Source: Natrinema caseinilyticum (GTDB taxonomy: Archaea; Halobacteriota; Halobacteria; Halobacteriales; Natrialbaceae). Taken from it: 64,000 nucleotides of DNA. Within the stretch, counting starts at the first letter, position 1; the number at the start of each line of letters is the position of its first letter. This document shows, in pieces, positions 1-64,000 of this stretch. Made by a program: the position numbers and the translations under genes. Below the pieces are notes generated by a model. That model ran no database searches. It was not told the DNA's origin and saw only the letters and a list, made by a program, of their open reading frames with translations. The stretch lies in assembly GCF_024227435.1 (NCBI RefSeq), contig NZ_CP100445.1, positions 558,001 through 622,000 on the forward strand. Reading direction: 5' to 3'.

Positions 1-543
1 GGCGACGCGAGCGTTCTCGGCCTCCCGACGAGTTACGGAATGGGCCTCGGCCTGTTCGCGACTCGAGACGATTTCCTTCGACAGGTTCCCGGCCGACTCG
101 TCGGCGTCAGCGAGGACGCGACCGGTCGGCGCGCGTACACGTTGACGTTACAGACGCGCGAACAGCACATCCGGCGCGAACGCGCGACGAGCAACATCTG
201 TACGAACCAGGCCTGGGTCGCGCTCCGGACCGCGATGCACGCCGCCGTCCTCGGCCCGAGCGGGCTGGTCGACCTCGCGACGCGCGGCGTCGAACGAGCG
301 GAGGACCTCGCGGCGCGACTCGACGACCTCGTCGGCGTGAAAGCGCCGGTCAACGACCGACGTCACATCCGAGAGTTCGTCGCGCACGTCGACCAGCCCG
401 CGCGGGCCGTCGCAGACGAACTCGAGCGCCGCGGCTTCGCGGTACACGTCGTCGGTGACCACGAGATTCAGGTCTGCGTGGCCGGCGTCACCGACGAGCA
501 ACTCGATCGGTTCGTCGCGGTCTTCGAGGAGGTGGTTCGATGA
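1..543 (+). CDS. gcvPA: Glycine dehydrogenase (decarboxylating) subunit 1, C-terminal part
   Basis: The open frame runs in from the left edge, so the N-terminus is missing; the Met at 40 is internal. It encodes the C-terminal part of the alpha subunit of the two-subunit P-protein of the glycine cleavage system, which decarboxylates glycine with PLP and passes the aminomethyl group to lipoyl H-protein. The visible stretch with [19 protein letters not shown] and [10 protein letters not shown] is typical of the family and lies near the end of the fold-type I domain. The stop overlaps the gcvPB start (ATGA at 540-543), so the two subunits are translationally coupled. The identification rests on these motifs and on the neighbour. 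Confidence 0.93.
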
Positions 544-2069
544 CCGCCGACCGAACGGACGGGTCCGAGTCCGGGCGGTCGCGATACGACCAGGCACGCT
601 ATCTCGAAAACGGCGAGTACGAACCCCTGCTTTCGGAGAAAAACCTGACGCGCGTCGAGATCGGAGCGGACACGGACGACGGTGACGGATCCGACGAGGG
701 TAGCGGGGACGGCGGTGGGCCGCTTCCCGACGATCTGACGCGGGATTCCCTCGAGTTCCCCGAACTCTCCGAGCCCGAATTAGCACGCCACTACACGCGT
801 CTCTCCCAGATGATCTACGGAATCGATAGCGGTCCGTATCCGCTCGGGTCCTGTACGATGAAGTACAACCCGAAGTTCACGGAGGACGTCGCGGCGCTGC
901 CGGCGGCGGCCGTCCACCCCGACCGGTCCGAAGAGTCGATCCAGGGAACCCTCGAGGTCCTCGCTCGGTTGCAGGACTACCTCGCCAGAATCGGCGGGAT
1001 GGACGCTGTGACGCTCCAGCCACCCGCGGGCGCAGCCGGCGAGTTCGTCGGCATTCGTGTCGCCACGGCCTACCACGAGCACAGCGGCGAGGGCCACCGG
1101 AACGAAGTCATCATTCCCGAAAGCGCCCACGGGACGAACTTCGCGAGCGCCGCACTCGGGGGGTACGACGTCGTCTCGCTGCCCAGCGACGACGAGGGCC
1201 GGGTCGATCTCGAGGCGCTCGAGGCCGCCCTGTCGGAGAATACGGCGGCGCTCATGCTGACCAATCCGAACACCCTCGGCCTGTTCGAACGCGACATCGA
1301 CGCGATAGCGGACATGGTCCACGACGCCGGCGGATTGCTGTACTACGACGGCGCGAATCTGAACGCGCTGCTCGGCCGTGCGCGACCGGGCGATATGGGA
1401 TTCGACGTGATGCACTACAACGTCCACAAGACGTTCGCGACGCCCCACGGGGGCGGCGGACCGGGTGCGGGTCCGGTCGGCGTCGTCGAGGAACTGGCAC
1501 CGTTCCTCCCCGCGCCGCGCGTTCGAATCCGCGACGACGGATCGAAGTCCGGTGAACCGATCTACGAGCGGTTCGAACCCGAACACACTATCGGGAAGGT
1601 CCACGGGTTCGACGGCAACTGGCTGGTGCTGCTCAAAACGTTCGCCTACATCGCCCGCCTCGGAGACGAGGGACTCGCTGACGCGAGCGCGTCCGCCGTC
1701 CTGAACGCCAACTACCTCGCCGAACGGATCGAGTACGACATCCCCTACAGTCCGTTTCACCACGAGTTCGTCGCCAGCGCCGGCGACCAAGACGCCGCCG
1801 ACGTGGCGAAACGAATGCTCGACTACGGCGTCCACCCGCCGACGACCAAATGGCCCGAGATCGTCCCCGAGGCGCTGATGACCGAGCCGACCGAAGTCGA
1901 AAGCAAAGCCACCCTCGACCGACTCGCCGCCGCGTTCAACGCGGTCTACGAGGAGACCGACGAGACCCTGGAGGACGCGCCCGAACGAACCACCGCGCGC
2001 CGGATCGATCAGACCAGCGCCGCGCGAACGCCGCGGCTGTCGTGGCAAGCACTGTCGGACGAGTCCTGA
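540..2069 (+). CDS. gcvPB: Glycine dehydrogenase (decarboxylating) subunit 2
   Basis: This 509-residue protein is the catalytic beta subunit of the split glycine decarboxylase. The PLP lysine is Lys297 in [16 protein letters not shown], the glycine-rich block that follows is the family signature, and [11 protein letters not shown] near residue 105 is also conserved. The N-terminal 60 residues are an acidic, low-complexity haloarchaeal extension. The start overlaps the gcvPA stop by four bases, so both are in one operon. The C-terminal tail of about 30 residues is variable. A 422-residue reading frame on the opposite strand is a shadow of GC-rich codon use. Confidence 0.96.
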
Positions 2070-2535
2070 CTGCGGGGCCGACGTTCGGGTCCGCCAGCTA
2101 GTTTCACTCTCCCGTCCCCGTGAGCGATTCTGGAACCGGCACGCCCCGGTAAACGTCTCTGCAGCGCCTCCAAAGAGCGATTCGGGACTGCGTAGCCGTG
2201 TTCGGATCTCCCGCGACGCCGCGTACGCGTCTCATCCGCAGCCGCGAACGTGACGTCCGACGGGGAGCGCCGACCGGAGCCACGCGCGTCGCCCGTCGAT
2301 CGAGTCGTCGTTCCGGCCCGTTTGCCGGTCTCGTGGGGGTGCCAGTCGCCACCCGTCTTTGGTATAGTATTCGAGACCGATCGCGTCGTCCCGACCTGTA
2401 ACTATCAGCGGTTACGGCGGAATCGACAACCGACCACTGACAAGTGTAGACATACGTATATTTTAACCGATATCGGTTTCGTTCGTATTTCCGATAGGGA
2501 AAACTTTTCGACGTGTCCACTCATTTCTACCAACC
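2070..2535. other. Intergenic region without a supported gene
   Basis: Between the gcvPB stop and the aldehyde dehydrogenase start both strands contain only arginine-rich chance reading frames. The last 90 bases turn AT-rich and hold the promoter-operator described at 2455-2478. Confidence 0.6.
2455..2478 (+). promoter_or_regulatory. TATA box joined to a 14-bp palindrome (putative promoter/operator)
   Basis: An AT-rich archaeal TATA-like element (around 2457-2466) runs straight into a perfect 14-bp palindrome, AACCGATATCGGTT, at 2465-2478. The aldehyde dehydrogenase starts at 2536, giving a leader of about 30-40 bases. A dyad abutting the TATA box is where a dimeric repressor would block TBP/TFB binding, so substrate-controlled expression is likely. 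The regulator is unknown. Confidence 0.5.
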
Positions 2536-4053
2536 ATGTCTAGTCAGACAAATTCGGCCGACGATCACCTGACGGAGGTATCCGAGCGTCACCGAGAGAC
2601 AGCTGATGCCGTCCTCCCCGAACACACCTCGCTCTACATCGGCGGCGAGTTCACGGGTTCGGACGGCGGCGAGACGTTCGCGACGACCGATCCGACGACG
2701 AACCAGGACCTCGCGTCCGTCGCTCGCGGAACCGAGGCCGACGTGAATCGCGCTGTCGACGCCGCCTGGGACGCATTCGATACGGAATGGTCGGGGTACG
2801 ACGCCGGTGACCGCCAGCGTGTGCTCCTCGAGATCGCCGAGGCGATCGACGCCCACACCGAGGAACTCGCACAGTTAGAGACGCTCGATAACGGAAAACC
2901 GATCACGGAGGCGACGATCGACGTTCGCTCGTCCGCCGAGCAGTTCCGATACTTCGCGGGAATCGTTCGGGAAAACAGCGGCGAGACGATGACCGACGAC
3001 ACGCGGTACGGACAGGTCGTCTCCGAACCGTACGGCGTCGTCGGCCAGATCATCCCGTGGAACTTCCCGCTGATGATGGCGTCGTGGAAACTGGCACCAG
3101 CGCTCGCCGCCGGTAACTGTACGGTGTTGAAACCGGCCGAGCAAACGCCCCTCTCGGCGCTTCGACTCGCCGAACTGATCGACGATATCGTTCCCGACGG
3201 CGTCGTCAACATCGTCACCGGATTCGGCGACGAGGCCGGGGAACCGCTGACTCGCCATCCCGACGTTCGAAAAGTCGCGTTCACCGGCTCGACGGCCGTC
3301 GGAAAACAAGTGATGAAGAACGCGGCCGAAAACGTGACCGACATCACGCTCGAACTCGGCGGCAAGAGCCCCATCGTCATCTTCCCGGACGTCGACGTCG
3401 CGAAGGCGACCCAGCTCATCTCCGCCGCGATTTTCTACAACACCGGCGAGTGCTGCGAGGCCGGATCGCGGCTGTTCGTCCACGAGGACGTTGCCGACGG
3501 CCTCCTCGAGGCGCTCGTCGACGGGATCGACGCGATGACGATCGGCGATCCGTTACTCGAGGAAACGGACCTCGGCCCGAAGGTTTCGACGGAGCAGGTC
3601 GATCGAACGCTCGAGTATCTCGACGCAGCGCGTGACGCCGGCGGCGAGTTCCTCGTCGGTGGCGACAGTCCCGACGATGCGGCCCTTTCCGAGGGCTGTT
3701 ACGTGGAACCGACCCTCATCGAAGGTCTCGATCACGATCACTCTGCCGTCCAGGAGGAGATTTTCGGCCCGGTCCTCGAGGTGTTCCGCTGGGACGACTA
3801 CGAGACGATGATGGAGTTGGCGAACGACGTCGACTACGGTCTCGCCGGTGGTGTGATCACCGACGACATCGGCCAGGCGAATCGAGCGGCACGGGACATC
3901 GAAGCCGGATATATCTGGATAAACAGCTATCACGACCTCGCTCCCGGTCTTCCGTTCGGCGGCTACAAACAGTCCGGAATCGGCCGCGAACTCAGCGCCG
4001 ACACTCTCGATCACTACCAGCAGACGAAAACGATCAATCTCTCGCTCCGCTGA
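2536..4053 (+). CDS. NAD(P)+-dependent aldehyde dehydrogenase
   Basis: 505 residues, the usual length of the soluble ALDH superfamily, close to the betaine/retinal aldehyde dehydrogenase branch. It oxidises an aldehyde to the acid in the cytoplasm. Visible motifs are the NAD-binding IIPWNFPLMM and FTGSTAVGK, the general-base glutamate in LELGGKSP (Glu273), and the catalytic cysteine in NTGECCEAGSR (Cys306 or Cys307). The C-terminal FGGYKQSGIGRE loop is also present. It stands alone, with its own promoter and palindrome upstream. The substrate cannot be fixed from sequence. Confidence 0.93.
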   Translation: MSSQTNSADDHLTEVSERHRETADAVLPEHTSLYIGGEFTGSDGGETFATTDPTTNQDLASVARGTEADVNRAVDAAWDAFDTEWSGYDAGDRQRVLLEIAEAIDAHTEELAQLETLDNGKPITEATIDVRSSAEQFRYFAGIVRENSGETMTDDTRYGQVVSEPYGVVGQIIPWNFPLMMASWKLAPALAAGNCTVLKPAEQTPLSALRLAELIDDIVPDGVVNIVTGFGDEAGEPLTRHPDVRKVAFTGSTAVGKQVMKNAAENVTDITLELGGKSPIVIFPDVDVAKATQLISAAIFYNTGECCEAGSRLFVHEDVADGLLEALVDGIDAMTIGDPLLEETDLGPKVSTEQVDRTLEYLDAARDAGGEFLVGGDSPDDAALSEGCYVEPTLIEGLDHDHSAVQEEIFGPVLEVFRWDDYETMMELANDVDYGLAGGVITDDIGQANRAARDIEAGYIWINSYHDLAPGLPFGGYKQSGIGRELSADTLDHYQQTKTINLSLR

Positions 4054-4501
4054 GGGCGGCTGTCACGCCCTCGTCGGTGCCTGTGCTGTACCCACCGCCT
4101 GCGGTCTCCGCAGCGGCCTGCCGTTTTCTCGCCCCCTCGCGGTCTCCGCTGCCGGTTGTCGTTTCTCGCCCTCTCGCGGTCTCCGCAACGACCTGCCGCT
4201 TTCGCTGTCGCCGCCCCATCTCCGCTGTCGCCGCCCCGCCTCTCGGTCGACCGACGTTCGATTACCAGTTCTCTCCGAGTGCCGTTCGTTCCGAGACGCA
4301 CCGGCGACTCGAGTGACGGCCGAGTCGCGACGGACGGCGATACGGCGGTGGCAAATTCGCTGCTCGAGCGAACCCGATCTCGGCGGGTCGACGGACGTCC
4401 GTCACGCGGCGACGAAACGACCGAGAACATCGTGAGCTGAATCGCCGACAGACGCTGTCCGCTCCGCGACAGCGACCGCCGAAAACCGGCGAAAAACGAG
4501 C
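4054..4501. other. Intergenic region with degenerate tandem repeats
   Basis: No convincing gene. The first 170 bases are made of short imperfect repeats (listed separately). The remainder is GC-rich DNA with chance reading frames of arginine- and proline-rich composition. Confidence 0.55.
4101..4243. repeat. Degenerate tandem repeats, ~37-38 bp unit, then a ~20 bp unit
   Basis: The core GCGGTCTCCGC recurs at 4101, 4139 and 4176, giving a unit of 37-38 bp whose remaining bases (CTGCCG, TTTCTCGCC) are similar but imperfect. Immediately after, a unit of about 20 bp (GCTGTCGCCGCCCC) occurs twice near 4205 and 4225. There are no spacers and no cas genes, so this is not CRISPR. It could be replication slippage or a structured transcript end. 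Confidence 0.6.
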
Positions 4502-4678
4502 CTACGCGGTACTCGAGTCGATGACGGTCCCGTCGTCACGAATCTGTACGAACCCGTAGTCGCAGTCGGGGCAGTGCCACTTTATTTTCTCCCCGAGGTG
4601 GAGGGTCGTACTGGCGGCACGGTAAAACGTCTTCTCGCCCCCGCAGTTGGGGCACTCGTGATCGAGTTCCAGAGTCAT
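4502..4678 (-). CDS. Small zinc-ribbon protein (58 residues)
   Basis: This frame encodes a 58-residue protein with two knuckles, CPNCGG and CPDCDYG, 27 residues apart, the pattern of a single treble-clef zinc ribbon. Small CxxC proteins of this kind are abundant in haloarchaea; most have no assigned role, and some affect biofilm or stress phenotypes. The ATG at 4678 is the first in frame, and the gene runs divergently from the cobalamin adenosyltransferase with about 140 bases between them. The codon pattern and the conserved Cys pairs make it real despite its size. Confidence 0.75.
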   Translation of the reverse strand: MTLELDHECPNCGGEKTFYRAASTTLHLGEKIKWHCPDCDYGFVQIRDDGTVIDSSTA

Positions 4679-4821
4679 GCGACGGGATAGTGAACCGAGC
4701 GAGTTTAACGTATTGATTCGGCCGGCGCTCCGACCGTCGCCGCGTCGCTACTCCCGCATTCGAACCGTCGTGCTGTCCGGGCGACGCGGAAGTTAAGTGG
4801 AACCCGTCCGTCGGTTCCGGC

Positions 4822-5355
4822 ATGTCCATCTATACCGGTCGCGGCGACGAAGGGGAGACGGACCTTCGAGATATGACCCGCGTCTCGAAGGCGAGCGCCC
4901 GCATCGAGGCCTACGGGACCGTCGACGAACTGAACGCCCTGATCGGCACCGTTCGACCGACCGACTACGACGACGTCGACGACCGGCTGGCGGAGATTCA
5001 GAACCACCTGCACGTCGTGCAGGCCGATTTCGCGAACCCCAATCCGGACGAGGACGACCCCGCGATCCGCCCCGATCACGTCGTCACCGTCGAGGACTGG
5101 ATCGACGACTACGACGCGGAACTCGAGCCGCTGACCTCCTTTATCCTGCCGACCGGCAGCGAACACGGAGCGGCGCTCCACCACGCACGAACGGTCTGTC
5201 GTCGCGCCGAACGGCGTGCCGTGGCACTCGCATCGGAAGAGGAGATCAACGAGGACGCGGTCCAGTATCTCAACCGGCTCTCGGACGGCCTGTTCACGAT
5301 CGCGCGCGTCGTCAACGCTCGCGACGGCGTGCCTGAGGACGCACCGGATTACTAG
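4822..5355 (+). CDS. Corrinoid adenosyltransferase, PduO type
   Basis: 177 residues. It transfers the adenosyl group from ATP to cob(I)alamin to make coenzyme B12. The family's N-terminal ATP loop (YTGRGDEGETDL), the segment VSKASARIEAYGTVDELNA and the C-terminal helix RTVCRRAERRAVAL, which carries the catalytic arginine and glutamate, are all present. The family works as a trimer with its active sites between subunits. The start ATG is the only one before the ATP loop. It is a single gene, next to a tRNA rather than to other cobamide genes. Confidence 0.92.
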   Translation: MSIYTGRGDEGETDLRDMTRVSKASARIEAYGTVDELNALIGTVRPTDYDDVDDRLAEIQNHLHVVQADFANPNPDEDDPAIRPDHVVTVEDWIDDYDAELEPLTSFILPTGSEHGAALHHARTVCRRAERRAVALASEEEINEDAVQYLNRLSDGLFTIARVVNARDGVPEDAPDY

Positions 5356-5875
5356 CAATCCGGTGCGGCCGGTCGAGCGCGTTGGTCGCCGCCGATTCCG
5401 GCCCGAGAGTATTCTTCGTGACCAGCCCGGTCGATGGCTCGGTCGATAAGGTCTCGAGTCAGAATAGAGGGGTCGAATTCTGGTCGCACGTGCAACTCAT
5501 CGGTTCCGGTTTCGACAACCGAACCACATTCTCGTCCGCGCCACGTCTGCGAGAATTACACGAACGAACGCCTCGACGTCAGCAGATCCCACTTTCGAGC
5601 CACTGCACACGCCCAGGTCGGCGTAATGGACGTCCTCGAGTCGGTCGCCGACCGCGTACGAGTCCGACGCGGACGTCCCACGACTGCCGAACCCGAACCG
5701 ACTCGAGTCGACCGTGTTCGCGAGGACGCGAGGGTGCTCGAGCGGCGAGCGGACGCGCGGGCTCGAACCGCACTCACCGGTGTGCGAACCCGGGTCGGGT
5801 CGAGCCGCTCGAGTGCGCCCGACGACGAGCGGTGAAAGGAAGCCTTAAGTCCAACGCACGGGTACCGCCTCGTGC
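5356..5875. other. Intergenic region upstream of tRNA-Val
   Basis: About 520 bases with no supported protein gene. The longest frames are Arg/Ser-rich with no motif and no start signal. The tRNA promoter lies at its right end. Confidence 0.6.
5841..5850 (+). promoter_or_regulatory. tRNA promoter box
   Basis: AGCCTTAAGT is centred about 30 bases before the mature 5' end of tRNA-Val, the position and CTTAAG-like form common for haloarchaeal stable-RNA promoters. Confidence 0.65.
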
Positions 5876-5950
5876 GGGTTGGTGATCTAGTCCGGTTATG
5901 ATACCTCCTTCACACGGAGGAAGTCGGCAGTTCAAATCTGCCCCAACCCA
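5876..5950 (+). tRNA. tRNA-Val (anticodon CAC)
   Basis: A complete cloverleaf: acceptor GGGTTGG (5876-5882) pairs perfectly with CCAACCC (5943-5949), with discriminator A at 5950. The T arm is GGCAG-TTCAAAT-CTGCC (5926-5942), and the anticodon arm CTCCTTCACACGGAG reads CAC, valine. CCA is not encoded and there is no intron. Everything to its right looks accessory, so its 3' end is a plausible integration site, although no second copy of the 3' end is visible in this window. Confidence 0.96.
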
Positions 5951-6112
5951 TACGAACTACGTACGGATTGTAACCGTACTTCTTCTGGCGTTCTAGGCCT
6001 TGTACCGGCCGGATCGGCATTTTGGGTAGGGTTTCGGGATCGTAGAACCCACTCAGGTGTTGCACGGGGGTCGTCTCCGTCTGGGAATCCGGGTAAATGG
6101 ATTACGTCAGGG

Positions 6113-6121
6113 GATATAAAA
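6113..6121 (+). promoter_or_regulatory. TATA box of small ORF
   Basis: GATATAAAA lies about 24-28 bases before the ATG at 6142, the spacing expected for a leaderless haloarchaeal transcript. Confidence 0.5.
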
Positions 6122-6141
6122 ATTCGGCCCTCATCGGGGCT

Positions 6142-6267
6142 ATGACCAACAGCACTCGATCGAGACCCAAGACGCGTTTGACAGAGACAACGGCAGACAG
6201 CCCGGTCAAGCCGCACGGGTTTAGATGGTCGCCGACCTGTCGATCATTCTCGCTAACAGATATATGA
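6142..6267 (+). CDS. Small basic ORF (41 residues), possibly a gene remnant
   Basis: The frame opens at an ATG correctly spaced behind a strong TATA box and encodes 41 residues beginning MTNSTRSRPKTRLTETTADS. It ends directly against the 3' end of the convergent lipoprotein gene. No motif is recognisable. The good promoter and abrupt stop suggest either a genuine short peptide or the N-terminal stub of a longer gene cut by rearrangement at the edge of the tRNA-linked island. Confidence 0.35.
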   Translation: MTNSTRSRPKTRLTETTADSPVKPHGFRWSPTCRSFSLTDI

Positions 6268-6884
6268 TCAAGTGTCCGCGCCGTCAGCGTCCTCTTCGTA
6301 GAACTCGGCGGCCTCCTCAGCCGTCGAGGTTGACGTCTCGAACGGTTCGTCAGCACCGTGCTCAATGTAGCGGACTTCGAATGTCTCTGGCCGAGAGTTG
6401 GCGTTGTAAGCGTATTTGCCGAGAAGCACGCTAATTACGATTCGTTCACCGACGAATTCACCAGCAGCGTACGCCGTCTCGTTGAGACCCTCGTCGTCGT
6501 CCTGGTCAGTGTAGCCCTCTGGGTACTCAACTACCATTTCGGCCTCATTCCCATCGTCAGTATAGCTGATGATCTCGCCCTCGATGTTTAGTTCATCGTC
6601 TTCTTCAGAGTTGTTTACATCTCGATACCTTCGAGAAGGTTCTCAAGCGCCTCTTCATGCCGTTCCTCAGGGACATCCACCTCGAAATCGTACGCGTCAA
6701 GACCGACGCTGTCGTCGGCCCCGTTGTCCTGCGCATCCGATTCGTCCTCGGACCCTACGGGCTCGCCACCATTCGTCTCGCTCTCTGAATCGGGTCCGTC
6801 CGTCGGTGACGTGTCCAGACAACCTGCGAGACCGATCCCTCCAGTGAGAGCTAAAAGTGACCGTCGGGACACTCGGCGTGGCAT
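6268..6884 (-). pseudogene. Secreted lipoprotein-like gene split by a frameshift
   Basis: The 5' part (6615-6884) starts MPRRVSRRSLLALTGG and has a twin-arginine-like stretch and a haloarchaeal lipobox (GGIGLAGC), then an acidic linker and a helical segment ending at a TAA. In the next frame, without an obvious start, an acidic, beta-rich region continues (VNNSEEDDELNIEGEIISY to the stop at 6268). Joined by one frameshift near 6615 they would give a typical lipoprotein of about 200 residues. The alternative is two genes, the second starting at the ATG at 6537. The upstream minus-strand TATA-like AATACTTATC fits the MPRR start, so I discarded the longer upstream extension. Confidence 0.55.
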
Positions 6885-7218
6885 GCCCCCAACTTCTCGA
6901 AAAAGTGTGATAAGTATTGACAACATAGAGCCCACTCGAATCAACATGTGCCTCAACCCCATCTTCGACGCGCGATTCGAGATTCCGAAGGTGCTGACGG
7001 CCGCGTTCGGTCGGCCGATCAGGAAACTTCGCAACTCCGTTCTCGACGTGTGTACACGACTTTATCTTAACCTATATGGGTAACTCGTCTCTATCAGTGA
7101 GGAAGAAATCGGTTCAGCCGTGGTCGGGAAGCTGTAGTTCCCGCTTGTGAACGTCGTACTCCTCAAAAGCAGCAATCGCACTGGCCGCCACCCAACAGTT
7201 GAGGCTATGGATCACTAA
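6885..7218. other. Intergenic region with a possible gene tail
   Basis: No complete gene. On the minus strand about 7114-7200 reads as a plausible protein end (AASAIAAFEEYDVHKRE and so on) that then loses sense inside the next gene. It may be the 3' remnant of a lost gene. A TATA-like ACTTTATCTTAACC lies near 7060. Confidence 0.35.
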
Positions 7219-8484
7219 TTGCAACCGATACCTGTGTCGAACACTGACCGGCAGCACGACCTCGTCGTCTGGGGGGCCACTGGCGTCGCTGGCCGCCTCG
7301 TCGCCGAGTATCTCACTGTACAGTATACACCGGACCAGCTCTCGCTCGCACTCGGCGGTCGCAGCGAAAGTCGACTTCAAGAAGTGGAAACAGCGCTCGG
7401 AAAACGGCGTTCTGCGTGGGATGACATCCCGATCGTTCTCGGCGACGCGACCGAGCCGGAAAGTCTTCACGCCATCGCCGAAGACACGCGTGTCGTTTGT
7501 ACGACAGTCGGCCCGTACACGACGTATGGCACACCACTCGTCGAGGCATGCATCGCCGCCGAAACGGACTATTGTGATCTGACGGGCGAGGTGAACTGGG
7601 TGCGGGAGATGATCGACCGATACCACGACGACGCAGTCGAGGCAGGCACTCGAATCGTCCACAGCTGTGGGTTCGACTCGATCCCCAGTGATCTCGGTAC
7701 GAAACTCGTTCAATCGTTCGCCATCGACGAGTTCGGGACGCCGTGTGATATGGCACACATCTACCTGGAGGACAGTCGCGGGAGCGTGAGCGGTGGCACG
7801 ATGGCCAGTGCACTCGAAGTGTTTCGCGCCGCGTCGACCGACCCGCTGGCCCAGCAGACGCTTCGGAACCCCTACTCGTTGGCACCGAAAGGTGAGCGCG
7901 ACGGCGTCGATCCGGGCGCACAGTCCGGACCGAAAAAGGACCTACTCCGATCGGTGTGGACGGCTCCGTCGCCGATGGCGATGATGAACGAACGAGTCGT
8001 TCGACGCAGCAACGCGCTGCTCGGGTATCCGTGGGGGCGTGAGTTCGAGTGCACAGAAGTGCTGCTCCTGGGCGACGGCCTCGGCGGCCTGGCACGTGCA
8101 ACCGCTGTCTGGGCGGGGCTCACGGTCGCTACTGCTGGGATGGCGTTCGGACCGACACGAGAAGGACTCCGTCGATTCGTGTTTCCGGATCCGGGCGAGG
8201 GGCCGACGAGAGAACAGATCGAAAACGGGTATTTCACCGTCCGCGTACTCGGCCGTGGGACCGCCACTGACGGCCCGTTCGTCGTGGAGAGTCGGATTGG
8301 CGCCGATTGGGATCCGGGGTACGGTGCGACCGCGAGAATGCTCAGCGAGGCTGGGATGTGCCTGGTGCGCGACCAGACCGACTCACCGCTCGCGGGTGGG
8401 ATTCTCACGCCGGCCTCAGGTATCGGTGACCCGCTTGCTGACAGGCTTCGCCAGGCGGGACTGGATGTGGCGGTTGACGTGTGA
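7219..8484 (+). CDS. Saccharopine dehydrogenase-like / trans-acting enoyl reductase family protein
   Basis: 421 residues with an N-terminal Rossmann fold (DLVVWGATGVAGRLVAEYL at about 14-32) and the family blocks TVGPYTTYGTPLVEACIAA, DYCDLTGEVNWV and HSCGFDSIPSDLG. These are characteristic of the SCCPDH/Rv2449c-type reductases, whose best-studied members reduce lipid intermediates; the haloarchaeal substrate is unknown. The track frame opens at TTG 7219; a GTG at 7234 (VSNTDRQHDLVV) is an equally good start and sits closer to the fold. The hydrophobic stretch around residues 290-310 may contact membrane or lipid. Confidence 0.85.
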   Translation: MQPIPVSNTDRQHDLVVWGATGVAGRLVAEYLTVQYTPDQLSLALGGRSESRLQEVETALGKRRSAWDDIPIVLGDATEPESLHAIAEDTRVVCTTVGPYTTYGTPLVEACIAAETDYCDLTGEVNWVREMIDRYHDDAVEAGTRIVHSCGFDSIPSDLGTKLVQSFAIDEFGTPCDMAHIYLEDSRGSVSGGTMASALEVFRAASTDPLAQQTLRNPYSLAPKGERDGVDPGAQSGPKKDLLRSVWTAPSPMAMMNERVVRRSNALLGYPWGREFECTEVLLLGDGLGGLARATAVWAGLTVATAGMAFGPTREGLRRFVFPDPGEGPTREQIENGYFTVRVLGRGTATDGPFVVESRIGADWDPGYGATARMLSEAGMCLVRDQTDSPLAGGILTPASGIGDPLADRLRQAGLDVAVDV

Positions 8485-8691
8485 GATCGTCCGCCCGCGT
8501 AAGACGTTCAACGCTGCGTTCGCGTCACGATCACACTCAATTACTGAGGATTGGTAGGGCAGATTGCTCCCTGCGTTCAAAGAGTCGTCACGGCCACACA
8601 GCGGACACTCGACGGAGTCCTCTGTAAAGGCCGAAGTATCGGAGCCAACGAGACTTTCGCCGTGCGCGATCCACTGGCCGCTCTCGGTCAC
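8416..8691 (-). pseudogene. C-terminal remnant of a TnpB-like (IS1341/IS605) transposon nuclease
   Basis: The minus frame contains CPLCGR, then SSVIECDRDANAALNVLRGR, which resembles the C-terminal zinc finger and final RuvC aspartate region (C..C, DRDxNAAxN) of TnpB. The RuvC-I and RuvC-II parts and the N-terminus are missing. The tail overlaps the end of the reductase gene on the other strand. It is a dead fragment of an IS200/IS605-group element. Confidence 0.6.
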
Positions 8692-8736
8692 CGCTGGCGC
8701 CGTCCCCTCGCATGAGACTCCCGGCCAGTAACATTG

Positions 8737-9100
8737 CTATCCGGTGATCGATTCTAGTGCGAGTGTCCACTGCCCGCTCGCTTGGACTGTAATCCAACTG
8801 ATTCCTTCGGATTGTACAGTCGTTTCACCTTCGAACGTGCCTGAGTCAGTGAACGGAAACTCGCTGTAGTCTCCGTTCTGCGGGTAGATGTAAACGTCAA
8901 CCCAGCCTTCGCCCTCGTGTGTGAATGTGATCGTTTCTCTGCCACCGCCACTGAACTGGACAGGTCCGACGATTGTACTGCTTTGCCCTCGTATGTCATC
9001 GGGGGACTTGCCACCGGAAACTCGTCAGTCACGCGGGGTTGGACGAGCGTTAGGTCCCACTCGACTGCTGCTGGATCAGTAATGCCGGCCGTCGGTTCTA
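8737..9100 (-). pseudogene. Remnant of a secreted beta-domain protein, frame-broken
   Basis: Reading leftwards, one frame gives a coherent beta-rich segment: VGPVQFSGGGRETITFTHEG, then WVDVYIYPQNGDYSEF, GTFEGETTV and WITVQASGQWTLALE, ending at the stop 8737-8739. This pattern (a Gly-rich turn and a terminal G.WT.. strand) is common in haloarchaeal exported proteins. The upstream continuation (EVEPTAGITDPAAVEWDLTL) lies in another frame and no start is found, so the gene is truncated and shifted. Confidence 0.5.
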
Positions 9101-9154
9101 CTTCGAAGACGTGTAACAGAGAACACTATTATCTTGACCAGTGGAGGAAAACGT

Positions 9155-9980
9155 ATGACCCAGGAAATCAAGCGGCGGCTTCAAGTCATGGACGACTATG
9201 ACTTCGAGCATTTCGTCGCAGACCTCTGGGAACGGATGGGAGACAACGGTGTCACAAGCTTCGATGGATGCGGGGATCGACGTGATCGCCACGAAGGAGA
9301 CGCCCTATCCGCAGAAAAAGATCATTCAGGCGAAACGGTATGGAGAGAACACGACCGTTGGTGGTCCAGATATTCAACAATACGCGAGTCTCAAGCAACA
9401 AGTCGAGGGTGCGGATTCGGTCATTGTCGTTACGACGAGCGAGTTTACGTCCTCAGCACATAAGCGAGCGCGAGAGCTTAATGTGAAGCTCGTCGATGGC
9501 GATCGGCTCATGCAACTCATCAACGAATACGATGCGGGCGATCTCGTCTCGAGATATGTCTCCGACGTCCGAATAGGGAGGACAGACCTGTCCGTTGCCG
9601 ATGGCGGGGCGACACAGACATCGAAAGCGGCTACGAAAATGGGAAAGGGAGGACGGGTAAGAGGATCGCTCCGGCGCGTTCGGGCCTTAACGTGGCACCG
9701 ATATGTGGCCTACGCCATCGGTGGTGTAATCATCTTATTTTTCGCTATCAGAATTCTCGCTGGTGTCTCGCTCCTTGAACCGATCGTGAACCTACTCGTA
9801 ATAGTGTGGCTTCTCCTCCTTGTCTCGGTACCGATCGCGTGGTATCTCGATATGCGCCGTGTCCGGTCTCAATCGGAGTGGGAACCGACGGCGTGGCTCT
9901 ACCTTCTCGGAGGGGTCATACTCCCGTTTATCGCATTTCCCCTCTATTACTATCGACGATGGAAACGAGTTGGATTGTGA
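9155..9980 (+). pseudogene. Mrr-type restriction endonuclease with C-terminal membrane segments, frameshifted
   Basis: The gene starts at ATG 9155 (MTQEIKRRLQVMDDYDFEHF), with GGAGG seven bases upstream, and reads to ERMG near 9241. The family sequence then continues in another frame (WETTVSQASMDAGIDVIATK, KKIIQAKRYGENT) to 9980. Asp in GIDVIA and Gln-x-Lys in IIQAK are the PD-(D/E)XK catalytic set of Mrr-like nucleases acting on foreign or modified DNA. The C-terminal third has a basic linker and three hydrophobic helices. The break is explained by loss of one 5-bp copy from an ATGGGATGGG-like direct repeat. It is inactive unless the frame is restored. Confidence 0.75.
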
Positions 9981-10049
9981 CTTCCTCTCATTCCACGAGC
10001 GGCATCTCGTTTCTATATACCATTTGCATTGGCAGTCCGTTCGCATCGT

Positions 10050-10589
10050 GCCGACTGCAGTATGTTTGCTGTGCTCGAGTGGCGTTCCGCTCAGTGCACG
10101 AAAGCACACTTCCGGATGTCCTTCGACCAGAACCTCCGGGTCGCCATCGCCCTGGAGTAGGTTGTCTACCTCGACGATTCCCTCTGCGATGCCGGCTGCC
10201 TGTTGCGTCAGCCGTTTGCCAGTCAGTTCTTCGTTCTTGTCGCTTATGTCACTATGATCTGCACCGGCTGCAGCTAACTTCGCAGCCTCTCGTGCCGGCG
10301 CCGTAAACACCGACCTGTATTGCGATCCAATGACGCTCCTGGCGAGGTCGTCACATTGTCGAGAAAGCTCTCTGTCTTCCTCGACGCACGAACACGCATC
10401 AGATTCGAGCGATTCACAGAGTCCGATTGGGACATCAACTACAATGTGGCGTGCGGATTCGCCGTAGTGATCCCAAACTCCCGCGATCTCCTCGAACACC
10501 TCAACTGATGGGGCCTCCGCCCCGTCTGTATACGCTATAGAAACCCACTCGCCGGACGACCAGTCAATCCCAACGTATTGTGCACACAT
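10050..10589 (-). pseudogene. DUF429 family protein, 3'-truncated
   Basis: It starts at MCAQYVGIDWSSGEWVSIAY and carries DUF429 hallmarks: the GIDW strand with its acidic residue, VVDVPIGL, SVFTAPAREA and GHPEVCFRALSG. The domain is thought to be an RNase H-fold nuclease-like protein. After LEHSKHT, near 10050, family similarity stops, and the rest of the frame is the antisense of the Mrr gene, so the C-terminal part has been lost at a junction. Any residual 180-residue product would lack part of the fold. Confidence 0.6.
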
Positions 10590-10732
10590 CCGTGCCTCGA
10601 CTCAATGGCTAATTGACTTGTATCTATGGTGGAGCAGCCAAGTTCCATCATCTCATTATGAATCTGGACTAGAACCCACTGTGGTACCTGTAAGACATAC
10701 TTTCAAGCATTATAGGTTAGAATAGGATACTG

Positions 10733-11962
10733 ATGGATGAGGTGATCAGCGAAGGGGACCGCATGACCGATCTCGTGAGTTGTCCGGCGGATACGTGTTC
10801 GTTCGAAGGATCAATTTCGGAGATTGCGGATCACGTAACGGAGAGCGATGACAAAGACCATGCGTGGGAGGTGTTCGGCCACGAAAATGCTGACGAGTTC
10901 TGTTACGACGCTCATCTTGAGGAAGGACGGCGATTACAGGACGCGGCTCAAGAGGCGAAGGACCTCGGTGAATTTGACGAAGCGATCGAGGGACTAGAGG
11001 CCGCGCTCTATCACCTCCAGCGCGCAACACTGTTCGCAGACGCCCCCTCTCCCATTGAAAACCGCTGTCGAGAGGCACTGGAAACGATCGACGAGATCGA
11101 AACCGCCGAACAAATACAGGAACTCGACGACCTGATCGATCAGGCTGAGAACGCCATCGACGCCGGTGATGAAGCTCACTTCGAGGGTAATACAGACGCG
11201 GCGAGACAGAAGTATGAAGCGGCTGTCGACGCGCTGGAAGAGGCCGTGACGCGAGCGGAAGTGTTGGTTCCCGATCGGACCCAAGAGATCGATCACCAAC
11301 TGCGCAGCGTACGGGTGCGGCTACAGAGTCTCGAACTCTCCGAGTCTCATCGACGGATCCGCAACATGGTGGCCGACGCTCGAGAGCATGCTGCTGCAGG
11401 AGACCTGGCATTCCAGAAGTCAGAGTACGACGTCGCGCTGGATGAATACGAGAAAGCCAAGGATCAGTACGAGTCGCTCGCAGACTCTCTTGAGGCGTTC
11501 TCGTTCGATGAGCCGACGACTAATCCGGAAGTGTGCGATGTTTGTCGCCAGCGGTTTGACGACGAACTCGATTCGTGGCAAATCAACCTCAGTATCTCGT
11601 TGCAAGTCTGCCCGGCGTGTGCGAGATTCGGTTCGGACGGGAACTTACCGAGTCCACGTGACGTGGCGACTGAACACCGGGCTATCGTTGAAAACATCGA
11701 GAGCATTCAAGACGGTGATATTGGGTTGGACTGGACGTCTGACGAAGCAATACAGTCAGACGAGTCGGAAGACGTGAACTTTGGTAGCGCTGAGCGAGAT
11801 ACACAGCAGATGCTCATCCAGCTGGTGGGTCTCTGTCAGCAACTTGGGGAAGCTCCTACCGCAGAGGATTTAGATGAGTACACGGACTTTAGCTATCTTG
11901 ACTATCGAGATGAGTTCGGTAGCCTTTCAGAAGCGCTTCAGGCTGCTGGACTCGGCGGTTGA
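10733..11962 (+). CDS. Zinc-finger/TPR-like coiled-coil protein with C-terminal homing-endonuclease-associated repeat
   Basis: 409 residues. Residues 15-45 hold a C2H2-like element (CPADTCSFEG, then DHVTESDDKDHAW). Residues 60-250 are long acidic helices with TPR-like repeats (LEEGRRLQDAAQEAKDLGEF; DEAHFEGNTDAARQKYEAAV; DLAFQKSEYDVALDEYEKAK). About 265-290 has a CDVCRQRF...CPACARF zinc ribbon. The last 45 residues, IQLVGLCQQLGEAPTAEDLD to LSEALQAAGL, match the HNA repeat found beside homing or HNH nucleases. No catalytic residues are seen, so it is more likely a DNA-binding or adaptor protein. A TATA-like ATTATAGG about 24 bases upstream supports the leaderless ATG at 10733; ATG 10763 is the alternative. 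Confidence 0.7.
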   Translation: MDEVISEGDRMTDLVSCPADTCSFEGSISEIADHVTESDDKDHAWEVFGHENADEFCYDAHLEEGRRLQDAAQEAKDLGEFDEAIEGLEAALYHLQRATLFADAPSPIENRCREALETIDEIETAEQIQELDDLIDQAENAIDAGDEAHFEGNTDAARQKYEAAVDALEEAVTRAEVLVPDRTQEIDHQLRSVRVRLQSLELSESHRRIRNMVADAREHAAAGDLAFQKSEYDVALDEYEKAKDQYESLADSLEAFSFDEPTTNPEVCDVCRQRFDDELDSWQINLSISLQVCPACARFGSDGNLPSPRDVATEHRAIVENIESIQDGDIGLDWTSDEAIQSDESEDVNFGSAERDTQQMLIQLVGLCQQLGEAPTAEDLDEYTDFSYLDYRDEFGSLSEALQAAGLGG

Positions 11963-12152
11963 CCTCAGTGTATCAAATCATTATTCAATGCTCCTGCCCT
12001 CTAACGAGTATCGTCTGAACTGATCATCCAGTAAAATTATATTCTCCAAATGTATTCCGCCAATATGCTCATGAGATTCGCCGTAGGTCATTCGAAGAGC
12101 ATCCGACTAATTGAGGGCAAATGGATATTCCAGAGTGAGAAGGAGGATCTAC

Positions 12153-12812
12153 ATGCAAATTGAAGATACCAGAGCGGTTTTCACCGCTCTTTTCGCGGGG
12201 TCTATCGTCCTCGCCAACGTACTGGCGGCGAAATTGACGTGGGTCGAGTTGCCTGTGATCGGTGGCGTTGCCGTCCCAGCAGGGTTCGTTGCGTTCGGTG
12301 TCGCGTATCTCGCGTCAGACTTGCTTGTGGAGTACCACGGGCGCGAGTACGCAGCGTCGGTTGTCAACGGGACCGTCGTCACGCTCGTTGTCGCGTACGC
12401 GCTGGTTTTCGCGGCGATCTGGATGCCGACGGCACCATTCTACGACGGGCAAACGGCATTCGTATCGACGCTTGGCGACTCGGCGTCGATCATTCTGGCA
12501 TCCGTTGTGGCATTAGCGATCGCGCAACATCTGGATGTTCGCCTCTTCTCGGATCTCAAGTCACGAACGGGCGGTCGGCATCGATGGATCCGGAACTGTG
12601 GCTCAACGGCTGTCAGTCAAGGTGTCGACACGATCGTGTTCATCGCACTCGGGTTTGCGGTTTTCCCCGCTCTCGGGTTCGGTGGTAATCCAACGTGGGG
12701 GTGGGCGTTGGTCTCGATCATTGTCGGCCAGTATCTAGTCAAGTTACTCGTTGCGCTTCTTGACACAGTCCCGTTCTACGCGGTGACGGAAGTTGTCGAG
12801 CAGAGAGCCTGA
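12153..12812 (+). CDS. Queuosine-precursor transporter-like membrane protein (YhhQ/QPTR family)
   Basis: 219 residues with about six hydrophobic segments. Family features are the first helix AGSIVLANVLAAKLT, then VPAGFVAFGVAYLASDLLVE with its polar residues in the membrane, and SVVALAIAQHLDVRLFSDLK. COG1738 proteins import 7-deazaguanine precursors such as preQ0. Halophilic archaea use preQ0 for archaeosine in tRNA, and the DpdA-like enzymes in this window would also consume it. The ATG at 12153 is preceded by AGGAGG at a good distance, so the longer TTG frame was rejected. Confidence 0.85.
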   Translation: MQIEDTRAVFTALFAGSIVLANVLAAKLTWVELPVIGGVAVPAGFVAFGVAYLASDLLVEYHGREYAASVVNGTVVTLVVAYALVFAAIWMPTAPFYDGQTAFVSTLGDSASIILASVVALAIAQHLDVRLFSDLKSRTGGRHRWIRNCGSTAVSQGVDTIVFIALGFAVFPALGFGGNPTWGWALVSIIVGQYLVKLLVALLDTVPFYAVTEVVEQRA

Positions 12813-12857
12813 ACAGTGAAATCTGGAGTGTAGCGAACTCCCGCTCGAACGTACTTC

Positions 12858-13505
12858 TTGTGTTTTGATGGCCAGAGCAGCTATCATAACCGTGGCGTAC
12901 TGCGACCGACCTACGAGGACTTCTTTGGGTTCCTCACCGAACACAACGACGAGAACAGTCGGCTCCGGGCCGAGAACAACATTGGTGGTGGCACCTGGGG
13001 CGCCGCCCAGCGTCGCGTCGACCGTGGGACGTTCTACGCCGTCTTCGACGAAGGAACGGATTTCCTCCCGGACATCTCAGACGAGGTTTTCCGGGAAGAG
13101 CAGATGACGGTCATCCTGACGAGCCACCTCAACGACGCAAAGGACAGCCTCACAGTCCTCTCGTACATCATCGAGAACAAAGTCGACGACTATCAGATCG
13201 ATCCTTCCTTCCGGAATACGCCGCTGCTCATCGCCGTTGACGAAGCGCACAACTACTTCTCGAGTACAGACAGCCTTCGCGAAGAGTACATCCTTCGACG
13301 GGCTCGAGCTGCGGTCAAGCAGGAGTGGAAGTACAAACTCGGGCTCTGTCTCATTATGCAGAACCCGGACGACGTTGACGACGTCATTAAGCAGATTAAC
13401 ACGAATGTTTTACTCGGGCTGAAGTCGGAAATCGTCGACGACGTATCGTCGATTCCGTCTAAGTTCGCTAACAATCTAAGGAACCCCGCGCCAGTAGAAG
13501 ATTGA
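12858..13505 (+). pseudogene. HerA/DUF87-type ATPase fragment
   Basis: The 215-residue frame contains the Walker B block of a HerA-like hexameric DNA translocase (TPLLIAVDEAHNYFSS) and a following sensor region (YKLGLCLIMQNPDDVDDVIK, TNVLLGLKSEIVDDV). It has no Walker A and begins abruptly, and the C-terminal arginine-finger end is missing. It is an internal piece of a longer gene stranded next to an AT-rich insertion at 13.5 kb. Confidence 0.65.
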
Positions 13506-13534
13506 CCTGATTTCACTCTAAGTAGATGACAAAA

Positions 13535-13546
13535 GATAATTATAAG
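13535..13546 (+). promoter_or_regulatory. TATA box of AIPR-HNH pair
   Basis: GATAATTATAAG lies about 25 bases before the ATG at 13567, which suits a leaderless transcript. Confidence 0.5.
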
Positions 13547-13566
13547 AGTATGACCGATTCCAATGT

Positions 13567-14994
13567 ATGGCTGTTGACCCAGATAAGAGGGAAACGAAGA
13601 CTGCTGCTGATGGCACCGATTATGAAGTATTAAAAACAGGCACCTCTGTTGATTATGAATATATAGATTACGCCAGACAAGAAGATATAAAGAAGATTGG
13701 TGGTTATCCTGTCCACAATATTTACGTTGAATGTAAGGAAGTGAAAGAGAAGTTACTTCCTACTGAGGCAAATCCACGGGAGCCCACTAATTCTCCCGTA
13801 GTAGGAGCAATGCACGATACCTTAGAAAGCTCGCCTGACCGATTCGTTAGGAGAAACAACGGTATTACCCTGATTTGTAAGGATATAGACAAAATCTCCG
13901 AATCAAATAAAATAGAGCTAACATTTTCCGATGATGATGAGGGGATCTGCAACGGAGGTCACACGTACTTTTCTATACAGACATTTGGTGGTAGTTTCAA
14001 TGATGCTGGAGTGCACATAGAAGCAATTGAGGTTCCTGAGGAGGTTCCCCATGGTGACAGGGAAGATGAAATTGCTGACATTGCTCAAGCAAGAAATAAT
14101 ATTAACAACCTCGATGATCATACTATTTTAGATTATTTAGGCTGTTTTGATCCACTAAAGGAATATATGGAGGAATCTAGGGTAGTCGCATGGCATGAAG
14201 GTGACTCTGAAGCAATTCAGCCTAAAATCCCTGCTAAAGCTCTTATTCGCTACATGGCCGTAATGGATCCACTTAAGTATGAACATCAAATTATCAATCC
14301 AGATGGGAACTCCCACCGGAATTCTGCTCTTGGATATGGTGATTTCAGTGACTGGAGAGATGACGCCTTAGCATGGAGATCGGGACCTAAGAGTTATCCC
14401 CAAAAACATATGGCTCCGATTATTGATGATATTCTGGAGATTAAAGATATGATCGCTTCTTCTCTTAAGCACGATAGCGATATTGGGACTTTTAGAAGGA
14501 GTGGTCTATACCAGGATCATTTAAAGGACACAGAACAGAATCTTCACTTTGGGCGTTACGAGGGAGAGATAGGCCATGATATTAATGCAACTGTTGAGGT
14601 AATGATGGTTGGCATGTTCCGTTCAAATGTTTACATTCATCTGGATTCTAGTGCTAATCCTGTCTGCGCTGGGTGGCTTGTTGATCCACAGAAGCTTTGG
14701 GATGACAAGAAAGAGCCTATCTTAGACACCCTTAGTGAATACTACAGTAGTGAAGGAAACTTGCGAGAATTCATGAACAGTCCTGCTCCGTATAAAGAAC
14801 AATTATATCAATTTGACAGCTTTGCGAGTGACTATCCATATCCTGCACATATCCTCTATGATGTTGAATCTGGCGACCGCTATGGGAGAGTCGATGATGA
14901 GAGTGATGCTACTCACTGGTTAGGGCCTGAAGGACTAGTAGCAGTGGAGGATAAAACGGCAGATGATGATATAGCACCCTATGAGAAAGAATGA
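13567..14994 (+). CDS. AIPR-family (abortive infection phage resistance) protein
   Basis: 475 residues. The region RFVRRNNGITLICKDI (about 93-108), followed by GICNGGHTYFSIQ (about 126-138), corresponds to the NNGIT...NGGQT core of AIPR proteins, some of which cause abortive infection in bacteria. The mechanism is not established. The gene is clearly AT-richer than the surrounding DNA, with non-halophilic codon choices (AAA, AAT, TTA). This indicates recent transfer, and the protein is only mildly acidic. Its stop overlaps the HNH gene start (ATGA), making a two-gene operon. Confidence 0.7.
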   Translation: MAVDPDKRETKTAADGTDYEVLKTGTSVDYEYIDYARQEDIKKIGGYPVHNIYVECKEVKEKLLPTEANPREPTNSPVVGAMHDTLESSPDRFVRRNNGITLICKDIDKISESNKIELTFSDDDEGICNGGHTYFSIQTFGGSFNDAGVHIEAIEVPEEVPHGDREDEIADIAQARNNINNLDDHTILDYLGCFDPLKEYMEESRVVAWHEGDSEAIQPKIPAKALIRYMAVMDPLKYEHQIINPDGNSHRNSALGYGDFSDWRDDALAWRSGPKSYPQKHMAPIIDDILEIKDMIASSLKHDSDIGTFRRSGLYQDHLKDTEQNLHFGRYEGEIGHDINATVEVMMVGMFRSNVYIHLDSSANPVCAGWLVDPQKLWDDKKEPILDTLSEYYSSEGNLREFMNSPAPYKEQLYQFDSFASDYPYPAHILYDVESGDRYGRVDDESDATHWLGPEGLVAVEDKTADDDIAPYEKE

Positions 14995-15350
14995 AGAGAG
15001 ATAGATGTGCCGTATGTGGGTTTAAGGAAATAAAGGAAGATGCTCACGTGAAACCAAGACACGAATTTGAAGATTCAGCACGCGATCGTCTGTTAAATAT
15101 CATTCCCTTATGCCCTACCCACCACCGAATGTTTGATTCGGGAAAGATCGGTATTTGCCCCAACAAAGAGGTTTTTGTCTTAATGGTGGGGGAAGAAATT
15201 AAAACAAAAGAACCCATAATGTCTATCCAAAGGATACGCGAGGAATATATTGAAAAATCAAATTCCAAGCTTCAGCCTCGCTTGCGAGCTGCAGTTGGTT
15301 TAATCCCAAGCCAGAAGCATGCAAGTAGATGCCCAAAAGATAATGGATAA
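14991..15350 (+). CDS. HNH endonuclease partner of the AIPR gene
   Basis: 119 residues with a compact HNH motif: CAVCGF (zinc), AHVKPRHEF (first His), NIIPLCPTHHRMFDSGKI (Asn, Cys and metal-binding His). It should bind one structural zinc and cut DNA with a single catalytic metal. It is translationally coupled to the AIPR gene by a four-base overlap and shares its low GC. The pair therefore looks like one horizontally acquired defence unit, with the nuclease as effector. Confidence 0.8.
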   Translation: MKRDRCAVCGFKEIKEDAHVKPRHEFEDSARDRLLNIIPLCPTHHRMFDSGKIGICPNKEVFVLMVGEEIKTKEPIMSIQRIREEYIEKSNSKLQPRLRAAVGLIPSQKHASRCPKDNG

Positions 15351-16189
15351 TTTATGCATTCTAGACTTACTCAATTTGTTTTATTCTAGCCGAACACATA
15401 CAAATATTTTATTAATCTACTAATAATAAAAAATATCATTGGAATGGTGATAGTTTTACAAATAGTATGTAGCCAGGGACGCTAAAGCACTCTAGCCATC
15501 ACACATTCCAAGTGACCTCTACCATTGAGACGCAAAGACCGAGCAACTGGCCGACACACTCCGGTCGATTGCGGACGGCGATATTGGCAAGAATGTGCTG
15601 ATCTGAGTTCGTCTATTGACCTAAAATCGATACACCAATGAAGAAAGGAGAGAAAGACGAGCTTTGGAACAGTGTCAATGGTCACGTTGCAGGCGTCCTC
15701 ATGGACTACGTCGACGGCCCGCGTGACGACGTAACCGGCGACCACAGTCGGTCACGGCTGCTGACAACGAGTTCGGGCCGACCTACTGTCTCGACGATTC
15801 GAGATACGATGTCCGGGCTCACCCGCCCGTGCTGGCGCGGGGCCGAGTGTCCACACGATCACGGCCCCGAGCACTGCGACGCGACGTATTATGCGAAAGC
15901 GAATAAATGCCCGCCCTCCAGGATTCTCCACGACGTTCGAAGTGGCCAAATGATGGCCTACCGTCGCGAGGTTACCCCACGTCGGGTCGTCGGCAACCGA
16001 CTTGACGCGAGTATAGTCTCCTATTGGAACAAGTGTTAGATTAGTTTGATGAATAATCATATATTGTGAGGTGTGAAAACGACATATAGACTAGATTTCT
16101 ATGCAATAAAGGGCTTGTTGAGGATATTCGACTAAATCGCCATCTTAGTCAGACAGGAATAGACTGATATACCTTTACCGGGACATATT
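15351..16189. other. Gene-poor stretch with short gene remnants
   Basis: 15351-15480 is very AT-rich, like the preceding pair. At about 15530-15608 (plus) a coherent C-terminal end, TEQLADTLRSIADGDIGKN, stops at TGA with no start. The frame 15638-16039 (plus) contains MKKGEKDELWNSVNGHVAGV, and later CWRGAECPHDHGPEHC and CPPSRILHDVRSGQMMAYRR, both protein-like but joined by nonsense. These look like scraps of at least two lost genes rather than one working gene. The last 100 bases contain the promoter of the HNH gene at 16190. Confidence 0.45.
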
Positions 16190-17395
16190 ATGAAATCGAT
16201 GGTCCAAGTTCCCGATTTCAATCTAAACAATCCGAAGAACTATTTTGGTTATACAGTCGCCGTTGATATCACTGCATCAGAACCAAATGTAAAGGTGGAT
16301 TCCCTGATGAAAGACAAAAATGAGGAAGGCAAAAAAATCACCAGTGATATCACGGGTGCTCGAAATGGGGCGAGACATCTTGGGCTAGTAAGGGCCAACA
16401 CCAAGGCGGATGAAATCACAAATCTAGGTGAACGTGTAATTTCTGTTGGAACGACTGAGTATAGTAGTAAACCATCCGCTCTTGATGCCCTCCGCTCGCT
16501 GTTCGGGACATCGAAGCTGTTTGTCGAGGCATTACCAACATGGAAAGGTGTTACACAAGAAGTGATGCTGAACCAGTCGGGCATCTCACAGCTGGTCGGT
16601 CTTATGCAGAAAGTTCACACTGAACGTGAAGATAATGCCCTAACACTCCCAATCCTCGTTCAAGAGATTTACCATCTTGATCCCGATTTTGCACGCCAAT
16701 GTTTCATCACTCCGGACGAGCGCGACCGACTCCAGCGGCTCAACTGGAAACCACCAGGAAGTGATTCAACACCCGATTCGCTTTGGGAACGATCACTCTA
16801 TCGGTCATCTGTCGTCCATCAGTTCAAGTCGATGCTCTGCCACGCGGGAATTCTCACGACTAAAGGAAAAACGCGGGCTAATCTAGAATTCTCGGCAAGC
16901 TCGAAGAAGTTCATGTGGGCATTGACCCCAACTTTCCGTGAGCAGACGATCATGACTTGGGGAGAACCACTAACTGATGAACAACCCGATCTCGAAGAAC
17001 AAACACGAGACGTACAATCATCCAAACAAACTAAGACGAGTATAAGCCGTATCATCCGCAGTACATCAATCATGAAGACACTAAAAGAAGAATACGACTA
17101 TCAGTGTCAAGTATGTGGTGACCGTCGACAACGGAGCGACGATGAGTACTATGCCGAGGGGCATCACCTACATCCACTTGGCGAGGATGGTCCAGACATT
17201 CGAGAGAATATCCTTATCCTTTGTCCGAATTGCCATGTTGACTTCGATTATGGAATGATGACTGTCGACCCGAAGACGCTCACGGTCACCCACAGCTATG
17301 ATGACGCTATTGATAGCTCAAAGTTGACCACTCAGGAAACCCATACAATATCTCAGTCGTATCTTGAATATCATCATCAAAATATCGTTAAATAA
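16190..17395 (+). CDS. HNH endonuclease with long N-terminal region
   Basis: 401 residues. The C-terminal about 95 residues form an HNH nuclease: CQVCGDRR, EGHHLHPLGEDGPD, NILILCPNCHVDFDYG. The N-terminal 300 residues have winged-helix character (GARNGARHLGLV, about 57-68, and a second segment near LTLPILVQEIYHLDP) and probably recognise DNA. It is moderately AT-rich and acidic. A TATA-like GATATACCTTTA lies about 25 bases before the ATG at 16190; the Met at 16199 is an alternative start. The architecture resembles modification-dependent or restriction HNH enzymes, but the specificity is unknown. Confidence 0.75.
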   Translation: MKSMVQVPDFNLNNPKNYFGYTVAVDITASEPNVKVDSLMKDKNEEGKKITSDITGARNGARHLGLVRANTKADEITNLGERVISVGTTEYSSKPSALDALRSLFGTSKLFVEALPTWKGVTQEVMLNQSGISQLVGLMQKVHTEREDNALTLPILVQEIYHLDPDFARQCFITPDERDRLQRLNWKPPGSDSTPDSLWERSLYRSSVVHQFKSMLCHAGILTTKGKTRANLEFSASSKKFMWALTPTFREQTIMTWGEPLTDEQPDLEEQTRDVQSSKQTKTSISRIIRSTSIMKTLKEEYDYQCQVCGDRRQRSDDEYYAEGHHLHPLGEDGPDIRENILILCPNCHVDFDYGMMTVDPKTLTVTHSYDDAIDSSKLTTQETHTISQSYLEYHHQNIVK

Positions 17396-17419
17396 ATGCA
17401 GAATGATTACCGTTCGAAC

Positions 17420-18165
17420 CTAAAGGAACGAATTCGAGATCACTTCGACGCGCTCAAGTTCATCTTCCACCTCGGCGACCGTCGACGGAACGTCCATATA
17501 TTCAGGCAGCGGCCGTGATTTCCGCGATTCTCCGAAGGTGCTCGGTTCTAAATCCATACCGACAATACACAGGAACGTCCGCTCTCGCGTTCGACCAAGC
17601 CCCGTCTCGATCGCTTGGTGGTATCGCTCGAGTTGCCGCTTGATCGCTTGAGTATTCCGAACTGACCGCACGCTTTTGATTTCGATAAGATAATCGCCGT
17701 CTCCCTGATCAGATTCGACGTATATATCTGCGGAGGGGCGGTGTTGAATGTTCAGCGGATAGTCAGTTTTCACAGTATATGGCCGAACGATGGTGGCAGA
17801 TAACGCTCCGTAGTATTGGGCAGTATACCAATTTGTGGCTTCATCTCCAGTAGTATTCTCTCCCGTTAACGTAGCCACTGGCGTCTCTCGTAGCGTGTTC
17901 CGAATTTTTTGTGGTAACGTCTCTGGTCCGGGAATGAGCACTTTCAGACGGATATCCGCCATCGCTTTGGAATACGTGATATTCCCATTGGTGACATTTC
18001 TCTGGATCGACTCTCGAATGTATTTCGATAACTCGTCCGTCGAGACAGTTGTCTTCCGGACCTGACACCAGTCACATCGTTCGGGAATTGCTTGAAGTTC
18101 GTCTTTCGTAAAACACGAAGAAACTGAAGGTGAGGGCTGCCTCGAGTCATACAGCCCTTCGGTTA
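17420..18165 (-). CDS. PD-(D/E)XK-like nuclease domain protein with no clear start (probably 5'-damaged)
   Basis: From the Met at 17962 the frame gives 180 residues containing PSADIYVESDQGD then YLIEIKSVRSVRN, the D...E-x-K pattern of restriction-type nuclease folds. The frame stays open upstream to about 18165 and encodes plausible protein (CFTKDELQAIPERCDWCQVR, then TVSTDELSKYIRESI), including a CxxC zinc knuckle, but no ATG, GTG or TTG precedes it in frame. Either the 5' end was lost or shifted, or only the 180-residue form is made. It is convergent with the HNH gene at 16190. Confidence 0.55.
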
Positions 18166-18260
18166 TCAGGTATCTTCACTGTTATCATTACAGAAAGGTC
18201 GGGTCCTTCTGCCCCGCTAAATCAGCCAAAGAACTGCTCCCAATCGACGGCGTGCAGCGA

Positions 18261-19817
18261 TCAGTCGTCGGCTGTGGGTGTAGCTTTCGGCTTGAAGAGA
18301 GACTCCACCTCTATAATCTCGATATACTTGCTGTCACCGTTGCGATACTGAAGGCCACCGTCCTCGAGCTGTAACGAAACCTCACCACCGAAGTAGCCGT
18401 TCCGTTCGTATTCCTGGAGTTCAGCGGGGTCACCATGAGTCCAGCAGACTGCGATATCGGTGTTCTCGAGCGGGACTTCCTCCTCGAAGAGTCCGGTCAG
18501 CGTCTGGTGGACTGCGGCGTTTCGGAGCCGTCCGTTCTGTCTGAGTATCGCATGGACGTCCGCGTTCGGATCGAAGTCTTCGACGGACAGCGATAGGGAC
18601 TGGTCCTGAATTGCGGCTCGCTCGAGGCCGAGTAACACTTCTGCCTTGTTGTCCGGTTCGAATCCTCCCTCCTCGATTCGTTCACGACGCTCTTTGAGCG
18701 ACGACTGCTGGTTGGCCGCTCGACGCTGCCGTTCCGCTCGCTTTCGAGTCTCGAGGTACGACTTGAACCACGGGTCCTGGGTGACCTTCGAGAGGTAATA
18801 TTCGACCTCTTCCTTAACAGCCTGATAGACGGGGCTAGCTTTGTTCCGGATGCTTTCCCTGTTCGCCGATAGTTCGATGTCCTGGCAGTTTGCGACGAAA
18901 AAGAAGTGGAGGAACTCGTTGTCGTGGGAAATCGCCTCGTTTAGGCGCTCCACCTTGATGTGATCTTTCGCGAACCAGATCCCGAACTGTGCGGAGTGAC
19001 GGCCGTACGTCGGTAATTCGTTACGCGCTTCCTTCCCGCCGACCATGCCGACGATCTGGAGCGTGGTTTCGCCGCCCTCGTATTTGATATCGATTTCCTT
19101 CGCCGGATAGTGTTTGCACATCCGCTCTGCGGGATACGTGTCGTCGCCCGGGTCCAACTGTTCTGCCGGGAACTCGAGTCGGTTCGGCGTCACCAGTTCC
19201 TCTCGCGTATCGTCGATTTCATCGTCGAGAGAAACGGTAATCTCCATTTCTCGTTGGTCCTCACCGAAGTAGTGTGCCGTCGACCCAGCGATTGTCTTCC
19301 ACTTCAGATAGTGATGGATCTTGTTGTACGTGAGTTCCTCGGCGTCGAATCCGTGTCCGGATCGAAAGTTCGTAATCTTGATTTTGGTCTGTGGATTGCC
19401 GCTCCGGACGGAGTTCGTCGTCAGTTCGTACTCCGGGAGTTCCTTCCGGTTGAGCTTCTCCCAAGGTTCGTCCATCACAGCTCGATAGCTCGTCCCGTCG
19501 TGGACCGTCGTGACCTCGATTCTGTCGCTCTTATAGAATATTTTAGTGCCGTGGCCCTTGTATCCGATCGAATCCGTTTTCCTAGAATTCCCTAAATCGA
19601 AGAACGATTCTAGGTCCCATTCGTTCATCCCGTTGCCGTCGTCCTCGATAATGATGTCCGAACCGTTCGGTTGGTTCTGAATCCTTATCTCGACTTCCGT
19701 CGCCTCAGCATCGTACGAATTTGAGAGCGATTCGCGGATTACCTCGAGCGGATCCTCGAAGTCGCTGGCAATCTCGAGAAATTCGTTTACCTCGTTGACC
19801 TTTGGTGCTTTCTTCAT
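18261..19817 (-). CDS. GHKL (HSP90/MORC-like) ATPase linked to a DpdA-like enzyme
   Basis: 518 residues. Its N-terminal Bergerat-fold ATPase is complete: N-box EVIRESLSNSYDA (Glu29, Asn33), G1-box EDDGNGM (59-64) and G2 GYKGHGTKIFY (85-95). The middle transducer-like region precedes a helical, basic segment (residues 340-380), and the C-terminal 130 residues are acidic. Proteins of this class clamp on DNA or remodel partners through ATP-driven dimerisation. The start ATG overlaps the stop of the transglycosylase gene by one base, so the two are co-translated. Bacterial DpdA needs an ATPase partner (DpdB), and this protein could play that part here, which is inference. Confidence 0.8.
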   Translation of the reverse strand: MKKAPKVNEVNEFLEIASDFEDPLEVIRESLSNSYDAEATEVEIRIQNQPNGSDIIIEDDGNGMNEWDLESFFDLGNSRKTDSIGYKGHGTKIFYKSDRIEVTTVHDGTSYRAVMDEPWEKLNRKELPEYELTTNSVRSGNPQTKIKITNFRSGHGFDAEELTYNKIHHYLKWKTIAGSTAHYFGEDQREMEITVSLDDEIDDTREELVTPNRLEFPAEQLDPGDDTYPAERMCKHYPAKEIDIKYEGGETTLQIVGMVGGKEARNELPTYGRHSAQFGIWFAKDHIKVERLNEAISHDNEFLHFFFVANCQDIELSANRESIRNKASPVYQAVKEEVEYYLSKVTQDPWFKSYLETRKRAERQRRAANQQSSLKERRERIEEGGFEPDNKAEVLLGLERAAIQDQSLSLSVEDFDPNADVHAILRQNGRLRNAAVHQTLTGLFEEEVPLENTDIAVCWTHGDPAELQEYERNGYFGGEVSLQLEDGGLQYRNGDSKYIEIIEVESLFKPKATPTADD

Positions 19818-21058
19818 TAGAAGTATCCTCCGAGCGATTGATTAACTACTTGATGGGCGTATCGTCGCATTGTCTTATCGCGGCTAAATGTTTCCTCCAG
19901 ATAGTCGACCAAAGCGTCCGTTCCGTCCTGGTGGATTCGCTGGCGAAGTTCCGCCAACTCCCGTTTCTGCACGATCAGGTTGTGCATTGCAACGGGGCCG
20001 AGAACGTCTTTCTGATATTCAGCGTTGCCCTGCATTCGACCGACCAACAGGTCGGACTCACAGACCGGACAGTCACACTCCATGAAGTCGACATCGTCGA
20101 GCGGGACCCGCTCCATCAGCGACCGGTTGTATTTTCCGTTGATGGCGTTGTGGAGATGGGTACTCGAGTCGAACGAATCGGCTCCGAGCGCCGTCAAAAT
20201 CGGAATCGCTCGACTGGCGATTCCCAACACATGGAGCGGCCAGTCCTCAAATCCCCAGTCGTTCATCACTTCACGGCAGTCGGTGACTGCCGTGATTAAT
20301 GCGTCGCGGTTGTCCTTTTTCGGCACGAGACTGCCCAGCGCAATTCCGTCGAATCCCTCTTGAAGCACACCGAGGGGGACTTCGTTGGTGACGACGTCAA
20401 GGAACTCCGTCATCATGGAGTAGTTGTAGCCGTGCAACGTGAGATACTGTGCACCCTCGAAATCACGCGTCAGGCTGAGAAATTCGTGTATGTTCGCTGC
20501 AGTCTGTTCGGCTTTTTCGACCCGCTCACTGTGTGAATCGCCCGGTGCGATCGGATGGTCGAGATTGACGATGATATCGCTTCCGAGGGCCTTCTGGATA
20601 TTGTAGACCGCTTCCTGATTCATCTTCACCTCGAAGTTGCTCCCATCGATCTCGGCGTTATTGAGGAACTTGAACCCGCCGGAGTCGGCGAAGACGACGC
20701 CGTTGAACGGTTCGAAGAGGTCGCGTTCCTTTATCGGCGTCTCGAGATACGACTCATAGCGATTTTTGGTGATATTATAATCCGTGAGTGACGAAACGGA
20801 CATCATCGAAGCGTCAAAATAGTCGGTCATCGGGTCGACACCGACTCGTTCGGCACCGATCATGAATTCCTTCAGCGTCCGGTGGATGCCACCGCCGTAG
20901 ACGCTCCGTTTCGTGCCGCCGGCGTAGAAGTTGAGTACGGGGAAGAGATTCGGCGTCTCGAGCGTTGAACCGTTGACGCGAAGGGTACCTGCTCGAGCAT
21001 CACCGGCAGTCGCGGTAACATCGAATTCGAACGCCTCTGCGGAACGTGCCTGCGCCAT
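19817..21058 (-). CDS. dpdA: DpdA-like tRNA-guanine-transglycosylase paralogue (7-deazaguanine into DNA)
   Basis: 413 residues with the TGT barrel. DSGGF (Asp125) and LGADSFDSS (Asp294, equivalent to the base-exchange nucleophile) are present, and the zinc site is Cys328, Cys330, Cys333 and His359. It lacks the tRNA-binding PUA domain of archaeal TGT. TGT paralogues of this type (DpdA) exchange guanine in DNA for preQ0. The neighbours support DNA rather than tRNA: the preceding DUF6884 gene overlaps its start by one base, and a GHKL ATPase overlaps its end. The start at 21058 is fixed by this TAATG overlap. Confidence 0.78.
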   Translation of the reverse strand: MAQARSAEAFEFDVTATAGDARAGTLRVNGSTLETPNLFPVLNFYAGGTKRSVYGGGIHRTLKEFMIGAERVGVDPMTDYFDASMMSVSSLTDYNITKNRYESYLETPIKERDLFEPFNGVVFADSGGFKFLNNAEIDGSNFEVKMNQEAVYNIQKALGSDIIVNLDHPIAPGDSHSERVEKAEQTAANIHEFLSLTRDFEGAQYLTLHGYNYSMMTEFLDVVTNEVPLGVLQEGFDGIALGSLVPKKDNRDALITAVTDCREVMNDWGFEDWPLHVLGIASRAIPILTALGADSFDSSTHLHNAINGKYNRSLMERVPLDDVDFMECDCPVCESDLLVGRMQGNAEYQKDVLGPVAMHNLIVQKRELAELRQRIHQDGTDALVDYLEETFSRDKTMRRYAHQVVNQSLGGYF

Positions 21059-21537
21059 TATCGACCAACCGCAGTCCTGACGGAGCTGTTATCTCCTGCG
21101 GCAGTTTCACCACGGACAATCTGCTTGAGAACGTGTCCCTTGTGTCCGATACCGTCGCCCTCGATGTAGTGAATATCCGCGTCTACCGAAGCGGTTGCGT
21201 CCTCGAGCGCCTGCTTGTATGCCCCACCGACATTAACAATAATCTCGTCGTACATACTGTCGGCACGATTTCGGAGATTGGTTTCGACACTCGGTGCGAG
21301 CTCCGTCGCACGCTCTTCGTCCATCCGCCTGTCATACCAGCTAATCTCGGTGTCTGCGTCGATCAGTCCGTATTCAGCGGAGAGAATGCAGATGTCGATA
21401 TCCTCGTCGAATTCGCCATCTCTTATAGCTTTTTTTATGATTTTGAAAAAATAGCCCGAGTATAGTTCCAGCGCCGGAACGGCTTCCTCCGGGGAGTTTT
21501 TCGATTTAGAACAGCCCTGTACCAGTAGCGACGACAT
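21058..21537 (-). CDS. DUF6884-type protein, first gene of the DpdA operon
   Basis: 159 residues beginning MSSLLVQGCSKSKNSPEEA. The early CSxxK motif, the conserved strand ICILSAEYGLI and YDRRM place it in the DUF6884 group commonly found beside DpdA-like genes and related in pattern to the PCS-motif domain of archaeosine synthase ArcS. It may modify the inserted base or help its transfer; the biochemistry is not established. The gene is first in a three-gene operon, with a TATA box 24-33 bases upstream. Confidence 0.7.
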   Translation of the reverse strand: MSSLLVQGCSKSKNSPEEAVPALELYSGYFFKIIKKAIRDGEFDEDIDICILSAEYGLIDADTEISWYDRRMDEERATELAPSVETNLRNRADSMYDEIIVNVGGAYKQALEDATASVDADIHYIEGDGIGHKGHVLKQIVRGETAAGDNSSVRTAVGR

Positions 21538-21560
21538 ATACCCTTGTTTAGATCACAGAC

Positions 21561-21570
21561 GCTTTAAAGT
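21561..21570 (-). promoter_or_regulatory. TATA box of the DUF6884-dpdA-GHKL operon
   Basis: On the minus strand ACTTTAAAGC is 24-33 bases before the ATG at 21537, consistent with a short or absent leader. Confidence 0.5.
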
Positions 21571-21772
21571 TGTCATGGGAGGTGCGCTTCTCAGTAGCTC
21601 CCATATCTACCGTTCTCAGCCATTACGGCGCGAAAGAGCGCGATTCGACAAGAGAAGAGTGAAACAATATGGACATATAAGTGCCGGAATATTCGCCATA
21701 GTATTATCATTTGGATGATAATAATACCAGAGGGACTCACAGCAGTCTCACTCTAACTACCTATACGATTCA

Positions 21773-21783
21773 CATTTATAAGG
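21773..21783 (+). promoter_or_regulatory. TATA box of VWA gene
   Basis: CATTTATAAGG is centred about 30 bases before the ATG at 21809. The bases between form a short dyad, CCTCC-TC-GGAGG. Confidence 0.5.
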
Positions 21784-21808
21784 GTCGGACCTCCTCGGAG
21801 GGTGCACA

Positions 21809-22444
21809 ATGAAGACGCACATCACCTTCGTTCTCGACTCGTCCGGGTCCATGTCGGCCATCGAAGACGACACGAAAGGAGGCTTCAACGCGTTTCTCGA
21901 GGACCAGCGGGACGAACCCGGGACCGCGACGGTATCGCTGTACGATTTCAACACGAACGTCGATTGTGTCTACCAGGGGTATTCGACCGGGGCCGCACCG
22001 AAACTCGATGATGACAACTACACACCAGGTGGACGAACGGCGCTCCACGACGCCATCACGACCGCGGTCACTGAAACAGGCGACCGCATCGAAACGATGG
22101 AAGCGGCCGGTCGACCGGACAACGTTATTATCGTCATTCTGACCGACGGGAAGGAGAACGCCTCTGAGACACCACAGGAACGTGTGCGAGATCTAGTCGA
22201 GTACCGGCGCCAAGAACATGAGTGGGAGTTCCTGTTTATCGGGGCCAATCAGAATGCAGCGCTCACGGCGAGTGGGATGGGAATGGACAAAGACCGATCG
22301 CTTGACATGGCCCACAGCGAAGACGGAGCGAAATCTGCGTACGAGTCGACCTCTGATCGGATCAGTCAGGCGCGACGAGAGGGAACCACCGGTGGATTCG
22401 ATGACGAAGACCGAGAAAAGCAGGAGAAAGCTCGAGATCAGTGA
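21809..22444 (+). CDS. VWA-domain protein
   Basis: 211 residues, a single von Willebrand factor A domain with an intact metal site: DSSGSM (Asp10, Ser12, Ser14), GGRTAL (Thr) and LTDGKEN (Asp). It has no signal peptide, so it acts in the cytoplasm and probably binds a protein partner through Mg2+. Similar stand-alone VWA proteins occur in defence and stress islands. The C-terminal 40 residues are charged and probably disordered. It is leaderless behind its own TATA box and divergent from the dpdA operon. Confidence 0.85.
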   Translation: MKTHITFVLDSSGSMSAIEDDTKGGFNAFLEDQRDEPGTATVSLYDFNTNVDCVYQGYSTGAAPKLDDDNYTPGGRTALHDAITTAVTETGDRIETMEAAGRPDNVIIVILTDGKENASETPQERVRDLVEYRRQEHEWEFLFIGANQNAALTASGMGMDKDRSLDMAHSEDGAKSAYESTSDRISQARREGTTGGFDDEDREKQEKARDQ

Positions 22445-22574
22445 ATCGTATTCATTCACATTGTCAGAGTGGCCCATGATTCGCAATCGTCTGAGGAGTG
22501 TCTACTGGGAGTTCATAGGTTAGTAGTAGCCAGAAGAACTTTCTGAAGAACACACAATTCACTTTATAATACTG

Positions 22575-23525
22575 ATGTCAGAGGAGATAATACAGGAGAT
22601 CGATGAATTGCTCGATGAGGAACTGCCTGGCAAGCCAGAAGAAGGCTCTCATGAAGCAAGCGAAGAGCAGAAAGAGGAACTGATTCGATTATTACAGTAC
22701 TCGGAGGAGAAACTCGGTCATTCACCGTCACTGCGTGAGTTCAACTCTCTCAATCTCGAGACATCTGGTTATATTATAGAGGATTTATTCGGATCGTGGA
22801 ATAAAGCGAAGCGCGAAGCTGGTCTGGAAATATATGAAAGGGGAGAAGGAAGAAGTCCCACAACACCGATAAACGAAGCGTATTTTGAAAGAATCAATAC
22901 ATCTGAGAAGGCCTACTGGTTAGGAACATTACTGGGTGCGTCTACCCTCAACTCTAATCCATCTCAACAGTTGAGTTTGGGCCGGGTTAGGTCCAAGGAA
23001 TTTTTTGTCAAAGAGTTTTCTCGGGCCGTTGAAAGTGAATACGCGGTCACCGTCTCATCAACAACGAGACAGGGGAAACAAGACAAAGAACAAGTCCAAA
23101 CATGTATTAGCAATCCAACATTTATAGAAAATCTAGTATCTGCTGGCTATCCAGGATTAGACGAGACAGAGAGCGACTTCCCGAAGCTTAAGTCAGAATA
23201 TCGTGCGCCATTCGTTCGAGGCTATCTCGAATCAAGCGGATATTTTTCACATGGGTGGCAGGTAACGGAAGACAGTGACGACCGTGCCAAAACCCTCCAA
23301 GAATGGTTCGACGAATTTGGCGCTAAACGCCCGACTATCGGGGAAAGTGATGGAAAATCTGTCGTCCGCGTCTCTAACGTGTTTGATATCAGGGCCGTCT
23401 TTGAGACGTGTTGGCCTGCTGGATCGGACACGTCCCCCTCGTATACGCCGTACCCAGAAAAAATAGTTCAGTATTTGCAGACTGAATATCCGTACCCAGA
23501 GAACGTCGAATACTTATCTGGATGA
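22575..23525 (+). CDS. HNA-repeat / LAGLIDADG-like protein
   Basis: 316 residues. After an acidic N-terminus, residues 36-87 (LIRLLQYSEEKLGHSPSLRE to WNKAKREAGLEIY) form a homing-endonuclease-associated repeat. Then AYWLGTLLGASTLNSN and PFVRGYLESSGYFSHG look like two LAGLIDADG helices in which the usual acidic residue is not clear (GAST; ESSG), as in degenerate or DNA-binding-only members. It may be a free-standing homing protein or a regulator derived from one. A TATA-like CTTTATAATAC is only about 10 bases before the ATG, so transcription may begin inside this frame and the true start may be farther in. Confidence 0.65.
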   Translation: MSEEIIQEIDELLDEELPGKPEEGSHEASEEQKEELIRLLQYSEEKLGHSPSLREFNSLNLETSGYIIEDLFGSWNKAKREAGLEIYERGEGRSPTTPINEAYFERINTSEKAYWLGTLLGASTLNSNPSQQLSLGRVRSKEFFVKEFSRAVESEYAVTVSSTTRQGKQDKEQVQTCISNPTFIENLVSAGYPGLDETESDFPKLKSEYRAPFVRGYLESSGYFSHGWQVTEDSDDRAKTLQEWFDEFGAKRPTIGESDGKSVVRVSNVFDIRAVFETCWPAGSDTSPSYTPYPEKIVQYLQTEYPYPENVEYLSG

Positions 23526-23644
23526 GGATTACGGTCTTCTCTCTTCTCAAAGAATAGCACCCTATACATAAGCGGATTCAGTTGGTCACGTTTTACCTTA
23601 GCTCCAATTTCGCGGCATCAGTTTCCTGTCCGCTGGTCTTGGGT

Positions 23645-24577
23645 CTACGCCTTATCGAGATATGTCTGGACCGTCTGCCATTGGCGTGATAGCGTCACAA
23701 TGCTGACGAACGCGACTGAGGCGAGTTCCTCCTGCGTGATTTCGACCCCACACTCTTTCGCTGCACCGTAGAGTATTGCCGCCGCGACTCCCGTCGGACT
23801 CTGACCGACGTGTGCGCCGTCCTCGATCAGGGCGTCAGCGAGCTGGACGGCGCGCCGGCGAACCTCGTTCGGGAGGTCAACTGCAGAAGCGAATCGCTCG
23901 AGGAACGCTGTCGGGAGCGGTGGCGCCACTTGGAGGTCGAACTCTCGCAGGAGTTTGCTGACTGCGGTCTTGATGTTGTCGAGGTCGACCGGAGAGGCGT
24001 CTGCAATCTGGTTAAGCGGGAACGGAACGTGGTGTTCACGCGCGGTCACGTGAACGCAGGCAGCCGCCATCGCCTCGAGGGAGTGGCCGACGAGCAGCCC
24101 CTCGTCGGCCGCACGACGGAAGCGGTAGGCCGACTGCTCGGTGAGGGTTTCGGTTGCCTCGAGCGCGTTCGCCAGTGCGCGAAGTTCGCGGAGCCCGTGA
24201 CGGAGCGTCCGGTTCTCGTGATTCAATCGGTTGTTGTACTGTGCCCAGAACGCTTCCCCACCGCTGTTGTGCCCGATCTTGGTTCCGACGCTGACACGCG
24301 TTACTGACCCCGCGGGACCAGTGCGACGCTGTTCCCGAGGCGTCCATCCGGGTTCACTGCGCTCGAGTTCGGTTCCCGTGTGGACGGCCCCGCAGGTGTC
24401 GCAGTACCACTCGCCTGCGTTACTCCGAGTGAACGACTGCTCGCCGCATTCGACGCAGCTCGAGGTCGTATCGAAATCATCGGCAGAAACCTCATCGGCG
24501 TCGCGGATCGAGGGTTCGTCGGCTGATGTGGTTTCGGATTCGACACGCTCCGCTGTGGACTGTTGGTGCGAGAACAT
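23645..24577 (-). CDS. Transcription initiation factor IIB (TFB) paralogue
   Basis: 310 residues from ATG 24577. The N-terminal zinc ribbon is CVECGEQSF...WYCDTCGAV, the B-finger/linker contains SVGTKIGHNSGG, and two cyclin-like repeats follow (RFRRAADEGLLVGHSLEAMA; ALIEDGAHVGQSPTGVAAAI). TFB recruits RNA polymerase to TBP-bound promoters. Haloarchaea carry several TFBs with specialised regulons, and divergent ones often sit on plasmids or islands. The 40-residue acidic leader before the ribbon is unusual but typical of such paralogues. I took MFSHQQST as the start, because the longer frame upstream is low-complexity. Confidence 0.9.
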   Translation of the reverse strand: MFSHQQSTAERVESETTSADEPSIRDADEVSADDFDTTSSCVECGEQSFTRSNAGEWYCDTCGAVHTGTELERSEPGWTPREQRRTGPAGSVTRVSVGTKIGHNSGGEAFWAQYNNRLNHENRTLRHGLRELRALANALEATETLTEQSAYRFRRAADEGLLVGHSLEAMAAACVHVTAREHHVPFPLNQIADASPVDLDNIKTAVSKLLREFDLQVAPPLPTAFLERFASAVDLPNEVRRRAVQLADALIEDGAHVGQSPTGVAAAILYGAAKECGVEITQEELASVAFVSIVTLSRQWQTVQTYLDKA

Positions 24578-24956
24578 GGATTGGGAAAGGCAAGCGCTGC
24601 GCAGTCGCTGGCCGCCGCTGTTGGGTGAGACTGTAGACTCACCGCTACCGGCAGAGTACCGCTGAGGGGCCGCGCGAGCACGATTTGATTGAATCGACGG
24701 TGCCAACAATCCGTTCCGGCAGGCCAACGCCGGGTCGCAAGTACGTGTACTAACTCACGTTGGGATATTATACTTTCTGGTAGTTTGGTCGTTCGCTCGA
24801 CTGGATGTCGTCAGGTGGCCGGACAGGGAGCCGGGGATACTTAAACCGATAATCGGATATCGGATGTTAGAGTTGTCTCGATTTGGCTCGTGTCCACTCG
24901 GTCAATCCAGACTGACCACGGTCACGAGACTGCGCTCCCGGAACAGAAATCCCTCA
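24578..24956. other. Intergenic region between TFB and a hypothetical gene
   Basis: No gene supported. Near 24836-24866 there is a TATA-like ATACTTAAACC followed by short related steps (CCGATAATCGG, ATATCGG), a possible regulator site, but no convincing frame follows it. Confidence 0.45.
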
Positions 24957-25613
24957 TCACGTCTCGAGGAGATAGTTACCGGTCGATTCCGCATACCCAT
25001 CGACCGCTTCCTCGAGGTCGTTCAGATGGGTTCGGATTTCACCGATCTCGGTTTCAGGAACGGCCCCGATATACGATCCGAATCGGAACAGCGCACGCTC
25101 GTAGGTCCGCCCCGACACGTCATCGGGGAGCGTTCGACCGAAGAAATCGACGAACTCGCCGTACTTGCTCGCCGAGGTCGTCGCGCCCACAGGGAGGGGA
25201 TCCGGTCCCGACCGTCGCTCTGAGAGAAAGACGAACGCAGTCCAAACACTCGCGTCGAAAATAGGGAATCGCGTCGAATACGCATCGGGGTCGCTATCCG
25301 CGAGGTGGAGAATGAACGCTGGCGTGACCACCGTCGCGTTCGCGAGCGCACCGGATTCGACAAGAGTTTTGCCCAGAGCTTCGACGGCCTCATCCGGCTC
25401 ACGCTCGAGAGATTCGTCGACGGCAGCCGTTTCGAGGACCGGACGAACAGATTCGAAGTCGACGCCGCGACTGAGATCCTTCCAGTCCCAGAGTCGAGCA
25501 GCGCGCTCGATAACGTCGTCTGTGGCGGCGATGGCGTCGTGATACGTCTGGTTGGGGTCTTCAGCCGTTTCGTAGAACGTCGTCCAGAACGCGACGTTGA
25601 TCGGAGGGCTCAT
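24957..25613 (-). CDS. Uncharacterised alpha-helical protein
   Basis: 218 residues, acidic and probably all-helical, not recognised with certainty. The segments LARLWDW-like (ERAARLWDWKDLSRG), TPAFILHLADSDPDAYSTRF and PIFDASVWTAFVFLSE are reminiscent of helix-hairpin-helix DNA glycosylase-like proteins, where a W..HP..YPIFD motif occurs, but the catalytic Lys/Asp pair is not clear. The start at 25613 (MSPPINVAFWTTFYE) was chosen because the upstream extension is arginine-rich nonsense. It is divergent from the gene at 25805, with a shared 190-base promoter region. Confidence 0.55.
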   Translation of the reverse strand: MSPPINVAFWTTFYETAEDPNQTYHDAIAATDDVIERAARLWDWKDLSRGVDFESVRPVLETAAVDESLEREPDEAVEALGKTLVESGALANATVVTPAFILHLADSDPDAYSTRFPIFDASVWTAFVFLSERRSGPDPLPVGATTSASKYGEFVDFFGRTLPDDVSGRTYERALFRFGSYIGAVPETEIGEIRTHLNDLEEAVDGYAESTGNYLLET

Positions 25614-25804
25614 AGACGGGCGTCCGAGCGAGCCTACTTGAATCGTATTGATACGTCGCGAGAGACTGCGTCCGCTACAAAACGCCAGCAAGTAAGCCGT
25701 TCCACTGACTCCAAGTCCAGCTGGCGATCTGGCGGCACTAGTATCAAGATATTTAATGTGCAGCCGCTCTTATTGGAACAACACGCGGTTCGGAGACTGG
25801 ATTG

Positions 25805-26926
25805 ATGGCACAGCTTTCAACGGAGGAACACGCGCTCGTCGACGAACTACTCGAGTGCATCGCGACGGCGATGGTCTCCCTTGAGGACGTCGACCCCAAG
25901 TACGCGACAAAGACGAAGCTCCAGAAGTTGCTCTATCTCGCTGTCGACGAGTTCGACCTTCCGCTCACCTACAGTTGGTATCTCGCCGGCGCAGTCGTCC
26001 CCAGCGATCCCGTAACACCGTCGGGGCTCGAGTCAGCGTTCGACGACCTTCCGAGTCCGGACGAGCCGTCGAGCGACGCCGTAGAAGCGAGCGAATCAAT
26101 TGGATCGGTCGACGAGGTCGGCGAGTCTATCGACAGTTCAACAACACAGCCGTCTCATCAACCGGATGTAGAACCCATAGACCCGGTATTGTTCACCGAT
26201 GAAACGGACTCGGATCCGGAACCAGACCGAACACCGTCTTCAGAGGGGCTCGGCGACCGCCGGGACGAGATTATCGACTTTTATACGTCGACGATCCCGG
26301 ACGTGTGGCACCAAAATACGATGCGGTTCCTCCAGAACTTCTATCTCGACCACGCGCCATCCGCGTATCGAGACCTCTACGTGCAGAGCACCCATCTCCG
26401 AACTCGGCTTCACGAAATCGAAACAGTCGTCACCGCTCACCTCGAGAGCGAGCAACCCACGCAGTCGATCGGCGACATCGCAAAGTCTGCCGGTCTCGAC
26501 ATCTCCGATCTCCATTGTACGATCAGATCGTCAGACTCGCTATCAGCGACCTTCGACGGTTTCGTCCGCGGCACCAACCTCATCGAAGACGCGCTGATGA
26601 TGCTCGCTGACCGAAAACCGGCATCGCTCGATCAGGAGCATCTGGCGGTCGTCCGCTCGATGCAGGAGTTTTTCTACTACTATGTCTGGCGATACCCCTG
26701 TCTCGTCATCTCGCAGGAGACCGCAACCGGTCCCTCGGCAGACTCGCTGCGTGCTCGCCACCAGAACCGGCTTGCCAACTTCGAAGCCGAACTCGATCGC
26801 GCGGCCGACCGATTCGAACGCGAATTGGCCGCTGCCGGTCTTCGGCCCGATTATACCGATTACACAGTCTCGAACGGCGACGTAACGGAGACCATTGCTT
26901 CGCTCGCAGACCAATATCTGGAGTAA
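25805..26926 (+). CDS. Uncharacterised protein paired with a PIN protein
   Basis: 373 residues. The N-terminal 65 residues (YATKTKLQKLLYLAVDEF, LTYSWYLAGAVVP) resemble the start of the Panacea/SocA-like fold used by some antitoxins. An acidic linker of about 90 residues follows, and the C-terminal 200 residues are helical with no known motif. It ends three bases before the PIN gene, so the two form an operon. By arrangement it may restrain or guide the PIN nuclease. A TATA-like ATATTTAATG lies about 55 bases upstream. The ATG at 25805 was preferred to TTG 25802. Confidence 0.6.
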   Translation: MAQLSTEEHALVDELLECIATAMVSLEDVDPKYATKTKLQKLLYLAVDEFDLPLTYSWYLAGAVVPSDPVTPSGLESAFDDLPSPDEPSSDAVEASESIGSVDEVGESIDSSTTQPSHQPDVEPIDPVLFTDETDSDPEPDRTPSSEGLGDRRDEIIDFYTSTIPDVWHQNTMRFLQNFYLDHAPSAYRDLYVQSTHLRTRLHEIETVVTAHLESEQPTQSIGDIAKSAGLDISDLHCTIRSSDSLSATFDGFVRGTNLIEDALMMLADRKPASLDQEHLAVVRSMQEFFYYYVWRYPCLVISQETATGPSADSLRARHQNRLANFEAELDRAADRFERELAAAGLRPDYTDYTVSNGDVTETIASLADQYLE

Positions 26927-26929
26927 CCA

Positions 26930-27613
26930 ATGGCAGGCGAAGCACCGACGACAGAAGTCTTTGCCGATACGTGTATCCTGCTGAACTTCGTCCAGCGAGA
27001 GTGGGAACGCGACCATGTAACGGCTCTCGTGGCGTCGACCTCAGTCACCCTCATCGTCAGCGAGACCGTTCTCGAGGAGCTGAGAAACGTCGTCGCTCGC
27101 CGCCATGATATCTACGAGGACATGGTCGACTATCTCCTGGAAACGGAGCAGGAGGTCGAGGAATACGATCCCAGCGATAGGCGGACCTACTTCGGTGGGA
27201 ATGATACGAGACACATCCGTAACCTGCAAGGACAACTCGCCGGACTCGACGACCGGCGGGAGGTTCTCCGTCGCCTCCGCCAGTTCGTCAGAGCGGCAAA
27301 GCGCCGTATCGAACATATCGAATCGACATTGGAGGCTAATGTAATCGATCCCGTCCCGCCACTTGAGCTCCGATTTGCGATCAATGACGTGCTCGATCAC
27401 GATGCCGACACGAAGGTCGTATCTGACGCGGCATCCTGGGCCGCTGACGGCGGCTCAGGTATTTTGGTGACGCTCGACGATGATGACCTCTTCCAACACG
27501 CAGAGCGCATCAACGAACTACTCGCGGATAAGCAAGGACCCGAATGGATGCTCCAGATTACTCGACCCGACGACATCCTCACGGAACCGACGCTAACCGA
27601 ACCGAGCGAGTAG
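26930..27613 (+). CDS. PIN-domain ribonuclease-like protein
   Basis: 227 residues. FADTCILLNFVQREWE at the N-terminus gives the first PIN aspartate, SETVLEELRNVV the conserved glutamate, and LTHDAD-like KVVSDAASWAADGG and ILVTLDDDDLF the C-terminal acidic pair. It is longer than VapC toxins owing to a helical insert (about 65-140). It follows the 373-residue gene by three bases and is next to the left end of the Dpd-like cluster. It may be an RNA- or DNA-cutting effector of that system or an independent toxin unit. Confidence 0.75.
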   Translation: MAGEAPTTEVFADTCILLNFVQREWERDHVTALVASTSVTLIVSETVLEELRNVVARRHDIYEDMVDYLLETEQEVEEYDPSDRRTYFGGNDTRHIRNLQGQLAGLDDRREVLRRLRQFVRAAKRRIEHIESTLEANVIDPVPPLELRFAINDVLDHDADTKVVSDAASWAADGGSGILVTLDDDDLFQHAERINELLADKQGPEWMLQITRPDDILTEPTLTEPSE

Positions 27614-27697
27614 TGGCTCAATTCTCCTTATCGATTTAAGTGGGATGCAGTCACTCGGGTCAGTGCCCTCGCAGAGAGGGTGTATCTGGTGACCACA

Positions 27698-27811
27698 ATG
27701 ACGAAGATCATCCACGACGCCGACGGCGAACGGCTTCTGGCCGACTCCCGCAACGACAGCTCCGAAGAAGAGAAGGAGAAGCGGAAACGTCTCGTGCGGG
27801 GCGGCATCTGA
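27698..27811 (+). CDS. Small charged ORF (37 residues)
   Basis: MTKIIHDADGERLLADSRND begins at ATG 27698 and the frame ends in a KEKRKR-rich tail. The codon pattern is protein-like, and an in-frame GTG at 27689 offers an earlier start. No known motif. It lies between the PIN gene and a hairpin-rich stretch and may be a short peptide gene or a chance frame. Confidence 0.35.
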   Translation: MTKIIHDADGERLLADSRNDSSEEEKEKRKRLVRGGI

Positions 27812-27905
27812 CCGAGCGCTCGAGGCGATGACGACTGCGGTGATCGATAGTCGGTTAGAGGGGAGCGGTAGGGGGAATGGTGGGGAAAAGAAACGGTAGG
27901 TGGTG

Positions 27906-28006
27906 GCCGGGATAGTAGTATCCCGGCGCATGTCAAAGTGGGATGATCGACACGCAGGTCGGCAAGGGAAGTCCCTCGAGGGGCAGGAGCCGCTCTCCGC
28001 CCCTCG
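27906..28006. ncRNA. Pair of strong hairpins, candidate structured RNA or bidirectional terminator
   Basis: Two near-perfect stem-loops: 27906-27914 with 27919-27927 (9 bp, GTAG loop), and 27977-27984 with 27999-28006, continued inward by 27986-27989 with 27995-27998 (12 bp with one bulged A, loop CCGCT). They occupy the convergent gap between the PIN operon and dpdK. No T-run follows the first; the second is GC-rich. A terminator is the simple reading; a small structured RNA belonging to the system is the alternative. Confidence 0.4.
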
Positions 28007-28095
28007 AACTCGTGGTATGTTCCGTCGACCGCCCCGACGTTCCGTTACGCCTCACAGGGAACGGCTCGATGGCAGCCGTAACCGACAGAATGCAG

Positions 28096-28554
28096 TTAGG
28101 ACTGATCGCGCGGGAGGGTGATATTCAGTTCCTCGCTGACGTAGGTAATGGCGTCGTCGTACTCGTTTTCGATGATCTCGCAGACTTCTCGATTGAGGGC
28201 AAGTCCACCCCTGGTGATATTGGCCGACCCAAGGTAGGCGAATTCGTCGCAGACGACGACCTTCGCATGGAGATCATCAATCTCGAGCAACGATACGCCT
28301 TGGGGAAGCCGATTGCGGATGAAATCGTTATGATCCTCGCCCTCGCGAACGATTAGCGTCACGTCCGTATTAGGGAGTTCATCGATGGCATCGAGCATCC
28401 CAATCCGTCGGTCCTCGAGATGTTCGTTCACCGGGAACCGCAACTCAACGTCGCTCAACCACGGTGAAACGATGACCGCTCGACGGGCGTGCAACAGCGT
28501 GTACCCGATGAAATACTGGAGGCTCTCAGAAGTCAAGGAAAATGCTCGTACCAT
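28096..28554 (-). CDS. dpdK: DpdK-like phospholipase D-fold nuclease
   Basis: 152 residues with one HKD motif, HAKVVVCDEFAYLGSANITR (His, Lys, then Asn/Ser), the catalytic half-site of PLD-family nucleases, which act as dimers. The N-terminal AVIVSPWLSDVELRFP strand pair is the usual start of the fold. In bacterial Dpd clusters DpdK is a PLD protein at the end of the gene row after dpdJ, and here the order is the same, with a 29-base overlap. ATG 28554 was chosen because GGAGG lies seven to eight bases upstream; the GTG nine bases earlier would abut it. Probably the nuclease arm of restriction. Confidence 0.7.
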   Translation of the reverse strand: MVRAFSLTSESLQYFIGYTLLHARRAVIVSPWLSDVELRFPVNEHLEDRRIGMLDAIDELPNTDVTLIVREGEDHNDFIRNRLPQGVSLLEIDDLHAKVVVCDEFAYLGSANITRGGLALNREVCEIIENEYDDAITYVSEELNITLPRDQS

Positions 28555-31500
28555 CGACCTCACCTCCTGGGGGTAGTTCGCGATCGAACATTTCTTCGGC
28601 GGCCTCTCCAGCCGGAACGGTCTCAGTCAGATGACTCCGTAGTGCCTCGAGGACGACGTAGCTGAGCGTCTCGCTCTGGTCGCCAGCGGCGATACACTCC
28701 ATGATATGGAGGTTCTCGACGCAACCGTCGATGTCGGGCGAGTAGAACGCAGTCTCGACTCGATCGGCATCGGAGATATCGGCGTCGTGGTCGGCGATGG
28801 CGTCGTTGGGAAATCCGTCTTCGCCCGCTACCTGTGCGCTCGCGACGATGTATTTGAGTTCGTACGCGTCGGTCGCGGCGATGCCCTCATCGGCTGCGAA
28901 CTGATGAGCACGGTCGATCGTCGAGATGATTTCCTCGACAACTCGATCGACGACCGAATCGAACGGAACTGAAACGAAACCCTCGACGACTGTGCGGACG
29001 GCGCTCTCCCCCGTCTCGTTCGTCGGAAGTTCGTCGACGAACGCCGGTTGGGCCCACAACCGCTCGCCGATGACCTGTTCGTTGAACAGGAGACGATTCA
29101 TCGATTCGAGTACGCTTCCCGGATCAGTTCGGAGTTCGTCGTACACGAGGTCGACGATACCTTGTCCGCCTTCCGTACGTTCGAAGACGTAGACTTCGCC
29201 GGCGTCCTGATCGAAGCCGTAGAACACCCGCTGGTTGTTGACGCTGCTGATGTCAGTTACCAACTGCAGGAAGAAGTGTGCGGCCGTGTGATAGGCCAGA
29301 TGCTCGAAATCACCGGCGCTGTCCGCATCATCGAGTTCCTTGTACCGCCTCACGTAATCGCCAATCTCGTCCTCGAGGCCGTCGAGGAACGATGTCATGT
29401 CGTACGCTAATCCACGCGTTCGCGTAGTGAACCCGAGCGGGGTCTCGGGACTCTCGAGTTCCTGCGTGAACCGGTCGCGATCCGAATCGAACGCGACGCC
29501 GAGATCACCGCCGTAGTATTTACCCGGGGTAATCTCCAGACTGACGTTCTCGAGCGACACTTTCGCTTCCATATCGGCGAGCGTGAGATCGCCGCTCGAG
29601 TCGATCGGCGTCCGCTCGGTAACAGTCGTGTCAACGTGTGGTTCGGAGTGGATCTTTCCGTACTCGCGCTCGTCGTGGCGGAGACACCTGTCGATATCGC
29701 CGGGCAAAATCTGGTAGCATTCCGGACAGTACTGGACGATCTCGAGGGCGTTGTCGCCCGACACGTCCTCGATCTCCGAGAGGTGGAGTGTGTCCGGAAC
29801 GAGTACGCCGTCGCGCTCCTCACCAGTGACGTGTTTGGTGTAATTCATCTCCACGCCATCGTCAGTGACGGTCGTCATCGGCAGAAACGCGTGCATCAGC
29901 CCGGACCGTGACTGGTACTCTGAGCGATACGGGGCGAGCGTACTCACGATCTGATCGATCGATTCCTCCGGACGGTCGGTATCGTTGTTCTCGCGGAATA
30001 CCTTGACGAACTGCCCCGAACTTCCGAAATAGTTCGGCGGGACGAACCACACCTCATTCGCGAGCTGTCGCCCGTCGGTCTGGAGGTATAGATCGAAGTA
30101 GTAGGCACCGCGCAGGAGGTCCTTGATCCTATACAGGGACTTGTGGGGGTTCTTGCCACCGAGATACGAACCGAACTCCTTGAGCGCCGACTGGAGGTAA
30201 TGGACCTGTTTCTCGAGTTTGTAGTACTCTTGAATGCGGTCGTCCTCACTGAGCGTTTCGAGCTGATTGACGGCGTTGTTCAGGTTGGATAGCCGATCCT
30301 GATTCACCTGCGGAATTGGCCTCTCTACGGCGTTGTTAGCCCGATTTCGCAACTGCATCAGTTTCCCAGTCAATCCGAACAGTTCGGCGAGGAGTGACGA
30401 GAAGTGCGTAACGGTTTCGTTCACATCGCCCGCCGGGAGGAATTGGGCCCGATTCTTCGCATCTGCTAACTGTGAGTTCAGTTCCGAAACGAGGTCTTCG
30501 TAGCCGTTCGCATCGTGTGAGTTAAGCGTTTTCTCGAAACCAGACACCTGTCCTCTGAATGTATGGATAACCCGTAGTGTCTGATCTTGAACCTCGAGAA
30601 TGTAGCTGTCAATCGCATCTGTTCCTCGGACGATCTCCCCGTCTTCCATGCCGAAGTACTCCTCAATATCGGAGACATCGTCGTGCTGTTCGCCGAGGTA
30701 GTCATCGAGTTGCTGTCGAACGTCATCGACGACTTGCTCTGAGAGCATTCTGTCAGCAGGAACGTCGATACCGAGTTCCTCGTCGAAGAAGGACTTCGGA
30801 TCGACGACCATCTCGTAATACCGATCGAACCCGAAGTCGTCCTGGAGATATCGTTCGAGGAAGGTCGCGTGTTCGTCGAGTTTCGATCGGAAGCGTTCGT
30901 CGTTTATCGCCGAGACCTGCTCGTAGTACCGATTGAACCGCTCGTGCATCCACTCGACGACTCGGTTGTCCGTATTCAGAGGCGTCCGAATATCGGAGCC
31001 GAGGAACCGGTCCGCCCGGTAGAACATATTGGCGTCCCCGGTCAGGTTCGAGAGATAAACCGCAATGTGGGAGTCCATGCCGGGCTTTCGCGCAGCGCGC
31101 CCGGCGCGCTGGAGGAACGATGAGAGGTTCCACGGTGTCCGATGTTGCGTCACAATCTTGATCTCTCCGACGTCGATCCCTACTTCCAGAAAGTTCGTCG
31201 AGAGCAAGATGTCGCTGCTCGCGGCCGTCTCGCTGTCGAACCCCTGTTCGGAGTACACCGGCATGAAATCCAGCGGCTCGTCGATGAACTGCTGGTCCAT
31301 CACAGACGCGACACCGTCCCAGTTTTCCCCATCAGGATCACGGTGGAACTGCCAGAGTTCGTTCTCGCGGTCGGCGTCCTCAAGTTGCACCCGCTGTTGG
31401 TTGATTTGGGAGATGCTGTCGATGAACGAGAGCTGTTTGCCCCGTTGTCCCGCCCCGTCCTCGAGCATCGTGTGGCCCAATAGCATCGACTGCTGGATGG

Positions 31501-32626
31501 CCATCGAGGAAACGCCCGGACCGTCCTCAGGCGCGAGCATGAAGTAATAATGTTCGTGGTCGTCGTGATTGTCGTCGAAGTCCGACTGCGGCGGACTCGT
31601 GGTCTCGACCGCAGACTGGGAGAGCCCGAACAGCTGGGAGCCGAACCGCTTTGGATCGTCGATCGTTGCGCTCGAACCGAGCCACAGCAGCGGCTCATCG
31701 GAGATATCGTCGACGTTCTGGATGACCTTCGACGCATGTGCACCACGCAGGCCGGTGTTGAGATGGACTTCGTCCAGAACGATGGTGTCGAACTGATCGA
31801 CCAGCGAGTAGTGTGGCTTGTGCGCGAAGTTCTCGAGCGACTCGAGCGTCGTGAGGACGATGTCCGGCGGATTGTTGAACACCATCTCACTCCGCGAGAG
31901 GATCAGTTCACGATCGTTGAACTCGTGAGACGGATCGTTCTCGCAGCGAATGACGTACGACTTATTGGTCCCGTGATATTCGAAGGAATGCGAATCACCT
32001 TCCTCGCCACACCAGCAGTTACAGAGCGTAAAGCGCGGCCGTCCGCTCCCCTTCGTATCGAAGAAGCTCTTAGACCCGATTTCAGAGCGGTTCCACGGCA
32101 TGTTCCCGACGTAGCAACCAACCGACAACTGGTCGCCGTGGTCCGTCTTGATCGAATGGATGTGCTCGAGAATTCGTCCGAGCTGGTCTTGGAGAAGCGC
32201 CTTCCGTGGGTAGACGATAGCGACTGAATCCTGTCGACCCTCCCGGAGCAGTTGATATAGCGGGCCGAGGAAGGCTTCGGTTTTTCCGAACCCGGTCGGT
32301 GCCGAGAAGATAGCCGCTTTACTTTCGCCGTCTGCGAGTCGTTGCCTATCGAGTCGATCGACGGTCCGCCAGCTATTCACTTGAAAGTCCAGTGGATCGA
32401 ACCCGAATACGTCGATAATCGACTGGACGAACGGATCGTCACCCGTGTACGGGCTAGTCCGTCTCCGCGCCTGCCGTTCGCGTTCGTACTTAATCGCATC
32501 CGTTACGAACGGTGGTTCCTCCTGATCCTCGTATCGGACCTGCCGGTTTTCCAACATCGCTCTGATGAGGGGACTAACATCGTCGTGGAGACGTTTTGTA
32601 TCCGTATTGCGATCAATATATTGCAT
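28526..32626 (-). CDS. dpdJ: DpdJ-like SF2 helicase with C-terminal zinc/DUF1998-like region
   Basis: 1366 residues. Walker A is SAPTGFGKTE (about 108-117), motif II is VLDEVHLN, and motifs V-VI are LLSTNFLEVGIDVG and LQRAGRAARKP. A cysteine-rich insert (CNCWCGEE) sits between motifs I and II. The C-terminal half has a second zinc element (CPECYQILPGDIDRC) and the DUF1998-like segment VYVFERTEGGQGIVDLVYDE. Size, architecture and position before a PLD gene fit DpdJ of 7-deazaguanine restriction clusters. It probably translocates on or remodels DNA for the nucleases. Its own TATA-like CTATTATATGG occurs about 70 bases upstream. Confidence 0.7.
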   Translation of the reverse strand: MQYIDRNTDTKRLHDDVSPLIRAMLENRQVRYEDQEEPPFVTDAIKYERERQARRRTSPYTGDDPFVQSIIDVFGFDPLDFQVNSWRTVDRLDRQRLADGESKAAIFSAPTGFGKTEAFLGPLYQLLREGRQDSVAIVYPRKALLQDQLGRILEHIHSIKTDHGDQLSVGCYVGNMPWNRSEIGSKSFFDTKGSGRPRFTLCNCWCGEEGDSHSFEYHGTNKSYVIRCENDPSHEFNDRELILSRSEMVFNNPPDIVLTTLESLENFAHKPHYSLVDQFDTIVLDEVHLNTGLRGAHASKVIQNVDDISDEPLLWLGSSATIDDPKRFGSQLFGLSQSAVETTSPPQSDFDDNHDDHEHYYFMLAPEDGPGVSSMAIQQSMLLGHTMLEDGAGQRGKQLSFIDSISQINQQRVQLEDADRENELWQFHRDPDGENWDGVASVMDQQFIDEPLDFMPVYSEQGFDSETAASSDILLSTNFLEVGIDVGEIKIVTQHRTPWNLSSFLQRAGRAARKPGMDSHIAVYLSNLTGDANMFYRADRFLGSDIRTPLNTDNRVVEWMHERFNRYYEQVSAINDERFRSKLDEHATFLERYLQDDFGFDRYYEMVVDPKSFFDEELGIDVPADRMLSEQVVDDVRQQLDDYLGEQHDDVSDIEEYFGMEDGEIVRGTDAIDSYILEVQDQTLRVIHTFRGQVSGFEKTLNSHDANGYEDLVSELNSQLADAKNRAQFLPAGDVNETVTHFSSLLAELFGLTGKLMQLRNRANNAVERPIPQVNQDRLSNLNNAVNQLETLSEDDRIQEYYKLEKQVHYLQSALKEFGSYLGGKNPHKSLYRIKDLLRGAYYFDLYLQTDGRQLANEVWFVPPNYFGSSGQFVKVFRENNDTDRPEESIDQIVSTLAPYRSEYQSRSGLMHAFLPMTTVTDDGVEMNYTKHVTGEERDGVLVPDTLHLSEIEDVSGDNALEIVQYCPECYQILPGDIDRCLRHDEREYGKIHSEPHVDTTVTERTPIDSSGDLTLADMEAKVSLENVSLEITPGKYYGGDLGVAFDSDRDRFTQELESPETPLGFTTRTRGLAYDMTSFLDGLEDEIGDYVRRYKELDDADSAGDFEHLAYHTAAHFFLQLVTDISSVNNQRVFYGFDQDAGEVYVFERTEGGQGIVDLVYDELRTDPGSVLESMNRLLFNEQVIGERLWAQPAFVDELPTNETGESAVRTVVEGFVSVPFDSVVDRVVEEIISTIDRAHQFAADEGIAATDAYELKYIVASAQVAGEDGFPNDAIADHDADISDADRVETAFYSPDIDGCVENLHIMECIAAGDQSETLSYVVLEALRSHLTETVPAGEAAEEMFDRELPPGGEVDGTSIFLDF

Positions 32627-32828
32627 TCTGATATGGAGTAGCTATGTGATGCTGTCGGGCGACGCGCCTTAATCGTTTCCTGCTGTTGATTAGACCATAT
32701 AATAGTATGCAGTTGTCCCCTATGACTGTCTCCGACCCCGATGAAATCCCATCTTTGATATATTGTATCGATATGATGCGGAAAATAACAGGGTTGTGTT
32801 CTCGGCTCGGATTGCGTCGTGTACTGAC

Positions 32829-33056
32829 TCAGGGGTCAGTCTTGTAGTCGGCTTTCGGGTCATAGGAGTGAGGTGCATAGCCCTGGTTCCATCCCTGAAA
32901 CTCCGTCTGGTCGATCTCGATAGAGAGAAAGATATCATCGGGGTAGTCCCCCAATGTGCTTTGTTTGACATTATCGTCAGAAGCGTAGCGATACAGATCG
33001 AATTTGCGCGTGAAGATTGGCTGCCCTCGTAACCGTTCAACCCCTTTAGCGTCCAT
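32829..33056 (-). CDS. Small acidic hypothetical protein upstream of dpdJ
   Basis: 75 residues, MDAKGVERLRGQPIFTRKFD through EFQGWNQGYAPHSYDPKADY. The ATG at 33056 is preceded by GGAGGTGAG, a strong ribosome site, which rules out the longer Arg-rich frame. The fold and role are unknown. It follows the amber-interrupted ORF by 10 bases on the same strand and precedes dpdJ by 200 bases. Confidence 0.6.
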   Translation of the reverse strand: MDAKGVERLRGQPIFTRKFDLYRYASDDNVKQSTLGDYPDDIFLSIEIDQTEFQGWNQGYAPHSYDPKADYKTDP

Positions 33057-33066
33057 CTCACCTCCG

Positions 33067-33240
33067 TTAATCACGTAGGGGGTTCGTCGTCTCCATCTGG
33101 GTCCACTCATCAATCACCGGGTACGTATGCGGGTCCTAATATTCGGCACCTTTGCGTTCACACAGTCCACGGATCGCTTCAGTGTGCTCATCGACAACCG
33201 TCCGATCAGTGCCGAAGAGAACAACGTGCGTCGTTTCCAT
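33067..33240 (-). pseudogene. Short gene with an in-frame amber codon (34 + 22 residues)
   Basis: From ATG 33240 the frame encodes METTHVVLFGTDRTVVDEHT to CERKGAEY, meets TAG at 33136-33138, then stays open in the same frame (DPHTYPVIDEWTQMETTNPL) to TAA at 33067-33069. That stop falls just before the ribosome site of the next gene. The continuity suggests one 57-residue protein with a nonsense mutation, or a recoded stop. ACATATATA lies about 30 bases upstream as TATA box. A 34-residue product alone is the minimum reading. Confidence 0.45.
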
Positions 33241-33364
33241 GTGATGATCTCTCGAGGATTACCGTATATATGTTCTAGGTTGATATTCAATTTATTTTCT
33301 AAATATATCACACCTCATTCCTGAACTAACAAAGCGGTTTGAGCGGCAACCGGAACCGCCTGTA

Positions 33365-34069
33365 CTACGAGAGTTTCAGTTCGATATAATTAGCTAAGTC
33401 GGAGTCAGCGAGTTGCTGGCGTTCCTTCGGTGTGAGGTCGCCCAATCGGAGGCGGTCATCATCGAGTAGATCGTTGACCAGCGGTCGGAGTTCGGTATCT
33501 TCATACACACCGAACAGTTGCTCTTTGAGGGTCTCGAAGACCATTTTCATATCTTTGCCGTACTGAGCAGCCGCCTCGCGACGCTCCGCGAACGTCTCGT
33601 TGGACTCGACGTAAACCTCCTCTTTCCAGTTCCAGTCATCAAGCAATGACTCGAGCGCCCGTAGTTGCGTCCCGTCGATTCGCTCGACCCGTTCGTTTAA
33701 TCGACGCATCGCAGTCGCTGTGTCCTGTCGATCGATTCTGAACTGCTGGATCCGATTCGTAACACGAGTGTCTGCGCGGTCGACTTTCGTCGAGAGGTCG
33801 TCAAGTTCCGATTCGACTGCATCGTACTCGCCGGCCTCGAGTTTCTCGACAGTCGCTTCGACCGCAGTCTTGACGTTGTTATCGATATCGATTGATTCCC
33901 CGAAAAACGTCTCCGCAATCGACTGCTGGAGTAGTGTCTCCTCCATCGTCGTCGCTACCGCCTCGAGTTCGTCTTCGAGGTGCTGCCGCCGGTACCGCTC
34001 GTACATCGACTTGAGTTGGTTTTCGAGCGTCGCTTCGCCTTCATCATCGCCTGATTGGTCACTCGACAT
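33365..34069 (-). CDS. Helical/coiled-coil protein, positional DpdI candidate
   Basis: 234 residues, highly acidic and almost wholly helical (LKSMYERYRRQHLEDELEAV; VEATVEKLEAGEYDAVESEL; MRRLNERVERIDGTQLRALE). No catalytic motif. It starts inside the last 11 bases of dpdH (ATGTCGAGTGA), so it is translated with it, and it occupies the dpdI place in the bacterial order G-H-I-J-K. Sequence identity with DpdI cannot be judged by eye. Probably a structural or bridging subunit for the DpdH ATPase. Confidence 0.6.
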   Translation of the reverse strand: MSSDQSGDDEGEATLENQLKSMYERYRRQHLEDELEAVATTMEETLLQQSIAETFFGESIDIDNNVKTAVEATVEKLEAGEYDAVESELDDLSTKVDRADTRVTNRIQQFRIDRQDTATAMRRLNERVERIDGTQLRALESLLDDWNWKEEVYVESNETFAERREAAAQYGKDMKMVFETLKEQLFGVYEDTELRPLVNDLLDDDRLRLGDLTPKERQQLADSDLANYIELKLS

Positions 34070-36962
34070 AGTGTTCAGCCACCTCCGTGAACGCCTCCCC
34101 GATCTGTCCTGGGCCGTCTCTCGTTTGCAATTGGACACTGTTGTACCGCTGGTAGACCGTCGAGTTAGCAAGTTTGATGCTCGCCAGTGTCGCCTGAAGG
34201 GCCTCGAAAGATGTCCGCAGACGGAGGTCTGCGGCAATTGCAACTGCAGTTGCCGCGTCATCGACGGCTGATTGGTTTAAACTGACGAACTGCTTGAGCG
34301 GTTCCATTACGTCCGGACTCACATCGTATGTGTCGAGTTTGAGGACCATCTGTTCAACAGCATCGATCGAGAGCCCATCGAGGTTCGATGCGACGTCTTC
34401 GACGACATCGTGGTGGTATCGATTATCAATTTCACCGAGTGCACTTCGGACGTCATACGCCGTGTTCGCGAGAGTCTGTACCGTCGTCCCGTCGCCGAAC
34501 CGGACCCGCGTATCGATGTTGTCTATATATGTCCGCGCCAGTGACGCGAGGACGTCTTGGGGGGAATTGCGCTTGAACCAGCGGCGAACTTTGAGACGAT
34601 CTAAGTCCGAGCCGCTGACCCCGAACAGTTTTCCGACCATCGTCTCGAGGTGTGATCCTGCATCGACGAGATCGCTGAGCGCCTCGTAGCTCTCATGCTC
34701 TAGTTCCGTTCGCAACCACGGACTGATGTCCTCGTCGACCGCGTACTCACCATCGTCGAACCGATCGGCGACGGCCTCTGCGGTAAGTCGCTGCCAGGGC
34801 GAGTCGAGTAACACTACGTAGCAATACGCGCCGAGGACGAAGTCGGCGAAATCGTATCGGCCCTGTGCCCGTTTCTCGTAGAGGACTCCGCTATCTTGAA
34901 GGTACGTCCGTCGGACTTTGGCCCGCCAGGCCCGGGCGTAGCCGGTCAGTTGGGTACCGCATTCCTGAAGTAACGCCTCGTAGTCGGCGCTTCGGGGAGT
35001 CATATCGCGTTCGATTCCGAACCGCAGGACGCTGCGTAGGTCGGAGAGACGAAACTCTGCCGGATCGATCACGATCTGATCCTCATCCGGCGTCTCCTCG
35101 GTTATCGAGAAAACGAACGGTCGCTTCTGGCTGCTAAGGTTGTACTCGAGATCAGTCCCCTCATACAGAACGTAGCCGTCCGTAAGTCGCTCGATTGCGT
35201 CTTCGAGCCCACGCTTTAGGTAGACAGTCGTCTGAGAAAACTTGTCGGGAACGTTTAACCACGACTCCAGAAGCGGCGCCTTGTCAGCAAACTCGTCATC
35301 GACTGGGTCCGTCTGTGGCGGACTCACTTCATCGTCATCGTCGTCATCGTCGTCCCCAACCGGCGGGTCTGGGCTAATATCGATATCCGACGACGGCACG
35401 ATAACGGTGTCTTCGGTCGTCTCGACCGGCCCGGGGAGGTTACCAGTATCATCAGTGGGTTCGACGAGGCCGAACGCCTCCGCGAATCGTCTGTCGACCT
35501 CAATCGTATCGTTGACGTCATTTAGGCGTCCGTACCATCGGGCGAGATGTGAGAAGGCTTCGGCATCCTCGTAAACAGCGTCGGCGACAGAGACGCGATT
35601 CACTAGCGGTTTCAACGCTTTCGCGTCCGACGGTGCGTCGATCTTCCCTTCGTAGTAGTCGCTGAGTACGTCGAAGATGGTCATGATGTACTCCCGCGGC
35701 GACTTCCGGTCCTCGTCAAGCCCCACGAAAATCCGCTGGAGAAAATACTCGTTGAATGGGAACAGGTCCCTGAACTGCTCGTCACAGAGCCCGCAGTCGG
35801 CACATCTAGATCCGGACGGTGCCGCTCGTAGCTCGAAGGTTCCCGCTTCGGGGTCGCGGTCGTAACTCACACTATCGTCGAGGGACTTGAAGTATCCAAG
35901 GTACGGACGAACGAAATCGACAGCACTCTCTTCGTCGAGAAAGAGGACGTTCTGTGAGTCTGCCTCGTTGGTTTGGTAGAACTCGTAACGGTCCTCTGCC
36001 GTTCGGCTATGCAGCGGCCCGGTCGAGTCACGCGTCCCGGCGATGATGAAGTCCCACGTGTTCTCCGTCGAGTCGCTCTCGATGAACCGAGCCAGTTTCG
36101 CGGCCTCCATGGAAGTGATCGAGAAGTCCTCGAACACGATGACAGGTCGCGTATCGGTGAACGCCGCACCGACACGCTTGAGAACCTCCGAGAGCGACGC
36201 CGTCTCGTAGCGATCGCGGACCACGCGCCACATTTCCTCGTTAAATATCTCGACCGCTTCCTCGACGTCCGTAGCAGTGAAAATCTGGAGAAAGCCATTT
36301 TGTCGGTACTCCTGCTCGGTGACGAACGTCACCTCGGTCGCGTACTGGCCGCTCTCGACGAACAACTGGAGCTTGTCTCGGATGAAGTCGCGAATATCGT
36401 CCTGCTGGTTTTCGGTAGCAGTGACGTCGTAGCCGCGCTGGTTGAGGTTGAGAATCGTGTTCGAAACGGCGCTGTTCGCGACGACCCGCGGAATCGACTC
36501 GATATCGTCACGGAGCTGCTGGAAGTCCGCCGCACCCTCCATCTCCTCGCCGAACTGTTCGCGGTAGAACTCCGGAATCCGATCGCTCAGCAGCGACATC
36601 AGGTCGTCTTCCTTGTCCACATGGAGCAGCGGCCGGTCATCGTCACGAAGCCGATGAGCGAGGGCAGCACAGAGTTCCGACTTCCCGGTCCCGACCTCGC
36701 CTTCGATGACGACAGCGAAGTTCTTCAATCGATCCTCGTCGAACTCCTCGTAGACCTCATGTTCCGAGACGACTTCCGCCCGGCCCGCCGTCCGCCGGAA
36801 GACGTCGATCCGTCGGTGAGTAAATTCGAACAGATCGCGGTTCTCCGAGCGAACGGCAGCGACTTTGCTGAACAACTGGCGGAGCGTCCGGTTGTCGACT
36901 TCTCGTAGGTGGGGGCAAGCGGCCTCTGCTGACGCTGTCGGCGACTGTGCGGTATCGCTCAT
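34059..36962 (-). CDS. dpdH: DpdH-like P-loop ATPase
   Basis: 967 residues. An N-terminal AAA/STAND-like ATPase domain has Walker A GEVGTGKSE (about 88-96) and Walker B RPVIVFEDFS, then an arginine-containing IIAGTRDSTGPLHSRT sensor. A cysteine cluster, RCADCGLCDEQF, follows near residue 388. An acidic linker (DDDDDDDE) separates it from a helical C-terminal half. Size, domain order and neighbours (DpdG before, DpdJ/K after) fit DpdH. The gene overlaps the preceding dpdG stop by four bases and the following gene start by 11, so expression is tightly coupled. Confidence 0.68.
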   Translation of the reverse strand: MSDTAQSPTASAEAACPHLREVDNRTLRQLFSKVAAVRSENRDLFEFTHRRIDVFRRTAGRAEVVSEHEVYEEFDEDRLKNFAVVIEGEVGTGKSELCAALAHRLRDDDRPLLHVDKEDDLMSLLSDRIPEFYREQFGEEMEGAADFQQLRDDIESIPRVVANSAVSNTILNLNQRGYDVTATENQQDDIRDFIRDKLQLFVESGQYATEVTFVTEQEYRQNGFLQIFTATDVEEAVEIFNEEMWRVVRDRYETASLSEVLKRVGAAFTDTRPVIVFEDFSITSMEAAKLARFIESDSTENTWDFIIAGTRDSTGPLHSRTAEDRYEFYQTNEADSQNVLFLDEESAVDFVRPYLGYFKSLDDSVSYDRDPEAGTFELRAAPSGSRCADCGLCDEQFRDLFPFNEYFLQRIFVGLDEDRKSPREYIMTIFDVLSDYYEGKIDAPSDAKALKPLVNRVSVADAVYEDAEAFSHLARWYGRLNDVNDTIEVDRRFAEAFGLVEPTDDTGNLPGPVETTEDTVIVPSSDIDISPDPPVGDDDDDDDDEVSPPQTDPVDDEFADKAPLLESWLNVPDKFSQTTVYLKRGLEDAIERLTDGYVLYEGTDLEYNLSSQKRPFVFSITEETPDEDQIVIDPAEFRLSDLRSVLRFGIERDMTPRSADYEALLQECGTQLTGYARAWRAKVRRTYLQDSGVLYEKRAQGRYDFADFVLGAYCYVVLLDSPWQRLTAEAVADRFDDGEYAVDEDISPWLRTELEHESYEALSDLVDAGSHLETMVGKLFGVSGSDLDRLKVRRWFKRNSPQDVLASLARTYIDNIDTRVRFGDGTTVQTLANTAYDVRSALGEIDNRYHHDVVEDVASNLDGLSIDAVEQMVLKLDTYDVSPDVMEPLKQFVSLNQSAVDDAATAVAIAADLRLRTSFEALQATLASIKLANSTVYQRYNSVQLQTRDGPGQIGEAFTEVAEHYVE

Positions 36963-37792
36963 TCTGCCACCACCTCGAGCGTGTTCGCCTCAGTGGCGAT
37001 TCCGTCGCACTTTGGGGTTCGGGCAAGTGAGATTGTCTCTGCATCGCCGTACTCGACGATCCGAAGTCGGCCGTCACGTACTAGGTTGTAGAGGACCCGC
37101 GCCAGCGGTGCGGGAATCTCGCCGCCGCTCGTCAGTTCAACGGGCAAGAGGTTCTCACGTAGCCACCTGAGGTACTCGGAGATACCGATACGCCCATCGT
37201 TCCCGTTCTCATCAACAGCGATCGAGATCGATGTCGCGATAATCTCGGGATCGGGATAGACCGTGTGTTCCCGTCCGCGAGCCTTGTGGACGAGTCCGAG
37301 ATAGTTGACGATGCGAGCCCAGTTGACGAACTTGTTCTCGTTGAGGTCAATCTCTCCCTGTGAAGATGTCGGAACGTAGCTCTTCTCGTCCCGATGCCAC
37401 ATGTTGATCGCGTCGTAGAGCACCTCGTCGTTGGACTCGAAGTACTGCATGTCGTGTTCCAGGAGGTACTGATAGTTCAACAGTACGACGGCCTGTGTCC
37501 CCCAATTGCCGGGTGTACACTCTCCCGCGAGAGAATGGAGGATCGACATTCGGAACGCAAGCTCCGGATCGTCGATGGCCCACGGTGGATCGACGATATA
37601 GTATTCGCCTTCTTCGGTTCCGAGCAAGCGGACGTACCGAAGCCCGTCGGTAGCCTGCTTGACCGCATTGTCATCGAGCCCCGTATCATCCTCGATTTCT
37701 GTTTGCGTGACGTTCCCGTCCTGTACCGATTCGTACACCGGCCGTAGCAAGGCCGGTGTCTGTAGTGCGTTGAGTATGTATCCTTCGCTCAT
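36959..37792 (-). CDS. dpdG: DpdG-like winged-helix protein
   Basis: 277 residues. The N-terminal 75 residues form a winged helix-turn-helix (LLRPVYESVQDGNVTQTEIE, GLDDNAVKQATDGLRYVRLL, then the wing GTEEGEYYIVD), and the remainder includes two more helix-rich modules. In Dpd clusters DpdG is the protein of about 290 residues in front of DpdH, and here the stop/start overlap is ATGA. It probably binds DNA and loads the DpdH ATPase, which is inference. Confidence 0.65.
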   Translation of the reverse strand: MSEGYILNALQTPALLRPVYESVQDGNVTQTEIEDDTGLDDNAVKQATDGLRYVRLLGTEEGEYYIVDPPWAIDDPELAFRMSILHSLAGECTPGNWGTQAVVLLNYQYLLEHDMQYFESNDEVLYDAINMWHRDEKSYVPTSSQGEIDLNENKFVNWARIVNYLGLVHKARGREHTVYPDPEIIATSISIAVDENGNDGRIGISEYLRWLRENLLPVELTSGGEIPAPLARVLYNLVRDGRLRIVEYGDAETISLARTPKCDGIATEANTLEVVAE

Positions 37793-37794
37793 CG

Positions 37795-38712
37795 TTATAG
37801 ATCGTATCGCGTTAGCCAGTCCGCATATCGTCGGTCGATCGCCGATGCAGTTGGCTCAAGATCGTCCGCCATTCGACGTGCGTCGCTAACGGAGGGATCC
37901 CGACGGGCGGCCGCGGAATCGAACCGGCTCCCGTCAGCGACGACAACGTCGTTGAGCGCGTTTGCCACCTCACTGGCGGTGTCGCGGTCCCACTCGATCC
38001 GCCGCCTGAGCCACTTCACGAGCTCGTTTAGCCCGCTATCGGCGTCGAGTGGGACTGCGCCGTACTCGTTCGGGCGGGAGAACACGCTCGATAAGGCGTC
38101 GTACAGCGGGAGGTAGGGTGCCTCAGGGAGTACCTCGAACAAGTCGGTCGTCTCGGAGAGCGACTCGCCCGAAACGAACTGATAGAGGTTCGCGTTGTCC
38201 TGAACGAAGAGGTTCTTCGTGTCGGAAAGCGGGAGATCCCAGTCAGCTTCCTGGTATGCCGACTCGAACGTCTCGTATACTTCGCTATACGTGCCGAGCA
38301 TGTCGACGAACGGTTCCTGATAAAGCGGCCGTCGAGCACCTTGCGGTTCGAACAGTCTATCCTCTGTTAAGACGAACAGTTTGGAGTCGGTCACCGTGTA
38401 CCGGTTGATGAGGAACTTGATCGTGTACGGCGTCTCTTCCTCGTAGTACTCGTTGGTCACGACCCCGAAGTCGGGAGTGTCGTCCGGGATATCGAGGTCG
38501 TTACTGACGACGTGGTAGTCGTACTCGAGTTCGAAGTGCCGACTTCCCCGTCCGAACTGGCACCACGACGTAGGGTAGGTAAAGTCGTCGACTCCGAGGT
38601 AGTGGAGGGCGGGCAATCCCCGGAGCAGCCCCCATCGAGAGTTCTCCCTCGGGTCGTACAGATAGATGACTTCGGCGTCCCGAACGCCATTGAGTAGTCG
38701 GTCTCTGATCAC
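37795..38712 (-). CDS. Uncharacterised Dpd-cluster protein
   Basis: 305 residues, acidic, with no recognised motif. The first 150 residues are mixed alpha/beta (AEVIYLYDPRENSRWGLLRG; ELEYDYHVVSNDLDIP; PYTIKFLINRYTVTDSKLFV) and read like a PglZ- or nuclease-like alpha/beta fold without visible metal ligands. The rest is helical. The start overlaps the stop of the 1583-residue helicase by four bases, and it ends two bases before dpdG, so it is an integral member of this operon. Confidence 0.6.
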   Translation of the reverse strand: MIRDRLLNGVRDAEVIYLYDPRENSRWGLLRGLPALHYLGVDDFTYPTSWCQFGRGSRHFELEYDYHVVSNDLDIPDDTPDFGVVTNEYYEEETPYTIKFLINRYTVTDSKLFVLTEDRLFEPQGARRPLYQEPFVDMLGTYSEVYETFESAYQEADWDLPLSDTKNLFVQDNANLYQFVSGESLSETTDLFEVLPEAPYLPLYDALSSVFSRPNEYGAVPLDADSGLNELVKWLRRRIEWDRDTASEVANALNDVVVADGSRFDSAAARRDPSVSDARRMADDLEPTASAIDRRYADWLTRYDL

Positions 38713-41700
38713 GCTACACCTCCGATAATGGCGGCTAGCGTCCGCCGGTCGAGCAGGTCGTTATCGAGATAGTACGCCGGCGTTCGCGCGAGGAGGAGAC
38801 ATTCGTCGCAGTAATTGCGACAGCGGTCACAGTCGGCGACTTCACGGACGCGACGCTCGACGGCCGACAGGCGGTCCAGAACCTGCCACGTGATACCGTT
38901 GCCGCCTTGTCTCGAGTCGACGATGTATACGACGACGTCCTTGCCCGTGGTACTGGCCTTCACGCGGAAGTCGTCGCGATTACATTCGGCGACGATGGCA
39001 ATCGCCTTCTCGAGGGACTGCTCGAGACTGACCAGCGCCTGAGGCCACGATACGGACTCGTGAGCCGCCTCTTCGTAGCGCGCCCGGACCTCGGATTCGT
39101 CGAAGCGGATCGCGAGCCCTTGCGTGAAGTACTGCTGTCCGACTGGTCGGTAGAGTTCCTCCTCGACGTCCTGCATTCGATCCTGCCAGGAACCACCAGA
39201 CGAACCGCCAGCCTCGTCGCGCTCGATGACTGCCTCGGAGCGCAAGACATCCTTCTCATCACCTCTGGTGTGCCACCGTTCGAAGGCGTAGACGAAGTCG
39301 GTCACCTCGAGTTGGCCGTACGCAAATTGAGCGTCCATGCCGAAAATCGACCGGTCGTCGGTCATTTTGACGGCTGTGTCGTCGGTCGGTTCCTCGATGA
39401 ACGTCGACTGGAGCCCACGGGTCGTGTACCCTTTCTGTCCTCCGCGGGCAGCCTTACATTCCACGGAACTGACACCGTGAATCGGTGTCTCGACGACCTC
39501 CGATTCGCAGTGCGGGCAGGTCTCGACAGCGGGCCGATAGCTCTGGAACGGCCGTTCGCACTCGTCGTTGTCACAAATCGCGACAGTCGTTAATGGGGTC
39601 GACGTCCCGTGGACATCATCGACGATGTAGTCCGTACCGTGTAGCGTCATCACCGAGCCGAGGTCGTTCTCCTCACCTGGGAACATGTCGTAGAGCCGCC
39701 CCTCGCTCTCGAACTGGATCCCGTCGTTCGATCCGGTGAATTTCACTGGGAACTGCTGGCCGAACGACCGGTAGTTGGCGAGATATCCCAAGCGTTGAAG
39801 CCATTGATCGAGTCGATTGTTCTGTTCCGTCAACGACTTGTTGGTCTCGCCCTCACCGGACATGCCCGTCAGTTTCGAGAAGGTCTTTTCCATCCGATTA
39901 TCCAGTGATAGCGCCCCGTCAGCTTCGAAGACCTGCTCGAAGGCCTCGACACCGCGGTCGCCGAAGACCGATCGAATATGGTCCACGACGACCTCCCGGC
40001 GCTCCTCGAGCATGAACTCCCGGAGGATGTCGAGTTGGTTAGTCACGGTATTGATGAAGTTGACCAGATTCTCCTTGTTCTCATCGAGGGTGTACATCTT
40101 TTCGAAGACGTTGCTCTCGTGGGGGTTCCGTGCGAGATAGGCGAACGTCTCGGTCACGACGTGGCCCGCCAGAAGTTCGTCGAAGTCGTATGGTTCCGGG
40201 ACGCGAACCGGTTCGAAGTCCCCGAGGAATGTCTCGAGGTTACCGTAGTAGTGACTGTCGACCGGATGATTTCCGCGGATAGCGGTGACGACGAGCGATG
40301 AACTTCCTCGCGTGCGACCGGTACGGCCGCTGCGCTGGACGTAGTTGGTCAGTGTCGGCGGGATACCGACCTGCGCAACCGTATCTAAAGTACCAATATC
40401 GACACCCAACTCCATCGTCGGGGTGGCGCTAACGATGTTGACGTCGGGGTCGTCCTTCCGGAATCCCTCTTCGATCGCGCCTCGAAGGGAGTGCGGAATG
40501 TTGCCCTTATGAATTCCGACGGAGATATACTCCGGGATAGCACCGTCGCGTATCGGCCGCGTCACATCGTGTGACCAGTGGTCGACAGCGTACTCCCACT
40601 CGCTCGCAGCGTCTGCGTATCCCGGATCGGCAACGAAGCCGTCGTCGGTTTCCCTGAACCGTCGATAGGTGTCTAGCGAGGCTTCGCAATGAGGGCACGT
40701 CGATAGTGCATCGCCGTCAGCCGTCACCGGATACGAACGATAGCACTCGGCACAGAAGGCCGCACGTGGCAGTAGGACGAGATCGCTGTCGTCGCGTTGC
40801 GGGATCCTCGTGAAAACGCCGCTCTCTGGATCGGCGATCAGATCGTGTTCGATCGCCGTTTCTCTGGCCGCCTCGACGAAGTCGAACACCTCGTCTTTGA
40901 CAGACTCGTCCTGGGTAGAGGACTGGATCGTCTCTCTGACCTCGTCCCACGTGACCTCGCTGACAACGCCGACCTCGAACAACGTCCGTAGGGCGGAATC
41001 GAGGTGACGGTCGATCACCGATCGGTCGTACCCCGTCCGCGAGTCGAGTCGGTCGAGGACTTTTCCGCGAGTCAGTCCGTCGAATCGCATCCGCTGCTTA
41101 GAGAACGATGGATTCGACGAGCCGGAGAACAGCGAGTATAACGCGTGGCCGACGAGGAGTTCCTCGAGGCTGTCGGCATCGTAAATAGGAGAAGCGGTGA
41201 CGAGAGCGCTGTCCAGCAGATGGTCGCAGTTAGACAGCATCGCGTGTGATTCGATGTCGTCAAGCAGTGTGCGCAGGAAATTATATGCCGTCCCGTCCTC
41301 GTTGACGTCGTTTTGAATGAGCGGGTCCCAGTACTCCTCACGAAGACGATCTGACACGGCCCGGAAAAGTTCGTAGTTATCAGCGCGGCCGCCTCGCTCG
41401 ATGAGTTCGTCGACGTAGAGCGTCTCGGCCATTAGTCCGTACTCCGTGTCGATGATTCGATCGCCGACGGACTCCGCGGTACTCCGAGAGTCGGAGAAAA
41501 CGAGCGTCTTCTTCGACGGCGAGACGCGACAGAGTTCGGTCAACATGTACGACAGCAGCGATGCAGTCGGGACGCCAACGTCGGTAAGCTGCGGTGAGCC
41601 GTCACAGCCCGGACACTGGCCACCGGCCGCGGTTCCGTCGACTGCGTCGGCACCGACCGGAACAAACGACGAATCGTCCGACGAGTCGGTCGTCGGAATT

Positions 41701-43460
41701 TCGACGTACGGCTGGTGACAGCGCCGGCAGAACTGCATCTCCGACAGGTCAGCGGTGCAGTCCGGACACCTGCTATCGCGTGTAACGCGCTTGCAGTCCC
41801 GGCACCAGAACACCTTGTGCGGCGGCTTTAGGAAGGTGTGGTACTTCTCCGTCACGACCCCGGCGAGTCGACCGAAAGCCATGACCACCTGAAGGACACC
41901 CGCGGGGTCGTCGACCCCGACATCGGCCAGTTGATCAACGAGATCGTCGTAGTGCTTGAATCCGACCACGCCGGTCGTATCCGTGTCGAACCAGGTCGCG
42001 AACTGTGCGACTTCCGGAACCGACTCCATGACGAACTCGAACCAGCCCGACTGAGTTCCGCTGGAGGCTACCATTGCATCGACAATTTGACTGCGTCCGC
42101 GTTCGGTGGTAACGACCGTCTCGGCATCGGGGAAGGTTTCATCATCATCGACGGCGCGTTCGACCGCTCGACCGATTGGTCCCGTTACCCAGTCACCTGC
42201 CGTGTCAGCGAGCCGGACCGGGTCTGATCCCGTTACTAATCCGACCGCCCGGAGCGTCTCGAGGGCAGTCTTGAAATTAAACTCCGACGCAAGCGTCGAA
42301 TCGTCGACGTCCAAAATATGAACGAGAGCCAGCGTCGATACGAGATTGTCGACCTCACACGGCTGTAACCGACCGAAATCAGCCGTTCTTCGAGCGTCAA
42401 AATCGCGCGCGCTAAACTCGACCGTATTGATCGTTTCTTCGTCGGATCCAGTCAAGTCAGACGCCAGCTCTGTGGGGTTATCGATTGTCGCCGAAACCAT
42501 CGTGATCTGGGGATCGCGCTCCGCATAGTAGGACTTGAGTCGGCGCGAAAGTAACGAGATGGCAGCCCCTTGAATGCCGCTCCAGACGTGAGCCTCGTCG
42601 AAAACGATGTGTTTAAGCGGTACTTCTCCTGGTTGCTCGCCGAGAATTGACCGCGTCTCCTCGTTATCGCTAACGAACATGTAGTCAAGCGCTTCCGGCC
42701 CAGTCAGCAGGATATCGACACCGCGTCGGATACTTTCACGCGTCACTCGGAGCCAAGGATACTGGTGGTCGTCCGTTCCGACGCTCATTCCTCCGAGGAT
42801 TTTGAGTTTCTCCCCCTTCTGGCGGGGGCATTCCAGTCCACGGACGTATGATCCGACTTCGATTTCGTGGTCGCGCGTACCCACACGGGAAGGGGTATCT
42901 GAATCCCAAATACCGATAGTGATCCGATCACTGGGGTCACGTCGGCGGTTAATCTCGTCGAGATAGGAGACGAACCGATTGAGCTGATCCACCCCTAGCG
43001 TCTTCATCGGATAGAGAACGATCGACTTCAGCCCTTCTTCGTCCGTCGAGAGACAGTGATCGAGAATCGGTAGAAAGAACGCCTCGGTTTTGCCCGTCGC
43101 AGTCGGGACGGCTAAAATATTGTCGTCGGAGTTCGATTCGATGGCCGAAATCGTCTCCGCCTGATGCTGATAGAGCGAACCTGACCGGTCACCACTGAAC
43201 AACTCGGCAGTAATCGCGTCGACGATATGGTCGTGATAATCGAGTCCCGAGAGGAAGTCGGCTGCAGTCTGTTCGTGAAACGCCGGAGCATCGACGAACT
43301 CGACGTACGGGCCCTTGCGCTCGATGATATCGTTTTCGACGAACTGTTGGGCATTGTTGATGTCATCGACATCCGTCAGTTTCGTTATTTGGCGGTTCCA
43401 CCACGTCACTTCTGCGGCCCTGTCTACGGCGGTATCGAGCCGGTCTCTTGGTGTGTTCAT
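38709..43460 (-). CDS. Large SF2 helicase of the MrfA/DrmA type with DUF1998
   Basis: 1583 residues. Walker A is VPTATGKTEAF (118-128), motif II VFDEAHVWS, motif III VSATIDNPTE, and motifs V-VI are SATPTMELGVDIG and YVQRSGRTGRTRG. Two zinc modules lie in the middle (CRDCKRVTRDSRCPDC; FCRRCHQPYVE...CPGC). The C-terminus has the DUF1998 pattern DSRQGGNGITWQ and the four-Cys element CDRCRNYCDEC of MrfA-like repair helicases, also used by several defence helicases. It takes the place of DpdF in the order seen elsewhere but is much larger. A TATA-like GAATATTGATAG lies about 30 bases upstream, in a 40-base gap. Confidence 0.75.
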   Translation of the reverse strand: MNTPRDRLDTAVDRAAEVTWWNRQITKLTDVDDINNAQQFVENDIIERKGPYVEFVDAPAFHEQTAADFLSGLDYHDHIVDAITAELFSGDRSGSLYQHQAETISAIESNSDDNILAVPTATGKTEAFFLPILDHCLSTDEEGLKSIVLYPMKTLGVDQLNRFVSYLDEINRRRDPSDRITIGIWDSDTPSRVGTRDHEIEVGSYVRGLECPRQKGEKLKILGGMSVGTDDHQYPWLRVTRESIRRGVDILLTGPEALDYMFVSDNEETRSILGEQPGEVPLKHIVFDEAHVWSGIQGAAISLLSRRLKSYYAERDPQITMVSATIDNPTELASDLTGSDEETINTVEFSARDFDARRTADFGRLQPCEVDNLVSTLALVHILDVDDSTLASEFNFKTALETLRAVGLVTGSDPVRLADTAGDWVTGPIGRAVERAVDDDETFPDAETVVTTERGRSQIVDAMVASSGTQSGWFEFVMESVPEVAQFATWFDTDTTGVVGFKHYDDLVDQLADVGVDDPAGVLQVVMAFGRLAGVVTEKYHTFLKPPHKVFWCRDCKRVTRDSRCPDCTADLSEMQFCRRCHQPYVEIPTTDSSDDSSFVPVGADAVDGTAAGGQCPGCDGSPQLTDVGVPTASLLSYMLTELCRVSPSKKTLVFSDSRSTAESVGDRIIDTEYGLMAETLYVDELIERGGRADNYELFRAVSDRLREEYWDPLIQNDVNEDGTAYNFLRTLLDDIESHAMLSNCDHLLDSALVTASPIYDADSLEELLVGHALYSLFSGSSNPSFSKQRMRFDGLTRGKVLDRLDSRTGYDRSVIDRHLDSALRTLFEVGVVSEVTWDEVRETIQSSTQDESVKDEVFDFVEAARETAIEHDLIADPESGVFTRIPQRDDSDLVLLPRAAFCAECYRSYPVTADGDALSTCPHCEASLDTYRRFRETDDGFVADPGYADAASEWEYAVDHWSHDVTRPIRDGAIPEYISVGIHKGNIPHSLRGAIEEGFRKDDPDVNIVSATPTMELGVDIGTLDTVAQVGIPPTLTNYVQRSGRTGRTRGSSSLVVTAIRGNHPVDSHYYGNLETFLGDFEPVRVPEPYDFDELLAGHVVTETFAYLARNPHESNVFEKMYTLDENKENLVNFINTVTNQLDILREFMLEERREVVVDHIRSVFGDRGVEAFEQVFEADGALSLDNRMEKTFSKLTGMSGEGETNKSLTEQNNRLDQWLQRLGYLANYRSFGQQFPVKFTGSNDGIQFESEGRLYDMFPGEENDLGSVMTLHGTDYIVDDVHGTSTPLTTVAICDNDECERPFQSYRPAVETCPHCESEVVETPIHGVSSVECKAARGGQKGYTTRGLQSTFIEEPTDDTAVKMTDDRSIFGMDAQFAYGQLEVTDFVYAFERWHTRGDEKDVLRSEAVIERDEAGGSSGGSWQDRMQDVEEELYRPVGQQYFTQGLAIRFDESEVRARYEEAAHESVSWPQALVSLEQSLEKAIAIVAECNRDDFRVKASTTGKDVVVYIVDSRQGGNGITWQVLDRLSAVERRVREVADCDRCRNYCDECLLLARTPAYYLDNDLLDRRTLAAIIGGVA

Positions 43461-43500
43461 CGTGTTAGGTTGATCGTTGATCTATCAATATTCATGATAG

Positions 43501-46500
43501 TTAGTTCTCCTGGTCGGCGAAGCCAGTGTATATCGAAAGGTCGACTGCTCGACTCTCGAGTGCTGGGACATCTTTCCCATCAAGCGTGGCGGTCGCAGCC
43601 GGGGCCTCACCGCGAACGAGTCCGTCGTAAAGTAGTTTCCAGGACTTCTGTTCGGCATACTCGCTCGCGTCAGTCGACCCGGCCCGAAACAGCGACTTCG
43701 AGGCGATGATGACCAACTTCTGTCGCATACGGCTGGCCCCGACGTTGAACCGGTTAGGGTCAAGGAGGAAGTCAGCGAGCGCGTTGACGTACCCCTGATT
43801 ACCGGCCGTCATCGAGAGGACGATTACGTCCCGTTCACCGCCTTGGAACTTCTCGACGGTATCGACCTGAACGTGGCGAGCGAGTTCGTATCGGAGTCGG
43901 CGCCGCTGCAGGCGGAACGGCACCACGACGCCGGCGCTCACCGCCTGTGGTGATCCGCTCTCGGTCGGATGGCTCGTCGGGAGTGCGTCGACGACGCGGC
44001 GGGTAATAGCCGCCTCGAGAGGGCTCTCGCGCCGTGCCTGGTTTTCATCGTGGACGATGAGCGTCACCCGCGGGTCGGGATCGAGTGCAGCACGTAACCA
44101 GCCGCTGTCGAGCGTCTCACGGACGTCAGGTATCGTCGAATTGTCGACGCCGCTCTCCAGCGAGATATCGTCTCGACTGTAGAACAGATCGGTCTCGAGG
44201 TCGGCCACCGGCTGTGGCAAGCGGTAGGTGACCGTGAGCCGTTCCATCGGCAATACGGCATCGGGGTCGTTCCACTCGGGCGGCTCCCGCTCGAGATACG
44301 AAAGGTCGGCTCCGACATCACCGCGAAGGAATCGGACGAAATCGAGTACCGACAATGCGGGTGTGTGTTCTTCGATCGGCTGGCGGTCCTCCTCCTCCCA
44401 GTCGTGAGCCTGAATCGGTTGCATCTGCCGGTGGTCGCCGACGAGCATGAGCTGACCGTCGCTACGGAGAAACGCCCCGACGAGGAACAGTACCGGTAGA
44501 TCCATCATACTGGCCTCGTCAACCAGCGTCGCGTGGAACAGTCGAGATTGGCCGTCGGCCATCAACTCCTCGACGGTGCCGTGGGCGTCACTTTTCTCCG
44601 TAACTACGTTGTTAAGTGCGTTACGAATCGTAACCGGCGTCGCGAACACGATGACCCGTGAATCGTCGTTCATCGTCTCGTCGAACAGGTCCAGCAGTTC
44701 CTCTCGGTCGTCGCGGTAGTGGAGGTCCGTGACGTTCGGCGGAGTCTCTCGGTACGTCAGGGACGACCGGACTCGAATGAGGGAAAGATCCTCCAGCAGG
44801 TTCTCCGTCTCGAGGCGTCGTAACGCCTCGACCACGTCGTCGACTAGTTCGTCGACTGCCGTGTTCGAGTGGGCAGCACAGAGGCCGTTGAATCCCGGTC
44901 CGTGGGCGTACGCCCGCGATAACACGGCCGGTGCAGCGGCGTAGCTCGTCTTGCCGGTCCCCGGTGGCCCCTGCAGTGCGGTCACGGTATGGTCGACTTC
45001 GCGGACGAACGACGCCTGCCTGTCGTTGATTTCGTCGGGCATCGCGGTATCGAACGCCGTCAGGAACTCATCGACTTGGTCGTCCGAGCACACGAACTCT
45101 TGGAGCGCAGTCGGGTCGTGATCCTCGTAGACCGAGACGAGACGATTATGAACAACGTTCTCTTCGGCGTTGGCCAGCGCCTTTCGAGAGCGATAAGCCG
45201 CGTAGTCGTCGACGGCTGGATCAACGACGAACCGCTTACCGCGTTGAATTAGCGTCGTATCGTATCGTCTCCCCCGCTGGCTGACGAAGTGATCAGCGTC
45301 GGCCGCGGCGCTCTCGTCGGATGTCCAACCGTAGTGCCAGGTCATGTTCGGGTCCGTCGAGCGCGGCCAATCGCCGTCGTCCCAGACAGAGAACAGCGAG
45401 ACGGTGTCGTTGTCGACCCGTTCCACGACGGCGAGCGTCGAATTAGCGTAGTACTCTGGCTTCGCCGGCGTTTCTACGAGTCGGCCATCCGCTTCCTCGA
45501 GCGGCGTGACGACGACCCAATCACCCGGGCTTATCGACAGCGGTGCAGTGTTGCTTGACGAGGTTCCGTGGCCGACATCTCTAATGACATCGCCGCGGAT
45601 CGTCGTCTCACCGGCGGCGGGCGTATGTGTACACTCGAACGCGACGGCATCGCCGTCGATGACTCGCTGTTGGAGCGGCCGGCGGTACTGAGCCTCTAAC
45701 GTTTCTTTTCTCGCACCGTGGTTGAGCTGCTGGTACTCGGTGCAGGCCCGCTGAAGTGCCGTCTCCTCGAACGCCTCTTCGGTGAGATTCCCGACTGTGA
45801 TCAGCTCTTTCGGCGTGAACGCGTCCTTGAATCCGATCGACCGTTCGACGTAGTGGATGGCGTGACAGATAGTCTCGACGAGCGCGTCGATTTCGTCCAG
45901 CGAGATGCGTGGCGATGTCGGCCCATCGTAGTGTCGATACCGTCGGATACGTTCTCTCGTGTCCTCGTCGTCGACGTCCGACAGTTCGAGCCGGTCGAAC
46001 TCCTCGCTCGCCCAGACGTACTCGAGGGGGAGCGTATCGCGGTGGCGCTCTAAGACCGGGTACGTTCCGTCTCGGTAGTGTTTATCGGGAACAGTGTACC
46101 CCTGGTCGAAATCGAGCATGACCCGCATTCCGTGGTCCTCGAGAGGTAAGGCAGTTTTGAAGAATCGCTGGTCGAAAACCTCTGTGATGTCGTATTCGTC
46201 GTTGGCCCAGGTATCTCCCCAATCGAAATCGTAATCTCCGTTGTAGAACTGTCCTACCGTCTGGACGAGTCCGAGACCGGGGTAACGCAATGCATGACGC
46301 TCGCGGAACTCGGCTGTGAGAATGCTGACCGCTTCTTGGTCGATCTCCTTCCGGAGGCCCAGTAGCTTTCGGAGCGCAGGACTCCCGTCGGCGTCAGGAT
46401 GGCGCTTGATCATATCGACGAGGTGGTCACGCTGGCGTTCGCTCCAGCAATAGAGATGTATGTACCCGTCACCAGGACTATAGTCTGGGTCTTCGTCTGC

Positions 46501-47964
46501 GATATCGGGTGCGACCGTCTCGACGGCCGCTGCTAACTGCTCGATGAAGTCCGTCAGAAGACGGCGCTCCTCATCGTCCTTCGCTGCTGGTTCCTCGGGC
46601 AGCGCAGTCGGCCGGGCGACCACCACCTCAGGGTCGTTGCCAGCGTCCTCGTAGCGCGACGACGTGACCAGAGCTCCGAGATAGGCGACACGGTTCCGGA
46701 CGTGGTCGTGGACGACCGTTGGATAAACGCGAACGAGCGACCGCTTTGGATAGTTGTCCCATTCGCTATCCCAGCTATCGTCGTTCGGGTCGTCATCTGG
46801 GAGGTTCCGGCCAGTCCCGACCAACCAAGTCGGCCACGGGCCGTCGTCGGCCCGTTGTTTCCACTCACGGTCGTACGCCGGCTCGAGTTCCCGTCGGAAC
46901 CGGTGAGCGAGCTGGGCGAGTTCGCTGAGATCGGATCTGTCCGCCTCCTCCTGCAACATCTCGACCAGCGACGGATCCGCTGGCTCGAGAGCGTCGTAGT
47001 TCGTCGGCGTCCGATCCCAGTTATCCGTCGGTATCTCGTAGAGATCGGCGACATCGGCGATCGTCGTGACGCCATGTTCTCGGAATACTGTTTGCGTGCT
47101 CTCGGGGAGCTGGAGCAGGGCTAAATCTTGGTTGACCACGTCGTGAGCGAGACACTTCGCACGGTGGGAACAGCCCTCGCAGGTTGCGTTCAGCTGATGT
47201 GCTGGCAGTCCGTCGGTATCATGGAGCATCTGGTCGACCGTTCCACCGTGCTCCAGCAGTAGTTCGACATCGTTCGTTAGCGGGCGGCGATCGAGCCTGG
47301 GTAGCTCGTCGAGTTCTATGCCGCCGGTTGCCGTCACAACGGACGCCAGGTCCAGTTCCTGGGAGGTCACTGATGCGTCAATTCGCACTCCGTCGATGTC
47401 ATCGAACAGCTTCTCGAGCGCGAGTGCGTACATCGCTGCCTGTAATTTGTGGTGGGTAAGCGTCTCCGTTGCCGACTTAATCTCGACTACTCGGACACGG
47501 ACACCCCGTGCAGTCGGCTCGACGAGGACGACGTCGGCGGCACCCTCGACCGTCCAGGCCTTGAGCTTCTGTCTGACGGGGACTTGTGAGAGGACAAGCG
47601 GTCTCGCATCGGGGTCGCCTACTCGTTCCGTGACTCGCTGACGCAGGCGGATCGCGTCTTCATCGACATTCCCGCTCCAATGTTCGTCGAACTCGTCGGC
47701 GAGATGATCATCGGCCGGACCGATTGAATGGACGCGGGCGACCAGCAGTGCACCAAGCTGATCGCGTTCGTGCGCCGTGCCCGTCGCCTCGAGAAGCGGA
47801 CTCAGCGGCACGTCCTCGACATTCTGTTTCGCGAACTGCTCGACGACTTCATCGGTGTACTCGTGTGCCAGGTAGGCGGGACACTGGTTGAGACTATAGA
47901 ACTGTGCGATGCGACTAGGATGGATCGTTGGGCGATCGTCCGCCGAGATTCCGTCGCCACTCAT
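43501..47964 (-). CDS. Fe-S nuclease-helicase (Cas4/RecB-like nuclease fused to Dna2-type SF1B helicase)
   Basis: 1487 residues. The N-terminal nuclease has Asp144 (GAADVVLVE), Glu161-x-Lys163 (VVEIKSA) and four cysteines at 28, 262, 265 and 271, the C...C-x2-C-x5-C arrangement that holds the Fe-S cluster in Cas4, AddB and Dna2. The C-terminal helicase has Walker A LQGPPGTGKTS (near 1000), motif II LVDEASMMDLP, and motifs V-VI FQGGERDVIVLS and NVGASRMRQKL. About 600 residues between are acidic and undefined. Such enzymes unwind and resect DNA ends. A strong promoter at 48011-48030 makes this the likely first gene of the unit running down to dpdK. Confidence 0.8.
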   Translation of the reverse strand: MSGDGISADDRPTIHPSRIAQFYSLNQCPAYLAHEYTDEVVEQFAKQNVEDVPLSPLLEATGTAHERDQLGALLVARVHSIGPADDHLADEFDEHWSGNVDEDAIRLRQRVTERVGDPDARPLVLSQVPVRQKLKAWTVEGAADVVLVEPTARGVRVRVVEIKSATETLTHHKLQAAMYALALEKLFDDIDGVRIDASVTSQELDLASVVTATGGIELDELPRLDRRPLTNDVELLLEHGGTVDQMLHDTDGLPAHQLNATCEGCSHRAKCLAHDVVNQDLALLQLPESTQTVFREHGVTTIADVADLYEIPTDNWDRTPTNYDALEPADPSLVEMLQEEADRSDLSELAQLAHRFRRELEPAYDREWKQRADDGPWPTWLVGTGRNLPDDDPNDDSWDSEWDNYPKRSLVRVYPTVVHDHVRNRVAYLGALVTSSRYEDAGNDPEVVVARPTALPEEPAAKDDEERRLLTDFIEQLAAAVETVAPDIADEDPDYSPGDGYIHLYCWSERQRDHLVDMIKRHPDADGSPALRKLLGLRKEIDQEAVSILTAEFRERHALRYPGLGLVQTVGQFYNGDYDFDWGDTWANDEYDITEVFDQRFFKTALPLEDHGMRVMLDFDQGYTVPDKHYRDGTYPVLERHRDTLPLEYVWASEEFDRLELSDVDDEDTRERIRRYRHYDGPTSPRISLDEIDALVETICHAIHYVERSIGFKDAFTPKELITVGNLTEEAFEETALQRACTEYQQLNHGARKETLEAQYRRPLQQRVIDGDAVAFECTHTPAAGETTIRGDVIRDVGHGTSSSNTAPLSISPGDWVVVTPLEEADGRLVETPAKPEYYANSTLAVVERVDNDTVSLFSVWDDGDWPRSTDPNMTWHYGWTSDESAAADADHFVSQRGRRYDTTLIQRGKRFVVDPAVDDYAAYRSRKALANAEENVVHNRLVSVYEDHDPTALQEFVCSDDQVDEFLTAFDTAMPDEINDRQASFVREVDHTVTALQGPPGTGKTSYAAAPAVLSRAYAHGPGFNGLCAAHSNTAVDELVDDVVEALRRLETENLLEDLSLIRVRSSLTYRETPPNVTDLHYRDDREELLDLFDETMNDDSRVIVFATPVTIRNALNNVVTEKSDAHGTVEELMADGQSRLFHATLVDEASMMDLPVLFLVGAFLRSDGQLMLVGDHRQMQPIQAHDWEEEDRQPIEEHTPALSVLDFVRFLRGDVGADLSYLEREPPEWNDPDAVLPMERLTVTYRLPQPVADLETDLFYSRDDISLESGVDNSTIPDVRETLDSGWLRAALDPDPRVTLIVHDENQARRESPLEAAITRRVVDALPTSHPTESGSPQAVSAGVVVPFRLQRRRLRYELARHVQVDTVEKFQGGERDVIVLSMTAGNQGYVNALADFLLDPNRFNVGASRMRQKLVIIASKSLFRAGSTDASEYAEQKSWKLLYDGLVRGEAPAATATLDGKDVPALESRAVDLSIYTGFADQEN

Positions 47965-48010
47965 TTGAATCGCACAGCCCGGTCGAGGACTGTTACTACC
48001 CTCGTGTCCT

Positions 48011-48030
48011 TCAGATATTTAAATATATAA
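48011..48030 (-). promoter_or_regulatory. AT-rich promoter of the Dpd-like helicase unit
   Basis: An unbroken run of A and T (TATATATTTAAATATCT on the minus strand) lies about 50 bases before the start of the nuclease-helicase gene, inside a 116-base AT-rich gap. It is the clearest TATA region in the 55-28 kb block. Confidence 0.5.
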
Positions 48031-48080
48031 CCGATCGGTAGGGTTTCTATACATTTTTAATAGAAGTAATATTAACGAGA

Positions 48081-50084
48081 CTACGTCGACTCGGCTACTT
48101 GAGTATTAAGGTACTCGACAAGTTCTCTGATATTACTCGAGCGGAAAAACTCAGTGAGTTGCATCGCCTTCGGATCCCGTGGGAAGACAGATCCACGGCC
48201 GTACTGCTCGAATGCGTCCTCGATGACCTGCCGGTAGGTTTTGCTCGTCACGTAGCCGACGACGTGGTCGAACTGATCACCGTACCGCTCGAGGTACTCG
48301 ACGAGACGATCGGTCACGAGTTCGATCTGGGCGTGATCCTCCTTGGCAAGGACGTACTCGTACTCGAGGACCGGCTGTTCGGATTCGCACTCCTCCGGGA
48401 CCGGTCCGTACATTCCCGAGACTGTGACCTTGTGGATGTCGTCCCGGCGGTCGCCGAGTTTGTCTCCTAACACGGAGTGCGTTCGCGATTCCGAGTAGGG
48501 TTTCTGCTGGCTGCACGGAACGACAAGCAGGACCTTTCTATCTGCGGGCGGTTCGTAGTCCCGCGCAAGCACATCGAAGTCGTTGGGGCTGTGCTGTAGC
48601 GAGATTGTTCGATTCTCCGTCGTCTCGTCGACGCCGGCACCGAATTTCGAGAGTTTCGATTGGTCGCTCGTAATGTCGATCCCTGCGACGAGGTCGTATG
48701 CTTCTCGTTTCTCGATATCGCGTTGGAGACCCTGATTTCGAAGCTGAGCCTGCTTGAGTCCCTTCTTGATTTCGTCGTCCCGTCGGGCGAACTTGATGAC
48801 GTAATCTAGGAGCGTTCCCTGTCGGATCTGTTCGCGGACTCGCGAGAGTTCCTCGTTGTAAACTTCGAAATTGTGTCTAGCGAGGTGGCCGTAATAGTCA
48901 CTTTTGATGTACTCGTCGTTTTCTTTTCGGCGCTCGCGCTCGTCGTAGGACATGTCGCTGTTGAGGATTTGCATCATCTCCTCGTAGCTCTCGACCGCAC
49001 TGTCGGGGCCACAGAGCGTACAGTTGCGCATTTCACAGGGGAATTCACCGCCGTCACCGAGATGTGCCTTGAGGTCATCCAGTTCGATGTTGTCCCACTT
49101 ATCGGGTAACAGATACTTGCGATACTGGGCGGTCTGCATGTGACTGGAGCAGTCGAAGGAATCGACGCCGAGAAGGGCGAGCAGAGACACCTGTTTCCCC
49201 CCGACACCGAAAACGTGGAGTCCCACCTCGTCGGAACGCGACGCCGGGATGGCGTCTTTCGCACCCTGAACAATGTCCACTAAAATGTCGATACTGCTCC
49301 GCAGGGGGACGAGCGACCCGATCGCGAATCCCTCGAACGCGTGCTCAAGGCCGGCGTCGTCGACTTGCTCGAGGAAATTGCCGACGTACCAGTTTATGGT
49401 CTCATAGTCGTGCCCGTGGAGTGCGATGAATACGCCGGGTTCGTCTCCTTCAGCCTTCCGCCGCTCGAGGTGCCGTCTGGCTCGCTCGTTGTCACTCTGA
49501 CCGTCCGTTAGCAGCGACGGCTCTTCGATGATCCGTAAACAGTCGACTGCGCTCTCGATACTGCGCTCCATTCGCTTGAACTTCTCCTCCTCATTGAGCT
49601 TCGGCGGAATCGGATAATCGAGCGTGGCAATAATGTCGCTGCCGAAGTCCAGTTGCAATCCGAGGATACTCGCGGGATTTGTATACAGTCCCCAGTCGTT
49701 CTCGGCCCCGCCTTCGGTCGGAGCCTTACCGAAGGTGTTAGAGTTCATCAATTTGAACCCGCCGGAGTCGATGAATATGGGCGAGTCGAGATTCTCGAAC
49801 CGCTCGTGGAACGTCTCGGTCCGCCAGAATTCGTTTAGATTTTCCGGGGAGACACCGTAGTCCGTGAAACTCATCGCTTGAAACATAATCCCCTGGAGAT
49901 GATCGCGAGAGATGAGATTATCGCGCATCCGTCTCCAGACGCCGCCCGATTCCTTCGTAGTCCCGCCAATTAGGTTGATTACAGGAAAAAGCGCTGGCGT
50001 CTCGACTGGCCCGTGGGGGATATCGAGTTCACCCAGACGGCCGTACCCGTCGTCACCCACCGACGTCACCCGAAAATCTGCCAT
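48081..50084 (-). CDS. dpdA: DpdA-like transglycosylase fused to an ArcS-type PCS-motif domain
   Basis: 667 residues. The N-terminal TGT barrel has DSGGF (106-110), nucleophile Asp308 in GVDSFDCSS, and zinc ligands Cys350, Cys355, Cys358 and His404. After a helical linker the C-terminal 150 residues contain VVPCSQQKPYSESRTH (521-536), the PCS motif of the DUF5591 domain in archaeosine synthase ArcS, which attaches lysine to preQ0 on the way to archaeosine. The usual PUA domain at the end is not evident. In this cluster the substrate is most likely DNA, and the product could be preQ0 or a more elaborated 7-deazaguanine. The fusion replaces the two-gene DUF6884-DpdA arrangement seen at 19.8-21.5 kb. 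Confidence 0.75.
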   Translation of the reverse strand: MADFRVTSVGDDGYGRLGELDIPHGPVETPALFPVINLIGGTTKESGGVWRRMRDNLISRDHLQGIMFQAMSFTDYGVSPENLNEFWRTETFHERFENLDSPIFIDSGGFKLMNSNTFGKAPTEGGAENDWGLYTNPASILGLQLDFGSDIIATLDYPIPPKLNEEEKFKRMERSIESAVDCLRIIEEPSLLTDGQSDNERARRHLERRKAEGDEPGVFIALHGHDYETINWYVGNFLEQVDDAGLEHAFEGFAIGSLVPLRSSIDILVDIVQGAKDAIPASRSDEVGLHVFGVGGKQVSLLALLGVDSFDCSSHMQTAQYRKYLLPDKWDNIELDDLKAHLGDGGEFPCEMRNCTLCGPDSAVESYEEMMQILNSDMSYDERERRKENDEYIKSDYYGHLARHNFEVYNEELSRVREQIRQGTLLDYVIKFARRDDEIKKGLKQAQLRNQGLQRDIEKREAYDLVAGIDITSDQSKLSKFGAGVDETTENRTISLQHSPNDFDVLARDYEPPADRKVLLVVPCSQQKPYSESRTHSVLGDKLGDRRDDIHKVTVSGMYGPVPEECESEQPVLEYEYVLAKEDHAQIELVTDRLVEYLERYGDQFDHVVGYVTSKTYRQVIEDAFEQYGRGSVFPRDPKAMQLTEFFRSSNIRELVEYLNTQVAEST

Positions 50085-50187
50085 TGATCACACCCCGGTA
50101 CTCGACAGTCCCTGATAGATTCTTCGTCTCTCGAACAACCGCTTCCAGATTTCTACCATTTTCCCAATAATACGTAGTCCCGGTTGT

Positions 50188-53100
50188 TTATCGGGTCCCA
50201 ACCGTCGCTCTGATAAGCTGGACGCGTTGTGCTGAGACGCCATCGACCGATTCAAGCTCTTCGTCCGCAGCAGTCTGAAGATCGATCAGGCGTTCGTAGC
50301 CAGCGTCACGTAGCGCCTCTGCTACCGAACCAGACACTCCACGGACATCTTCGACCGGCGTTGGGGTGGATTCCTGCGTGTCCGATGGTGGCGAGACCGA
50401 CACGGGGTCGTCTCCCGAGGGCGTTTCGGTTTGTTCCGCTGTTGCCAACTCACCTGAAGCTTCGTCGTCACTCATATCGGACACTTCGTCGATGAGAACG
50501 GGTGGTTCAGCCGGAAATTCATCGAGGAGTGCCCGTGCTCGCTCGAGTTCTGCCTCGGATTCGACGAGAACCGGCAGCGGGACCTCACTCTCGGGTGCGA
50601 CAGGTACGACCCACGACGAGAGTCCCGAAAGCGAGTCCTTGAGAAGTACCATGACCGCACTCGAAGGGCGACGAACAGAGACGATGTTGAAGTCTGTCAC
50701 GCGGTCTCCCGTGCCGTGCTCCTCTCGATAATCGTGGATCGAAATTTCGCTTCGATCTACCTGCTGTTTCCCGTAGCCACTCTCTTGCTCACCGTAGCCG
50801 ACGTCTGTGATGATCGACCGAATGTCCTCGATCCAGCAGACCAGTGGATCTGAGTCCGAAATGTCTGATTCAGCGGATTCGAGAAGCGCCTTGTGAATTA
50901 TACCAAGACTACGGAACGCGTCGTAGTGCTCGGCAAGCGGCGATATATCGCCATCGACACCGGTTTTCGAACCTATCTGGCCCGTCGAATCGCTTTCGTC
51001 GCCGATCTCTCGGTCCTCGACTGTTTTGCCCACGTCAGTTTCCCCCTCGTCTTCGTCCGACCGGTTTCCGTCGTCACTTGTGAAGCCGTCGACTTCGGAA
51101 TCCGGTTCCTGTGTAGAAACGGGCGCGTCGGTATCATCATTACTGGTCCGCCCGACCCGCCCGGCAGTCGCTCTGTTTCGGACGTTGGGCTGTGCCTCAT
51201 CACCGAAAGCCGCGGAGAACCAGTCAGTGGAGACGGCAGGACAGTCACCCTCACTTTGCTCGTCAATTGCGGCCGCGTAGGCCGATTCGATGACAGTTGA
51301 CTGGTCGTCACCGTAGATACTCGGTGCGCCCTGCTGCTCAAGCGCGACAATTTCCGACTCGATCCCATCCTCGATACCGACAGACGGCGGTTTGAGGATA
51401 CCGTCAGTGTCGGGTTCGAGCACTTGCCCGAAGAACTCAGCGACCGTCCGGACGAACGACTCGCCGTCAGGCTTGATCGTCGCATCGGCCGGCGGAACGC
51501 CGACTACGTGGTAGAAGTCGACCGTGTCTTTCCCACCAGCGTCCCGAAGCAGACGACCCAGACGCTGGACGAGTGATGCGTTGACGCCGCTCCCAGGACG
51601 TGCGATGTTAATCCCGACTTCGACGGACTGAATATCGTTACCCTGTCCAATGCGCTTGCCGGGGCCAATGAGCACCTTCTCGTCGGTATCGACCTCATCG
51701 AATGCCCGAATAGTGTCGTCGTGATCAGTCGCAGACCCGTCTGCCTTGAGTCTCTGGACATAGCGGTCGTCGTCACGATCGTACAGTGCCTCCCAGATTT
51801 CCTTGGCTTCGCCGTACGATCGCGTAAGTACGAGTGTCGGTCGTTCCTCAGAAAGTGCTTTTTCGGCAATCTCGATGACGGGTTCGAGATCAGCCCTGAG
51901 GTTGAGTCGGTGGATTGTCCGATTACTCACACCGCTAGCTAAGGACTCGAGAGAGTCGGTTGGTGCAGTACCGTCGTCGCCAGCTTCTCGCAGTCCCGTG
52001 GCGAGTGCTGATCCAGAGACGTATTCACCGGCCATCGTCATCACCTTGTTCGACGAAAGTTCGGGCGCGGCGTCGGCGAGTGCGTCCGGTTCGAGTCGGT
52101 ACGTTCCGGCGTCGTAGTCGGCTACCTGGTTGAACAGTTCGGCCGTCTCACGGAACTGGGTGAACGCGTCGGAGTCGGTGATGTCGGTAAACGAGAGTGT
52201 CCATTCGAAATCAGGAATAACGCCATCGGCAAGCGCGAGTTCGTGTGTGTACCGATACACGAGCGGGAATGGACGGTCAGATTGCGCGACCAGCGACTCC
52301 AATTCATCGGTGACACTCCCGGTCAGTGCGAGGACTGGGCACGGAGACTCCACGAACTCGAGCAGATGGTCTCCCCATCCGGACCGCCCTGAGTAGTTGT
52401 GTACCTCGTCAAAGATTGCTAACCGATAGTCGCTTGGATCGACATCGGCGAGCCCCCTAGCCGAACGAATGTCTATCCGTCCCCACGGGAGCTGGATGCC
52501 ACCGTCGTCGACGTTGGTGAACGACGACGGCGTGTGACAGTGGTCCTGAAACAGCCGTGCCCACTGTACACCGAGTAGATCGTCGGTCGTGACGATGAGC
52601 ACATCGTTCGGGCGGTCACGGTAAGGTTCGGGAAGATTTCCATCGAAGATGTCATCCAGCCGCTCCTGGTCGGCGGGATGAAGCGACCCAGAGTCCACGG
52701 CGTGTGCGACGGCGGCCAGACCGAGCACTGTCTTTCCAGTCGCCGTCGCCATGTCAACGTACGCGTTCATACCGTGGTGCAGCCAGAGGGCAAGACCCTC
52801 AAGTTGGTGATCCCAGAGTTCGGTCGTCAGATCCAGTGACGCAAGTTTCGTCGTCAGCGTCTCTGGATCGTCCGACTCCGGCAGTGCAGATTGAACCATC
52901 GGTGCAAGTTCGGGTACCGTCGTCAGCTCTGCGACCAGCTCTCGGGGGGTCTCTGCATCTGCCCTAAGCTGTCGAGCGAGCTGTGCCTTCTTCTCACCGG
53001 CCTGTCGCTGAATGGTTCGTACAATGATCCGGGAGAGAATCTCTCCAGGAGGCACGTCGTGCCGGTCGACGTGCTCGAGTCCGTCTCTGAGCCCGGCGAA

Positions 53101-53409
53101 TTCCACTAAGAGGTCTCCCAGTCGGAACCGGTTAGGTAGCGCCGACCGCCGCGAACGGTCGCCGGTCAGCGCGGCGATTCCCTCGAGATAGTAGTCACGA
53201 GCTGCCTGCTCAAGGTCGGTGCCGTCGGTTAGATACTCCGGATTCGACGAGCCGAGTCCGATTGCGTAATCGCCGTGAGTGACGCGACTCGCAACGTAGT
53301 CAATCCGACCCGGCCACTCGGTTTTGTCGAGCCCGCTGAGCAGGTCAGACTTGAACGTCGCTCCGCTATCTATCTGCTTCTTGAACGGACTGAGTGGATC
53401 GTTTGCCAT
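50188..53409 (-). CDS. SF2 helicase with C-terminal helix-hairpin-helix (Dpd-cluster)
   Basis: 1073 residues. The helicase core covers about 200-660: DMATATGKTVLGLAAVAH (Walker A), FDEVHNYSG (DEVH), ALTGSVTDE, and VQRLGRLLRDAGGK (motif VI). Residues 720-880 are an acidic, disordered spacer. The last 55 residues (GVSGSVAEALRDAGYERLID, ELESVDGVSAQRVQLIRATV) form tandem helix-hairpin-helix motifs for non-specific DNA binding. It probably corresponds to the DpdE helicase position. The ATG at 53409 is preferred on composition. A GTG 45 bases upstream (MWWGVTQDANS) has a TATA-like TAATAAG in front of it and cannot be excluded. Confidence 0.75.
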   Translation of the reverse strand: MANDPLSPFKKQIDSGATFKSDLLSGLDKTEWPGRIDYVASRVTHGDYAIGLGSSNPEYLTDGTDLEQAARDYYLEGIAALTGDRSRRSALPNRFRLGDLLVEFAGLRDGLEHVDRHDVPPGEILSRIIVRTIQRQAGEKKAQLARQLRADAETPRELVAELTTVPELAPMVQSALPESDDPETLTTKLASLDLTTELWDHQLEGLALWLHHGMNAYVDMATATGKTVLGLAAVAHAVDSGSLHPADQERLDDIFDGNLPEPYRDRPNDVLIVTTDDLLGVQWARLFQDHCHTPSSFTNVDDGGIQLPWGRIDIRSARGLADVDPSDYRLAIFDEVHNYSGRSGWGDHLLEFVESPCPVLALTGSVTDELESLVAQSDRPFPLVYRYTHELALADGVIPDFEWTLSFTDITDSDAFTQFRETAELFNQVADYDAGTYRLEPDALADAAPELSSNKVMTMAGEYVSGSALATGLREAGDDGTAPTDSLESLASGVSNRTIHRLNLRADLEPVIEIAEKALSEERPTLVLTRSYGEAKEIWEALYDRDDDRYVQRLKADGSATDHDDTIRAFDEVDTDEKVLIGPGKRIGQGNDIQSVEVGINIARPGSGVNASLVQRLGRLLRDAGGKDTVDFYHVVGVPPADATIKPDGESFVRTVAEFFGQVLEPDTDGILKPPSVGIEDGIESEIVALEQQGAPSIYGDDQSTVIESAYAAAIDEQSEGDCPAVSTDWFSAAFGDEAQPNVRNRATAGRVGRTSNDDTDAPVSTQEPDSEVDGFTSDDGNRSDEDEGETDVGKTVEDREIGDESDSTGQIGSKTGVDGDISPLAEHYDAFRSLGIIHKALLESAESDISDSDPLVCWIEDIRSIITDVGYGEQESGYGKQQVDRSEISIHDYREEHGTGDRVTDFNIVSVRRPSSAVMVLLKDSLSGLSSWVVPVAPESEVPLPVLVESEAELERARALLDEFPAEPPVLIDEVSDMSDDEASGELATAEQTETPSGDDPVSVSPPSDTQESTPTPVEDVRGVSGSVAEALRDAGYERLIDLQTAADEELESVDGVSAQRVQLIRATVGTR

Positions 53410-53751
53410 ATATAGTGTACCCGAATTAGCGTCCTGTGTGACACCCCACCACACGATCTATTTGCTTCTTATTACTCCCAATATTACATATTCGTTTCCA
53501 ATACTGGTTGTTATTACTACATTTTCCGATGTCTGATTGCGGCCTGCAAACTGACAGAGACCGCATATATATCATCGGAAATCGGACCATTGTACTCCCC
53601 CTCGATCATCGATCAAATATAAATTGAAATGCACGGCAAAGTCCACATCGATAGCTTTCGGCCAAGACGGGGCCGGTTTGTGAACCCGCTATTACTTACC
53701 AAAGCGAGAAGCGGTCTCGTGGGTATCCTCGCCGGTCAGGGCGGGAGGAAG
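53410..53751. other. AT-rich intergenic region
   Basis: About 340 bases with runs such as ATATATATC and AAATATAAATTG. It holds the likely minus-strand promoter of the helicase gene. A plus-strand frame from 53629 (MHGKVHIDSFRPRRGRF) soon overlaps the next gene antisense and is not supported. Confidence 0.45.
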
Positions 53752-55113
53752 TCAATCAAACGTGCTCGCGGTCCAGATGTGGCCACCTGCACGTCCGTGG
53801 ACGTCATCCATCGCGATAAGTACGTCGCGGACAGCTTCCCAGAGATCGTTTCGGTTTCGATCCGCGAGTTCGACTGACTCCCAGACGGTTGTTTTGACCG
53901 CCGATGTCCGCACGAGGTTCGCGTCATCGATCATCGTGGCGGCTGCGATAGCTGCGTCAACGACCTCCGCTCGGGTGAAGTCTCCGACCATCGGCTCGTC
54001 GGTATCTGCACCGTCGGAGCGGGAGTCAGTCGACTCCTCAAGGGAAGGTGCTCCGTCTTCAGTCGATCGGCCGTCGCGCCGACTCTCACTTCCACCGCTC
54101 GGTCGGTGGACGTGATCGCCAGCGTTAGACGCCGTCCCTGCCGCAGTGCGATCACCCGCGGTGGCCGCCGCCTCGCGAGTACCAGTTGTCGATTCCGACG
54201 TTTCGGTCGTAGTCGACTCAATATCACCGGTGTTCTGTGTCGTCTCTGGCAATTCAGTCGCCGAATCGAGTTCGTCCTCAAGCGGGGCGAACGATTCGGC
54301 AATCTCACCGAGGATACCGGCTTCGTCTTCAACTTCTTCGATTTCGACCGATAGTCTCGGCTTGGGCGACTCGGGCTCATGCTCTCTGAGATGCTCGAGC
54401 GGATCTAGGTCAGGGTTTATCAGCAGCGGCTCGAACTCCTTCTGTTCAAAGATTCGCTCGTGCTCAGCGGCGATTCCACGGAGCGCTTCGTCACCGTCAT
54501 CCGTCACCTCGTATTCCATCCCTCTATTGACCGAAATATCGGCTTTTTCCGGGTTGGATCGTCGGTGGCTGTCGTCAGTCGTCTCCATCTTCGGTCGGAT
54601 GAGGTGACTTCGGACGAATCGCGTGAAGAAACTTTCATCATCACGATCAACATCTGACACCGACCGAAGAAGGTCCCTGAGAACGAACGTCTCTCGATTT
54701 GCCATCGCCTTCGCTAAGGCGATATACTCGTCGTACGTCGCGGTGAGCCAGAGCATATCGTAAACGATCGGACTGTACTCCGCCGGGGGCCGGGGAATGA
54801 TATCCGACAGGAATTCGAGATCAGCGGACGTGAAGTCCTGGCGGAGTAGCTGATATTCGCCAGACATGCCACGGTGGAGCTGAATCTCGAACAAGCCTCG
54901 GTAACGAGTTGCGAGCCTTACGAGTGCCCAGTGGCGGTGTTCCGGTCGGAAATATATCGTGTGAACACCGCTCGCAGCGGACTTTGAGGGGACGAGCCGA
55001 AGGCTCTCGACTTCGTGCTCGCGCCTGAAGTGCTGTGGTTGTGTCTCGAGTTCATCACTGAATAACGGCCCCTCGAGAAGGAGTGATACCGGATAGCCCG
55101 TATCCGTAGTCAT
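53752..55113 (-). CDS. Uncharacterised protein at the head of the Dpd-like row
   Basis: 453 residues from ATG 55113 (MTTDTGYPVSLLLEGPLFSD). Residues 1-230 are folded, with strands such as GVHTIYFRPEHRHWALVRLA and GLFEIQLHRGMSGEYQLLRQ. Residues 290-370 are a Thr/Ser/Asp-rich disordered stretch. The last 75 residues (RAEVVDAAIAAATMIDDANL, VWESVELADRNRNDLWEAVR) look like a small helical DNA-binding domain. No catalytic motif. By place it could stand for DpdD, but no similarity can be shown by eye. Confidence 0.55.
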   Translation of the reverse strand: MTTDTGYPVSLLLEGPLFSDELETQPQHFRREHEVESLRLVPSKSAASGVHTIYFRPEHRHWALVRLATRYRGLFEIQLHRGMSGEYQLLRQDFTSADLEFLSDIIPRPPAEYSPIVYDMLWLTATYDEYIALAKAMANRETFVLRDLLRSVSDVDRDDESFFTRFVRSHLIRPKMETTDDSHRRSNPEKADISVNRGMEYEVTDDGDEALRGIAAEHERIFEQKEFEPLLINPDLDPLEHLREHEPESPKPRLSVEIEEVEDEAGILGEIAESFAPLEDELDSATELPETTQNTGDIESTTTETSESTTGTREAAATAGDRTAAGTASNAGDHVHRPSGGSESRRDGRSTEDGAPSLEESTDSRSDGADTDEPMVGDFTRAEVVDAAIAAATMIDDANLVRTSAVKTTVWESVELADRNRNDLWEAVRDVLIAMDDVHGRAGGHIWTASTFD

Positions 55114-55634
55114 TTGTACTGAATTATTTGACGTTGTACATAGTCTCTGTGGGCCGAGGTTATTACCGATCGTCAATACAAATATAGTGGCCGCTGCTTC
55201 TGTTTTCGCGCCATCTTCGAAAGGATACAGTCCGGTCTAGGAGTAATAGAGAGTCTCTACAATCGAGACTGGCTCGGATCCTAACCGGGAAACTCCGAGA
55301 CGGAGCAACCAGCAAGCGAAACAGCTGACGACCCAACGACGATACAGCGGAGTCTGATGGCATTCTCGACAATCTAATAGACGAGTTCGATGACCTCACA
55401 CTGGAACCGTTCGGATGACGGTTTCGTTGATCGGTCTTCTCGCCGTATCGTCGTGAGCGACCTTTCGACAGGAAAGGTAAGTACCACCGAATGAAACGTC
55501 TCATCAGTACTGATGAAAACATTCAGATGTTTGATACAATTCTACCCATCGGACGGATCAAAAGGAAAAGTCGGCGGCATTGAAACGCGTGACTATACGA
55601 AGCAAAAGCGTTCCGGAAGGATCCGAGAGTAACG
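55114..55634. other. Divergent promoter region without a supported gene
   Basis: About 520 bases separate the minus-strand Dpd-like row from the plus-strand helicase/SMC module. The only long frame (minus, 55163-55522) is Arg/Ser-rich without motif. TATA-like ACTATATTTG (minus) lies near 55180. Confidence 0.45.
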
Positions 55635-57044
55635 ATGACAGCGCTCGAACCGCCGGATTGGATCGAACCGCGAGGGTATCAGCGGACAGCCATCCAGCGG
55701 TGGGTCGATGCCAGCGGTAAGGGGATTCTCAACATGGCGACCGGAACCGGAAAAACGATTACCGCGTTACTCTCTGCCACTCACGTCGTTAATTCGCTGG
55801 ATACGGGACTCTTCCTAGTCATCGCAGTTCCATACCAACACCTTGTGGATCAGTGGACCGAAGAGTTGGAGGCGTTCGGTGTCAGTCCAGTGTTGGCCTA
55901 CCAGTCGCGTGCAAACTGGCAGCCCCGTCTCGAGCGCGAACTCCTCGAATTCAACCATGGCTCCCGGTCTATGTGTGTCGTTGTCACCACGCACCGGACG
56001 CTCTCAATGGAACCGACGCAGCGAACGCTTCAGCGGGCAACTGGACCGATGATGATCATCGGCGACGAAGTGCACCACCTCGGCGCCGAACAGATGCGAA
56101 AGGGACTCTCACAGGAGTTCGGCTTTAGATTAGGGCTGTCGGCAACGCCAGAACGGTGGTACGACGAATCTGGGACCCTGGCGCTCAGACAGTATTTCGG
56201 TGAGACGGTGTTCGAGTACGGGCTCTCACAAGCAATCGACGCCGGCGCACTGTGTGAGTACTACTACGTCCCCCACATTGTCGAACTCGCTGCAGAAGAG
56301 ATCGAAGAATATCGGCGACTGACGGCGAAAATCGGCCGTCTAGCGGCGTCAAGTTCTGACGATGTCGCACTCGAAGACAACCCGGCGCTCCAGCAGACGT
56401 TATTCAAACGTGCGCGATTAATAGGGACGGCGCAACGGAAACTCGATGTCCTCGTCGATCTCCTCGATCAGGAGTCGGAGGTGAGCCATACGCTCGTCTA
56501 CTGTAGCGACGGTTCGACCGGTGTCGAACCGGGTACAGGCGAACGACACGTTGACGCGACGACCGACCGACTCAGAACGATGCGCGGTCTTACTGTCGAG
56601 CGATTCACTGCACGAGAGTCACAGTCCGAACGAGAGCAACTGCTCGAACGTTTCGATGTCGGTGAAATTGACGTACTCACCTCGATTCGCTGTCTCGACG
56701 AAGGCGTCGACGTGCCAGCAACGAGAAGCGCATACATCCTGGCGAGTACGAGTAACCCACGTCAGTACGTCCAGCGCCGCGGTCGGATTCTCCGTACACA
56801 CCCTGGGAAAGAGTTCGCCGTCATTCACGATTTCATCACCGTCCCAAGCGTTAACGGCCGGCCAGCGTTTCTCTCGGGGAGCGAATACGAGGCAGAGCGT
56901 CGATTGCTCAAAAAAGAACTCGAGCGCGTCTCGACGTTCGCAGACGCTGCTCGCAATCATCCCGACGCGGATGTCGATGGCGTGCCGACAACTGACGGAT
57001 CACTACAACAGCTCAAGCGACAGTACGATCTTCTCGGGGCGTAG
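55635..57044 (+). CDS. SF2 DEAD-like helicase (XPB/ResIII type), defence module
   Basis: 469 residues, a compact two-domain helicase: RGYQRTAIQRWVDASGKG (Q-like motif), MATGTGKTITA (Walker A, 34-44), IIGDEVHHLGAEQ (DEVH), LGLSATPERW, RCLDEGVDVP and YVQRRGRILRTHPG (motif VI). It has no nuclease or zinc domain of its own. Helicases of this size accompany SMC-like ATPases in phosphorothioate-associated and related restriction modules. It is separated by 119 bases from the small gene that starts the SMC operon. Confidence 0.82.
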   Translation: MTALEPPDWIEPRGYQRTAIQRWVDASGKGILNMATGTGKTITALLSATHVVNSLDTGLFLVIAVPYQHLVDQWTEELEAFGVSPVLAYQSRANWQPRLERELLEFNHGSRSMCVVVTTHRTLSMEPTQRTLQRATGPMMIIGDEVHHLGAEQMRKGLSQEFGFRLGLSATPERWYDESGTLALRQYFGETVFEYGLSQAIDAGALCEYYYVPHIVELAAEEIEEYRRLTAKIGRLAASSSDDVALEDNPALQQTLFKRARLIGTAQRKLDVLVDLLDQESEVSHTLVYCSDGSTGVEPGTGERHVDATTDRLRTMRGLTVERFTARESQSEREQLLERFDVGEIDVLTSIRCLDEGVDVPATRSAYILASTSNPRQYVQRRGRILRTHPGKEFAVIHDFITVPSVNGRPAFLSGSEYEAERRLLKKELERVSTFADAARNHPDADVDGVPTTDGSLQQLKRQYDLLGA

Positions 57045-57123
57045 GGTCATTCGTCTTTCCTGTCGTACTCGGCCACATGACGGCGAGGCACTCTATCGTT
57101 ATTACATATACACGAATATTGCT

Positions 57124-57135
57124 CATTATAAGATA
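57124..57135 (+). promoter_or_regulatory. TATA box of the SMC-like operon
   Basis: CATTATAAGATA is about 30-40 bases before the ATG at 57164. Confidence 0.5.
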
Positions 57136-57163
57136 TAAGTGAGATCAGCATCTGGTAGTAGTG

Positions 57164-57319
57164 ATGACTGACAGCGGAGACGAAATATCCATTCCAGAGG
57201 AAAAACGAAAGCGAATCCGTGAACGAGTACTGGCCGCCGAGAAGGAGAAGCTCAACCTCGATAATCCGATCGGCATCAACGACGAGATCGAGCAGATTAT
57301 TGAAGAAGAGATCAACTGA
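57164..57319 (+). CDS. 51-residue DNA-modification-system-associated small protein
   Basis: MTDSGDEISIPEEKRKRIRE to the end EIEQIIEEEIN: a short, charged, helical protein with a basic patch (KRKRIRER) and a C-terminal acidic helix. Its stop overlaps the ATG of the SMC-like gene (TGATG), so it is translated with it. Very short proteins of this kind precede DndD-like ATPases in other islands. I know no biochemical role for them; a subunit stabilising the ATPase is plausible. Confidence 0.7.
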   Translation: MTDSGDEISIPEEKRKRIRERVLAAEKEKLNLDNPIGINDEIEQIIEEEIN

Positions 57320-59349
57320 TGAAACTTCGCCGACTCTCACTCCAGAACTTCAGACAGTTCCGCGACGAGGAGATTGAATTCGCGCGCAGCGAGACGAACA
57401 ACGTAACCGTAATCCATGGATCGAACGGATCCGGTAAGACCACCCTGCTGAACGCGTTCACCTGGCTACTGTACGAGGACGTCGACTTCGACACACGGCC
57501 CGATCGGTTAGCGAGTGAGGGCGCGATGGCCGGCGCAAGTCCGGGCGACAAGGTGTCGGTTTCGGTCACGCTAGAGTTTACCCACGACGGGGCTGAATAC
57601 ACGGCGACTCGGACGGCCATATACGAGAAACAGTCGCCGACGGATTTCGACGGGACGCTAGAAGACGTGACTCTCGCCGTCGAATACGACGATGGCAGCG
57701 GACCGACGCAACTGAACAATCCGGGGAACGTCCTTAGTCAGATCATTCCGGAACGGCTAAGCGAGCTGTTCTTCTTCGACGGAGAGGATATCGACGAGTT
57801 GGCCGGCATCGACAATCAGGACCGCATTCAGGAGGCGATTCAGAACATCATGGGACTGACCATCCTTGAACGGGCGACGCGACATCTGGATACGGTCGCC
57901 GGTCGGTTCGAGTCACAGGTCCAAGAGAGTGCCAGTGAGGAACTCCGGGAGCTGATCGATGAGAAGCAATCGATTGCATCGGACATCAAAGAGCTCGAAC
58001 GGAAGAAAGAGGACAAAGAACGTGCGATCGATCGCGTTCGAACGGAAATCTCCGACATCGAGCAGAAGCTCGAGCGACTCGACGAGAGCGCTCAACTTCA
58101 GGAGAACCGGCGCGAGTACCGTGAGCAGAAGGAAAAACTGGAAGCCGATGTCGAAGAGATCAACAGTCAGATAAAGGCTACCATTACGGAACACGGGTTC
58201 ATCCCGCTCGCGATGCCATTGATACGGGAAACGGCCGACGAAATCGATCAGCTCAGAGAGGAAGGAGTCATCCCGTCGGAGCTGAGCGACGACTTCCTCG
58301 ACTCGCTGCTCGAGGCTGAGCGTTGTATCTGTGGTCGCGACCTGGAGCCAGACACGGGACCGTACAGTCAGGTATCCTCGCTCCGCGGCGAGGTTGCCTC
58401 GGACGGAGTCGAACAGGGGTCTTTGCGTATCGTCGGTCACCTCCGCCAGTTCTCTGACGGCCACGCTGCCTTCTTCGATGAAGTCGATGCGCTGATCGAG
58501 CGTCGGCAGGAAAAACACGAGGAAATCGACGAATTAGTAGAGTTGATCGACGAGATCAGTACGGAACTCCAGGGTCTCGAGGGGACTACCCCCGAAGGAG
58601 AATCAATTAGCGACCTCGAAGCCGAGCGCGAGCGGAAAGAAGAAGAGAAAGATCAGCTGATCGGTGACAAGGGGGGAATCGACGAGAAGATTTCGACCCG
58701 TGAAGAGGAAATCGAGCAGTTGGAAGACGCAATCTCCGACCAGCGAGACGAGCGCGAAGAGACACGTCTCGCACAGCGTCGCCAGCAAGCGGCCGAACAG
58801 GTCAAGGCAGAAATTTCCAGCACGTTCGAGACCCTCAAGGACCGTGTCCGGAATTGGTCGAATCAGGTGGTGAATGAGACCTTCGGTGAAATCGCAAGTA
58901 AGGACCTCGAAGCGGAGATTACGGACGACTTCGAACTCAAAATTTGGCAATCAGTCCACGACGATCGCGTCGAAGTGGATAAGTCGACCGGCGAGCGGCA
59001 GATAGCCAGCCTCGCATTCGTCGGGAGCCTCGTCAAAATCGCCAGAAAACGGTACGAGGACGATTCCAGCACGGAGTATTTCACCGGCGGTATCTATCCG
59101 CTTGTGATGGACTCGCCGTTCGGTGCGCTCGATAAAGACCACCGACGTGAAGTGAGCCGAATCCTTCCGGAACTGGCGACCCAGGTCGTAGTCTTCGCGA
59201 CCGACTCCCAGTGGGAGGGACCCGTCGAAGAGGAGATGCGTGACATCGCCGGCAAACAGTATTGGCTTGACTTCGACGAGGGAGATGGGGGAGATAGTTC
59301 TCCACAGACGCAAATTAAAGCAGACCAAATTGTAACTGCAGGTGATTAA
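57319..59349 (+). CDS. DndD-like SMC/Rad50-family ATPase
   Basis: 676 residues. The N-terminal half-site begins MKLRRLSLQNFRQFRDEEIE with Walker A GSNGSGKT (34-41). FFFDGEDIDELAG is a hallmark of DndD-type proteins. Two coiled-coil arms (about 205-290 and 400-500) flank a hook with CICGRD (a C-x-C, not the C-x-x-C of Rad50). The C-terminal half-site has the signature STGERQIASLAFV and Walker B YPLVMDSPFGALDKDHR. DndD stimulates DNA nicking for phosphorothioation, but no DndC, DndE or cysteine desulfurase lies in this window, so here it probably serves restriction or DNA sensing. Confidence 0.82.
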   Translation: MKLRRLSLQNFRQFRDEEIEFARSETNNVTVIHGSNGSGKTTLLNAFTWLLYEDVDFDTRPDRLASEGAMAGASPGDKVSVSVTLEFTHDGAEYTATRTAIYEKQSPTDFDGTLEDVTLAVEYDDGSGPTQLNNPGNVLSQIIPERLSELFFFDGEDIDELAGIDNQDRIQEAIQNIMGLTILERATRHLDTVAGRFESQVQESASEELRELIDEKQSIASDIKELERKKEDKERAIDRVRTEISDIEQKLERLDESAQLQENRREYREQKEKLEADVEEINSQIKATITEHGFIPLAMPLIRETADEIDQLREEGVIPSELSDDFLDSLLEAERCICGRDLEPDTGPYSQVSSLRGEVASDGVEQGSLRIVGHLRQFSDGHAAFFDEVDALIERRQEKHEEIDELVELIDEISTELQGLEGTTPEGESISDLEAERERKEEEKDQLIGDKGGIDEKISTREEEIEQLEDAISDQRDEREETRLAQRRQQAAEQVKAEISSTFETLKDRVRNWSNQVVNETFGEIASKDLEAEITDDFELKIWQSVHDDRVEVDKSTGERQIASLAFVGSLVKIARKRYEDDSSTEYFTGGIYPLVMDSPFGALDKDHRREVSRILPELATQVVVFATDSQWEGPVEEEMRDIAGKQYWLDFDEGDGGDSSPQTQIKADQIVTAGD

Positions 59350-59351
59350 AA

Positions 59352-59831
59352 ATGGGAAAACTTCTCATCGAATACGAACAAGGGGAACTGTACGAGCAAC
59401 TCGTCGATGAATACGAGGTCTTTGACTACTACTACGAGGTACTGCTGTTTCTAGCCGTCGTTGGCTATCGGGAAGAGGAGGTGAAACGAGAGGACTACAA
59501 GGGCGATTCTGACGCCGAGACGAACGGCGAGGCGGGGCTTCAGAACGTCCACTCGCGTGATCTCTTTCACACGGTAGCCGCCTGTCTCGCTTTTCAAGAT
59601 ACCAATGATCCAGAAGCGCTCGTCGACCGAGAGGAGCAGAAACGCGTTATCGCGCAGTACGCTGCCGGTGGACTCGAGTTCGCTGAGCAGGAATTCGGTC
59701 AGAACGCAGGTGACCCAACTGACGCGATCGTGAACTACATCAGATCACGGAAAGACGAGGAGGACGACGAAGTTATCGAGGGCGAATTAGGTGCGATTGT
59801 CGATAGCTTCGACGATGAGATGATGCTATAA
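59352..59831 (+). CDS. Dnd-system-associated-type small protein
   Basis: 159 residues, very acidic. YEQLVDEYEVFDYYYEVLLF then LAVVGYREEEVKREDY resembles the core of Dnd system-associated protein 4, in which a ...LFMFAASLGFK... helix is diagnostic. The middle (LFHTVAACLAFQDTNDPEAL; KRVIAQYAAGGLEFAEQEFG) is helical. It begins two bases after the SMC-like gene, in the same operon. Probably a partner of that ATPase. The family call is by pattern only. Confidence 0.6.
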   Translation: MGKLLIEYEQGELYEQLVDEYEVFDYYYEVLLFLAVVGYREEEVKREDYKGDSDAETNGEAGLQNVHSRDLFHTVAACLAFQDTNDPEALVDREEQKRVIAQYAAGGLEFAEQEFGQNAGDPTDAIVNYIRSRKDEEDDEVIEGELGAIVDSFDDEMML

Positions 59832-59906
59832 TGGTGTTGGGCGAGATGTTCGCTCTCCGAAATAGGAACTCAAAGCGGCGCGGCGACTACGGCTGGATAG
59901 GAATCG

Positions 59907-60533
59907 ATGACTGATTCGAAAGCGGACATTCCTGTTCACGACTCGCTGCAGGTCCTCAAGGTAACCGATCTGTATCGAACTGACGACTGGTGGAAAGCAG
60001 TCGTCACGTATCAGTTCGACACTGATTCGGACGCCGACGAGACTGCAGTGTACCTCTGGCATCGGGATGACGACTGGACGCGGAAAAACAAGTACGTCGT
60101 AAAGACATCGGAGGCTTGGAAAACGGACCGCGAGATAATCGACCAATACATCCGCAGTGATCCGCCATCGGAGGTGACGACAGCGTTCCCGGTGAGTGAC
60201 TACTACACCGTTGGCGTCGGCGAAACCGTCTTCCAGAACGATGGCTGGTGGAAAGCCATCGTCAATGTCATCGAGAAGGGATCGTACGAGACGAACGAGG
60301 TAATGGTCTACCTCTGGCAGAACCAGGAGGGGAGGTGGCGGCGACGCCAGAAATATACGATCAAGAGCGTTTCCGACTGGGAGGAAGAATGTGAAGTCAT
60401 CGACGAACACCTATCTCTCGACGAGGGGGCCGGCGTAACCGAGAACTCTATTGATCGAGATGACGATATCTCGGCAGAACTGGCTACACTCGGTGACGAA
60501 ATCGAGGCGCATCTCAGCGAGGAATTCAGATAG
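59907..60533 (+). CDS. Protein with tandemly duplicated ~70-residue domain
   Basis: 208 residues. Residues 15-82 and 98-170 are two copies of the same unit: LYRTDDWWKAVVTYQF / VFQNDGWWKAIVNVIE, then TAVYLWHRDDDWTRKNKYVV / VMVYLWQNQEGRWRRRQKYT, then AWKTDREIIDQYI / DWEEECEVIDEHL. Each is a beta sheet with a WWK corner and a terminal helix, perhaps a DNA- or ligand-binding module. No known family is recognised. It is 75 bases downstream of the SMC operon on the same strand and probably belongs to it. Confidence 0.65.
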   Translation: MTDSKADIPVHDSLQVLKVTDLYRTDDWWKAVVTYQFDTDSDADETAVYLWHRDDDWTRKNKYVVKTSEAWKTDREIIDQYIRSDPPSEVTTAFPVSDYYTVGVGETVFQNDGWWKAIVNVIEKGSYETNEVMVYLWQNQEGRWRRRQKYTIKSVSDWEEECEVIDEHLSLDEGAGVTENSIDRDDDISAELATLGDEIEAHLSEEFR

Positions 60534-60711
60534 AGTAGGACAATCGTCAGTAACTTACTGGCCTATTCACTGTGCAGTATCGAAACCCATAGTAGCCGGT
60601 CACCTAGAAGTAGAATAATCGTTTGGAGGGGTGTGAGAAGCTCCGGGTGATGGAGCGGCTTACAAACGGTGTCTCCCGCGCCGCCGCCGTAGTGTGCCTA
60701 ACCTGCTATGC

Positions 60712-60897
60712 TCACCTGCTGCCAGTCGTCACGTCGTGGCTCACTCGCCAATCGTACGGAGAATAGGCCGGGTTCGCGGTGCCTGAGCCGATGGCCTCGA
60801 AGTTATAGAGGTCCTTAGCGACCATCCCGTTCCCGACGCCGGGCACGGTACCGACGGTCATAATAGGTGTATCACGGCGATACGTCCCTTGGCGCAT
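60712..60897 (-). CDS. Small hypothetical protein (61 residues)
   Basis: MRQGTYRRDTPIMTVGTVPG and NPAYSPYDWRVSHDVTTGSR. The codon pattern is protein-like, and a TATA element lies 25 bases before the ATG, shared with the opposite gene. No motif is recognised. It might be a remnant of a larger protein, but the start signals are good. The 178 bases to its left, up to the duplicated-domain gene, hold nothing recognisable. Confidence 0.45.
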   Translation of the reverse strand: MRQGTYRRDTPIMTVGTVPGVGNGMVAKDLYNFEAIGSGTANPAYSPYDWRVSHDVTTGSR

Positions 60898-60920
60898 AAC
60901 CCGGTTGAAGTATTTTTCAG

Positions 60921-60931
60921 ATTTTTAAATA
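60921..60931. promoter_or_regulatory. Shared bidirectional TATA element
   Basis: ATTTTTAAATA lies about 25 bases before the start on each side (ATG 60897 on minus; GTG 60951 or ATG 60954 on plus), so one AT box can serve two leaderless transcripts. Confidence 0.5.
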
Positions 60932-60953
60932 AGCTCATTACTGTTATACAGTG

Positions 60954-61664
60954 ATGGAGGAACTCTTCAGCGACTGGCGCTATGCAGAGGCCGAATTGCT
61001 CAGAACGGACCTCCGCGGGACCGAATACGAGCCCGTCGACGTTGCTGCGGCCGCAGAGCGTGCGAAAGAGGAACTTGGTATTAAAACATCAGACGGGGAC
61101 AAGTACGTCATTCCTCTGTTCACGATTGACAAGCCAATTCCGACTAACGAGTACGTCCTCTATCGCCCGGAGCAAAGTCATATCGGATGGTATGACAGCG
61201 GATTCGGTGTTTCAGGAACTGATCGGTTCACCTCATGCGAGAAATTACAAACGAAAGAAGTCGGTCAGCGGCTCCGATTCTGGCTCCCATCACATCAAGA
61301 AGAGCCGGAACTGCCAATCGACGACTCCGAGTTGCCGGCCGAGCAGATTCAGCCGTCTGACCGATTGAGTTCTCAGGAGCAAGCGGCGTTTTTCGATGAT
61401 TTGAAAGCGTTCGTCCAGTCTGAACGCGAGACGCAACAAGAGTCTAACTGGGCGACATACTCTGAGATGGGACTCGACGTTGCGATCAGTCGAAATCGCG
61501 TTTCCGGATCGTTCCTCTTCATCCGAAGGAAGTCCGCGAAAAACGGAGACACAGCCTACGTCTTCCAGATCGAAGTAGACGAAGATGAGGACGAGGACGA
61601 GATCAATCTCCGAGATGATGAAGGGCTCTTTGAGGGGAACTTCTGGGCCGTGTTTAGACGCTAG
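60954..61664 (+). CDS. Hypothetical acidic protein, 3' end inside an IS terminal repeat
   Basis: 236 residues, MEELFSDWRYAEAELLRTDL to FEGNFWAVFRR. The central KYVIPLFTIDKPIPTNEYVL and the late SGSFLFIRRKSAKNGDTAYV are beta-rich, followed by an acidic EDEDEDE run. Unknown family. GTG 60951 is one codon earlier and equally placed behind the TATA box. The last seven codons and the stop lie in the left terminal repeat of the IS5-family element, so the natural C-terminus may have been cut off by insertion. Confidence 0.55.
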   Translation: MEELFSDWRYAEAELLRTDLRGTEYEPVDVAAAAERAKEELGIKTSDGDKYVIPLFTIDKPIPTNEYVLYRPEQSHIGWYDSGFGVSGTDRFTSCEKLQTKEVGQRLRFWLPSHQEEPELPIDDSELPAEQIQPSDRLSSQEQAAFFDDLKAFVQSERETQQESNWATYSEMGLDVAISRNRVSGSFLFIRRKSAKNGDTAYVFQIEVDEDEDEDEINLRDDEGLFEGNFWAVFRR

Positions 61665-62580
61665 TAATATTGCCTCTATGTCTGGATTTCTAGGAAATGA
61701 AGCGAGCACAGGTGGATGTGCACTCCGAACTGGCCCGCTTCACCGGACGATGCGTTGAATTATCTCAAAAAGCTGTCGGAAGCGATCCGAGAAAACCCCT
61801 CAGTAAAGGAAAAGATGGCTATGCTGATTGGGTAATCGTGGCGATTCACGGCCTTCGAGAATACCTCGATCACTCCTACCGACAACTGTTAGATGTGCTT
61901 CGGGAAATGCCTGCTATTGTCGCTAAACTTGGTCTTTCGCCAGATGAGCTACCGGATTTCACCACCGTTTGTGCTCGAAAGCAAGATCTCAAGATGCCTG
62001 TCTGGCGAATGCTGTTGCAGCTGACTGCGGAACTATTCGATACTGGAGAGGTACAGGCAATCGACTCGACTAGTATCGCTCATCGCTCGTCGAGTTACAA
62101 CTACGCAAAGCGCGTCAGAGGGACGTTTGAGTCGGTCAAAACCACTATTCTTGTAGACTGTTCTACGCGGGCTATTCTCGATGTACACTGCTCGATGAAC
62201 CTACCACACGACACGCAGATTGCGTGGCAAGTTCTGAAAAGAAATCTCAGTACCGTGGAAACTATCGTCGCTGATAAAGGGTTTGACTGGGACGAACTCC
62301 GCCACATGCTGCGAAAAGAGGGAATTAGACCGGTCATCAAGCATCGTGAGTTCTACTCGCTCGATGCAGCACACAATGCTCGGATTGATGATGAAACCTA
62401 CCATCAACGGTCTATCGCAGAATCGATATTTTTCGCGCTGCGCAAACGTTTCGGTTCAACACTTAAGTCAAGACCGTGGTTTGGACAGTTCCGAGAACTC
62501 ATCCTTAAGGCCGCCGTGAGAAACATCGAACAATCTCTCAGGGCCTAACTCAGATGATATCGACCGTCTAAACAAGACCC
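61645..62580 (+). mobile_element. IS5-family insertion sequence (about 936 bp)
   Basis: Imperfect 20-bp terminal inverted repeats match at about 16 positions: left 61645-61664 (GGGCCGTGTTTAGACGCTAG), right 62561-62580 (reverse complement GGGTCTTGTTTAGACGGTCG). They enclose a single complete transposase gene. The flanks TTCT and AAGG show no target duplication, so the outer boundary may differ by a few bases or one side may have rearranged. Confidence 0.65.
61697..62548 (+). CDS. IS5-family DDE transposase
   Basis: 283 residues, intact. The catalytic triad is visible as AIDSTSIAH (first Asp), IVADKGFDWDEL (second Asp) and QRSIAESIFFALRKRFG (the Y/R...E region). The N-terminal part has the helix-turn-helix LPDFTTVCARKQDLKMP. 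This is the haloarchaeal IS5/ISH type. No frameshift or stop is present, so the element may still be mobile. Confidence 0.88.
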   Translation: MKRAQVDVHSELARFTGRCVELSQKAVGSDPRKPLSKGKDGYADWVIVAIHGLREYLDHSYRQLLDVLREMPAIVAKLGLSPDELPDFTTVCARKQDLKMPVWRMLLQLTAELFDTGEVQAIDSTSIAHRSSSYNYAKRVRGTFESVKTTILVDCSTRAILDVHCSMNLPHDTQIAWQVLKRNLSTVETIVADKGFDWDELRHMLRKEGIRPVIKHREFYSLDAAHNARIDDETYHQRSIAESIFFALRKRFGSTLKSRPWFGQFRELILKAAVRNIEQSLRA

Positions 62581-62859
62581 AAGGCGCGTATCTTGCGTAT
62601 GCTTCACTGATGATAGCGGCGCCCCTCGACAAAGACAGATTTCTGTCCCACGTGATCACACGAGTAAGCGCCAGACCCTATACCACGTGTGAAGGTTCGG
62701 CAGATTGTCGCACTGAACTCATCCTCTGAGTCGGTCGCACCGCTTCTGACAAGAACTGGACAGCTCATGTACTGTGTGCTGAACTCAGGGCGTATATTGG
62801 CCACACGATCTTCCAAATTTCGGTGTTACGTACAGGTGAGAAGTGTATCGGTTCACCGA

Positions 62860-63264
62860 TCAGGAGCGGTCAATATCCCGGTTTCGGTTGGAGAGTGCGC
62901 TGAGCGCGATAAGAAGGTAACCCAATCCGAAGCAACGGATCACCGTAACCAGTCCCTCGTTCCACTCTATCGTCTCCGGTCGTTCGTAGGCGTAATTCTC
63001 GCTCAATTTGAGTGCCTGCTTCGGAATGAAGAGTGCGACAGCTCCCGCAATTCCCAGAACGTACATTGATGCAGTGTATGCTCTTCCCCCAGCAATGCTG
63101 ACGAGTAGGAAGACGATCCCTTCTGCTCTGATTGCAGGAGTAAACCAGGGTTTCGCGTTGACCTCGTCAGGGTTCTTGAGAGCAAATTGCTCATAGAGGT
63201 AGCGAATCTTCGCTGGAAACACCGCGATGATGACTCCGATGAGGCCCATAATTGTTCTATACAT
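62860..63264 (-). CDS. Small membrane protein
   Basis: 134 residues with three or four hydrophobic helices: MGLIGVIIAVFPAKIRYL, IVFLLVSIAGGRAYTASMYV, IAGAVALFIPKQAL and GLGYLLIALSALS. Charged loops separate them (NPDEVNAKPWFTPAIRAEG). It is related in style to small haloarchaeal DUF membrane proteins; the function is unknown. A TATA-like GTTTAAAAC about 30 bases upstream supports the ATG at 63264. Confidence 0.75.
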   Translation of the reverse strand: MYRTIMGLIGVIIAVFPAKIRYLYEQFALKNPDEVNAKPWFTPAIRAEGIVFLLVSIAGGRAYTASMYVLGIAGAVALFIPKQALKLSENYAYERPETIEWNEGLVTVIRCFGLGYLLIALSALSNRNRDIDRS

Positions 63265-63520
63265 GTGAAAATAGTACGCCTCGCACTGTTTTAAACTGCG
63301 GTTCTATTGAAACCTGCCGAACTCGAACACTTGAGAGCGGTCAAATGCACAATAGGCAGGTTCACTGAGCAGGCGGTTCACCGTTTTAAGCGTGAAACAA
63401 ACGTCCCCGCCGTGCTGAACTCACCCTCCGAGTGTAGCACGTTATTTCTGTCAAGAATGCGGATTTCTCCACAGCTAACCGAGGGAGTGGACTCACAAGT
63501 CGAGACGTGAAGCACACCGC

Positions 63521-64000
63521 TCAGAGTGGTCGAGCAACCATTTCTCCCCAGTGTTCGAATCCATATCGATCGTAGAAGGCCTGCGCACGATCGTTCTCTT
63601 GATCGACGTCGAGGACGATGCGGTCTAATGGAAGATTCTGCTCCTCAGCGATGGTGATAACAGTGTCCATAAGTTCAGTTGCGACTGTTGTTCCACGGTG
63701 TGACTTTTTGATGAACAGTTCATTGAGTACTGCAGCGTCCCAGATCATGGCGAGTCGTTCCGGGAGGACAAACGCGTAGCCGACCACCTCGCCATCGACC
63801 TCAGCGAGAACGATGCAGTCTTCGTTATTTACACAGTCGGCAGCCCACTGGAGATATCGATCCCGGTATGTCCCGTCGAGCTTTGTTCGATATGTACTCT
63901 CCTTTTCTGCTCCCCCAGTGTTGCTCCCAAGCTCAAGTTCGAACTGCTTTTTCAGGTTCCAGAGCTCTTCACTGTCTTCGTGAGGATCGTATCTTCGTAT
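63521..64000 (-). CDS. GNAT-family N-acetyltransferase (N-terminus beyond the window)
   Basis: The frame is open to the right edge (…IRRYDPHEDSEELWNL…) and gives 159 residues. The fold signature is LNELFIKKSHRGTTVATELM, the acetyl-CoA pyrophosphate loop (here R-G-T-T-V-A, a variant of R-x-x-G-x-G/A), then LDVDQENDRAQAFYDRYGFE, the typical end of the domain. The substrate is unknown. The GTG at 63787 is internal and not the start. Confidence 0.88.
   Translation of the reverse strand: MRRYDPHEDSEELWNLKKQFELELGSNTGGAEKESTYRTKLDGTYRDRYLQWAADCVNNEDCIVLAEVDGEVVGYAFVLPERLAMIWDAAVLNELFIKKSHRGTTVATELMDTVITIAEEQNLPLDRIVLDVDQENDRAQAFYDRYGFEHWGEMVARPL

Follow-up and report, generated by a model that had tools for sequence, protein, structure and literature searches.

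A probable 7-deazaguanine restriction-modification locus of haloarchaea with Dpd-derived restriction genes and archaeal transglycosylases

Does a row of closely packed minus-strand genes in the haloarchaeon Natrinema caseinilyticum encode a counterpart of the bacterial Dpd system, and from where would its two halves derive? Bacterial dpd islands insert 7-deazaguanines into DNA and block unmodified DNA (PMC11888242, PMC6884629). The survey of these islands was confined to bacteria (PMC11888242); for a haloarchaeon, a host DpdA is mentioned only in passing, in connection with the halovirus HVTV-1 (PMC6884629). In the literature searched, no archaeal host was described as having a complete system for both 7-deazaguanine modification and restriction. 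The window analysed here is a whole stretch of 64,000 nt (GCF_024227435.1, contig NZ_CP100445.1, positions 558,001-622,000 of the forward strand), and its features are collected in Table 1; gene order was counted in 32 aligned loci and co-inheritance in 391 Halobacteria genomes. An earlier note on this DNA had proposed a Dpd-like modification/restriction locus. This is still the best reading, given the homology and order of G, H, J and K, but its modification arm differs from the bacterial one, having neither a tRNA-guanine-transglycosylase-like enzyme (TGT) of the DpdA clade nor DpdB, and carrying a GHKL ATPase and an additional, ArcS-fused TGT.

Table 1. Predicted genes of the locus and its divergent neighbours, in window coordinates
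Feature	Coordinates	Strand	Evidence
GHKL518, MutL/MORC-type ATPase	18261..19817	-	HATPase_c_3 2.4e-15
TGT413, second TGT paralogue, 413 aa	19817..21058	-	PF01702 5.4e-23
DUF6884 protein, DpdC family, 159 aa	21058..21537	-	PF21818 7.2e-14; PADLOC DpdC 2.3e-5
DpdK homologue, PLD-family nuclease, 155 aa	28096..28563	-	PLDc_2 6.9e-8; hhalign 99.2%
DpdJ homologue, 1366 aa	28526..32626	-	NCBIfam DpdJ 1.9e-51; hhalign 100%
Coiled-coil-like protein in DpdI position, 234 aa	33365..34069	-	orthologues in 20/32 loci
DpdH homologue, 967 aa, STAND/AAA ATPase	34059..36962	-	hhalign 98.7%; NCBIfam DpdH 4.3e-5
DpdG homologue, 277 aa	36959..37792	-	hhalign 97.7%
u305, conserved core protein, no family match	37795..38712	-	conserved alignment and gene order
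SF2 helicase with MrfA Zn-binding (MZB) domain, 1583 aa	38709..43460	-	DEAD 4.3e-20, Helicase_C, MZB 1.8e-7
Cas4-type Fe-S PD-(D/E)XK nuclease fused to SF1 helicase, 1487 aa	43501..47964	-	Pfam PDDEXK_1, AAA_11, AAA_12
TGT667, TGT-like with ArcS core (DUF5591)	48081..50084	-	Pfam TGT, DUF5591
Accessory SF2 helicase with C-terminal HhH, 1088 aa, distantly PbeA-like	50188..53454	-	PADLOC PbeA 8.1e-13
Accessory protein without family match	53752..55113	-	in 3/32 loci only
PbeA-type SF2 helicase, divergent neighbour	55635..57044	+	PADLOC PbeA 3.4e-163
PbeC / CxC ABC-ATPase, divergent neighbour	57319..59349	+	PADLOC PbeC 3.3e-233

The open reading frames lie at the place and on the strand described in the note, and their starts and stops do overlap: by 4 bp between the 1583-aa helicase and u305 genes (38709-38712) and between the DpdG-like and DpdH-like genes (36959-36962), and by 38 bp between the DpdJ-like and DpdK-like genes (28526-28563). 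The row also occurs in other genomes and is not private to N. caseinilyticum. Of the 32 aligned loci, 16 have mrfA-u305-G-H-I unbroken and in one direction; for G-H-I the count is 18 and for J-K it is 15, a conserved contiguity that argues against a chance arrangement; u305-G-H is contiguous in 17. The range 28096-55113, given in the note for the locus, holds the restriction row and TGT667 but misses one half of the modification arm, namely the genes for TGT413, the DUF6884 protein and the GHKL ATPase at 18261-21537, 7-10 kb outside.

Since single-sequence scans with PADLOC and NCBIfam HMMs reveal DpdJ (clear, 1.9e-51) and little besides (DpdH weakly, 4.3e-5), archaeal family alignments were compared with those of the bacterial Dpd families by hhalign. 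The Dpd profile check suggested in the note thus succeeded for G, H, J and K at the profile-profile level, and with single-sequence HMMs only for J and marginally for H. The DpdG-like protein matches bacterial DpdG at 97.7% (E 1.8e-12, 238 columns), the DpdH-like protein DpdH at 98.7% (E 2e-16, 434 columns) and the DpdK-like protein DpdK at 99.2% (E 1.1e-19, 113 columns), the next-best bacterial Dpd family for these three being at most 32%. The DpdJ-like protein reaches 100% (E 1.4e-46, 466 columns) over residues 79-565, which is the helicase core only; its C-terminal part has no significant match to bacterial DpdJ (9.6%), and its 79.7% match to DpdF reflects similarity common to SF2 helicases. 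These comparisons indicate homology of the four proteins to their bacterial namesakes, for DpdJ within the helicase core only, and the genes follow the order that the note had claimed. That order, G-H-J-K, is the bacterial one, and the place of DpdI is taken by a conserved ORF of 234 aa, which has no significant similarity to DpdI by hhalign and has orthologues in 20 of the 32 loci. In the alignments, the DpdH-like protein retains an intact Walker A motif, a Cys cluster and invariant residues, and the DpdK-like protein retains an intact nuclease motif, with invariant H99-x-K101 and GSxN; this PLD-family nuclease is the predicted effector.

The gene for the 1583-aa MZB helicase precedes u305 in related loci, and this protein seems, from sequence and gene order, to belong to the core of the restriction arm in place of DpdF/E. 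Similarity of the helicase genes to E and F was found by hhalign only through the shared SF2 core, and DpdD has no match among the locus proteins. u305 is strongly conserved among orthologues, with its gene always ahead of the DpdG-like gene; it has no sequence match in Pfam, NCBIfam, PADLOC or PDB, and as a piece of DpdD/E/F it was rejected for want of any hhalign match. The 1088-aa helicase was likewise rejected as DpdE (3% by hhalign, from an alignment of two sequences only). Genes like it are found in 11 of the 32 loci, with close relatives in few; neither the 1088-aa gene nor the 474-aa gene belongs to the core, both being accessory. The Cas4-type nuclease-helicase, with invariant D144, E161xK163, QxxxY179 and C28/C262/C265/C271, is an optional member, present in seven of the 32 loci and adjoining the 1583-aa helicase gene in four.

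The enzyme in the middle of the row is TGT-like, as had been noted (PF01702 2.9e-28; PF17884, DUF5591, 9.6e-19). In 17 orthologues of this protein, TGT667, the catalytic D106, the FD nucleophile motif (D311), C350/C355/H404 and PCS..KPY..S.T are invariant or nearly so, the ArcS motif PCxxxKPYxxSxx being kept, and its predicted model superposes on ArcTGT 1IQ8 (Z 31.9, rmsd 3.4, 354 aligned). It is predicted to insert preQ0 into DNA and/or to modify the nitrile. In TGT413, the Zn site CxCxxC..H and the catalytic Asp are intact. Both proteins fall outside the bacterial DpdA clade (98/98 support) and in clades apart from ArcTGT, and canonical ArcTGT and ArcS are encoded separately elsewhere in the genome, which argues that TGT667 and TGT413 are not the tRNA enzymes. 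Two Pfam domains of ArcS, TGT_C2 and PUA, are missing from TGT667, but the canonical ArcTGT here also shows no Pfam PUA, so that the absence of PUA alone is no proof of a DNA substrate. QueC is present in the genome for preQ0 supply. Contrary to the note, a DpdC-like gene does exist, namely that of the DUF6884 protein at 21058-21537 (PF21818 7.2e-14; PADLOC DpdC 2.3e-5), with an invariant Q-x-C-S-x-x-K; DUF6884 has been named as the dpdC domain (PMC11888242), and the bacterial DpdC-position gene also matches PF21818, below cut-off. This protein is predicted to process the nitrile of preQ0. DpdB (DGQHR/DndB family) is missing as the note had observed, with no PF14072 match in the genome and no DpdB HMM match in the loci. 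GHKL518, whose predicted model (mean pLDDT 66) has MutL/MORC2 fold matches at Z ~13 that leave out its C-terminal part (390-510), is predicted to be an ATP-dependent DNA clamp in place of DpdB; it was rejected as a distant DpdB (hhalign 0.1%). A phage origin was also rejected, TGT413 having no match in 50,697 phage records and TGT667 three weak ones.

Taken together, the G/H/J/K homology, the absence of DpdB and the position of the TGTs outside the DpdA clade indicate a Dpd-derived restriction half and an archaeal replacement of the modification half. The module is sporadic, in about 10% of the sampled Halobacteria genomes: TGT413 and the GHKL ATPase occur in exactly the same 43 of 391, and TGT667 accompanies TGT413 in 38 of 39. 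Natrinema sp. SYSU A 869, Haloplanus ruber and Haloprofundus marisrubri are among the carriers. DUF6884-TGT413-GHKL is contiguous in 28 of the 29 loci in which TGT413 was read (in G308 the stretch ends inside TGT413); in G002 some 180 kb separate the two TGT genes. DpdH-like genes are found in 30 of the 391 genomes, 27 times with the TGT413/667 module and three times with another haloarchaeal TGT pair, so that these three are not counter-examples. A DpdH-like gene thus never occurs without an extra TGT (30/30), whereas the modification module occurs without DpdH in 16 genomes, an asymmetry that is expected of restriction-modification. The homology and order of G, H, J and K, the intact catalytic motifs of the locus, the conserved gene set and this co-inheritance support the reading that the locus is, in outline, an archaeal restriction-modification system with a 7-deazaguanine DNA mark and Dpd-derived restriction, which we regard as quite probable.

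The same 16 genomes would also suit two separate systems that happen to be adjacent, a TGT cassette with its own use (e.g. in anti-restriction or with the PbeC cassette, which is also linked to TGTs) and a Dpd-derived arm sensing something else, as would the distance of about 7 kb, with other genes between, that separates the two blocks in the window. However, the 30/30 association of DpdH speaks against this, and TGT genes lie inside or adjoin the restriction row in G033, G327 and G308, which makes such a coincidence unlikely. That the TGTs are instead extra archaeosine-type enzymes for tRNA or other RNA, in an island of unrelated genes, would agree with TGT domains closer to ArcTGT than to bacterial DpdA and with the ArcS core within TGT667; it is quite improbable in view of the canonical ArcTGT and ArcS elsewhere and of a sporadic occurrence in which the TGTs are strictly linked to a MutL/MORC-type ATPase and to homologues of DpdG/H/J/K.

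Cap10, the TGT-like protein of CBASS, is supposed to conjugate deazaguanine in immune signalling. TGT-like proteins occur in other defence systems too, and the TGT667 profile touches Cap10 (9ntn, E 0.0087), as might be expected if the TGT and ArcS parts attached deazaguanine to some protein or small molecule in immune signalling, with no mark on DNA. There is only a slim chance of this, as no CBASS-type nucleotidyltransferase is among the families of the window and the partners are those of Dpd (DUF6884, DpdG/H/J/K).

For a restriction-modification system marking DNA, the following scheme is proposed. The host archaeosine pathway would supply preQ0, which TGT413 and TGT667, probably jointly in this scheme, would put in place of selected DNA guanines, with the GHKL ATPase as a DNA clamp that powers or positions them; taken by itself, joint action of the two TGTs has somewhat less than an even chance. 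The nitrile of the DNA-borne preQ0 would then be processed by the ArcS core of TGT667, by the DUF6884 protein or by both, to yield an amide, an amidine or a lysine adduct (dADG, dG+ or dpreQ0-Lys). Unmarked DNA would be recognised and destroyed by the Dpd-derived arm, in which the DpdH ATPase and DpdG may serve as sensor/adaptor, while two large SF2 helicases, the 1583-aa protein and DpdJ, may carry out the attack together with DpdK as PLD nuclease, aided by the Cas4-type nuclease-helicase. Much more tentatively, and rather doubtfully as a whole, the locus could define a restriction-modification class in which two cooperating, catalytically intact TGTs and a MutL/MORC-type clamp ATPase write a mark that an ArcS-type domain within a TGT finishes, leaving deoxyarchaeosine or a lysine-preQ0 adduct in archaeal DNA, and in which a CxC ABC-ATPase (PbeC) arm may use the mark too, instead of phosphorothioation.

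With the bacterial dpd island (dpdA-K, Salmonella Montevideo type), the locus shares the G-H-(I)-J-K row, in which G, H, K and the core of J are homologous, and a modification arm of TGT and DUF6884 (DpdC family). It differs in that it has two TGTs, both outside the DpdA clade and one of them joined to an ArcS core; in addition, a GHKL ATPase stands in for DpdB, and D/E/F are replaced by u305 and the 1583-aa MZB helicase. A second haloarchaeal Dpd-like type resides on plasmids (Haloferax alexandrinus pBNX82-4, Haloarcula sinaiiensis pHsi139) and likewise has two TGTs, a DUF6884-like domain, G-/H-like genes, a large helicase pair and a PLD protein, but its large TGT groups with bacterial DpdA (hhalign 100%), a BrxC/D-type ATPase replaces GHKL, and QueD/QueE are nearby. 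BREX-Related Capture, in archaea and bacteria, is also a multi-gene defence system that recruited a TGT, but is built on PglZ, BrxC-like DUF6079, HerA/FtsK and DUF4007, with no DpdB/DpdC named (PMC12839542); Pfam and PADLOC scans of our gene row matched none of these four. The archaeosine tRNA pathway (ArcTGT, ArcS) shares enzyme folds and the ArcS motif of TGT667, whereas TGT667/TGT413 form a separate clade, lack TGT_C2/PUA, are sporadic and are linked to DNA restriction genes.

If the preferred reading is true, about one tenth of the sampled Halobacteria should have 7-deazaguanine in their DNA, which may help to explain preQ0 pathway genes in haloarchaeal viruses. On this reading the locus shows that a Dpd restriction arm can pair with different writers, and it would allow study of the need for two TGTs and of the role of ArcS chemistry on DNA.

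At the presumed edge of the island, G+C drops from ~0.64 to 0.5 near a tRNA-Val at 5876. This tRNA was considered as an attachment site, but no second copy of its 3'-end was found in a search that began 18 kb ahead of the window and ran to 20 kb past it, so that the edge is unproved despite the drop. The divergent neighbours match PbeA and PbeC of the PbeABCD / CxC ABC-ATPase-DndE systems (PMC6459918, PMC10853773), but here the PADLOC profile match of the PbeA-type helicase begins at position 247, without the N-terminal HKD part, and the genome has no phosphorothioate genes DndC or DndB. The PbeC-type protein has one CxC, at residues 336-338, and the PbeC cassette is linked to TGT genes in several other genomes.

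The window lies within a 4.77-Mb haloarchaeal genome, and ORF calls bore out the earlier note in that minus-strand genes fill 28096-55113. These genes are listed here in transcription order, with a plus-strand cassette divergent from them.

Genes of the Dpd-like row and of the divergent cassette; percentages are from alignment-against-alignment comparison with bacterial Dpd proteins
Feature	Coordinates	Strand	Order	Comparison
Protein without assigned family	from 55113	-	1	
SF2 helicase, 1088 aa		-	2	
TGT, 667 aa		-	3	
Cas4-type nuclease-helicase, 1487 aa		-	4	
MrfA-type helicase, 1583 aa		-	5	
u305, 305 aa, no assigned function		-	6	
DpdG, 277 aa		-	7	97.7%
DpdH, 967 aa		-	8	98.7%
Protein in DpdI place, 234 aa		-	9	
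DpdJ, 1366 aa		-	10	100%
DpdK, 155 aa		-	11	99.2%
PbeA-type helicase without HKD part, PbeC/CxC ABC-ATPase	55635-59349	+		
Cassette including these two, 159-aa and 208-aa genes	55635-60533	+		

In one-sequence HMM scans DpdJ was clear (1.9e-51) and DpdH weak (4.3e-5). When alignments of the archaeal orthologues were compared with those of Dpd proteins from annotated Enterobacter, Agrobacterium, Nostoc, Deinococcus, Caulobacter, Methylobacterium, Paenibacillus and Scytonema plasmids, the proposed likeness to DpdG, DpdH, DpdJ and DpdK was confirmed, for J in the helicase core only, where its similarity to bacterial DpdJ ends. The best other bacterial Dpd family reached at most 32% for G, H and K; archaeal J also scores 79.7% to DpdF, the SF2 helicase core being common to both. 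The 234-aa protein holds the DpdI position, but similarity to DpdI was not detected in this comparison. HxK and GSxN are kept in the PLD protein, and the Cas4-type protein retains its nuclease and Fe-S residues.

TGT domains occur in four genes of the genome. Canonical ArcTGT and ArcS lie at about 3.33-3.34 Mb; the other two are the 667-aa gene of the row (TGT667) and a 413-aa gene at 19817-21058 (TGT413). TGT413 has two neighbours, a gene for a DUF6884 protein and one for a GHKL ATPase, whose ATPase part matches MutL and MORC; QueC is also present in the genome. A published survey of dpd islands in bacteria (PMC11888242) assigns the domain DUF6884 to DpdC, and the DUF6884 gene here is hit by DpdC models of PADLOC as well. 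Therefore, the claim that a DpdC-like gene is missing fails, while DpdB, likewise said not to be seen, was indeed found neither in the host genome nor in related loci. DUF6884 and TGT are fused in one protein, in Dpd-like neighbourhoods, on plasmids of Deinococcus taeanensis (L118:5087-7057) and Scytonema NIES-4073 (L119:11163-13307).

Catalytic aspartates and Zn ligands are conserved in both TGT667 and TGT413. The best alignment partner of TGT667 is the archaeal TGT 1IQ8 (E 1.2e-22), to which its model (mean pLDDT 75.7) compares with Z 31.9 and rmsd 3.4 over 354 residues. Its C-terminal part, DUF5591, carries PCSQQKPYSESRTH, which fits the archaeosine-synthase motif PCxxxKPYxxSxxH; CS..KPY..S.T is invariant across 17 orthologues, and the Pro at the start and the His at the end of the motif are almost invariant. 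In Thermococcus, ArcS has a radical-SAM partner and moves lysine onto preQ0 nucleosides (PMC11298593). A tree of 43 TGTs, whose deeper branching order is unsure because of long branches, places TGT667 and TGT413 in two clades of their own, distinct from both ArcTGT (100/100) and bacterial DpdA (98/98).

Among 391 Halobacteria genomes, TGT667 was found in 39, TGT413 and the GHKL ATPase in an identical set of 43, and DpdH-like proteins in 30, leaving out TGT667/TGT413 cross-matches and one GHKL fragment (in genome G039). The set of 43 includes 38 of the 39 TGT667 genomes. The modification module accompanies DpdH in 27 of 30 genomes (Fisher p about 1e-27, ignoring shared descent); in the remaining three, DpdH is 36-38% identical and occurs with another haloarchaeal TGT pair. 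In sixteen genomes the modification genes are present but DpdH is not. Restriction is never found without a writer and the writer is at times alone, as restriction-modification predicts.

Across 32 loci (30 retrieved regions, the window and one Natrinema plasmid), DUF6884-TGT413-GHKL is contiguous in 28, mrfA-u305-G-H-I in 16 and J-K in 15. The Cas4 helicase (7/32) and the 474-aa protein (3/32) are therefore accessories. Five genomes (G028, G143, G291, G296 and G371; loci L129-L133) lack TGT667 and instead carry a pair of DUF6884 genes ahead of TGT413-GHKL, with J-K nearby in some. A profile search of 393 genomes of the phylum gave seven u305 carriers, all within the order of the window's genome.

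The system is predicted to operate as Dpd does, and its restriction arm derives from Dpd; to this extent the idea of a Dpd-like locus stands. However, the TGTs fall outside the DpdA clade and DpdB is missing, both being defining for bacterial Dpd, and the locus is therefore a variant rather than a member. A second haloarchaeal Dpd-like type, on plasmids, differs in combining a true DpdA-like TGT with a BrxC/D-type ATPase. Its representatives, Haloferax alexandrinus pBNX82-4 (L112) and Haloarcula sinaiiensis pHsi139 (L122), have a DpdA-like 965-aa TGT, a second 345-aa TGT and QueD/QueE; L112 further carries G/H-like genes, two 1800-aa helicases and a PLD protein. BRC systems likewise recruit a TGT, but with PglZ and HerA/FtsK (PMC12839542). 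No account of this host system was found in the literature searched, where subscription journals were poorly covered and an earlier description is possible.

Most likely, the host pathway, with QueC, would supply preQ0, the TGTs and the ATPase would put it into DNA, the ArcS core and/or DUF6884 would process its nitrile, and the DpdG/H/J/K arm with two helicases would attack unmarked DNA. What the analysis establishes is the family assignments, the residues and the co-inheritance; substrate, product and activity are predictions.

The divergent cassette is a CxC system without phosphorothioation, which may use the predicted deazaguanine mark; neither DndC nor DndB was found in the host genome. 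Cassette genes lie close to TGT genes in four surveyed genomes (G138, G327, G268 and G153), as does the PbeA-type helicase on the Natrinema plasmid. PbeC of the window type occurs only in G000 and G002 among 29 sampled genomes, in G002 at 6 kb from TGT413. The mark may serve the PbeC arm too, or defence genes may merely cluster.

G+C falls from about 0.64 to 0.5 at a tRNA-Val (5876-5950), a possible island edge; a repeated tRNA-Val end was looked for and not found. The stretch 13567-17962, beside the TGT413 module, encodes an AIPR-domain protein and has two HNH-nuclease genes as well as a small gene with weak likeness to a restriction enzyme. A TFIIB-like gene, a 374-aa protein and a PIN-domain protein (23645-27613) are met again next to the DpdK end of several related loci, and the latter two may be a toxin-antitoxin pair.
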